Virus record (IMG/VR): IMGVR_UViG_3300033141_000942 | Span: 1-23,078 of that record | DNA length: 23,078 nucleotides | Strand: one strand, 5' to 3' | DNA from: a virus | In this document: positions 1-23,078 of the stretch, in pieces | Layout: each line of letters starts with the position of its first letter | Position numbering within the stretch: position 1 is the first letter of the stretch | Notes under the pieces: model-generated | What the model was told of the DNA's origin: nothing | Database searches by the model: none | What the model saw: the letters and a program-made list of their open reading frames with translations, nothing else | Made by a program: the position numbers and the translations under genes

Positions 1-30
1 TTACTTTAACGACTTTAATAGGAGAATAAA

Positions 31-237
31 ATGTTTAGTATAATTGTAGTATTCTTCACAAAGTTCATGGTTTTATATAGGATGGCTAAGGTATTAAGAA
101 AGGGTTATAGTACTCTATGTAAAGTATATTCATCTGACATGAGAGCAACCCTTAAATCAGCCGTCGATAATCCTAATGAGACTTGGGATGATAAACTTAT
201 GTATTACATGGATAAGATATTTAAGCATAGTGTATGA
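31..237 (+). CDS. Small membrane-anchored phage protein, unknown function
   Basis: A 68-residue protein I do not recognise. Residues 1-18 are strongly hydrophobic (MFSIIVVFFTKFMVLYRM) and could be one membrane helix or an uncleaved anchor. A basic stretch follows (about 19-32), then an acidic tail with NPNETWDD at about 48-55. Short, single-helix proteins with acidic tails occur among phage lysis and membrane proteins, but nothing here identifies it as a holin or spanin. The start is supported by AGGAG at 20-24, six bases before the ATG. Its TGA stop overlaps the next ATG (ATGA), so it is probably translationally coupled to the glycosyltransferase. It is likely a real gene, because coding continues without a gap into the cassette. 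Confidence 0.65.
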   Translation: MFSIIVVFFTKFMVLYRMAKVLRKGYSTLCKVYSSDMRATLKSAVDNPNETWDDKLMYYMDKIFKHSV

Positions 238-1223
238 TAGCTTCTAACAAAATGAAGAAACTATCAGTCATCATAAGTAATAGAAATGACACAGTAATGC
301 TTGCTATAACTGTTAGGTCTTGCATTGAAGCACTTAAACCTCTAGGACTTGACAACTGTGAAATTATCATAGTTGACAACTCAGACCTTCCAATCTACAA
401 AAGTCTTAATAGCTTCATTCCACCTGGCTACATCAAAGATGGATTAGTAAAAGTATATCGTCAAGACTTCCCTTGCCTTTTCACTGCACGTGAGACGGGA
501 GCAGAGAAAGCTGAAGGTGAGTTCATTATTTGTGTAGACTCCCATATGTTAATAGGCCACAATATGTTTGTTGACCTAGTTAGTTTTATGATTAAACGAT
601 CTGATGATCCAACAATAGGATTCGCTCATGCACCTATCAACTGGGTACATCAACATGAGCGTGCTTCTAGACATGATCGGGATATGAGTGTTAATGAATT
701 AGGTGATTGGGGAACTGCTTACAACCATGAAAGAACTATCACTTGGAAAGGAATGCCTTGGATATGTCGTCGAGATTGGTTCCTTGACAAAGATAAAGGT
801 CTAAATGCTTATGGAGCATTAACTGAACATAAAGTAAGTTGGGGTGGAGGCGACATGCATATAGGTATCAAACCTTGGCTTCTTGGTTTTAAGAACTGGG
901 CAGTCCCTACAAATCCCGCTATTCACATAGGCCCTTTTCCAAAGGAAAGTAATAAAGTATCCAGTGATAAATACCGCCTTTATGCTGCAAGTGGAAGCTT
1001 CCCTCACACCTTTGGATTCCTTGTAAGTTGCTACGTTCTTGGTGGTGAAGCTATGATGAATCGCAATAAGGCAGCAATAACTAACCGATTCGGCAAATAC
1101 ATAGATGTTAACAAGTGGTGGGGCAAGGCTATTGAACTTGGCCAAAGTGAACGTGATTGGCTTAGTAAAAGACAAATAATGACCTTTGAAGAACTACTTA
1201 AAGCAAAACCTTGGAATAACTAA
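234..1223 (+). CDS. GT-A glycosyltransferase, polypeptide GalNAc-transferase (GT27)-like
   Basis: A 329-residue nucleotide-sugar glycosyltransferase of GT-A fold, expected to act in the cytoplasm. Seen: the opening strand VIISNRND (12-19), IIIVDNSD (44-51), TARETGAEKAEGEF leading into the metal motif D102-S-H104, the acceptor-loop motif WGGGD (203-207), and a distal histidine H231 six residues after a proline (PTNPAIH). Polypeptide GalNAc-transferases share the same order: R..GA..A.G, DSH, WGGEN and PCSRVGH, with the last His binding metal. The usual Glu of WGGE is Gly here. It overlaps the upstream stop (ATGA) and the downstream start (TAATG). No Shine-Dalgarno is visible, so starts at 234 or at the internal ATG 252 (MKKLSV) are both possible. 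Known: the fold transfers sugars from UDP donors. Inferred: the acceptor, possibly a virion protein. A generic GT2 enzyme is the alternative. Confidence 0.82.
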   Translation: MIASNKMKKLSVIISNRNDTVMLAITVRSCIEALKPLGLDNCEIIIVDNSDLPIYKSLNSFIPPGYIKDGLVKVYRQDFPCLFTARETGAEKAEGEFIICVDSHMLIGHNMFVDLVSFMIKRSDDPTIGFAHAPINWVHQHERASRHDRDMSVNELGDWGTAYNHERTITWKGMPWICRRDWFLDKDKGLNAYGALTEHKVSWGGGDMHIGIKPWLLGFKNWAVPTNPAIHIGPFPKESNKVSSDKYRLYAASGSFPHTFGFLVSCYVLGGEAMMNRNKAAITNRFGKYIDVNKWWGKAIELGQSERDWLSKRQIMTFEELLKAKPWNN

Positions 1224-1696
1224 TGAATACTGTCGAAGATTTATATAAAGAATGGCCCTTTCGTATACGTTACTTATGTAGAGAATGTTGGAATAGGATA
1301 GAAGAATACATAAATAAATACAAGATTACTTCAGTCCTTGAATTTGGCTCTGGGTTGTCAACTATTTTATTCAACAATATGGGACTTGATGTAGTATCAT
1401 ATGAAACTGATCCTGTATATCTTAGACTTATAAAGAGATACAACCTTGCTAATGTAGAGTTTCGTCTTTGGGACAATGTCACGGCTAATGTAGAAGGCCA
1501 CTTTGGAATATCTTTGGTAGATGGAATTTTACCTAGGGTAAATCAATTATACTATGTACAGAAACATTCACGTTATATAGTTATAGATGACTTCAATGAT
1601 GGTAATTCAAGTGTAGGTTTAGTTCCTATGCTTAAAGGTTACACACGGTTAGATGATAAATCAACAAGACTGGCAATATTTAGGATGATTAAATAA
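1223..1696 (+). CDS. Class I SAM-dependent methyltransferase-like protein
   Basis: A 157-residue protein with a Rossmann-type SAM-binding start: VLEFGSGLST (38-47, motif I) and, about 14 residues later, a strand ending in YETDP (60-64) with an acidic residue (E61) placed to hold the ribose hydroxyls. A later strand, IVIDDFND (about 118-125), resembles the acidic motif of small O-methyltransferases. It is short for a methyltransferase (usually 200 or more residues), so it is either a minimal form or binds SAM without catalysis. TAATG overlaps on both sides place it in one translational unit with two glycosyltransferases. That context suggests it modifies a sugar or glycoprotein made by its neighbours. 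The acceptor cannot be read from the sequence. Confidence 0.68.
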   Translation: MNTVEDLYKEWPFRIRYLCRECWNRIEEYINKYKITSVLEFGSGLSTILFNNMGLDVVSYETDPVYLRLIKRYNLANVEFRLWDNVTANVEGHFGISLVDGILPRVNQLYYVQKHSRYIVIDDFNDGNSSVGLVPMLKGYTRLDDKSTRLAIFRMIK

Positions 1697-3348
1697 TGGT
1701 ACCTCAAATTACAGTCTCTATTGTATCTTGGTTATTAGAGGGTAGATTAATAAAGACCCTATCTGAAATACCTAAGTCAACTGATCTTCCTTTAAATCTT
1801 TGTCTTCAAGTCCAGGGATGTGATCAAATATCTAAAGATAGAGCTAAGGAAATTGTAGATGTTGCTTCTTCTAACTTTGTAAACTCCGATGTATTTTTTA
1901 CTGCAGGGAACAGATATATAGCAAAGACTAGAGCCAGTATTTTTAAGAGGTCAGCTAGGACACCTTTTATTTTTATGACAGACAATGATATGGTCTTTCA
2001 AGAACATACTATAGATATACTATATAACTTTCTATCTAATAAATCTAATAGTGAATATGGACTGGTTGATACAATATACAATAAACGAAAGTATCACAGA
2101 ACTGTAGATGGAACGAAAGTTATCTGTACTCCCATAACCTTTGGACATTTAAAATTTGTAGATGTTAATTTAATAGGTGGTGGCTCAATGCTTATAAGGT
2201 CTGAGGTAGCTACTATTCCTAATATAATAGACACAAGATATGATTTAGGGACTTGGGATTTTGACCTTTGCATGAATGTGAGAAAAGCTGGATGGAAGAT
2301 AGCTTCATTAAGTGATGGAAATTATGTAGCTTTAAATGATCATTCTTATAGAACAGAAGAATACAAAAAAGGAAGAGTCCCTCTTGGACTTAGATCTTTT
2401 GGAGCCAGATTATTTGAAAGTAAATGGGGATTTTCTTCTGAGTATTATCCAGAGAGCCCAAAGATAGTAAAAAGAAAAACTCCAATAAACACTGATTCTT
2501 TTATTATATCTAGAGCAATCTATACTTCCATTGGAGAAGATTTGGGAGTAGGTATTCTAAGTGAGCGTCGTCTAGAATTAATGCAGCGGTATTTCATAGG
2601 TAGTTTACGTAATCAGACTGATCCAAACTTTACTTTATATCTTTTTACAGGCCCATCAGATAATGAAGCAACTTCCAGGATTAAGTCACTTGATTATGGC
2701 AATCTTGATGTGAAATTTATCTCCATTAATGATGATTTATCAAAGTGGAAAAAGTCTGTAGATGAATCAAGAAATTGGGGAAGGGAAATAGATGAAGGAA
2801 GTCCAGAGGCTCTTGTACGTAATTATGGACATCCTAAAGCTACAATCATGGCTCGTGTTGATATAGATGATTGGGTAGCACCTGGTTGGATTGCACACAT
2901 GAAACATATGGCAATCGCTAAACCAGAATCTCACTTTCTCATTAATTATCAAGTTGTTGGTCAGGGTCCTGATGGTCGCCTTTATAAATTCTTTGCTCCC
3001 CACAATAGAGGTAGATCAAGTCCATTTCTTGCTTTGGTACAGAAGGAAGAACCACGGATTAGTCCTTATGAAGATGTGCATTTAAACATGGGAAAACTAT
3101 TTGCCTATGTATATAACATACAACCTTCCTATGTCTTCATGGTAGTTCATGAAGGAAATAGGAGTAACAGAGTTTACAAGTTAGACAGATACTTTGAGGA
3201 CATCGAGGAAAAATTAGAATTAAGGAATCAAGCATTAGTGAAGACGAAAATAGAGCCAATAAAGGTAGTAAAGCAGATACCTAAATTGATCTCAATAAAA
3301 AAACCTATCCGAGGATCTAATTGGCGAGCAAGAATGGTTAATGGATAA
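1696..3348 (+). CDS. Two-domain glycosyltransferase (GT2 plus rhamnosyltransferase-like)
   Basis: A 550-residue protein with two apparent glycosyltransferase domains. Domain 1 (about 1-240) has a GT-A start (ITVSIVSW), the metal motif T-D95-to-D98 region (MTDNDMVF), GGGSMLIRSE (161-170), GTWDFDLCMNVRKAGWK (185-201), which fits the 'ED.DL..R....G' acceptor motif, and a late His (NDH, 214-216). Domain 2 (about 267-480) begins SRAIYTSIGEDLG, continues RYFIGSLRNQTDPNFTLYLFTG, and has ARVDIDDW (387-394). This resembles the putative rhamnosyltransferase family (PF11316). The C-terminus is Lys-rich and probably disordered. It begins with a TAATG overlap. Its TAA shares its last A with the first repeated dyad element, so the cassette ends there. 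Likely role: adding two sugars in succession to a phage or host acceptor. Domain 2 is the less certain assignment. Confidence 0.78.
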   Translation: MVPQITVSIVSWLLEGRLIKTLSEIPKSTDLPLNLCLQVQGCDQISKDRAKEIVDVASSNFVNSDVFFTAGNRYIAKTRASIFKRSARTPFIFMTDNDMVFQEHTIDILYNFLSNKSNSEYGLVDTIYNKRKYHRTVDGTKVICTPITFGHLKFVDVNLIGGGSMLIRSEVATIPNIIDTRYDLGTWDFDLCMNVRKAGWKIASLSDGNYVALNDHSYRTEEYKKGRVPLGLRSFGARLFESKWGFSSEYYPESPKIVKRKTPINTDSFIISRAIYTSIGEDLGVGILSERRLELMQRYFIGSLRNQTDPNFTLYLFTGPSDNEATSRIKSLDYGNLDVKFISINDDLSKWKKSVDESRNWGREIDEGSPEALVRNYGHPKATIMARVDIDDWVAPGWIAHMKHMAIAKPESHFLINYQVVGQGPDGRLYKFFAPHNRGRSSPFLALVQKEEPRISPYEDVHLNMGKLFAYVYNIQPSYVFMVVHEGNRSNRVYKLDRYFEDIEEKLELRNQALVKTKIEPIKVVKQIPKLISIKKPIRGSNWRARMVNG

Positions 3349-3372
3349 GATTGTTTAATATTTAAACCAACT
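3348..3372 (+). promoter_or_regulatory. Repeated 25-bp dyad element, copy 1
   Basis: Left half AGATTGTTTAA, spacer TAT, right half TTAAACCAACT. The six innermost bases on each side form a perfect inverted repeat, while the outer bases of the right half have drifted. Its first base is the last A of the upstream stop codon. It lies 12 bases before the ATG of the tailspike-like gene, immediately before a GGAG ribosome binding site. It could be a promoter, operator or RNA-processing site; there is no U-run to suggest a terminator. Confidence 0.72.
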
Positions 3373-3384
3373 GGAGTAACATAA

Positions 3385-5466
3385 ATGAAAAGACTAATTA
3401 TATTACTATTCATATCATTGTCACTATTTGCTACCAATGCAAATGCAGATTTCTTTTCAGATGTGATAGTAACTTCGCCTGATGGTATCTGGACGGACTC
3501 TCGTGCATATGCAACTTTAAATGATGCAATAACTGCAGTAGGCGCTAATGATCGTGAAATAGTAATTGTCAATGAACAGGCAGTTACTACATTAACAGTA
3601 CCTTCTAATGTAAGATTGAAGTTCCTTCGGGACGGGTCTATTAACAACTCAGGACAACTAACTATTAATACAAAGAACATATCTGCAGATAACAGACAAA
3701 TCTTCACTGGTACTGGGGACATAGACTTTGCTAATGGTTCGGTACTTCGATCTGCTTGGTTTTCACAGGCCAGTACAGCTATCAATACAACAACTGATGA
3801 CATCATTACTTTAATAATATCCAAACAGACAAGTGTCTGGCATTCTTGCACTGTTGGCAATAATGTAATCTTAAAGTGGGAATCCCCTAATAACATACTA
3901 ACTGTACGTTCTGGAGTAGTAGTCTCCAACATTAAGAATATAGAAGCCGGAAACTATCAACTCTTTGGTGGGCCTGGAGACTTTGACTTCCTTGACGGGA
4001 CTAGACTTAAACTCGATTGGTTTGTCAGACTCCGTTCTGTGGTTACCTGGATTGAGAGTGAAAAAGTTACTTTGGAGATCTCAGATAATAATACAGTAAG
4101 TTATGATAATACTATCCCTAGTAATCTATCACTTAGGATGTTTAATGGTGGATCTCTTAGTATTGATATAGGTAGAACAATTACTTCTAATGGTTCATTA
4201 GAGATCAATCCAGGAGCTATCATTGATGGTGCAGGGACACTTACAATCAATGGGCCTTTTGAGGCTGGCTTATCACAATGTTTTGGGACGAGTATTGATA
4301 TAGATTTTGGGGATGGTGTAAACAATGCTTACTCCCAATGGTTTGGCACAAGAGTTGACGCTACAACTGACTTTACAATTCCTATCCAACGTGCCCTGGA
4401 CTCTAAAACTCAAAAACTAACAGTAAAGCTACTAGGATTAAGTTATAAAACAACTGATACAATAACAGTTTCTGGAAGTTATAAAGTATTAGATTTGGAA
4501 GGTGGTAGTATTACTTCATACGTTACAGATAAAGCGGCTGTTGAAATAAAACCTGCTGCTGGAATTACACGTTACAGTGGAGTTAAAAATGGAAGTTTAT
4601 TAGGTGATGAGGCTACTGGTAATGCAACAATAGGTTTAAAAATTAGTGGTGCTGCATGGTTTGCACAAACAGAAAACCTTATCATTAAATATTTTGGTCT
4701 TGGTGCTGCTGGTGGATATGGATTCTATATAATTGGTGCAGGTGCTACTAATACTCCATATTTCGGCAACCATAAAAACATTAATGCAGATCAAAATTAC
4801 ATAGGTTTTTATGCAGCGGGTCAAGATATAGCGTTTGTATTAACAACAAATCACTTTGAAGGTTGCTACGCTTCCACTAATGATTCTGATGGATTCCTAT
4901 TTAGGTATTGTACTGGAAATACTCTCACAAACATAATAGCAGAAAGTAATGTAGGGGCTGGTATTCATCTTGATTATACACATGGTATGTATGCTAATGG
5001 AGGTTTTATTGAGGGTAATACTCCTAATTTATTGGTAGAAAACATAGACTCAACAAAATTACCTAATATTTTATTATTCTCTGGCTATCAAGCAGTAGCC
5101 ACAGCAGCTACCTATGATAATCGACCAGATGTGGATATTTCTGGTAGTTTTAATATTAGAAAAATGTCTACACCAATTATAACAATAAGTAGTGGAGATA
5201 TAATTACATTAAAAAATGCACCAAATAAAGTAATTATAGCAGAGCGTTATGGAGCATATGCAGAGGTCTTGTTATCATGGGATGGTGCTGTAACTTGGAC
5301 AGTAGAATATTTAGTAAAAGGTGGAATTAATACAGCATGGTGGACAGTCACTAAAGATACAGCAACTAGTTTTAATATATATTATGATGCTGGTAGCAGT
5401 TCATTTAAACTTCAATCCACAAGAAACGCAATACTATCAATTCAGCAATTAGGCGCAGGAAGTTAG
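3385..5466 (+). CDS. Tailspike-like right-handed beta-helix protein with signal peptide
   Basis: A 693-residue protein. Residues 1-21 form a clear Sec signal peptide (MKRLI, hydrophobic core, ANA before DFF). Residues 71-126, 155-213 and 244-320 are three diverged copies of one module, each running 'NVRL.F..G', a strand pair, 'F.G.GDIDF', and ending in a Trp-Phe. After the third comes WFGTRVDATTDFTIPIQRALDS, the classic opening of phage tailspike and pectate-lyase-like helices. Beta-helix rungs follow to about residue 560 (TGLKISG, GFYIIGAG, IGFYAAG, GAGIHLDY), then a beta-rich C-terminal domain. Role by family: binding or cutting host surface polysaccharide. No catalytic residues can be assigned. 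GGAG sits before the ATG, just after dyad copy 1. The export signal is odd for a virion protein assembled in the cytoplasm. A secreted depolymerase is the alternative. Confidence 0.8.
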   Translation: MKRLIILLFISLSLFATNANADFFSDVIVTSPDGIWTDSRAYATLNDAITAVGANDREIVIVNEQAVTTLTVPSNVRLKFLRDGSINNSGQLTINTKNISADNRQIFTGTGDIDFANGSVLRSAWFSQASTAINTTTDDIITLIISKQTSVWHSCTVGNNVILKWESPNNILTVRSGVVVSNIKNIEAGNYQLFGGPGDFDFLDGTRLKLDWFVRLRSVVTWIESEKVTLEISDNNTVSYDNTIPSNLSLRMFNGGSLSIDIGRTITSNGSLEINPGAIIDGAGTLTINGPFEAGLSQCFGTSIDIDFGDGVNNAYSQWFGTRVDATTDFTIPIQRALDSKTQKLTVKLLGLSYKTTDTITVSGSYKVLDLEGGSITSYVTDKAAVEIKPAAGITRYSGVKNGSLLGDEATGNATIGLKISGAAWFAQTENLIIKYFGLGAAGGYGFYIIGAGATNTPYFGNHKNINADQNYIGFYAAGQDIAFVLTTNHFEGCYASTNDSDGFLFRYCTGNTLTNIIAESNVGAGIHLDYTHGMYANGGFIEGNTPNLLVENIDSTKLPNILLFSGYQAVATAATYDNRPDVDISGSFNIRKMSTPIITISSGDIITLKNAPNKVIIAERYGAYAEVLLSWDGAVTWTVEYLVKGGINTAWWTVTKDTATSFNIYYDAGSSSFKLQSTRNAILSIQQLGAGS
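3595..4344 (+). repeat. Three diverged protein modules ending in WF inside the tailspike-like gene
   Basis: Coding repeats of about 56, 59 and 77 residues (protein positions 71-126, 155-213, 244-320). Shared landmarks are NVRL/NVIL/NLSL near the start, a 'GTGDIDF' or 'GPGDFDF' or 'SIDIDF' strand, and a closing WF. The similarity is at protein level; the DNA has diverged, so this is an old duplication. Confidence 0.6.
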
Positions 5467-5520
5467 TGGACTCTCAATTACCTAAAATACTTTCATAATG
5501 AAAAAATATCTATCAATATT

Positions 5521-5526
5521 AAGGAG
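5521..5526 (+). promoter_or_regulatory. Ribosome binding site fixing the GTG start of terL
   Basis: AAGGAG lies eight bases before a GTG codon at 5535. No in-frame ATG precedes the Walker A region at a better distance, so the terminase most likely starts with GTG. Confidence 0.8.
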
Positions 5527-5534
5527 CCTTATTT

Positions 5535-7079
5535 GTGGATAAGGAAACCCAACAAATACAATCTCTATGCTCAATCAGTACTCGAATGACTGCTCAAACA
5601 TTCTTCCCTGAGCGATTCTATGTACCTTTCGCTGACAATATACATGGAAAGATATTTAATCTCATAGATGGCCCTGATCAAAAAGTTGCCATTGCAGCTC
5701 CTCGTGGTTGGGGAAAGACAAGTATAGTTGCACTTGCACTTATGGCTAGGTACATATTATATCATCACACTGGATTCATCTGTTACATAAATAAGTCCCA
5801 TGATGCTGCATCACTTCAGACCGAAAACTTACGACGTGAACTTGTTAGCAATAGAATGATCAGACACTTCTTCGGTGATTTTAAATCAAGGGATGTAAAG
5901 AAAAATGAGTTTGAAGAAGTCTTCAGCAAAAAAGCTTGGGTTGCTTATGATACTCTAGTCTGGCCTCGTGGGGCTGGCCAACAAGTTCGTGGTGTTCTAT
6001 TTAAGAATGATCGACCAGGCCTGATCGTAATAGATGACTTAGAAGACCCTGAAAGAATCAAGAATGATGAGATACGTAAAGGGTGGTATGAGTGGCTATA
6101 TGCTGATGTTATTAAAGCATTACCTAGAGTAGGTGACATGGCTAAGAAATGTAAAATAGTCTACATTGACACACTTAAGCATGAGGACTCTGTCCTTCAA
6201 AAACTACTCACTTCTAATGAATGGAAGTCAATTCGTCTTGAGGCCTGTGATGATGACTTTCATTCTACTGCTCCTGCCTTTATGTCAGATGAAGACATAA
6301 TGAAGGAGTGGGAGGAACATCAAGCAAGTGGTCAAACTGATGTGTTCTTTCGTGAGTTACGTAATCTTCCGATTTCAACTAAGGATTCAGCATTTCAGAC
6401 CCAGTACTTTCATTATTACAACTTACCATCTGACAAGACTGTTGGTGAACTTGACCTTAAAAAGATCGACGTTGACATTCAGCAAGATAGAAACATCGAA
6501 ACTGTAGTAATTCTTGACCCTGCTAAGACTGTCAAGATTCACTCTGCTGAAAGTGCTATTATAGGAATAGGGATTGATCTTACATCTGCTAAAATCTACA
6601 TTAGGGATATAGTCTCAAAGAAGATGTATCCAGATGAAATCTACGATGAACTCTTTGGTATGGGTATACGATTAGGTGCAAAAGTATTAGGGATTGAGGA
6701 GACTTCCCTAAATGAGTTTATCAGACAACCTATCAAAAATGAGATGTTTAGACGTGGAACGTTCTTTGAACTTATCTGGTTAAAAGCCAGAGGTGGGATG
6801 AAGAAGGAGCTTCGTATTAAGGAACTTGTACCTTATTATCGAGGTAGTTATATCTATCACAATGCTTCATGTGTTAATGTTAAGAAGTTAGAACAACAAC
6901 TTCTAATGTTTCCTCGTTCTGCTCTTTGGGATATAATGGATGCTGAGGCTTACATCATTGAGATGCTTGAGTTAGGCGAACGATACTTTAGTCCAAATGA
7001 TAATCCAGATGATATTGAATCTGAGTATAAAGAGCTTGAATATGATGAGCCTGTTGAAAACTGGAGGGTTGCAGTATGA
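5535..7079 (+). CDS. terL: Terminase large subunit (packaging ATPase and nuclease)
   Basis: A 514-residue DNA-packaging motor that uses ATP to drive the genome into the prohead and cuts concatemers. The ATPase domain has Walker A APRGWGKT (55-62), Walker B LIVIDDLED (163-171, D167/D168, E170) and a coupling motif VYIDTLKHEDS (209-219). The nuclease domain has acidic residues in ILDPAKT (D328), GIEET (E388/E389) and WDIMDAEAY (D466/D469), the RNase H-like three-cluster arrangement. Length is normal for the family. It starts with GTG behind AAGGAG. Its TGA overlaps the next ATG (ATGA). Unusually, the gene before it is a tailspike-like gene and no small terminase subunit is seen next to it. Identification is secure; the packaging type (cos, pac or direct repeats) cannot be told from this. 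Confidence 0.96.
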   Translation: MDKETQQIQSLCSISTRMTAQTFFPERFYVPFADNIHGKIFNLIDGPDQKVAIAAPRGWGKTSIVALALMARYILYHHTGFICYINKSHDAASLQTENLRRELVSNRMIRHFFGDFKSRDVKKNEFEEVFSKKAWVAYDTLVWPRGAGQQVRGVLFKNDRPGLIVIDDLEDPERIKNDEIRKGWYEWLYADVIKALPRVGDMAKKCKIVYIDTLKHEDSVLQKLLTSNEWKSIRLEACDDDFHSTAPAFMSDEDIMKEWEEHQASGQTDVFFRELRNLPISTKDSAFQTQYFHYYNLPSDKTVGELDLKKIDVDIQQDRNIETVVILDPAKTVKIHSAESAIIGIGIDLTSAKIYIRDIVSKKMYPDEIYDELFGMGIRLGAKVLGIEETSLNEFIRQPIKNEMFRRGTFFELIWLKARGGMKKELRIKELVPYYRGSYIYHNASCVNVKKLEQQLLMFPRSALWDIMDAEAYIIEMLELGERYFSPNDNPDDIESEYKELEYDEPVENWRVAV

Positions 7080-7264
7080 TTGACTGGAAAGAACTACTAG
7101 CTCCAATAGCATTGCCTTTAGCTTGGATGGGATCACTTGAATGGAGATTACGTTCAAAGGTCAGTGACAAAAGATTTGATGATTACAAGGGGTATATTAA
7201 AGAAAGATTTGATGGTCAGAAAAAGCAACTTGATAGAATTGAAAATCACTTAAATGATAAATAA
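7076..7264 (+). CDS. Small protein with N-terminal hydrophobic segment and coiled coil
   Basis: A 62-residue protein with no family I can name. Residues 6-21 (ELLAPIALPLAWMGSL) are hydrophobic but broken by two prolines. Residues 27-60 are highly charged with heptad-like spacing (FDDYKGYIKERFDGQKKQLDRIENHL), a likely coiled coil. Small hydrophobic-plus-coiled-coil proteins near phage terminases or lysis genes are common, and XhlA-like proteins have a similar charged segment but with the membrane helix at the other end. It overlaps terL by ATGA and is probably coupled to it. Its stop codon TAA shares its last base with dyad copy 2. Confidence 0.6.
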   Translation: MIDWKELLAPIALPLAWMGSLEWRLRSKVSDKRFDDYKGYIKERFDGQKKQLDRIENHLNDK

Positions 7265-7288
7265 GATTGTTTAAATTTTAAACAATCT
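7264..7288 (+). promoter_or_regulatory. Repeated 25-bp dyad element, copy 2 (perfect palindrome)
   Basis: The most symmetrical of two perfect copies: AGATTGTTTAAA, one central T, then TTTAAACAATCT, 12 bp on each side without mismatch. It begins on the last A of the upstream TAA and ends 14 bases before the next ATG, just ahead of the GGAGG. Together with copy 3 it brackets the block 7303-11616. Confidence 0.75.
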
Positions 7289-7302
7289 GATGGAGGCTTT
7301 AA

Positions 7303-7599
7303 ATGCAATTAATACAATCACTAGACAGAACACCCTTTGATCATGAGGAGATCAACATAGCAACCGATGCTGTTTCAAGGCTTGACGAAACTCTCCGTGG
7401 ATCTTATGGAATTGCTTTCATTACAATAGAAGATTCAAATATTAGATATTGGATAGATGGTACTGATCCAGATGCAGATAGTGGACATATGGTCTATAAT
7501 GGAGGGAATATCTATTTTGTTGACCCTAAATCAGTGAGAAGTCTTCGAATGATAGCTATTACCAATCCAGCAGTTGCTATGATAACTTACTATAAATGA
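7303..7599 (+). CDS. Small phage virion-type beta protein, unknown role
   Basis: A 98-residue protein. The pattern AFITIEDSNIRYWIDGTDP, a Gly-His turn (G61-H62), MVYNGGNIYF and a final strand AMITYYK resembles a small all-beta protein found in many phage structural regions, often beside fibre genes and usually left as hypothetical. This is recalled from general knowledge and not searched. It starts behind GGAGG (7292-7296) directly after dyad copy 2. Its TGA overlaps the ATG at 7596, and GAGG within that overlap serves the next gene. Likely a decoration, fibre-tip or adaptor protein; no enzymatic motif is seen. Confidence 0.6.
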   Translation: MQLIQSLDRTPFDHEEINIATDAVSRLDETLRGSYGIAFITIEDSNIRYWIDGTDPDADSGHMVYNGGNIYFVDPKSVRSLRMIAITNPAVAMITYYK

Positions 7600-7601
7600 G
7601 G
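7598..7601 (+). promoter_or_regulatory. Ribosome binding site favouring the start at 7608
   Basis: GAGG overlaps the upstream TGA stop. ATG codons occur at 7596, 7605 and 7608; only 7608 has a normal six-base spacer, and it gives a signal peptide beginning MKR. Confidence 0.55.
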
Positions 7602-7607
7602 AATATG

Positions 7608-9152
7608 ATGAAAAGGATATTTAGTTATATAACATTGTTAGTTATCTTACTTTTTCCTATATCTATCTCTGCTAGACCTATTAGTGGAGGGCCTATAGGT
7701 CTAGGCGTGGGTGGGGGTGGTGGAACTGCGACCCAGGTCAATGATGCTCTTGGGGATTTGTATGATACAGCTGCGGAATTGACGGCTTTATTCGGTACAA
7801 AGCAAGATCTTGACGCTCAACTGACAGCCCTGTCTCTTTTTACTGTCTCAGAAATATCACAACTCGCAAACATCGGTGCCACCACTATTTCCGCTGCTCA
7901 ATGGACAGGTCTTGGTGGTGCTACGACAGCAGGTATAGCCTTATGGGATGATGCAGCAGCTGTTAATCAGAGAACTACTTTAGGGCTTATTATTGGGACA
8001 GATGTTCAAGCTCAAGATGATGAACTCACTGACATTGCAGGACTTACCTTTGCAGACGATAAAATTATTTTGGGTACTGGGGCAGGTACTATCGCCATGG
8101 CAGATTGCACAGCTTTTGCTCAATCAATCCTTGACGATGCAGACGAAGCCACATTTAAGGCTACGGTGAATCTTGAGGCTGGCACGGACTTTCAAGCAGT
8201 CGTCACCGAAGGATCATTGACCGATTCTGTAATCGTATCCGCAGATATTAAAAACGGCACAATAGCCTCTGTTGATTGTGTTACTGCCCTTAGAATCATA
8301 TCTCAAACCTCTAATGCTCTTGGCGATAATGGTGAACTGGTTTTCACGGCAGGCTATGACAGGGTATATGTTGACCTGTCTGTAACAGTGGATGATGCCG
8401 ATATAGACATAGATGAAGGTGGGAGCGAGGTAGATGGTGCTTTGGTTATCATTACAAATCAAGCTGCGAATACTGCCCGTTTTGCTGATGAAGCTGGAGA
8501 GGTAGAATTAGCAGCTCCTGTTATCCTTGAGCAATATGAAACCCTTACTCTTCAATACGCAACGGATAGATGGGTAGAGGTGGGTAGAGCGACCAATGCT
8601 CTAGGATTTTCAACTATAACCACTACAGAAACCGAGTACATCCCTATCTCATATATGATAGACGGTGCAAGTGCTCCCGATGCTTTGGAAACCATCACTT
8701 CAGACACAGACAAAGTTAATGTGCGAACCTTTCAACCTGCTGCGGATGAAGATGTTTTATTTGAGTGGATGATGCCTGAAGATATTGACGCATCCTCTGG
8801 TATTAAGTTTAGCATTGTGTTCTATCCAACCAATGCTACGGGCCCAAATTCTGAGGTTGTCCAATTTGAATTAGCAGGATTTAGTTTGGGAAGTGGTGAT
8901 GCTCTCAATGGTACATTGGGCAGCGTTCAGACATCCACGTTAGCCTCGAGCTCGCATGCTCAATATGATAGAATTGTTACTGCATGGTCGGCTGCAATGA
9001 CCTCAACACATATTACTGATCTATCTGTAGATGGTGAAACCATTATCTTCAAACTAAATAGAGACAGTGGAGTTGGGAGTGATTACGAGCAATTAGTGGG
9101 TGTGTCTGGAATAAAACTTAAATACAAACGACTCCATGATGCAACATTCTAA
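7608..9152 (+). CDS. Tail-fibre-like protein with signal peptide
   Basis: A 514-residue protein from the ATG at 7608 (518 from 7596). A signal peptide covers about 1-22 (MKRIFSYITLLVILLFPISISA). A glycine run (GVGGGGG) comes next, then fibre-like segments typical of phage adhesins: QVNDALGDLYDTAAEL, GLIIGTDVQAQDDELTDIAGL, and a second related segment, ATFKATVNLEAGTDFQAV. The C-terminal third (about 335-514) is an acidic all-beta domain (EYIPISYMIDGASAP, VLFEWMMPEDID, IIFKLNRDSG) resembling C-terminal domains of environmental phage structural proteins. Likely role: receptor or glycan binding. It overlaps the 98-aa gene and is followed by a lectin-like gene nine bases later. Base composition becomes richer in G+C soon after the start, which could mean the fibre part was acquired by recombination. 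The export signal is unexpected for a tail fibre. Confidence 0.72.
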   Translation: MKRIFSYITLLVILLFPISISARPISGGPIGLGVGGGGGTATQVNDALGDLYDTAAELTALFGTKQDLDAQLTALSLFTVSEISQLANIGATTISAAQWTGLGGATTAGIALWDDAAAVNQRTTLGLIIGTDVQAQDDELTDIAGLTFADDKIILGTGAGTIAMADCTAFAQSILDDADEATFKATVNLEAGTDFQAVVTEGSLTDSVIVSADIKNGTIASVDCVTALRIISQTSNALGDNGELVFTAGYDRVYVDLSVTVDDADIDIDEGGSEVDGALVIITNQAANTARFADEAGEVELAAPVILEQYETLTLQYATDRWVEVGRATNALGFSTITTTETEYIPISYMIDGASAPDALETITSDTDKVNVRTFQPAADEDVLFEWMMPEDIDASSGIKFSIVFYPTNATGPNSEVVQFELAGFSLGSGDALNGTLGSVQTSTLASSSHAQYDRIVTAWSAAMTSTHITDLSVDGETIIFKLNRDSGVGSDYEQLVGVSGIKLKYKRLHDATF

Positions 9153-9161
9153 GGTGAAAAT

Positions 9162-9881
9162 ATGAAGCGATTACTTTTAATTATACTTTCAATCTTCTTC
9201 CTTGCAAGCATTGTCTGTGCCAAAGGTGTCTATTACTATGCTGGGGAGACGGTAACGGGTGCTGTTGGCTGGTCATGCCCTGGCACAAACAGTGATATTC
9301 TTTGCGATGATTTCGATGGTGGTGCTGATCTTGTTTGGTCAGAAACCGAAACTAATGGCACAATAACCTTTCAAAATGATCGGATGGAGATTATTGCAAC
9401 AGGGGCAGCATGTTGGGCATCTACCGATTATGGTAGTGCTATTACAACTCACTATACCAGTTTCAAATTTACTTTAGTTTCTGAAAGTCTTGGTAGTGGT
9501 GGTGATGATTTTATTGCCCATGCTTCTGTAATAAATGGTGACGGCACTCCCGCCTGGTCTTGTCGAATAATAGAGGATGCTTCAAATCAACACGCAATGC
9601 AATTTAGGCATCTTGATGATGCTTGTAGTGGCTGGATTTCGACAACTTCGGCTTACGATTTGGCATTAAGCACAGAATATACAATAAAAATAGCATATAC
9701 CCACGCCTCAGTGTCTTACTATGTTTATGGTAACAGTGATAATGGATTAATAGGCACATCTAATGATGTATGTGACCGTGATCCTCAATATTGGTTGTTT
9801 GGAGAAGATAGTAATGATGCAGCAATAACCTTTTATATAGATGGGTTTCAAACAGATGATGACACTATGCCGACTTATTAA
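9162..9881 (+). CDS. Secreted lectin-like (concanavalin A-type) protein
   Basis: A 239-residue protein with a strong signal peptide (MKRLLLIILSIFFLASIVCA, cut before KGV). The Cys there is preceded by Val and does not make a good lipobox. The mature part begins with a short linker, then a jelly-roll pattern: ILCDDFDGGADLVW, MEIIATGAAC, TSFKFTLVSESLGSGGDDF, a Trp-rich middle, YTIKIAYTH and a closing ITFYIDGFQTDDD. This is the strand order of LamG/concanavalin A-like sugar-binding domains. Six cysteines in the mature part fit export to an oxidising compartment. AAGGTGA sits five bases before the ATG. It overlaps the next gene by 26 bases. Likely role: binding glycans outside the cytoplasm, either on the virion or released. 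No catalytic glutamates of a glucanase stand out. Confidence 0.68.
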   Translation: MKRLLLIILSIFFLASIVCAKGVYYYAGETVTGAVGWSCPGTNSDILCDDFDGGADLVWSETETNGTITFQNDRMEIIATGAACWASTDYGSAITTHYTSFKFTLVSESLGSGGDDFIAHASVINGDGTPAWSCRIIEDASNQHAMQFRHLDDACSGWISTTSAYDLALSTEYTIKIAYTHASVSYYVYGNSDNGLIGTSNDVCDRDPQYWLFGEDSNDAAITFYIDGFQTDDDTMPTY

Positions 9882-11616
9882 ATTCTTATTTGTATTTCTT
9901 TTATTTACTACTCCTGCGTGGGGAGCTGATTTTACAGTCTGTAACGCCGGCTGTGACGAAACAACCATTCAGGCGGTGTTTAATAACAATGACTTAGCTC
10001 CTGGTGATGTAGTAGAAGTACGGGCCGATACCCCTGGAGGAAGCAAAACGTATTCTGAAATGGTAGAGCCTGGGTCAAACGATGTGGGAGATGCTGGGAG
10101 TCAACTTACCCTTCAAGCTCGTTCAGGAGATACGATCACAATTGATGGAGGAAATTCCAGAGCACACGGAATAGTCCTCAGTGGCAGATCATACTTCACT
10201 TTAGACGGATTTCATTTTGATAACTGTACGGCCCAGGTGGTGTACGTTGCGACTGCCGCCACAGGTGTTATTCTCCAAAACTTAACCATAGTCCAGGACT
10301 TGAATGCTGCTTCTGATACTTGTGATGGAATTACGTTTATTGAGCAGACTAATAGTGTTATTGATAACTGCGATATTAGGCACAGTGCCGAGGTCAACTG
10401 CGTATATGCAGCCGATAGCATCAAGGTCACTGGAGGCTCTGGTAATACGGTTAAATATTGTTACCTCGAACATAAGAGCACTAACACAGACCGCCACAAT
10501 GACGGTATTCAGATGTGGAATGATACCGATTTCACTGTCTATGGCAATGAGATCAATCACGCAATCAGTGGTGGCAGAATGCAGGGAATCTATATGGAGG
10601 GAGTAGGTGTTGGCAATTATGGAACATGGTTATGCTATAATAATCTGTTATACGGTGCAACATGGCAATCTTCCGCTATTAGATTACGCCCCAAAGATGC
10701 TACTGCCATTGTCAGATGTTACAACAATACCTCTATTGTTATTGATTCATCAGGACAAGCCGCTTTCATGGAAGGGTCTGATGGTGGTGCCGATAATACA
10801 ACAATGTATGCGTATAACAATGTATTTATTCACTTGAATGCTGGAAATATTTCTCAGCCTGTAACGTATGCCGATGGAGTAAATCCTGGAAATGTAGATA
10901 ATAATTGTTACTATAGGGCAGGACACTCAGCTACAACTTATGGTGGTAGTGATATAAATACAGACCCTTCTTTAGACGCCAGTTACTATCCCGATGATTC
11001 AGGTGATCCTGTGGTAGATACAGGAAAAGATTTGAGTGGAACCTTTACAATCGACAAAGATCAAGTATCCCGCCCTCAAAGTACAGATTTTGATATGGGT
11101 TGCTATGAATATACTGGTACAGCAGCCCCTACAGGCACACTTGTTGTTGCAGGGGGAATTGTTGAGAGCGACGTTGTAACTGGTGCAAAAACACTTGTCC
11201 TTACCTTAGATGGCACGACATGGGATGCAGATATAGGCACTACTGGGGCTGAACAAACTGCTTTAATAGCAGGGATAACATCGAACAAAGCAGAGGCAGG
11301 AGGATGGAATACAATAGTCAGGGATGATTATGGAGTTGGATGGACTGACACTGGAGCCGAAGTAGTAAGAAATAGCGATACGGTATTAACAATTACGCTC
11401 CCTGCATTTGCAGCCTACGAAATTACTGCATCGGAAACCATAACTGTTACCATAGCTTCAACCTGTGTAGCAAGTGCAACAGAGATAGTGGCAGACCCAC
11501 CATTTATTATCTCGGTTGACACCTTGCCTGATGTAACTGGTGTAGGGTGGTATTTTACAGCAGGGGGACAAGCAGCAACTAAAACCACGGGTGGATTAGC
11601 AATAACATCACCATAA
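9856..11616 (+). CDS. Signal-peptide-bearing beta-helix protein with C-terminal Ig-like domain
   Basis: About 586 residues from the ATG at 9856; ATGs at 9841 and 9859 are also possible and none has a good ribosome binding site, so coupling to the upstream gene is likely. The signal peptide is LIKFLFVFLLFTTPAWG before ADF. The body has right-handed beta-helix rungs (ITIDGGNSRAHGIVLSG, YFTLDGFHFDNCT, GVILQNLTI, NSVIDNCDIRH, NTVKYCYLEH, DGIQMWNDTDFTVYGNEI, AIVRCYNNTSIV, TMYAYNNVFI). The helix ends in FDMGCYEY, the 'DIGAYEY'-type close seen in bacterial secreted beta-helix proteins. An Ig-like domain follows (GAKTLVLTLDGTTWDADI, SDTVLTITLPAFAAYEITASETITVTI). It looks like a bacterial surface-polysaccharide protein fused to a phage-type beta domain. 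Role: probably polysaccharide binding or cleavage; no active site was identified. Confidence 0.74.
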   Translation: MMTLCRLIKFLFVFLLFTTPAWGADFTVCNAGCDETTIQAVFNNNDLAPGDVVEVRADTPGGSKTYSEMVEPGSNDVGDAGSQLTLQARSGDTITIDGGNSRAHGIVLSGRSYFTLDGFHFDNCTAQVVYVATAATGVILQNLTIVQDLNAASDTCDGITFIEQTNSVIDNCDIRHSAEVNCVYAADSIKVTGGSGNTVKYCYLEHKSTNTDRHNDGIQMWNDTDFTVYGNEINHAISGGRMQGIYMEGVGVGNYGTWLCYNNLLYGATWQSSAIRLRPKDATAIVRCYNNTSIVIDSSGQAAFMEGSDGGADNTTMYAYNNVFIHLNAGNISQPVTYADGVNPGNVDNNCYYRAGHSATTYGGSDINTDPSLDASYYPDDSGDPVVDTGKDLSGTFTIDKDQVSRPQSTDFDMGCYEYTGTAAPTGTLVVAGGIVESDVVTGAKTLVLTLDGTTWDADIGTTGAEQTALIAGITSNKAEAGGWNTIVRDDYGVGWTDTGAEVVRNSDTVLTITLPAFAAYEITASETITVTIASTCVASATEIVADPPFIISVDTLPDVTGVGWYFTAGGQAATKTTGGLAITSP

Positions 11617-11667
11617 TAAACTAATTCCCCTCACTCCCACAAATGAGGGAAGGGCCGCAAAGATCAA

Positions 11668-11683
11668 GGGTGTCGATACACCC
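11668..11683 (+). other. Perfect 6-bp hairpin with CGAT loop
   Basis: GGGTGT pairs exactly with ACACCC across a four-base CGAT loop. It lies five bases before dyad copy 3 and about 40 bases before the cysH start. It is strong for its length, but no partner sequence identifies a riboswitch class. Confidence 0.6.
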
Positions 11684-11688
11684 ATCAC

Positions 11689-11713
11689 AGATTGTTTAAT
11701 AATTAAACTAACT
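11689..11713 (+). promoter_or_regulatory. Repeated 25-bp dyad element, copy 3
   Basis: Left half AGATTGTTTAA, spacer TAA, right half TTAAACTAACT. The inner 6+6 bp are perfectly paired; of the outer bases only G-C and the two end pairs remain. It lies ten bases before the cysH ATG, with AGAGGA between. It closes the block opened by copy 2. Confidence 0.72.
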
Positions 11714-11723
11714 AGAGGATAGT

Positions 11724-12407
11724 ATGAATACAATAGTATCAAAGACTAAAGAAGCAAAAGATCTGATAAGAGAATCTGTTGCAAAGTGGGAAGATGAAAT
11801 AGGCATATTCTGTTCCTTTGGTAAAGATAGCATGGTAGCACTTCATCTTGCTCTTCAAATAAATCCAGATATTAAAGTAATATCTGTGATGACTAGATTC
11901 AAGCCAAAGGAAACATTTGAGTACTTAGCTAGGATACAGAGAGATTGGAAGATAAACTTAGAAGTATTCACTTCTCATGAAAAGGTTCCAGATGATCTTC
12001 CTTTGACCGACCCTGATGAGTGTTGTAGGATTAACAAAGAGGAACCTACAAAGGAAGCCTTGCATGACTTTGCAGCTTGGATTACTGGACTTCGTAGAAC
12101 GGAAGGTAGAACAAGAACTGACTTCAGATATGTTGAGGAAACTTCCCGTGAGTACTTAGATGAGAAAGGGATTATAACAAAGATCAATCCAATTCTTGAT
12201 TGGTATGAAGTTGATATTTGGAAGTATATAGCTATTCACCAAATCCCAGTTCATCCTTGGTATGCCCAAGGATATAGAAGTCTTGGCTGTGAGCCTTGTT
12301 CACATCTTGTAAATGATAATGAAACAGAACGTGCAGGTAGATGGCTTGATACAAGTAAATGTGGTGGTGAGTGTGGAATACATACTATGGCTAAAAGGAA
12401 TATGTAA
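11724..12407 (+). CDS. cysH: CysH-type adenylyl-sulfate / phosphoadenylyl-sulfate reductase
   Basis: A 227-residue enzyme of assimilatory sulfate reduction that reduces APS or PAPS to sulfite in the cytoplasm. Seen: the PP-loop variant SFGKDS (31-36), ECCRINKEEP (99-108) with the Cys pair C100-C101, ITGLRRTEGRTRTDF (120-134), NPILDWYEVDIWKYI (155-169), GCEPC (188-192), ERAGRW (202-207) and the catalytic tail ECGIH (216-220, C217). The CC plus CxxC arrangement is the [4Fe-4S] ligand set of APS-type reductases, so APS is the likelier substrate. All key residues are present and the length is near normal, so it should be active. It is preceded by dyad copy 3 and AGAGGA and overlaps the next gene by TAATG. 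Known: cysH is a recurrent phage auxiliary metabolic gene. DndC, a relative used in DNA phosphorothioation, lacks the ECG(I/L)H tail and fits less well. Confidence 0.92.
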   Translation: MNTIVSKTKEAKDLIRESVAKWEDEIGIFCSFGKDSMVALHLALQINPDIKVISVMTRFKPKETFEYLARIQRDWKINLEVFTSHEKVPDDLPLTDPDECCRINKEEPTKEALHDFAAWITGLRRTEGRTRTDFRYVEETSREYLDEKGIITKINPILDWYEVDIWKYIAIHQIPVHPWYAQGYRSLGCEPCSHLVNDNETERAGRWLDTSKCGGECGIHTMAKRNM

Positions 12408-12670
12408 TGAAGTGGAGAAAGATAAGGATATGGATCTTAGCATGTCAAGGAATAGTTTATAGATGTTTTATAATATGCTGTAATACCACCTTCTTCTTGA
12501 TAGGGATTAGATCTATGTCAAATATATTTGGTGAAGTATCTTTTACCAATGCTCTGAAATATGCTTTTGGAGTTAGCTTAACATGGAATGTTATTAACAC
12601 TGTTTTATATTTTCTATTCCATTATATCTATGCTAGAATGTATAAGTTAGGGACAAACAATGGCAACTAA
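12407..12670 (+). CDS. Two-helix membrane protein, DUF2061-like
   Basis: An 87-residue protein with a basic start (MKWRKIRIW) and two hydrophobic helices, about 19-36 and 49-72. The order IVYRC..I..NTTFFLIG, an ALKYA segment and NTVLYFLFHYIYARMYKLG matches the plan of DUF2061 proteins ('WR...T', small central loop, 'K..LYY.HE.W'), though the final HE-W is only partly kept (FHYIYARMY). DUF2061 domains are known beside or fused to sulfate-activation genes, which supports the match because this gene starts on the stop of cysH (TAATG). Possible role: helping sulfate or sulfite handling at the membrane; this is inference from neighbourhood. It overlaps the following fibre gene by 11 bases. Confidence 0.66.
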   Translation: MKWRKIRIWILACQGIVYRCFIICCNTTFFLIGIRSMSNIFGEVSFTNALKYAFGVSLTWNVINTVLYFLFHYIYARMYKLGTNNGN

Positions 12671-13571
12671 AACTATCAGAATAGGAAGTGCAGAGAACAT
12701 TATTCAGTATGATTCTGGTGACTATGATTCTGGTATTGAGTGTGACGCTCCAATAAAGGCTGATACCCCAGTTGATCCAACTGATGTGATTAGACTTGAA
12801 GATCTTACAGGTAGATTACTTAACCCTACATCAGTTGTAAACATAGCTAATCCAACCGAACTTAATTCAATAGCTGGAGTTCTTGGGGCAATGATTCTTG
12901 CGTATCAAATTGTAGGTGCTGGTGGATTAAATGTAGTCACACTCTATGTTTATGATGCTAGTGGACCTGCAGTTAATTCCCCCTACATAGTAGACGCTGA
13001 TGGAGCTGGGAGTGAAAGATGGATAGCAGTGGCTGGAAGATATGCTGTCCAAAGTCTTAGTTTACTCGGCAATATAATACTAACAGGTAATATTACTATA
13101 AATGGAGATCTTGAATTTGGTATAGCTGGAAAAGGTCTATCTTTTGGTTCCTGTTCTGGCTATCATATAAATTGGACACAAGCTGCGGTGCAAAATACTT
13201 GGTATAACGTCTCAGATGTAGACTTTATAGATGGTCAACTGAATCAAATATCTCATGATGGAAGTGGAAAATTGACTGTAGCTAATACTGGAAAGTACTT
13301 ATGTAATCTATCCCTTGATTGGGAAGTCGATGGAGCTAATAAACATATAGAAGTAGGTTTTGAGGTAGATAATAGTGGATCTGCAGAAACTGAAGGTATA
13401 GTTTGTAATGAGACTAAATTTGCTAATGAAGAATCTATAGCATCTACAACTGCTATTTTAGATCTATCTGCTGGAGACACTTTAGAAATATGTGTAAGAA
13501 CTACAGAAATTGGAAATCCTACAATCACTGTGGATTGTGTAAGTCTAAACTGTATTCAGATAGGTGGATGA
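12660..13571 (+). CDS. Phage fibre-type structural protein with C1q/TNF-like C-terminus
   Basis: A 303-residue protein without a signal peptide. The N-terminal part contains PVDPTDVIRLEDLTG (36-50), a phrase common in phage fibre proteins, followed by a beta-rich middle and a short repeating stretch (ILTGNITINGDLEFG). The last 140 or so residues follow the C1q/TNF jelly-roll order: HINWTQAAVQNTWYNVSDVDF, KLTVANTGKYLCNLSLDWEV, KHIEVGFEVDN, ASTTAILDLSAGDTLEICVRTTE, and the closing ITVDCVSLNCIQIGG. Such ends make trimers on fibres. A 12-base direct repeat (TATGATTCTGGT at 12708 and 12723) encodes YDSGDYDSG. TTAGGGA precedes the ATG, and the start lies inside the membrane-protein gene. Likely a trimeric head or tail fibre; the receptor is unknown. 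Confidence 0.72.
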   Translation: MATKTIRIGSAENIIQYDSGDYDSGIECDAPIKADTPVDPTDVIRLEDLTGRLLNPTSVVNIANPTELNSIAGVLGAMILAYQIVGAGGLNVVTLYVYDASGPAVNSPYIVDADGAGSERWIAVAGRYAVQSLSLLGNIILTGNITINGDLEFGIAGKGLSFGSCSGYHINWTQAAVQNTWYNVSDVDFIDGQLNQISHDGSGKLTVANTGKYLCNLSLDWEVDGANKHIEVGFEVDNSGSAETEGIVCNETKFANEESIASTTAILDLSAGDTLEICVRTTEIGNPTITVDCVSLNCIQIGG

Positions 13572-13583
13572 GGAGAATAATTA

Positions 13584-15530
13584 ATGCCTTACATTGTAAC
13601 AGGTGAACCAAATAGTTGGAGAGACGAGGATTATAGGGAGAAGAACTTTGACTATAAATATCCTTATGATCTTGACTTAAGACCAGACTCAGACTTCCAT
13701 AAAAAACTACGTGGAAAGATCTGGGAAAGGGCCAGCACTGCCAGAAATGAGATAAGTAAGAGATTCGATTCTTGGAATAAGATAGACTGGACATTAACTA
13801 CCTACATTCCATTGAAAGATAAGGAAAGTAAACTTAAGAAAACTGACTCAACAAAGCCAGTTTCTATAGTATTCCCTTATACCTATTCCAACCTTGAATC
13901 ATTATTAACTTACTTATCCCTAGCATTTTTCCAAGACCCCATGTTTCAATATGAAGGTGTGGAAGATGATGATACAATAGGTGCTATGTTAATGGAACTT
14001 ATTATAAGCCTTCATTGTACCAAGACTAAAGTACCTCTTGCAATCCACACTGTTCTAAGAGACGCACTTAGTTATGGAGTAGGTATTGGAATACCTAGCT
14101 GGGTAACTAAGTATGGAAAGAGGCCTATCAAATCCTCAGTGTCCAGAATATCCGATCTTGGAAGAACATCTGAGAGTTACGTAGACTGGGTTGATGACTT
14201 GTTATTTGAAGGCAATTCACTCTTCAATGTAGACCCTTACATGTGGTTACCTGATCCTTCTGTCTCTACTAACAATATCCAAGATGGTGAATTCTTTGGG
14301 TGGGTTGAGAAGGACAACTATATGAATCTTCTTAGTGAGGAAGGCCAGTCTCACTCTGGTTTATTCAATGTTAAGTATTTGGAAGGGAAGAAGAATAAAC
14401 TATCAGCGTTGTCTAAGAATCAATCTGAAAGACAAACTAAATTTGGTGGCTCATCTGAATCACACAGATCAATGAGTAGTACTTCAAGACCTATTGATTT
14501 AATAAGAATGTATGTGAATCTAATCCCTAAGGAATGGAAATTGTCTGATAGTGAATATCCAGAAAAGTGGTTCTTTACCCTTGCATCTGATGATGTTATA
14601 GTTGGATGCGAAAAGGCTGACCATAGTCATGGAATGTATCCTGCTGCAGTTGCTAGTCCTGAAGCTGATGGTTATTCAATTACGCCAGTTAGTAGAATTG
14701 AAATTATGTATGGTTTGCAAGGTGTGCTTGACTTCATGTTCAACTCACATGTAACTAATGTTCGAAAAGCTATCAATGACATGTTGATAGTTGATCCATT
14801 CCTTGTAAATATAAAGGACCTTGAAGATCCAAGCCCAGGTAAATTAATAAGGTTACGAAGACCTGCGTGGGGAAGAGGAGTTGACAAGGTTGTACAGCAA
14901 CTTCAAGTAAATGATATAACAAGGGCTAACATTTCTGACTCTGCTTACATCACACAGTGGATGGATAGAATAAGTGGTGCTGATCAATCTATGCAAGGTG
15001 CACTTCGCCAGGGAGGCCCTGAACGATTGACTAAAGGTGAATTCCAAGGTACACGTGGAAGTGCTATTTCAAGACTCCAACATATTGCTATGATGGTAGG
15101 TATGCAATTCTTTCAGGATATAGGTACTATGTTTGCAGTTCACACACAACAGTACATGACCCAAGATTCCTATATCCGTGTAGTTGGCAGGCAAGAAGAA
15201 CAATTAAAGAAGATGTTTGGAAAGGAACGTGTTAAAGTATCTCCATATGAACTGGCTGTTAACTATGACTTAATTGTAAGGGACGGTTCAATTCCTGGTA
15301 CTAACATTGAGGCAATGACTCAGATGTGGCAGGTTATAGCAACAACACCTGAACTCCATCAAGAGTTTGATACATTTAGAATGTTCATGTATATAGCGAA
15401 ACAACTTGGAGCTAAGAATCTTGACGACTTCAGACGTAATGTGAATAGGATTCAACCAACTACAATGTCTGATGAGGAAGTTGCGAATCAAGTTGAGAAG
15501 GGTAACTTAGTTCCGACTGGAGAGATATAA
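13584..15530 (+). CDS. Portal protein (head-tail connector)
   Basis: A 648-residue protein in the usual portal place, before the scaffold and capsid genes. It should form the dodecameric ring at the special vertex through which DNA is packaged and ejected. Seen: an alpha-helical N-terminal region (KKLRGKIWERASTARNEISKRFDSW, split by charged turns), a clip/stem region including YGLQGVLDFMFNSHVTNVRKAIND, RPAWGRGVDKVVQQL, SDSAYITQWMDRISGADQSMQGAL, and the Thr/Gly-rich GTRGSAISRLQHIAMMVGMQF helix typical of the crown and tunnel area of short-tailed phage portals. Length fits podovirus portals. A GAGGAGA site precedes the ATG by about seven bases. The stop overlaps the next start (TAATG). There is no nucleotide-binding motif, as expected. 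Identification rests on pattern and position. Confidence 0.86.
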   Translation: MPYIVTGEPNSWRDEDYREKNFDYKYPYDLDLRPDSDFHKKLRGKIWERASTARNEISKRFDSWNKIDWTLTTYIPLKDKESKLKKTDSTKPVSIVFPYTYSNLESLLTYLSLAFFQDPMFQYEGVEDDDTIGAMLMELIISLHCTKTKVPLAIHTVLRDALSYGVGIGIPSWVTKYGKRPIKSSVSRISDLGRTSESYVDWVDDLLFEGNSLFNVDPYMWLPDPSVSTNNIQDGEFFGWVEKDNYMNLLSEEGQSHSGLFNVKYLEGKKNKLSALSKNQSERQTKFGGSSESHRSMSSTSRPIDLIRMYVNLIPKEWKLSDSEYPEKWFFTLASDDVIVGCEKADHSHGMYPAAVASPEADGYSITPVSRIEIMYGLQGVLDFMFNSHVTNVRKAINDMLIVDPFLVNIKDLEDPSPGKLIRLRRPAWGRGVDKVVQQLQVNDITRANISDSAYITQWMDRISGADQSMQGALRQGGPERLTKGEFQGTRGSAISRLQHIAMMVGMQFFQDIGTMFAVHTQQYMTQDSYIRVVGRQEEQLKKMFGKERVKVSPYELAVNYDLIVRDGSIPGTNIEAMTQMWQVIATTPELHQEFDTFRMFMYIAKQLGAKNLDDFRRNVNRIQPTTMSDEEVANQVEKGNLVPTGEI

Positions 15531-15838
15531 TGGAAGAAGACACTATAAGATCAACTAAGAGTCAAATAGAAGAATTCAAGGAATCTTTCATATGGTTAGA
15601 TATTGTTGATGAGTTAAACAAACTATCTACCAATGCCCAACGTGAATATGATATAGTGGGGGAATCTCACGTTGATGATGAAGGGTATAAGATAGTACCT
15701 AATTCATCTGAAACATTAATTCATCTTGGAGATATAAAGGGTAGAAGAAAAGCAGTTAGTTATTTTCTAAGTATTCCTGATATCTTCTTACAAATTTTGG
15801 AGGGCCAGAAAGATGAGTCTAAACGTAAACAAACCTGA
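15530..15838 (+). CDS. Small phage protein after portal, unknown function
   Basis: A 102-residue, mostly helical, acidic protein. It opens EEDTIRSTKSQIEEFKESFIWLDIVDELNKL, a likely amphipathic helix, and ends with GDIKGRRKAVSYFLSIPDIFLQILEGQK. The plan 'F..S..W.D+..EL' followed by 'GR..A+.Y.L.+P..+L' is often seen in small proteins directly downstream of phage portal genes. It may assist portal or head assembly, but that is inferred only from place. It starts by TAATG coupling to the portal gene, and its last 26 bases overlap the next gene. Confidence 0.66.
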   Translation: MEEDTIRSTKSQIEEFKESFIWLDIVDELNKLSTNAQREYDIVGESHVDDEGYKIVPNSSETLIHLGDIKGRRKAVSYFLSIPDIFLQILEGQKDESKRKQT

Positions 15839-16274
15839 AGATCAAGTTACGGTGAGTGAACTTCCTTCGTATATTAGGGAAGACAGAGTAGCTATAAATG
15901 CTGTATCTGGAGCTGGTAATGTAGGGGATACAGTATTAGAGATTGCTGGTGGAGTTACTTCATTAACCATAGGTACTGACCTTGGTCTTTATGGCTATGA
16001 GACTGTAAAGATCTCTGGATTAGCTGCAGTGACAATAGCAACTATCCTTGGAGGCTCTGAAGGTCAGGTAAAGATATTTGTATTTCAAGATGCAAATGTT
16101 AAATTTACAGATGGAGCCAAAGCAGACGGTAAACTTTACCTCAATCACTTACCTGCATTGTCTGATTTTAGTCCACAACAAGATGATGTTATAGCATTGA
16201 TAAACATTGGAGGTGATGGAGCCTCTGAACATGGCTATTGGAAGGAATTATATAGGACTATTTCAGTCAAATAA
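15813..16274 (+). CDS. Probable virion surface/decoration protein
   Basis: A 153-residue protein rich in beta strands and small residues. It begins with PEDQVTVSELPSYIREDRVAINAV, a start seen on other phage structural proteins ('SYIRE.R.AIN'). It then has alternating Gly/Val/Thr stretches (GDTVLEIAGGVTSLTIGTDL, GLAAVTIATILGG, VKIFVFQDANVKFTDG) and ends in GYWKELYRTISV. No enzymatic motif. A GGAGGG site (15799-15804) lies eight bases before the ATG, inside the previous gene. It probably decorates the head or forms part of a fibre base. The stop shares its last A with dyad copy 4. Confidence 0.62.
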   Translation: MSLNVNKPEDQVTVSELPSYIREDRVAINAVSGAGNVGDTVLEIAGGVTSLTIGTDLGLYGYETVKISGLAAVTIATILGGSEGQVKIFVFQDANVKFTDGAKADGKLYLNHLPALSDFSPQQDDVIALINIGGDGASEHGYWKELYRTISVK

Positions 16275-16298
16275 GACCGTTTAATATTTAAACTAACT
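16274..16298 (+). promoter_or_regulatory. Repeated 25-bp dyad element, copy 4
   Basis: Left half AGACCGTTTAA, spacer TAT, right half TTAAACTAACT. The inner 6+6 bp pair perfectly. The outer left half carries CC where copies 1, 2, 3 and 5 have TT. It begins on the last A of the upstream TAA and ends 11 bases before the scaffold ATG. Confidence 0.72.
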
Positions 16299-16299
16299 T

Positions 16300-16304
16300 G
16301 GAGG
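16300..16304 (+). promoter_or_regulatory. Ribosome binding site fixing the scaffold start at 16310
   Basis: GGAGG lies five bases before ATG 16310. A longer reading from a TTG at 16298 would translate this site and the end of the dyad element, so it is rejected. Confidence 0.85.
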
Positions 16305-16309
16305 TTAGC

Positions 16310-17158
16310 ATGGACGAACATCTTAAACAGATTCAAAAGGACGTAGATGATATGAATAAGACTCTTGAAGGTCAGGTAGTTACTACTGCTCCTGGGACTG
16401 AGGTACCTAAAACTCAGGCTCCAGGAACTAATGCTCCAGGAACAGATACACCTGGCACTGATGCTCCTAAAACGGATGCCCCTAAAACAGAAGTACCATC
16501 TACAGAAGTACCTACAACTGAAGCTCCTGAGGAGAATTTTGAGGATAGACTTACGAAGGAAAATGAGGCTTTACGTAAACGAATAGAGGAAATGTCAGGA
16601 GGGCACACTAAGGCACCTGGAACGTCAGCTCCTAAAACTGCTGCACCAGGTACTGAACCGCCTATTAGTGAGTATGATTTTCTTGGTAATAAAGACTTGG
16701 ATGAACTGACAAGGGATCCTAAAGAGTTTAATAAACTACTCAATGAGATCTATGCCAAAGCTGTAAAGGATACCAAGGGAACTATGACTGAGGGAGTTCT
16801 TCGATCTATACCTGATATAGTGAAAACTAATGTACTTGCAGTTACTGAATTGAAGAAAGCCAGTGATCAATTCTACAAAGATAATGAGGATCTAGCTCCA
16901 TTTAAGAAAGTTGTAGGTATTGTATTTGAAGAACTAGCTGCCTCAAGTCCAGATAAAAAGTATAGTGAAATTCTTAATGAAGTTGCAACTGAGGCACGTA
17001 ATAGATTAGAACTCCACAGGAAAACAATTAAGGATGATAAGAACAAACATCCAAATTTGCCTAATAAAAGAAATCAACAAAGGCAAACACAAACTAAACC
17101 CAATCTCACTGGAATAGAAAAAGAGATTGATGCAATGAACGAAACACTTAATCAATAA
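16310..17158 (+). CDS. Capsid scaffold protein with mucin-like APxT repeats
   Basis: A 282-residue acidic protein just upstream of the capsid gene, likely guiding capsid assembly. Residues 1-22 form a charged helix (LKQIQKDVDDMNKTLEG). Residues 27-76 are ten tandem pentapeptides of the form (A/V/T)P-x-T-(D/E/N/Q), the last one imperfect. About 77-96 is a coiled coil (EDRLTKENEALRKRIEEM). Residues 102-116 add three more pentapeptides. About 125-240 is helical (FLGNKDLDELTRDPKEF and onward). A basic, Gln/Asn-rich linker (about 240-264) leads to the last helix, LTGIEKEIDAMNETLNQ (266-282), typical of scaffold C-termini. That last helix resembles the first one (8 of 15 identical). The repeats are unusual for a scaffold, which is normally removed from the mature head. 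If this is instead a retained head protein, the repeats could be exposed on the surface. Confidence 0.76.
   Translation: MDEHLKQIQKDVDDMNKTLEGQVVTTAPGTEVPKTQAPGTNAPGTDTPGTDAPKTDAPKTEVPSTEVPTTEAPEENFEDRLTKENEALRKRIEEMSGGHTKAPGTSAPKTAAPGTEPPISEYDFLGNKDLDELTRDPKEFNKLLNEIYAKAVKDTKGTMTEGVLRSIPDIVKTNVLAVTELKKASDQFYKDNEDLAPFKKVVGIVFEELAASSPDKKYSEILNEVATEARNRLELHRKTIKDDKNKHPNLPNKRNQQRQTQTKPNLTGIEKEIDAMNETLNQ
16388..16537 (+). repeat. Ten tandem APxT-type pentapeptide codon repeats
   Basis: Fifteen-base units coding for (A/V/T)P(G/K/S/T)T(D/E/N/Q), ten in a row with the last unit imperfect (APEEN). Codon choice varies between units (gct/gca/gcc, cct/cca), so the array is old or selected at protein level. 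Every Thr has Pro three residues downstream in the next unit. Confidence 0.85.
16613..16657 (+). repeat. Second block of three APxT pentapeptide repeats
   Basis: Three more units (APGTS, APKTA, APGTE), separated from the first array by a coiled-coil segment of about 25 residues in the same protein. Confidence 0.8.
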
Positions 17159-17172
17159 CGGAGGTATAACTA

Positions 17173-17598
17173 ATGTCTTTAGAAGATAGAGGAGCACAAC
17201 ACGACAAAGTTCCTGTTGACAAGTATCATGATCCTAATGCGGATTATGCTATGACTACCAGGGACTATGTAATGCGTCCTTCAGCAGATGGGGATTCAGG
17301 TGCTATTACTTTAACATTGCCACCTGTTGCTGAGGCGAAAGGTAGATTTTATTCTATCATAGTCCGCAATGCGGATGCTGTTAATACTGTTACTATCCAA
17401 GATCAAGATGACAGTGAATGTTGGATTGGTGATGTAGTACTTAACGGTAAGTGTGATCGAGCACTTTTTTACAGTGACGGTCTTGCTTGGCATCCCTTTG
17501 CAAATCCTGGTGAGTGGCCTGGAGTGAGTACAACTGTTCCACCTGGAACAACTCCTACTCCTACTACCCTAGCGCCTACTACATCAGCACCACAATAA
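17173..17598 (+). CDS. Small beta-rich head protein with Pro/Thr-rich tail
   Basis: A 141-residue protein between scaffold and capsid genes, the usual place for a head decoration protein. Residues about 40-110 form a compact beta domain (GAITLTLPPVAEAKGRFYSIIVRNADAVNTVTI, ECWIGDVVLNGKCDRALFYSDGLAWHPFA) of the kind seen in phage spike, fibre and decoration proteins. Residues 119-141 are a low-complexity tail of Pro, Thr, Ser and Ala (TTVPPG, TPTPTTLAPTTSAP), related in style to the APxT repeats of the preceding gene. GGAGG precedes the ATG by about eight bases. Likely role: binding the capsid outside, with the tail exposed. The tail would be a good O-glycosylation or adhesion segment; that is inference. 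Confidence 0.66.
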   Translation: MSLEDRGAQHDKVPVDKYHDPNADYAMTTRDYVMRPSADGDSGAITLTLPPVAEAKGRFYSIIVRNADAVNTVTIQDQDDSECWIGDVVLNGKCDRALFYSDGLAWHPFANPGEWPGVSTTVPPGTTPTPTTLAPTTSAPQ

Positions 17599-17604
17599 AC
17601 AATC

Positions 17605-17629
17605 AGATTGTTTAAAATTTAAACAATCT
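17605..17629 (+). promoter_or_regulatory. Repeated 25-bp dyad element, copy 5 (perfect palindrome)
   Basis: AGATTGTTTAAA, central A, TTTAAACAATCT: 12 bp on each side without mismatch. It lies 21 bases before the major capsid ATG, the longest spacing of the six, with CGGAGGA between. It is the only copy lying free on both sides between two genes besides copy 3. Confidence 0.75.
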
Positions 17630-17650
17630 TAACATACGGAGGAAACAACT

Positions 17651-18955
17651 ATGTTTTTAGGGATGAGAGGAACTGGTGATTGGGTTACAGGTCAAAGACC
17701 CATGAACTGGAGACAGCAAATATTGAAACTGTATCCAAATGGTATGGCTCCACTTACTGCAATCTTAAGTATGTTGAGCTCTGAGAAAGTAGATGATCCA
17801 CAGTTTCATTGGTGGACTCAGACAATGAGTTCTGTTAGTGGAGCAGTTGCTGGTATCTATACCGTTGCTGATCTGTCAGTTGCTTATACAGTTCCTGGAG
17901 CAGCTGGGAATTCAGTCTTTATTCAAACAACAGATACAAATGTCTTTAACCGTGTCAGGCAAGGCCATGAAATTCTACTTCGTGATGCTAGTGACTATCG
18001 AGTTGATGTAGTCGGAAAAGTCACTGAGGTTCATCGTGGTGCTGTTTCGGAAGTCTATGCAGTTAGACTTCTTGAAGCTGATGATAACTCACCTGACCAT
18101 AATCTTACCAACTGTGACACATTTAGAATCATCGGTAACATTAACCCTGAGGGTGGCGAGATGCCAGATGCCATTGCTCTAAACCCTGTGAAGGTTTACA
18201 ACCTTACTCAGATATTCAGAACCCCACTATCCATTACTCGAACTGCTCGAAAGACTAAGCTTCGTACTCCTGATGATTATCAGAAGGCTAAGTCCGAAGC
18301 TCTTGAAATGCACTCGTGGGAAATGGAACTTGCGTATCTCTGGGGAATTATGTCTGAGAATATCGGAGATAATGGTAAGCCTGAACGTACCACTAGAGGT
18401 CTCATCAACTTCATCCGCCAGTACGCAGCAGCTAATTGTGATGACTATACTTTGAACACTACATATGCAGGTCAGACTTGGGCAGCTGGTGGTGAAGTAT
18501 GGTTCAAGAATATGCTTGAGCAAATCTTTCGTTATGGTGCAGATGAGAAATTAGCACTTGTCGGTTCTGGTGCCTTACTAGGCATTGATGCTTTGGCAAT
18601 GACTGGTGGTCAGATTAACCTTCAACCTGCCCAGAAAACCTACGGTATGGATATCCGTAAGTGGATTACTCCTTTTGGGACTATCAACATGAAGACCCAC
18701 CCACTTTTCAGTTATGATGTTACCACTCGTCATATGATGGTTATTCTGGAGCCTAAGGAAATAGGAAATAGGTTCATCGACGATACTGCGTTCTATGGCG
18801 AATCTTCTTCGAAGTCTCATCCTGAGGGATATGGGCAAAGGAGAATTGATGGTACTAATGAGGAGTATTTGACTGAATCTGGTCTTGAATTTGGTCTGCC
18901 TCAAAAGTGTGCTGTACTTAATGGAGTTGGTCTGCCTAATGGCTTAACGCCATAA
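17651..18955 (+). CDS. Major capsid protein, SU10/DUF5309-like (HK97 fold)
   Basis: A 434-residue capsid subunit that builds the icosahedral or elongated head. Seen: N-terminal MNWRQQILKLYPNGMAPLTAILSML (18-42), a beta segment NRVRQGHEILLRDASDYRVDVVGKVTEV (100-127), and the family's clearest phrase NLTQIFRTPLSITRTARKTKLR (184-205), followed by a long helix KAKSEALEMHSWEMELAYLWG (212-232) and NGKPERTTRGLINFIRQ. This matches the SU10 major head protein family of short-tailed phages with elongated heads, and the length is in its range. GGAGG precedes the start and dyad copy 5 lies just upstream, fitting strong late expression. G+C is higher here than in the sugar-transferase genes (27 of 60 in 17941-18000 by hand count), as is common for highly expressed genes. 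Confidence 0.88.
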   Translation: MFLGMRGTGDWVTGQRPMNWRQQILKLYPNGMAPLTAILSMLSSEKVDDPQFHWWTQTMSSVSGAVAGIYTVADLSVAYTVPGAAGNSVFIQTTDTNVFNRVRQGHEILLRDASDYRVDVVGKVTEVHRGAVSEVYAVRLLEADDNSPDHNLTNCDTFRIIGNINPEGGEMPDAIALNPVKVYNLTQIFRTPLSITRTARKTKLRTPDDYQKAKSEALEMHSWEMELAYLWGIMSENIGDNGKPERTTRGLINFIRQYAAANCDDYTLNTTYAGQTWAAGGEVWFKNMLEQIFRYGADEKLALVGSGALLGIDALAMTGGQINLQPAQKTYGMDIRKWITPFGTINMKTHPLFSYDVTTRHMMVILEPKEIGNRFIDDTAFYGESSSKSHPEGYGQRRIDGTNEEYLTESGLEFGLPQKCAVLNGVGLPNGLTP

Positions 18956-18984
18956 GCTAACCTCCTGTAGACCAAGACAATTAA

Positions 18985-19707
18985 ATGAACTTACTACAAC
19001 TAAGAACAAAGTTCCGTAGAGTCTCAGGTCGCTTTGATTTAGTAAATGAAGACTTCAGTGACAATGGTGTAGACTTCTTCATTAATGAGGCAAGGAAATT
19101 TCTTGATCGAATGAATGAGACTCAAAAGTCCTGGGGTACGTGTTTTAGGTTTATTGATGTAGGACGTTACAGTGCTCAGTTCCCTTACTGTCGTGCTGTT
19201 AAGGAGGTATGGGCAGCTACCACAACTGCTAGATGGCAACTTAAGAAGAAGAATCTGCAGGATTTAATAGCTGGATATTTAACTGGGTCACCATCCAGTA
19301 GAACAACTGGAATACCACTTTACTATTCACCTGCCATAACACGTTACATTCCAGAGAATGCGGCAGCTGATACTTTCGAGGCTTTTGTCGAATGGGTAGA
19401 TATTCCTGCTGGGACTGCACATGAGTATAATTCTATAATAATAAATGTTCCTCCAAGTGAAAAGATCTCTGTTGAGGTAAAGGGATTATTTTACTCAGCT
19501 GAACTTGTTAATGAAACCGATGAAAACTATTGGTCTGTAGCCCATCCACTCCTCTTAATTATGGCTACTATGAGACAATTAGAAGTCATCAATAGAAATA
19601 CTCAAGGTGTTAATGACTGGACAGGCTCAATAACTACAGAAATGACTCAGCTTGGTTTTGATCTTGTTGAAGAACTCATTGCCGAGTCAACTGAGATGGG
19701 AGGTTAG
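18985..19707 (+). CDS. Head-to-tail adaptor (neck) protein
   Basis: A 240-residue protein directly after the capsid gene. The opening LLQLRTKFRRVSGRFDLVNEDFSDNGVDFFINEARKFLDRM is a helical phrase typical of adaptor proteins of short-tailed phages ('LR..F...SGR.DL...D..D.G...FIN...R.LD'). A beta domain follows (YSAQFPYCRAVKEVWAATTTARWQLKKKN), and the C-terminal helices (HPLLLIMATMRQLEVINRN) fit packing onto the portal ring. Likely role: closing the portal and attaching the tail. There is no convincing Shine-Dalgarno before the ATG (CAAGACAATTAA), in contrast to its neighbours, so its translation may depend on the capsid gene upstream. Confidence 0.74.
   Translation: MNLLQLRTKFRRVSGRFDLVNEDFSDNGVDFFINEARKFLDRMNETQKSWGTCFRFIDVGRYSAQFPYCRAVKEVWAATTTARWQLKKKNLQDLIAGYLTGSPSSRTTGIPLYYSPAITRYIPENAAADTFEAFVEWVDIPAGTAHEYNSIIINVPPSEKISVEVKGLFYSAELVNETDENYWSVAHPLLLIMATMRQLEVINRNTQGVNDWTGSITTEMTQLGFDLVEELIAESTEMGG
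19698..19703 (+). promoter_or_regulatory. Ribosome binding site fixing the start at 19709
   Basis: GGGAGG lies five bases before ATG 19709 and covers the end of the adaptor gene. It shows that the longer reading from 19652 is not the natural start. Confidence 0.85.
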
Positions 19708-19708
19708 A

Positions 19709-20197
19709 ATGAAGCAACCTATATTTATTCAAAACATTCCAATAGATGAAAAGCGTATCTCATTTATTGAGAAGGTAGTAACAAGACTTGCAAGACGTAC
19801 AAAGTCACGGACATCTGCAATGGTCACACCTTATCCTATATCTGCATGTGTGAAGGGAAACATCAAGGGTAATATATTGAGGTATATGTTTCCACTTGAT
19901 GGAACTATTGATAAGGCTATAATCTCATTTGATAAAAAGCCTAAGGAGATTATATATGTAGGGGCTAAAGTGGGTGGTGAAGGTGGTATTTCATCTAAAG
20001 GATTTACCTTAGAGAAGAAACATACTTCAATGACTTTACCCTTACAAGTTAAGGCAGGAGATAAATTATCTGTTAATGTAGATGTGTCAGATAATGAAGT
20101 AGTGGATGAAATCTGGATTGCATTTACTTGGATACCTAATGTCAAAGATACAAAGTTAAAGACTATGCTTATTGAAGAATTGGAAAAGGACTTATGA
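19709..20197 (+). CDS. Beta-sandwich structural protein, unknown function
   Basis: A 162-residue protein from the ATG behind GGGAGG. Basic N-terminal part (KVVTRLARRTKSRTSAM), then a beta-rich region: GNILRYMFPLDGTIDKAIISFDKKPKEIIYVGAKVGG, FTLEKKHTSMTLPLQVKAGDKLSVNVDV, VDEIWIAFTWIP, and a short helix at the end (LKTMLIEELEKDL). The plan resembles small jelly-roll or CBM-like domains found in phage necks and tails. Its TGA overlaps the next ATG (ATGA), so it is coupled to the propeller protein and is probably a partner in the tail structure. I cannot name a family. Confidence 0.64.
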   Translation: MKQPIFIQNIPIDEKRISFIEKVVTRLARRTKSRTSAMVTPYPISACVKGNIKGNILRYMFPLDGTIDKAIISFDKKPKEIIYVGAKVGGEGGISSKGFTLEKKHTSMTLPLQVKAGDKLSVNVDVSDNEVVDEIWIAFTWIPNVKDTKLKTMLIEELEKDL

Positions 20198-21612
20198 GAG
20201 AATATGAACTTATCATAGATGAGGGTATAAGAAAAGGCCTTAGTCCTGAAAGATCTATTCCAATGAATGAGGATTGGTTATGGCAGACTCTTGGATTTAG
20301 GATTGGTAAGGCAGGCCTTGAAGGGTATGTAATCTGTAATGATGATCCACTTATTGGTGTAGTTGATATAGATTACTCTTGGCCTTTTCCTCAATTCATT
20401 GTAGGTGAGAGGTATAACTTTTTAATCTCCAGAGATTCAATAGTTGACCTTGAAGATAATGTATATTTAATATCAGATGATTATGTGGCTACTCACATAT
20501 TTGACATAGACCAATTAACCTTTGGCACTGGGACTTTAATGGAAGTTGCAGACTTCGGTGAGTATGCCTTTATGACTAATGGAGTTATAATGATCTATTG
20601 GGATACTGGACTTGCCGACTGGCATGAGATTATAGCAAGTGCAACTATCCCTATGATGAGAACTATATGTAACTTCAAAGGTCAAGCAGTAGGCGGGAAC
20701 ATAGTAAGTGCATGGCATGACTGTGATGAGAAGTCATATGTATGGTCTAAGATTGGCGAGATGGACTTTACACCTGATAGACGGAATACCTCAGGTTATC
20801 GTAGAGATCCTTATGGCGGGGAAGTCTATCATGTGAGAAGACTTGGAGACCAGGTAGTTGGTTATTCATCTAAGGGAATTACTCTCATGACGCCTGTCAG
20901 TGAGCCTGCTGCAACTTTTGGGTTTGGTGAAATGGATGATGTAGGACTTATTAACATGGGAGCTATGGATGGTGATCTTAGACGTCATGTTTATGTGGGG
21001 TCTGACTATATACTGCGAGATATCTCACTGCAAGGAGAACTAGTAAAGAAATATGATGTTAGGGAACTTGGATATTATAGATACATGAAGGAACTTGAAG
21101 GTGAAGATATTATAGTTAAATATGATAGAATTAAGAAGGACTTTTACATAGGTAATAGTACAAAGACTTACTTACTTTCACCTTATGGTTTGACGGAAGT
21201 CCCACAGCATCCTTCTGCTTTATGGACTATGAGTAACTATGATGAAGAGACTACCATGTTACCTAATACAGTGGATGACTATACGCCTTCAATCACATCT
21301 TCAATATTCGACTTTGGGTATAGAGGACAGAAGACTATATTCTCAGTGGAATCAGATGCATTGATTACCTTTGGTGCTAAAGCATTAATTGGATGGGCTA
21401 ATACATTAGCTGTCTGGGGATATACAAATGAAGTATCTTTAAACAATGAAGGTATAGCAGCTGTCATTGTATCAGGTAATGAATTTGTAGTTAAGTTAAA
21501 CTTTGATTATGTTGGAGGTACTTTACCTATAAAGTATATAAAGGTTCGTTACAAGATGACTGACTTACGAGGAATTCGGGGCATCTATGCTCCACCTCTA
21601 CGAGGACAATAA
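20194..21612 (+). CDS. Beta-propeller-like tail nozzle / DNA-stabilisation protein
   Basis: A 472-residue protein. Most of it is built of repeating four-strand units with aromatic and Gly turns: GERYNFLISRDSIVDLEDNVYLIS, GEYAFMTNGVIMIYWD, GQAVGGNIVSAWHD, HVRRLGDQVVGYSSKGITLMTP, HVYVGSDYILRDISLQG, KDFYIGNSTKTYLLSPYGL. A final beta domain follows (FDFGYRGQKTIFSVESD to IKVRYKMTDLRGIRGIYAPPLRG). This is the architecture of propeller proteins in short-tailed phages, such as P22 gp10 or T7 gp12 counterparts, that extend the tail below the adaptor and keep DNA inside. The order adaptor, small beta-protein, propeller protein fits. ATGA overlap upstream, TAATG overlap downstream. The exact counterpart is uncertain. 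Confidence 0.7.
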   Translation: MREYELIIDEGIRKGLSPERSIPMNEDWLWQTLGFRIGKAGLEGYVICNDDPLIGVVDIDYSWPFPQFIVGERYNFLISRDSIVDLEDNVYLISDDYVATHIFDIDQLTFGTGTLMEVADFGEYAFMTNGVIMIYWDTGLADWHEIIASATIPMMRTICNFKGQAVGGNIVSAWHDCDEKSYVWSKIGEMDFTPDRRNTSGYRRDPYGGEVYHVRRLGDQVVGYSSKGITLMTPVSEPAATFGFGEMDDVGLINMGAMDGDLRRHVYVGSDYILRDISLQGELVKKYDVRELGYYRYMKELEGEDIIVKYDRIKKDFYIGNSTKTYLLSPYGLTEVPQHPSALWTMSNYDEETTMLPNTVDDYTPSITSSIFDFGYRGQKTIFSVESDALITFGAKALIGWANTLAVWGYTNEVSLNNEGIAAVIVSGNEFVVKLNFDYVGGTLPIKYIKVRYKMTDLRGIRGIYAPPLRGQ

Positions 21613-22082
21613 TGTTAACACAACTAATACCTGACCAGGTATCTAAATTCTGGGATGTAATAAAGTATGGTATTGAGGAATCATTACCTCCTATTGTGAG
21701 TGAACATCCTGACAGGATGAATAGAATTCTATCTTCATTGCTGTGTTATAAGATTCAATGTTGGGTCTCGTATACAAGGAGTGATACCACTAAGTTTGAA
21801 GGATTAGTTCTAACGAGAGTACTATATGATGATGCTACTGATACAAGAAACTTACTTATATATTGCCTCTATGGATATAATGAGACTAACGCTCAGACTT
21901 GGACTGATGGACTATTGTCACTAGCCAAGTATGCACAGTCTAAAAGATGCAATCGGATTATAGCATATAGTGATGTCCCTTATATTGTAAGTCTAGTAGA
22001 AAAGTTAGGTGGGGAAGCTAAATATACTTTCCTCTCATTTGATACCAAACAGACCGTTCAAAATTTAAACAATCTCATGTGA
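21612..22082 (+). CDS. GNAT-like acyltransferase-fold phage protein
   Basis: A 156-residue protein. It begins IPDQVSKFWDVIKYGIEESLPPIV (6-29), then has KIQCWVSY, FEGLVLTRVLYDDATDTRNLLIYCLYGYN (a long beta pair with a hairpin), a helix TWTDGLLSLAKYAQSKRCNRIIAYSD, and VEKLGGEAKYTFLSFD. The layout (strand pair, helix, strand, then 'lGg....yt.ls.d') is that of GNAT folds as seen in a phage-specific group encoded among tail genes. The acetyl-CoA loop (R/Q-x-x-G-x-G/A) is not visible, so it may be structural and not catalytic. TAATG overlap with the propeller gene. The last nine codons are formed by dyad copy 6, so the C-terminus (TVQNLNNLM) is partly dictated by that DNA element. Confidence 0.68.
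   Translation: MLTQLIPDQVSKFWDVIKYGIEESLPPIVSEHPDRMNRILSSLLCYKIQCWVSYTRSDTTKFEGLVLTRVLYDDATDTRNLLIYCLYGYNETNAQTWTDGLLSLAKYAQSKRCNRIIAYSDVPYIVSLVEKLGGEAKYTFLSFDTKQTVQNLNNLM
22051..22075 (+). promoter_or_regulatory. Repeated 25-bp dyad element, copy 6, inside a coding end
   Basis: Left half AGACCGTTCAA, spacer AAT, right half TTAAACAATCT; one mismatch in the inner stem (C instead of T). It lies within the last codons of the GNAT-like gene and 14 bases before the ATG at 22090. Its presence inside coding sequence while keeping 23 or so of the consensus positions argues for selection on the DNA or RNA. Confidence 0.7.
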
Positions 22083-22089
22083 GGTCTAT

Positions 22090-23043
22090 ATGAAGATAAT
22101 AACTGAATGTATTATAGATACGAAATCACTTCAGGTCATTGAAGAGAAATCATATGACTATAATGGACCTATTGCCTTATGTAAAGGTGGTGGAGGTGGT
22201 GGGAGTGGTAAGATTGAATATCCAGCTCATATAACAACTTGGCATGGTAATGTATTAGGCGATGGTTCTGGTGTAGCAGGTGAGTTAACTATGGATGATG
22301 CTATGGTTGCTGCATTAGGTGATTCACCTTGGGTAGGTCAAGCAGCTTATGATCCTGATGCTGACTTGGTTAATTTACTAGCTGCGCCAGATACGCTTCA
22401 GACATTAGTTACATTGTTAAGTACTGGTACTTCACTTGACACACTCATTTCCAATGTCCTTGATGAAGCAAGAATTGACGATGCAGTTACTGAATATACA
22501 GCTGACTTAGATGCACATTTCCTAGCCAATGTAGTACCAAGATTTGAAGCTGGCATGAGAGATATTAATGCAGTTTCTAGTTCAGCTTTTGCAATAGGTC
22601 GTGCAATCCTTGAGGAGAATCAGGATAGGCAAGTTGCAAGGTTCAGTGCTGACTTACATAACAAGGCCTTTTCAGATGATGCAATTAAGGTTATTGGATT
22701 AAAACTTGAATATCAAAGAATTGTATCAACTATGTTAGTTGAAGGCTATCGTATGAAGATAGTTGCCAAAAAGGAGCAGACTGATACGGATATGAAGATA
22801 GATGAACTTGATGCTAAGTGGGATTTAGATGTATTTCAGCATGGTGCTAATTTACTTGCCGCTCCAGGTGGTGGAACTTCAAATCCAAATGCTAAAGGAC
22901 CTTCATCTACACAATCAGTAATGGGTGGTGCTATGTCAGGTGCAGCTACTGGCATGATGTATAGTGCAGCTATGGGTGGAGCAGATATGGGAATGAGTAT
23001 AGCTGTTGGAGCAGTGCTTGGTGCAGCTTCTGGATTCTTATAA
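22090..23043 (+). CDS. Probable internal virion (ejection) protein
   Basis: A 317-residue protein. Residues 1-31 form a short beta-containing start (ITECIIDTKSLQVIEEKSYDYNG). A run of six glycines (33-38) follows, then IEYPAHITTWHGNVL, a phrase seen on internal virion proteins of environmental short-tailed phages. The middle is helical, with Asp/Leu-rich stretches (LVNLLAAPDTLQTLVTLLSTGTSLDTLI, YRMKIVAKKEQTDTDMKIDELDAK). The last 42 residues (276-317) are Gly, Ala, Met and Ser with no charge except one Asp, suited to insert into a membrane. Likely role by position and plan: ejected into the host envelope to help DNA cross, like T7 gp14. It starts after dyad copy 6 with GAGG eight bases upstream. 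Confidence 0.66.
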   Translation: MKIITECIIDTKSLQVIEEKSYDYNGPIALCKGGGGGGSGKIEYPAHITTWHGNVLGDGSGVAGELTMDDAMVAALGDSPWVGQAAYDPDADLVNLLAAPDTLQTLVTLLSTGTSLDTLISNVLDEARIDDAVTEYTADLDAHFLANVVPRFEAGMRDINAVSSSAFAIGRAILEENQDRQVARFSADLHNKAFSDDAIKVIGLKLEYQRIVSTMLVEGYRMKIVAKKEQTDTDMKIDELDAKWDLDVFQHGANLLAAPGGGTSNPNAKGPSSTQSVMGGAMSGAATGMMYSAAMGGADMGMSIAVGAVLGAASGFL

Positions 23044-23054
23044 GGAGAAATTAG

Positions 23055-23078
23055 ATGGAAAATATTCTACAGAATAAA
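23055..23078 (+). CDS. Start of the next late gene, cut by the window end
   Basis: ATG preceded by AAGGAGA (23042-23048 region) and followed by eight open codons (MENILQNK). The window ends before any identity can be read. The spacing of 11 bases after the previous stop and the strong ribosome binding site support a real gene. By position it is probably another internal virion or tail protein. Confidence 0.5.

Follow-up and report, generated by a model that had tools for sequence, protein, structure and literature searches.

A phage glycosyltransferase resembling polypeptide GalNAc-transferases and a mucin-like head-module protein as its predicted acceptor

Polypeptide GalNAc-transferases start mucin sugar chains in humans. 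Within the GT-A enzymes, a change from DxD to DxH has been reported for GT27 and GT60, both of which are protein O-glycosyltransferases; the C-terminal His is a core feature of GT-A enzymes, and the Asp of the xED motif acts as the base in most inverting members (Taujale et al. 2020, eLife, PMC7185993). GalNAc-T1 and many of the isoenzymes favor Pro at the +3 position by means of a pocket, e.g., in TSAP of Muc5AC and Muc1 (PMC10901373). Phage virion glycosylation is already known from mycobacteriophages: Che8, Corndog, and Myrna have their own capsid and tail proteins glycosylated by phage-encoded glycosyltransferases, according to Freeman et al. 2023 as cited in PMC12363180. In open-licence full texts, we found no mucin-like tail tied to mycobacteriophage virion glycosylation, nor did the same kind of source yield a phage enzyme with DxH, a structural tie of such an enzyme to GT27, or its pairing with a mucin-like tail.

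The window, i.e., the whole 23,078-nucleotide stretch analyzed here (IMG/VR record IMGVR_UViG_3300033141_000942), is a fragment of a tailed phage and encodes a glycosyltransferase that we name GT27L (Table 1). From its sequence, the conservation of its motifs, its predicted fold, its gene context, and the co-occurrence of the enzyme with a Thr/Pro-rich tail on another protein, we infer with moderate confidence that GT27L is a GalNAc-transferase-like protein O-glycosyltransferase acting on the tail threonines of g141, a protein of its own phage; the activity, the acceptor, the donor sugar, the stereochemistry, and the presence of a glycan on virions are all predictions from that evidence.

Table 1. 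Positions of the features discussed in the text, numbered from the first nucleotide of the window
Feature	Coordinates	Strand	Evidence or remark
GT27L, GT27-like glycosyltransferase gene	234..1223	+	ORF, ATG start, 329 aa
D102-S-H104 codons, predicted metal ligands, DxH replacing DxD	537..545	+	Invariant in the family; aligns with D224-S-H226 of GalNAc-T2
W203-GGG-D207 codons, xED-type motif	840..854	+	Aligns with WGGEN of GalNAc-T2
H231 codon, predicted C-terminal metal His	924..926	+	Invariant; aligns with H359 of GalNAc-T2
157-aa protein resembling a methyltransferase by eye (LEFGSGLST), without a family match	1223..1696	+	Adjoins GT27L, variable sugar cassette
Second glycosyltransferase, DxD-type GT2 plus rhamnosyltransferase-like domain	1696..3348	+	PF11316, E 8.5e-7; PF00535, E 6e-4
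Terminase large subunit	5535..7079	+	phrog_38, E 1e-58; synteny
Portal	13584-15530		
286-aa protein preceding g141, putative scaffold	16298..17158	+	T-x-x-P repeats at 16382-16528 and 16607-16663
g141, 141-aa head-module protein upstream of the major capsid gene	17173..17598	+	Predicted acceptor
g141 mucin-like tail STTVPPGTTPTPTTLAPTTSAPQ, predicted O-glycosylation sites	17527..17595	+	Pro/Thr 16/25, window maximum
Major capsid protein, SU10_MCP family, head-module marker	17651..18955	+	PF17236, E 1.7e-34; phrog_1328

The initial annotation of the open reading frame at 234-1223 had pointed out D102-S-H104, WGGGD at residues 203 to 207, and H231, and all of these motifs are real (in the numbering used here, TARETGAEKAEGEF begins at residue 84). 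The pattern also exceeds chance: D102, H104, WGGGD, and H231 are invariant in a 31-sequence alignment, with the exception of one DGH. The 31 phage homologs are 47 to 71% identical to the window protein (30 found in IMG/VR have 49 to 71% alignment identity), and PF00535 (GT2 superfamily) was matched by 31/31 of the homologs; for GT27L itself, the Pfam scan gave an E value of 7e-11 and 42.7 bits against a curated cutoff of 23.3. Two further observations held in part. P225 and H231 are indeed six residues apart, but the spacing had been read as a sign of GT27 and is generic: the xED-to-His distance is 24 residues in GT27L, in GalNAc-T2, and in an ordinary DxD-type GT2 of the related locus L052, and Pro-x5-His was rejected as evidence for GT27 on this account. 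Likewise, the change of Glu to Gly within WGGE was seen correctly, but the adjacent change of Asn to Asp (WGGEN to WGGGD) was missed. The latter places an acid at the xED position of GT27L, and D207 may be the catalytic base. Because the C-terminal His and the xED-to-His spacing are generic to GT-A enzymes, DxH is the informative sign in GT27L.

The AlphaFold model of GT27L, computed with the 31-row alignment, reached a pLDDT of 91.5 and a pTM of 0.91. Structural superposition had been suggested as a check on the proposed GT27 link, and the best matches are GalNAc-transferases rather than an unrelated GT2 clade. The first 47 PDB chains matched in Foldseek are GalNAc-transferases, and the best 29 PDB entries in VIA-align are polypeptide GalNAc-transferases without exception (29/29; Z 23.7 to 26.4), with alignments that cover about 270 to 285 of 323 residues at 15 to 20% identity. 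The next families are a Leptospira glycosyltransferase (Z 19.2 over 185 residues) and RmlT (19.1), with further matches to chondroitin polymerase (18.3), B4GALNT1 (17.8), and TarP (17.6); the best GalNAc-transferases lead the next family by ∼7 Z units. The rank of the top match was rejected as sole evidence, since a control fold, the N-terminal DxD-type GT2 domain of the neighboring gene at 1696-3348, also places GalNAc-transferases nominally first (19.3), tied with chondroitin polymerase (18.6), B4GALNT1 (18.3), and WrtF (18.1). Because the control shows no such gap, the ∼7-unit gap is what constitutes the structural evidence for GT27L, and part of it may come from the longer C-terminal part of GT27L.

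Sequence profiles by themselves do not decide for GT27. An hhalign comparison of GT27L with GalNAc-T2, whose sequence was checked against the PDB, pairs DSH with DSH, WGGGD with WGGEN, and H231 with H359 (P 57%, E 1e-4), and D102, H104, and H231 are predicted to lie at the metal site on the basis of alignment and conservation. Against PDB profiles, GT27L matches TarP (E 6e-8), chondroitin synthase/polymerase (7e-7), and GalNAc-T9 (5e-6), mostly with its N-terminal half; TarP and chondroitin polymerase slightly outscore GT27 on that half only. In a profile comparison, the second check suggested, GT27 thus reaches this E value of 5e-6 with other GT2 families scoring similarly, and phmmer gives GALNT7 an E value of 0.001. 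The proposed link to the GT27 architecture holds for the fold and for the aligned DxH and C-terminal His and fails for two GT27 features that GT27L lacks, namely WGGEN, which reads WGGGD, and the C-terminal ricin-type lectin domain; the protein ends at residue 329, and the Pfam scan of GT27L found no ricin domain. As regards GT60, Pfam matches up to an E value of 1 give GT27L only PF00535, and no GT60 structure is among the matches listed. GT27L, which lacks both of these features, should not be filed as GT27.

In a wider sampling of phages, every homologous frame that was read has DxH and the C-terminal His (DSH 79, DGH 1, DAH 1, with some contigs counted twice). The main clade carries WGGGD, a sister clade combines DSH with WGGAE, and a divergent clade combines DSH or DAH with WGGLI or WGVL. 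DxH and the C-terminal His are the catalytic features common to all GT27L groups, including gp2 of the cultured phage Tunturi_4. Tandem paralogs with DSH and WGGGD are present in L055, L073, L075, and L077. Second DSH-WGGGD copies that directly adjoin GT27L (L055:2774-3892, L073:7003-8145, L075:6900-7826, and one in L197) are possibly second priming or extending enzymes. At L085:1511-3277, a divergent GT27L shares one long frame with a methyltransferase-like stretch at the C-terminus. Neither the phage profile nor a GT27 profile found cellular relatives when 84,980 genomes of bacteria and archaea were scanned, and the GT27-profile scan of viral contigs gave no match; since such scans work from short exact peptide patterns, remote relatives can escape them.

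GT27L occupies the same region, as a single copy or a tandem pair, in 19/19 related records tested, all of which had been retrieved with GT27L itself. In these records it lies mostly 1 to 7 kb upstream of the terminase gene, often upstream of a spike gene, and behind it comes a cassette that varies in its content of GT2, GT-B, methyltransferase, dehydratase/epimerase-like, and radical-SAM-GT2 genes. Across these records GT27L is thus core and its sugar-gene neighbors vary, as a conserved first step with variable extension would predict. Such a constant first enzyme with variable followers would be expected if the acceptor were constant and the outer glycan variable. Relatives of the 157-aa protein of the window also directly follow GT27L in L070, L072, L076, and L081, and the second glycosyltransferase of the window is a candidate elongating enzyme. 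In the cassettes of two other loci (L050:7587-10466 and L068:4046-6064), B12-binding and radical SAM domains are fused to GT2, the former fusion with an additional rhamnosyltransferase-like domain. Elsewhere in the window, positions 3385-5466 and 9841-11616 encode beta-helix or spike-like proteins, the first of which differs between relatives, and positions 11724-12407 encode a phosphoadenylyl-sulfate reductase-like protein (NF002537 above its cutoff; PF01507, E 2e-42), likely an auxiliary metabolic gene.

Homologs of the predicted acceptor, g141, occur in some 80 viral contigs or more, and g141 matches no Pfam or PHROG family; its profile matches in the PDB are short and were judged spurious. 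When the window was scanned for Pro/Thr-rich stretches, there were two outliers, g141 and the putative scaffold, both in the head module. The initial annotation had not picked up these mucin-like tracts, and the mucin-like tails are the most telling evidence. Across 46 distinct g141 tails, Thr accounts for 27% and Pro for 17% of residues, 171 instances of Thr with Pro at +3 were counted, compared to 69 in within-tail shuffles (z 15.9), and Pro at +1 of Thr is depleted. The window tail contains TSAP. The T-x-x-P excess may be due in part to repeat expansion. Because the codons of the tails and of the putative-scaffold repeats are mixed, the Thr/Pro tracts are not DNA microsatellites. Among phages with an acidic-type enzyme (WGGGD or WGGAE), homologs of the g141 core have tails that differ in sequence and are always Thr/Pro-rich. 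The putative-scaffold repeats share the T-x-x-P pattern and largely track the tails across phages; in some phages (e.g., L182), repeats and enzyme do not go together. The putative scaffold is a possible second acceptor. Thr/Pro tails can alternatively be plain flexible linkers. Some tail-less phages (L097, L108, and L318) encode a second, longer g141-like protein in which an unrelated C-terminal domain replaces the mucin-like tail.

To relate tail and enzyme, contigs were retrieved independently with the g141 core instead of the enzyme, which yields tail-bearing and tail-less relatives alike, and were scored for GT27L by family profile and for the extent of sequence upstream of the terminase gene. 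A tail and an acidic-type enzyme were found together in 16 contigs of the first set (14 without duplicate assemblies), and G011 and G065 are concordant too. Both are absent from nine contigs (G039, G043, G046, G047, G055, G057, G061, G062, and G042), where enzyme absence required at least 8 kb upstream of the terminase gene and G042 was included on the assumption of circular permutation. One contig, G019, lacks the tail and has GT27L, in the form of the divergent WGGLI enzyme, and the fragment G030 (L080) is alike. Five contigs with a tail and no enzyme (G036, G051, G053, G054, and G056) were rejected as exceptions: they stop 0 to 4 kb upstream of the terminase gene or have no terminase gene and, being truncated where GT27L would lie, are uninformative. 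Truncation likewise kept the tail-less contigs G041, G048, G049, G052, G060, G063, and G064 out of the count. For related phages such as these, Fisher's test on 14/0 versus 0/10 gives a p value of 5e-7; scoring the divergent enzyme as present raises it to 8e-6.

Phage GT2 enzymes often modify host surface polymers. GT27L might likewise alter lipopolysaccharide, capsule, teichoic acid, or an S-layer glycan, blocking superinfection or changing receptors in the manner of TarP and Gtr, and the tails would then be unrelated linkers. TarP, a teichoic-acid enzyme, is in fact the best PDB profile match of GT27L, but that match is confined to the N-terminal GT-A half, and the structure prefers GalNAc-transferases over TarP by ∼9 Z units (26.4 versus 17.6). 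The gene context is also compatible with such a role, as dehydratase/epimerase-like sugar-nucleotide genes adjoin GT27L in some phages and GT27L lies upstream of the tail-spike and terminase genes; however, no GtrA/GtrB-like membrane partner was found among the window ORFs scanned, and the pairing of GT27L with the g141 tail is left unexplained. We regard host-polymer modification as unlikely.

Somewhat less probable again is that tail and enzyme are merely co-inherited within phage sub-lineages without a functional link. Both are common in one phage group, and phylogenetically independent contrasts are few, five on the best tree of the g141 core and capsid (from which G061 and G062 are excluded) and two on its well-supported branches. 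On the same tree, however, tail-less phages fall on several separate branches, the tail changes at least eight times and the enzyme five times, and the contrasts tested are concordant. GT27L and g141 are moreover ∼16 kb apart in the window, and when g141 relatives without a tail were specifically sought, two more informative contigs emerged (G061 and G062), both enzyme-less. As the phages are related and only two to five contrasts are independent, the co-occurrence is suggestive, not conclusive.

If GT27L does glycosylate g141, it would do so as a metal-dependent GT-A enzyme, with D102, H104, and H231 binding metal and nucleotide-sugar. It would put one sugar on threonines of the Thr/Pro-rich tail, and perhaps also on those of the putative scaffold, and this first sugar would then be extended or decorated by the products of the variable neighboring genes (glycosyltransferases, methyltransferases, and sugar-nucleotide enzymes). 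The outcome would be particles bearing phage-specific mucin-like glycans. With D207 (Glu in the WGGAE clade) as catalytic base, GT27L would be inverting, unlike the retaining GT27 enzymes; every tail-bearing phage that has the gene keeps an acid at xED and the divergent tail-less clade has lost it, which suggests an inverting reaction. That GT27L is instead a true retaining GT27-type enzyme transferring alpha-GalNAc from UDP-GalNAc would suit the fold, DxH, the C-terminal His, and mucin-like predicted acceptors with Pro at +3, but is the most doubtful of the alternatives, given WGGGD or WGGAE in place of WGGEN, KGMPWICRR in the region of the A-G-G-L-F loop of GT27, and no UDP-GalNAc synthesis gene identified among nearby epimerase-family genes, whose best models are dTDP-glucose dehydratase and all fall below the cutoffs. 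More tentatively than the action of GT27L on g141, we propose a phage-run form of mucin-type O-glycosylation, composed of a GalNAc-transferase-related initiator with an acid at xED (possibly inverting), a Thr/Pro-rich head-module tail, and a variable extending cassette.

If this proposal is true, mucin-type protein O-glycosylation, understood as modification of Thr in Pro-rich tails by a DxH enzyme, extends to bacteriophages, and a prokaryotic-virus counterpart of mucin O-glycosylation would have its enzyme and acceptor within one small genome. It would also offer a simple soluble system for relating retaining GT27 to inverting GT-A enzymes, and the glycosyltransferase that these phages conserve would gain a role in particle shielding, mucus or biofilm adhesion, or antigenic variation. 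The proposal names a specific and directly testable pair, the enzyme GT27L and the peptide GVSTTVPPGTTPTPTTLAPTTSAPQ.

Compared with described systems, the Che8 glycosyltransferases gp108 to gp110 were considered as close relatives of GT27L and rejected, as their sequences lack the DSH...WGGGD pattern. TarP (GT2) shares the N-terminal GT-A half and is a weaker structural match (Z 17.6), and DSH and the association with a mucin-like tail point elsewhere. The GT60 polypeptide/Skp1 GlcNAc-transferases share DxH and protein hydroxyl acceptors (PMC7185993), the acceptor being predicted in the case of GT27L. Among cultured phages, the acidobacterial Tunturiibacter phage Tunturi_4 encodes gp2 (XOB77330.1; L087:1567-2565), which has DxH (as DNH) and the C-terminal His like GT27L, lies between the terminase and portal genes, and is 24% identical to L080 over 82% of the latter; gp2 has GEE rather than GGD, is very divergent, and is annotated just as a glycosyltransferase, and no g141 homolog was found in the Tunturi_4 genome. 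Relative to GT27 (human GalNAc-T2 and T12; Toxoplasma GalNAc-T3), the phage protein is short (329 aa), has no ricin lectin domain, and carries WGGGD or WGGAE rather than WGGEN. It shares with GT27 a GT-A fold over the full catalytic domain, DSH, the WGG loop, a C-terminal metal His at equal spacing, and Thr/Pro-rich acceptors, predicted here, with Pro at +3.

Follow-up and report, generated by a model that had tools for sequence, protein, structure and literature searches.

Dyad copies in the 23-kb window

The window analysed here, a stretch of 23,078 nucleotides, is a 23-kb piece of the late arm of a phage genome. Six copies of a 25-bp dyad had been reported in it by a first-pass annotation, and all six were verified in position and sequence. 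The first (AGATTGTTTAATATTTAAACCAACT, 3348-3372) lies between the stop codon of ORF 1696-3348 and a start at 3385, and the second (AGATTGTTTAAATTTTAAACAATCT, 7264-7288), the arms of which are perfect, between the stop codon of ORF 7076-7264 and a start at 7303. The third (AGATTGTTTAATAATTAAACTAACT, 11689-11713) precedes ORF 11724-12407, the product of which is PAPS-reductase-like, and the fourth (AGACCGTTTAATATTTAAACTAACT, 16274-16298) is located between the stop codon of ORF 15813-16274 and a scaffold-like gene (ATG at 16310). The fifth, again with perfect arms (AGATTGTTTAAAATTTAAACAATCT, 17605-17629), stands before the major capsid gene (17651-18955); the sixth (AGACCGTTCAAAATTTAAACAATCT, 22051-22075) overlaps the 3' end of ORF 21612-22082 and precedes ORF 22090-23043. 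As previously described, the 3' ends of these six copies are 10-21 bases ahead of a start codon and the three-base spacer is free. In three copies (3348, 7264 and 16274) the last base of the preceding stop codon is also the first base of the dyad. The copies had been said to all point the same way; the element is a near-palindrome, so its orientation carries little meaning, and no strand is assigned to it here.

The list of six was incomplete. A seventh copy (AGTTAGTTTTATGATTAAACGATCT, 578-602) was found inside the coding ORF 234-1223; it scores 25.6 with a matrix built from the other six, a value reached in none of 1,000 shuffles (99.9th percentile of the shuffle maximum, 18.7), and 20-24 bits with matrices from four relatives, which were built without this copy. 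When the core GTTTAANNNTTAAAC was searched with up to two mismatches, 10 matches were obtained in the window versus 2.1 ± 1.4 in shuffles, and 10 matches were reached in 0 of 100 shuffles. The GC content of the window is 0.386, and the phages of the dyad group are AT-rich.

Distribution of the sites in related phages

The dyad, AGWYYG-core-NNN-core'-CRRWCT, was found to be common to approximately 60 related phage contigs, and the 26 fullest contigs have a mean of 16.9 copies per genome, whereas shuffled sequence gave 0 and reversed sequence 0.2. The inner core differs between phages (GTTTAA, GTTCAA, ATTAAA, TATAAA, GTCCAA, GATCCA and others), and matrices made from one core mostly failed on genomes with another. 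The question raised earlier, whether close relatives lack the element at the same loci, proved informative: a dyad is often present at the same place, but with a different core. Three contigs (L233, L264 and L265) were initially classed as dyad-less, an assignment dropped once a 23-bp version, CTTYGTTT-N7-AAACRAAG, was found in them (5-9 matches vs 0.6-0.8 in shuffles); L266 and L279 displayed no convincing dyad family. The GTTTAA pattern was also run against the GTDB genome collection, which yielded 12 scattered stretches and no lead to a host.

The apparent placement of the element before late genes turned out to be an effect of the window, as full-length relatives carry copies in their early and late arms, in convergent gaps and within genes. 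Out of 439 sites, 279 are located in co-directional gaps, at a median of 16 bp ahead of a start. Convergent gaps contain 29 sites; dyads occupy 20% of the divergent, 33% of the convergent and 48% of the co-directional gaps. Entry into coding sequence occurs mainly within one very long gene, which offers no gap: 17 of 21 genomes have one to three sites inside a gene of more than 1300 aa, and site density is 2.24 per 10 kb in genes of at least 4 kb, as opposed to 0.04 in genes of 1-2 kb. The sites are also spaced more evenly than chance, the coefficient of variation being 0.58 versus chance values of 1.09 and 0.92. We attribute the position before start codons mostly to the squeezing of a fixed 25-bp sequence between a stop codon and a Shine-Dalgarno sequence in a packed genome; given the number of sites in co-directional gaps and their short distance to a start, they may also have a role in expression.

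A ParB-methylase fusion and its covariation with the core

The candidate binder of the dyads is a phage fusion protein composed of an N-terminal ParB-type CTPase domain, a helix-turn-helix (HTH) and a C-terminal N6/N4 DNA methyltransferase. ParB_N is present in 19 of 22 genomes. Two named phages with a ParB_N-methylase (LS06 and VS-ABTNL-3) carry a dyad family of this kind, whereas no comparable family was seen in named phages without ParB_N (PaP2, Kuura and CRP-810); Microcystis phage Mel-JY34 has the fusion and no evident dyad family. The early arm is outside the window, where no copy of the fusion gene is therefore seen, and a ParB-methylase fusion gene in the window phage itself is deduced from relatives with the same core (e.g., G004, G006 and L021). 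Among 24 genomes, 16 have a dyad within 33 bp of the fusion gene; this is about what general gap occupancy gives, and is not taken as evidence.

Structure matches of the fusion were to Noc, ParB, KorB and N4/N6 methylases, and an AlphaFold model of moderate confidence (pLDDT 71.9) placed the HTH helices at residues 138-145 and 149-164. The usual C-terminal dimerisation domain of ParB is not present, an N6_N4 methylase standing in its place, and dimerisation of the fusion is assumed. In 48 sequences, taken solely from the loci collected in this analysis and excluding the LS06 database record, R63, R64, E97 and N98 are invariant and E62, R101 and D103 nearly so (the GERR and ENxxRxD boxes); the methylase DPPY and GSG motifs are likewise invariant or nearly so in the fusion alignment. 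CTP binding, clamp closure and sliding by the fusion are plausible on the basis of these conserved boxes. No ParA-like AAA_31 protein, a partner expected in classical ParABS systems only, was detected in 17 relatives, the control being positive in 14 of 14 genomes. This type of fusion protein is already known: in the part available of a recent survey, fusions of ParB-CTPase folds to N6_N4 methylases are described as frequent in phages, and for a bacterial ParB-fold protein fused to a SAM-dependent methyltransferase the nucleotide bound was ATP, not CTP (PMC12704722). We found in the literature neither a description of the DNA sites of the phage fusions nor experiments on binding, nucleotide use or methylation in this fusion family.

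To identify residues associated with the core, 6,811 alignment columns from 27 protein families were ranked; residue 154 of the fusion came first, residue 158 third and residue 155 eighteenth, while a neighbouring ribbon-helix-helix-like family gave no link to the core. In 61 of 61 contigs, base -6 can be predicted from residue 154: Q is accompanied by A, R by G, and any other residue (K, D, N, G, P, S and T among them) by T. This specificity code emerged from the genome set and was then extended to contigs fetched later. The association of a base other than T at -6 with Q or R at residue 154 involves at least six changes on a tree from which the HTH columns were left out. Independent pairs are few (4-6, the four on well supported branches all being concordant) and tree support is moderate, and Fisher p-values therefore overstate independence. 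In addition, C at -4 goes with E or D at residue 159 (10 of 15 vs 1 of 46). Residue 154 sits in the motif GKTKGHV, which matches the GKS-R/Q173 of ParB/Noc, where experiments have shown that R at residue 173 recognises G and Q recognises A (PMC7383237); the code derived here from aligned sequences matches the experimental one at this corresponding residue. Binding of the fusion to the dyads is a prediction strongly supported by covariation.

The first-pass annotation had remarked on the lack of paired changes among the outer bases, and over 615 copies positions -10 and -8 were indeed found to pair in 49% and 45% of cases, versus 98% for -6; its preference for recognition of half-sites in DNA over RNA covariation is supported. 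Two RHH-like early proteins, of 84 and 254 aa, were considered as the trans factor and rejected: the strands of both are alike across phages that differ in core, and the 84-aa family displayed no association with the core.

Interpretation, alternatives and known systems

We propose that the dyads are very probably the DNA sites of a phage ParB-CTPase-HTH-methyltransferase clamp, distributed in the manner of parS or KorB-operator loading sites. A dimer of the fusion would read both half-sites in DNA, with recognition-helix residue 154 reading base -6, and adjoining helix residues reading -7 and -4; the outer AG/CT would probably be read by a conserved part of the protein. With about 17 sites, one per roughly 2.7 kb, NTP-bound clamps could load along the whole phage genome and slide outward, and either the methyltransferase or the clamp itself would cover the genome in full; the purpose may be modification against restriction, or protection or organisation of the DNA. 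Physical binding, NTP-dependent clamp loading, sliding, genome-wide methylation and this purpose are what we infer from the computed site family, its distribution, the core switching, the helix covariation and the intact ParB and methyltransferase motifs. The full scenario, in which a lytic lineage spaces parS-like sites genome-wide, sliding methyltransferase clamps processively modify or coat all of the DNA, and site and helix switch together, is offered tentatively.

One alternative is that the fusion is a KorB-like regulator, which represses or roadblock-tunes the individual transcription units, with the methylase in a secondary role. Most sites do lie in co-directional gaps right ahead of genes, KorB, a clamp of the ParB family, acts as a repressor at some distance from the operators it binds (PMC11790492), and the skeleton of the dyad fits the KorB operator. 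However, occupancy is lowest in divergent gaps, in which promoters would be expected, sites are present in convergent gaps and in the long virion gene, and a promoter scan of the window yielded sigma-70-like matches without excess over shuffles; we consider this explanation unlikely. More doubtful still is a VirB-like anti-silencing function, in which clamps spread from the dyads and strip host nucleoid silencers off the phage DNA. The AT-richness of these phages and the even, genome-wide loading would fit such a function, and VirB is described, in the parts available of two reports, as a ParB-like CTP-dependent protein that antagonises H-NS and has a loading site (PMC10770331, PMC10653881), but the invariant catalytic motifs of the methylase are left unexplained.

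The six-pair stem, the three-base spacer and the placement just ahead of the Shine-Dalgarno sequence had earlier suggested a late-gene or N4-type hairpin promoter, and would also suit a promoter for a phage single-subunit RNA polymerase. This is highly improbable: searches of 17 related genomes for T7-type PF00940 were negative (the T7 control being positive in a second run), no RNA polymerase was matched in a Pfam search of the large ORFs of G001, sites occur in convergent gaps and within a gene of more than 4 kb, divergent gaps are the least occupied, and core switching tracks the ParB-type HTH. The RNA-processing site also envisaged, or more generally an mRNA leader hairpin acting in processing, stability or as a translational operator, would account for the location in 5' leaders and for the dyad symmetry, but has next to no probability, as A-C mismatches along the mRNA outnumber G-T (199 vs 117), opposite to the expectation for a hairpin, pairing at -10 and -8 is seen in only about half of the copies, and sites are present inside genes. 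Immunity sites or stoperators of a temperate phage repressor, which are likewise dispersed and, in the immunity groups of mycobacteriophages, differ in sequence from one close relative to the next, are hardly credible given that no tyrosine integrase was found in 17 relatives, that the closest named phage, LS06-2018-MD01, is predicted to be strictly lytic (PMC10370329), and that known stoperators are asymmetric and monomer-bound (PMC9283540).

The proposal of clamp loading sites concerns ParB-methylase fusions in one phage family, and the layout of the sites points to genome-wide loading over gene control. The model is concrete and can be tested quickly, as it names the DNA bound, the residue to swap and the place to seek methylation. 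It also carries a caution: a dyad that precedes a start codon in a compact phage genome is not necessarily a promoter or a translation signal.

Several known systems share features with the one described here. Promoters of the N4 virion RNA polymerase also have a short stem with a three-base spacer; unlike them, the dyads are not restricted to early genes, occur within genes and in convergent gaps, and no polymerase was found with PF00940 in 17 relatives or with Pfam in the large ORFs of G001. The SAS and ESAS of cluster K mycobacteriophages, the trans factor of which is unknown in the report describing them, are also dispersed short repeats directly before gene starts, and ESAS are also inverted repeats with a half-site consensus that varies between phages (PMC3203893). 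Membership in this group was rejected: SAS is an asymmetric sequence (GGGATAGGAGCCC) at gene starts, half of them with the ESAS as 17-bp imperfect inverted repeats tied to them, whereas the phage element is an odd-centred 25-bp dyad, and sequences and host group both differ. The phage ParB-CTPase-N6_N4 fusions surveyed in PMC12704722 belong to the same architecture class, and the available part of that survey gives neither DNA sites nor a function for them.

KorB of plasmid RK2 also combines a ParB-type CTPase fold with an HTH and has several OB sites per replicon; its operator, TTTAGC[C/G]GCTAAA (PMC2680271), is odd-centred and has the TTTA-N5-TAAA skeleton in common with the phage dyad. Unlike KorB, the phage protein has a C-terminal DNA methylase and its putative site is 25 bp long with an outer AG/CT box; unlike KorB operators, the phage sites extend into a long gene and are spaced with a regularity above that of chance. 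ParB-parS and Noc-NBS differ in having even-centred 16-bp sites and ParA or membrane partners, as opposed to the lack of a detected ParA-like AAA_31 protein here, and the phage residue 154 also takes on K, D, N, G, P, S and T with a T base. Common to both is a corresponding recognition-helix residue (173 there, 154 here) that reads the half-site, in the phages as indicated by covariation, with R paired to G and Q to A. The phages would provide a natural specificity code, extending over dozens of contigs, at the very helix position studied by experiment in ParB/Noc.

Dyad copies in the window and in related phages

The first-pass annotation had listed six copies of the 25-bp dyad, at 3348-3372, 7264-7288, 11689-11713, 16274-16298, 17605-17629 and 22051-22075, and all six positions were borne out in the window sequence, a 23-kb virus record with the late arm, in which terminase, portal and capsid genes were identified. 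The GTTTAANNNTTAAAC core, allowing up to two mismatches, matched the window 10 times, compared to 2.1 in shuffles. A seventh copy was found at 578-602, inside ORF 234-1223; it scores 25.6 with the six-copy matrix (99.9th percentile of the shuffle maximum, 18.7; 1,000 shuffles) and ranks seventh in the window by the matrices of four relatives.

The region 234-3348 contains two glycosyltransferase-like ORFs and one methyltransferase-like ORF, none of the three with a PHROG match. A PAPS-reductase-like auxiliary metabolic gene (11724-12407; PHROG 424, E 9e-24) lies amid the structural genes, and a scaffold-like protein (16298-17158) contains threonine/proline/alanine-rich repeats (TEAPGTDTP...), which recur in the C-terminal tail of the following protein (17173-17598).

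Among viral contigs, the element pattern matched 66 stretches and a capsid protein search yielded 80 loci; 26 full or long contigs and the nearest named phage, Desulfofustis phage LS06-2018-MD01, were taken for comparison. An inverted-repeat census, run blind to the window motif, revealed that many genomes carry their own repeated dyad, with a shared odd centre and a different sequence. Once centre-aligned, nearly all families have in common the 25-bp frame AGWYYG-core-NNN-core'-CRRWCT; in three contigs (L233, L264 and L265) the frame is 23 bp, and two others (L266 and L279) yielded no convincing family. Among 615 copies pooled from 61 contigs, positions -12 and -11 (numbered from the dyad centre) are A and G, respectively, in 98% each, and the two halves pair in 98% at -6 and in about half at the outer positions -10 and -8. 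When elements were called with matrices refined contig by contig from seeds taken from the frame, the mean number of calls per genome was 16.9 in real, 0.2 in reversed and 0 in shuffled sequences. Three copies of the dyad were also observed in two 5-8 kb contigs of a Brevinema andersonii MAG (L290 and L294), which are probably binned phage contigs.

Covariation of a ParB-methylase fusion protein with the core

A conserved early gene of the phage family encodes a protein in which a ParB-CTPase domain, an HTH and an N6_N4 methylase are fused; over 48 sequences the catalytic motifs of its two halves are fully or almost fully conserved, and the HTH varies together with the core. Two ribbon-helix-helix-like candidates for the trans factor were rejected, as they do not change with the core, unlike the fusion HTH. 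One of the two, an 84-aa protein, adjoins the fusion gene in related contig L149 (also G001; 9557-9808) and in relatives; it occurs in 25 genomes, is strongly conserved independently of the dyad core and has no Pfam match. At 11524-14028, L149 also encodes a single polypeptide in which an N-terminal uracil-DNA-glycosylase domain (Pfam PF03167) is joined to DNA polymerase A (PF00476).

For 6,811 columns from 27 families, partial Mantel correlations with core distance were computed, controlling for genome distance. In the resulting ranking, fusion residue 154 came first (0.664), residue 158 third and residue 155 eighteenth. Six contigs (G007, G010, G015, L238, L252 and L270) combine Q at 154 with A at -6, and L261 combines R with G; Q and R are absent from all others, so that 61/61 contigs agree. 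The code also holds on contigs from a scan with the fusion protein, which yielded 59 loci, many on new contigs. Fisher values for the code disregard the relatedness of the contigs; a tree built without the HTH columns requires six changes of the -6 base, and all four independent pairs on well supported branches agree with the code, a number too small for a significant sign test. In eleven contigs residue 154 is D, N or G and the core has T at -6 preceded by A or T at -7; L248 and L262 are exceptions, showing this core type with a different residue 154. Similarly, C at -4 goes with E or D at 159 (10/15 with, versus 1/46 without).

The parS site has G at the base read by residue 173 of ParB. In ParB and Noc, where it belongs to a GKSR or GKSQ motif, this residue recognises the opening base of the half-site, R173 accompanying the guanine of parS and Q173 preferring adenine in binding assays and a crystal structure (PMC7383237). 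Phage residue 154, in GKTKGHV, occupies the same place by motif alignment, which makes its code for base -6 credible; the HMMER alignments inspected stop short of the HTH's end, and one profile match to Noc spans 7-161. In the AlphaFold model residue 154 lies within the second HTH helix (149-164; mean pLDDT 71.9). Taken together, this covariation makes it very probable that the dyads are binding sites of the fusion protein.

Among named phages, neither ParB_N nor a comparable dyad family was found in PaP2, Kuura and CRP-810 (the census covered most of the last). LS06-2018-MD01 carries six exact copies of GTCCCA-N3-TGGGAC within longer arms. In Vibrio phage VS-ABTNL-3, whose fusion is a distant one, CAATCG-N6-CGATTG occurs four times, once in a convergent gap and once within a portal-like gene. 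In Mel-JY34 the fusion is present, yet no dyad family was evident.

Layout along the genomes

The 439 elements of 26 contigs fall in co-directional gaps (283), convergent gaps (29), divergent gaps (14) and genes (110), the genes having been called with a simple script that may misplace individual starts. Occupancy of gaps of at least 20 bp was 48% for co-directional, 33% for convergent and 20% for divergent ones. In co-directional gaps the element starts at a median of -1 bp relative to the preceding stop codon and ends at a median of 16 bp upstream of the following start; it thus occupies the room between stop codon and Shine-Dalgarno. Along the mRNA, elements before gene starts in the 26 relatives display 199 A-C and 117 G-T mismatches, as though RNA hairpins ahead of the Shine-Dalgarno were avoided. 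In many relatives, strong G+C-rich, terminator-like hairpins stand upstream of the post-capsid gene, often adjoining a dyad.

Spacing is even, with a mean CV of 0.58 versus 1.09 for random gap choice and 0.92 for uniform placement; taken one by one, 23 of the 26 contigs exceed random gap choice in evenness (P < 0.05). Inside genes, element density per 10 kb is 2.24 for gene lengths of at least 4 kb, 0.46 for 2-4 kb and 0.04 for 1-2 kb; the 0.76 for genes under 1 kb may be inflated by false small ORFs. A gene of more than 1,300 aa is present in 21 genomes, and in 17 of them it carries one to three elements, at differing codons (375 to 826). Because elements are evenly spaced and also lie inside long genes, their distribution speaks for a spacing requirement and argues against a role linked to gene starts.

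Possible role and comparison with known systems

ParB and KorB form sliding clamps that depend on NTP and load at their own sites (PMC11790492). By analogy, it is reasonably likely that the fusion protein loads as a clamp and slides; given the few kilobases between sites, clamps of this kind could cover the whole phage genome, and the methylase part would modify the DNA, perhaps against restriction. Genome-wide methylation is tentatively proposed as the purpose. It is possible that the same fusion protein controls transcription or acts in anti-silencing. Partition and lysogenic immunity are unlikely, since neither a ParA-like AAA_31 protein nor a tyrosine integrase was found in 17 relatives and LS06-2018-MD01 is predicted to be strictly lytic (PMC10370329).

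We found no earlier report of the dyad elements in the open-licence literature. In the parts of a 2025 survey drawn on here, fusions of ParB-CTPase folds to N6_N4 methylases are described as common among phages, with anti-defence or host interaction suggested for them; those parts give no DNA sites for the fusions (PMC12704722). Foldseek matches to the fusion protein comprise methylases (CcrM and N4-cytosine methylases) as well as Noc, ParB and KorB. The KorB operator, TTTAGC[C/G]GCTAAA, has the TTTA-N5-TAAA skeleton in common with the phage dyad (PMC2680271). The closest published parallel found is that of the SAS/ESAS elements of cluster K mycobacteriophages, which the dyads resemble in layout.

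Follow-up and report, generated by a model that had tools for sequence, protein, structure and literature searches.

When a phage operon contains genes of fibre or spike type, their products are routinely annotated as virion receptor-binding proteins, and such labels are used in host-range prediction and depolymerase discovery. At the N-terminus, tailspikes typically have a domain that binds the virion and no signal peptide. The locus described here raises the question of why four proteins of this kind, encoded in a virion operon, should open with apparent Sec signal peptides, and where such proteins would act. The window (the whole stretch of 23,078 nucleotides analysed, positions 1 to 23,078 of IMG/VR record IMGVR_UViG_3300033141_000942) is a fragment of an uncultured SU10-like phage, with head genes of the SU10 type (SU10_portal, E 4.6e-18; SU10_MCP, E 1.7e-34). 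Four of its 25 called genes, at 3385, 7605, 9162, and 9856, open with textbook Sec signal peptides according to a home-made scorer, and the remaining 21 score below 3 each. The four genes lie on the same strand in one tight block with gaps of -26 to +107 nt, and the features of this block are collected in Table 1.

Table 1. Features of the signal-bearing block and its surroundings (positions in the window).
Feature	Position	Strand	Evidence and remarks
Two glycosyltransferase genes (234, 1696) and a small gene (1223), directly upstream of spike	234..3348	+	Glycos_transf_2 E 7e-11; Rhamno_transf E 8.5e-7
Predicted signal peptide of spike-like protein	3385..3447	+	21 codons; predicted cut ANA/DFF; score 7.3
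Mature right-handed beta-helix spike-like protein	3448..5466	+	N-terminal part to about residue 340 conserved, C-terminal part variable; alignment A2, identity by region, AlphaFold2 model
Predicted signal peptide of fibre-like protein	7605..7673 (start 7605 or 7608)	+	Predicted cut SISA/RPISGG; score 6.0
Mature tail-fibre-repeat protein	7674..9152	+	phrog_24210 E 5.8e-7; C-terminal domain common to signal-bearing vir555 protein
Predicted signal peptide of small lectin-like protein	9162..9221	+	Predicted cut VCA/KG; score 6.9
Mature beta-sandwich protein, probably concanavalin-like	9222..9881	+	6 Cys; low-confidence model
Predicted signal peptide of beta-helix protein	9856..9924	+	Likely cut AWG/ADF (scorer preferred two residues earlier); score 6.1
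Mature protein, right-handed beta-helix followed by a beta domain at the C-terminus	9925..11616	+	Pfam Beta_helix E 1.5e-7
Fibre gene without signal peptide adjoining portal gene, internal control	12660..13571	+	0/21 distinct relatives with signal peptide

The scorer rates the n-, h-, and c-regions of an N-terminus; it was calibrated on E. coli K-12, with a pass mark of at least 5. At this mark 12/13 exported, 1/73 cytosolic and 6/28 inner-membrane proteins of E. coli K-12 passed, where the class assignments are our own, based in part on annotation. The chance rate, as judged from the 1/90 spurious ORFs and 39/10150 shuffled N-termini that reached the mark, is about 1%, and shuffles of the four N-termini matched their own scores in 0, 3, 0, and 3 cases per 2000. 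All four proteins combine a basic n-region, a hydrophobic core and small residues at -3/-1 with a mature part lacking any further TM segment. The claim of a first-pass annotation of this DNA that it encodes four textbook signal peptides is thus borne out, with scores of 6.0–7.3 vs a chance rate of about 1%. The start at 3385 is preceded by GGAG 8 nt upstream, and the best start of the lectin-like gene is 9162. The ORF of the fibre-like gene can be extended to 7596 and that of the beta-helix gene at 9856 to 9841, but no Shine-Dalgarno motif precedes either of these earlier starts; at 9856 itself the match comprises only 3 bases. Starts lying downstream, which the same annotation had named as a finding that would speak against it, are absent in three of the four genes (codons 6–60 contain none with a Shine-Dalgarno match of 4 bases or more), and the 7605 gene contains one, the GTG of codon 35, whose match covers 4 bases. 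Lipoproteins were also considered and rejected, as in none of the four proteins is the predicted cut followed directly by a cysteine, and hence none has a lipobox of the T5 Llp type. Disulfide content proved uninformative as a marker of export (Cys 0.4–2.8% in the four proteins vs 2.3% in the 12660 fibre).

The first-pass annotation had also proposed a survey of relatives, and the signal peptide was found to be kept in 36/36 close members of the spike (3385) family, although several of these loci come from contigs already represented by other loci, so that distinct sequences are fewer, and the start counted was the best-scoring one (in L063, L070, and L074 another in-frame start lies before it, and the start used in L070 is GTG). 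The family was reached only via alignment A1, a scan of genome contigs giving one locus. For alignment A2, contig repeats, near-identical copies and sequences truncated at contig ends were removed from the 36, and all of the 26 that stayed carry a signal peptide. These have a short basic n-region and lengths of 15–27, and the best cut residue is A in 25 and G in one, small residues being favoured by the scorer. The sequence of the signal peptide drifts nonetheless, with a pairwise identity in this alignment of 33% vs 58% for residues 22–60 of the neighbouring mature part. A start with a Shine-Dalgarno motif inside codons 6–60 was found in 0/26 aligned spikes, which therefore have no untagged form. 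Within this clade, a predicted signal peptide is the rule for the spike upstream of the terminase. Four of the six remote spikes sharing a module with the 3385 protein have no signal peptide, and the module there begins 190–436 residues in.

In the relatives, the spike gene is found near lysis genes, glycosyltransferases and the terminase, with an M15-type endolysin 0.2–6 kb upstream. In tblastn searches the 234 gene was matched in 22 and the 1696 gene in 19 of the fetched loci, some of which are overlapping pieces of one contig. The spike is missing upstream of the terminase in 3/16 close relatives for which that sequence is available (L005, L011, L012). When co-inheritance with TerL was examined by Mantel tests (22 loci), the N-terminal part of the spike gave a non-significant r of 0.12 (reached in 669/5000 permutations), the signal region an r of 0.23 (23/5000) and the C-terminus an r of -0.06; this comparison weakly argues against the N-terminal part being tightly coupled to the virus backbone. 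Scans of viral contigs gave no relatives, whether the query was the 3385, 9162, or 9841 protein by itself or the C-terminal part of 7605, no match to the 3385 N-terminal part, 9162 or 9841 was seen by tblastn against named phages, and PDB sequence searches with the four proteins gave nothing useful (best E 0.24).

The AlphaFold2 model of the 3385 protein (693 residues) is confident for residues ~57–400 and poor from ~450 on. In VIA-align comparisons it scored Z 16.2 to the tailspike of phage Fri1 and Z 14.6 to the AlgE4 epimerase; as modelled, the fold is a pectate-lyase-like right-handed beta-helix, near tailspike depolymerases and epimerases. With the whole model, Foldseek gave no PDB match at E <=0.001, because the residues from ~450 on are poorly predicted. 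Pfam domains were detected in some of the 26 aligned spikes (Beta_helix in 8, Pect-lyase in 4) and not in the member from the window, whose N-terminus consists of the signal peptide and then a beta-helix-like part without Pfam or PHROG match. The tail-fibre repeat of the 7605 protein also matched phrog_36707 (E 9.7e-5). The 9162 protein, without Pfam match, has a single-sequence model of pLDDT 42.6 whose best Z is 6.5, with many lectins and glucanases among its matches, and it probably has a concanavalin-like lectin fold. The folds guessed earlier thus hold for the 3385, 7605, and 9856 proteins, and the 9162 protein is lectin-like by a low-confidence model.

Fibres without a signal peptide provide a contrast. 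The operon's other fibre, at 12660, carries none, and 0/21 distinct relatives have it tagged, in agreement with the earlier statement that its lack of a signal makes export no general rule of this phage, and tail fibres with a 7605-type repeat are likewise untagged in six named phages (0/6). The ordinary 12660 fibre would be the likelier virion adhesin. C-terminal modules of some signal-bearing proteins also occur in untagged fibres, in a comparison from which seven name patterns judged to be false positives were dropped (e.g., M15 endolysins, a glycosyltransferase). Within the window, no receptor-binding domain common to a tagged and an untagged fibre of the same genome was found.

The order of tagged fibre, lectin-like and beta-helix genes recurs in the relative L009 and in an unrelated phage, Caudoviricetes sp. 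vir555 (BK063671, host field Methanomicrobiales). In the latter, whose head genes differ by annotation, the tagged genes for a fibre, a 241-aa and a 524-aa protein follow one another directly in this order. The C-terminus of its fibre is homologous to that of the 7605 protein (tblastn, query residues 356–512, 35%; 35.5% over 172 aa, E 2.7e-18). No Pfam match was found for the 241-aa and 524-aa proteins, and the lectin and helix labels therefore rest on a reading of the sequence. In L009 the gene in the place of 9162 is a Laminin_G_3 protein (E 3.6e-27); tagged fibres similar to 7605 are found in L009, L082, L083, and L017, and the 9856 protein shares its C-terminal part with the tagged L004 14814 protein (41% over 160 aa). 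Automatic flagging marked 91 of the 781 genes called across 64 overlapping loci, a count that contains false positives. Desulfofustis phage LS06-2018-MD01 (OP947158), the nearest named relative (46% in TerL), has SU10-like head genes and the same block order; however, none of its tail-type genes scored as tagged, and the sole gene flagged encodes a 195-aa lipoprotein-like protein. In phage SU10, scoring of 19 annotated terminase-to-tail genes (within 50 of 77 kb) gave 6.0 for the holin, 4.7 for a 'surface protein' and values below 0 for the others.

The signal-like N-termini, their conservation, the type of fold and the gene order are observed features of these loci. From this point we infer the export and cleavage of the four proteins, as well as their substrate, activity and timing and their absence from the virion. 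It is about evenly balanced, in our judgment, whether they are glycan-active or glycan-binding proteins exported via Sec that act on the host envelope or matrix and not as standard virion spikes. This explanation is favoured because all 36 spikes are tagged, no internal untagged start was seen, and the neighbours are lysis and glycosyltransferase genes. The fibres without a signal peptide, the four untagged remote spikes, the pectate-lyase-like fold, the recurring gene order in L009 and vir555, and the example of WceF, an exported bacterial enzyme of tailspike fold, speak for it as well. The proteins would be fibre or spike modules with a signal peptide in place of the virion-binding N-terminus, produced late along with the virion genes and passed through Sec into the periplasm, from where they may reach the cell surface and surroundings, either immediately or upon lysis. 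Outside, the beta-helix and lectin-like parts would cleave glycans of the host envelope or polysaccharide of its matrix, or bind to them, so that a path might be cleared for the progeny, new virions would not stick to the dying cell and its debris, and superinfection would possibly be blocked. Signals as short as about 21 residues fit a host with two membranes; in such a host Sec alone ends at the periplasm, and no outer-membrane route was found. No catalytic residues or active site were identified in the spike. The combination of a conserved N-terminal and a variable C-terminal part also fits a virion-docked adhesin, which counts against this explanation, as do the C-terminal modules common to untagged fibres, the lack of the spike upstream of the terminase in 3/16 relatives and the passing of some membrane proteins by the scorer.

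Alternatively, the four proteins could be true adhesins assembled outside the cytoplasm, i.e., exported, processed in the periplasm, folded and trimerised there, and joined to the virion at lysis. Tailspikes of P22 are able to join heads in lysates, and fibre genes usually sit after tail genes, which is where the tagged genes of vir555 and L097 lie. The location of the four genes among virion genes, the tail-fibre repeat of 7605 and the C-terminal pieces common to untagged fibres also agree with such joining, but no docking domain was recognised in the mature N-terminus, the spike is absent upstream of the terminase in some relatives, and its N-terminal part does not track the terminase phylogeny, although the terminase is not the docking partner. 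We regard post-lysis joining as rather unlikely. The earlier reading of the locus, which had left three options open, is partly supported: the comparative evidence favours export acting on the host surface or surroundings, with later joining to the virion as the less likely course. Less probable still is that the proteins remain in the periplasm or at the surface of the infected cell and block receptors there, so as to exclude superinfecting phages or to shield the progeny from receptor debris. Llp of phage T5 is such a blocker, and binding folds of lectin and fibre type that have C-terminal modules in common, as well as the single block with late genes, which suggests joint expression, would suit this role; the proteins nevertheless have neither a lipobox nor another surface anchor, and the shared same-genome receptor-binding domain was not seen in the window.

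It is very improbable that the helix at the N-terminus, instead of being a signal peptide, stays uncleaved as a membrane anchor or serves as a hydrophobic docking helix. Inner-membrane proteins do pass the scorer at times, as indicated above, but a small residue precedes the conserved mature start in most members, the caveat about the scorer applying here too, and the short basic n-regions, lengths and mature parts without TM segment point the same way. Chance hydrophobic N-termini or wrong starts, to which the weak Shine-Dalgarno motifs of 7605 and 9856 might be referred, are nearly refuted and were rejected on the basis of the chance rates, the internal-start check and the conservation in the spike family.

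With regard to tailed phages in general, we put forward only tentatively the possibility that they repeatedly evolve an exported glycan toolkit, in which Sec signals replace virion-binding domains and a mobile fibre/lectin-like/beta-helix cassette is found in unrelated phages, the host surface and matrix being edited from outside during infection and independently of the virion. Our results suggest that some phage 'tail spikes' may work outside the cell and not only on the virus particle. If a class of such proteins is exported, the virion receptor-binding labels would be wrong for that class, and phages would have a means of acting in trans on receptors, matrix or capsule. In the open-licence literature searched, no paper was found that treats phage fibres or spikes bearing signal peptides as a class.

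Among known systems, phage tailspike depolymerases (e.g., Acinetobacter phage Fri1 gp49, 6c72, the Z 16.2 match) resemble the 3385 spike in their pectate-lyase-like beta-helix with conserved N-terminal and variable C-terminal parts, but the latter has a signal peptide at the place of the virion-binding domain. Lys44 of Oenococcus phage fOg44 is an endolysin whose Sec signal peptide leads to export by the host Sec system and is cleaved (PMC6116005). It is thus a phage late protein with a Sec signal, as predicted for the four proteins here, although it is a cell-wall lysis enzyme and not a fibre or spike (PMC6116005). WceF of Pantoea stewartii is a bacterial enzyme of tailspike fold that is Tat-exported and cuts exopolysaccharide (PMC7949094). 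It differs in belonging to a bacterial exopolysaccharide cluster, in its Tat signal and in having its activity and trimer shown, whereas the present genes are phage genes with a predicted Sec-type signal; like the spike, however, it joins a tailspike-like right-handed beta-helix to an export signal, its gene lies by glycosyltransferases, and it acts outside the cytoplasm (PMC7949094).

All 25 genes called in the window, a virus fragment of 23,078 bases from IMG/VR, are closely spaced on the plus strand, and they include portal and major capsid protein genes of the SU10 type. The terminase is 46% identical to that of its nearest named phage, Desulfofustis phage LS06-2018-MD01, whose host was assigned from CRISPR spacers (PMC10370329). 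Signal peptides (hereafter, tags) were predicted with a scorer of our own, based upon a basic start, a hydrophobic core and a cleavage site, which was calibrated on E. coli K-12 genes. A score of at least 5 was reached there by 12 of 13 exported, one of 73 cytosolic and 6 of 28 inner-membrane proteins and by two of four lipoproteins; 1/90 chance ORFs and 39/10150 shuffled N-termini also reached it. The first-pass annotation had assigned signal peptides to four genes and none to the fibre gene at 12660, and both statements were borne out. The four score 6.0–7.3 versus <3 for the remaining 21 genes, and none of them contains a later transmembrane segment; the fibre at 12660, whose gene adjoins that of the portal and which is conserved in relatives with an N-terminal motif of its own, is tagged in 0/21 distinct relatives. 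Better starts were found at 7605/7608 instead of 7596 and at 9856 instead of 9841.

Coordinates of features in the window and in loci (L numbers) fetched from relatives
Feature	Source	Position	Strand	Remarks
Glycosyltransferase gene	window	234-1223	+	upstream of spike; matched in 22 fetched loci
Glycosyltransferase gene	window	1696-3348	+	upstream of spike; matched in 19 fetched loci
Spike-like gene	window	3385	+	score 7.3
Fibre-like gene	window	7605	+	score 6.0
Lectin-like gene	window	9162	+	score 6.9
Beta-helix gene	window	9856	+	score 6.1
PAPS-reductase-family gene	window	11724-12407	+	Pfam E 2.4e-42; between tagged genes and untagged fibre
Untagged fibre gene	window	12660	+	
Portal gene	window	13584	+	SU10-type
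Probable scaffold-region protein	window	16310-17158	+	APGTEAPGT-type repeats rich in Thr and Pro; found in relatives L008, L020, L022 as well
Major capsid protein gene	window	17651	+	SU10-type
Split spike gene	L073	6001-8567		tagged N-terminal ORF, rest in later ORF
Seemingly interrupted major capsid gene	L013	7436-9541		broken just past first codons by ORF-bearing extra sequence
Seemingly interrupted major capsid gene	L022	10778-12825		as in L013
C-terminal motif	L090	4138-4237		spike C-terminus; approximate
C-terminal motif	L021	7380-7474		approximate
Four consecutive signal-bearing genes, by score	vir555 (BK063671)	38140-43157		

Searching for relatives by terminase yielded 28 loci, or 29 cases with the window. 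A tagged spike lies directly or nearly directly upstream of the terminase in 13 of these, the contig end cuts 12, and other genes occupy this position in four (L005, L011, L012 and the remote L029). Searching with aligned spike N-termini retrieved 41 loci, and the survey of relatives suggested earlier found the tag in 36/36, viz. 35 strongly matching loci and one genome contig, several being contigs already counted. Among 26 aligned spikes the mean identity is 33% in the signal region versus 58% in residues 22–60, and despite this drift all 26 score at least 5, which is the outcome that selection for export would give. As none of the 26 has a well-matched Shine-Dalgarno start in codons 6–60, an untagged form of the spike is unlikely. 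The split spike gene of L073 reflects an insert, a frameshift or an assembly error. The clade's spike and terminase also occur on MAG contig DHFP01000118.1 (L102), binned as Clostridiales UBA4821, which may reflect either a link to that host or misbinning.

Most of the folds proposed initially stood. The 3385 protein alone had no Pfam or PHROG match; however, 8, 4 and 4 of its 26 relatives match Beta_helix, Pect-lyase and NosD, respectively, and a few match tail-spike PHROGs. Its structure model is a beta-helix, confident over about residues 57–400, and residues 312–510 resemble a Bacteroides-type glycosyl hydrolase (Z 16.7), the phage Fri1 tailspike (16.2) and mannuronan epimerases (14.6). 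The 7605 protein carries a tail-fibre repeat and a C-terminal domain common to phage vir555 (Caudoviricetes sp.), and the 9856 protein is a beta-helix; for 9162 a weak model points to a probable concanavalin-like sandwich.

The order of the three consecutive tagged genes at 7605, 9162 and 9856 (fibre, lectin-like protein, beta-helix) recurs elsewhere. L009 has, in the same order, a tagged fibre, a Laminin_G_3 protein (E 3.6e-27) and a beta-helix protein (weak Pfam match). In vir555, whose head genes differ, a tagged fibre with a C-terminus homologous to 7605 (E 2.7e-18) is followed by two more tagged proteins, 241 and 524 aa long; neither of these has a Pfam match, and the parallel for these two therefore rests on order, size and sequence reading. 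The recorded host of vir555 is a methanogenic archaeon; were this correct, the tags would be functional in archaea. In L097, beside baseplate genes, a fibre and one other protein are tagged, and in L033 and L036 tagged fibres lie near capsid, portal or endolysin genes. Most proteins with the 7605-type repeat in a further 28 loci lack a tag, apart from L036, which scores 7.2, and the L033/L034 pair at 4.9, and the corresponding tail fibres of six named phages are all untagged (0/6). Two of the six remote proteins that match the spike module are tagged (L097 and L098); the other four (L096, L099, L100 and L101) are not, and in those the module sits no earlier than about residue 190. The spike module therefore occurs both with and without a tag.

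Relatives in which both genes are present have an M15-type endolysin upstream of the spike, at a distance of 193 to ~6200 nt. Two glycosyltransferase genes often adjoin the spike, their possible acceptors being host glycan, virion or exported spike, and a small lipoprotein-like gene is nearby in L004, L080, L090 and L091. The block looks more like lysis and host interaction than tail morphogenesis, though the terminase comes next. Elsewhere, no relative of the PAPS-reductase-family gene was found in the other fetched loci, and the capsid gene interruptions seem to resemble an intron or homing element, although Rfam detected no known intron in them.

The N-termini, their conservation, the folds and the gene order are observed; export, cleavage, release, substrate and benefit are inferred. 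In this reading the tagged proteins would pass via Sec to the periplasm, fold there and, both ahead of lysis and during it, act on matrix or on glycans of the envelope. The fold types, the gene block and the conserved tag fit this best reading, to which we give an even chance. Three points speak against it: no route across the outer membrane was found, the modular N/C architecture fits a docked adhesin as well, and C-terminal modules are present on untagged fibres too. A motif of ~31 residues (AGGLxxGxLYxxGxDPD...VH) closes tagged proteins and untagged fibres alike. That the exported proteins instead join the virion after lysis we consider unlikely.

Exported phage enzymes are already known, for example endolysins with signal peptides (PMC6116005), and so are tailspike depolymerases. 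In the open-licence literature we found no description of conserved signal peptides on tailed-phage fibre or spike proteins in a recurrent cassette. Like WceF, the tagged spike would join an export signal to a tailspike fold; WceF demonstrates that a protein so built is able to work as an exopolysaccharide hydrolase (PMC7949094).
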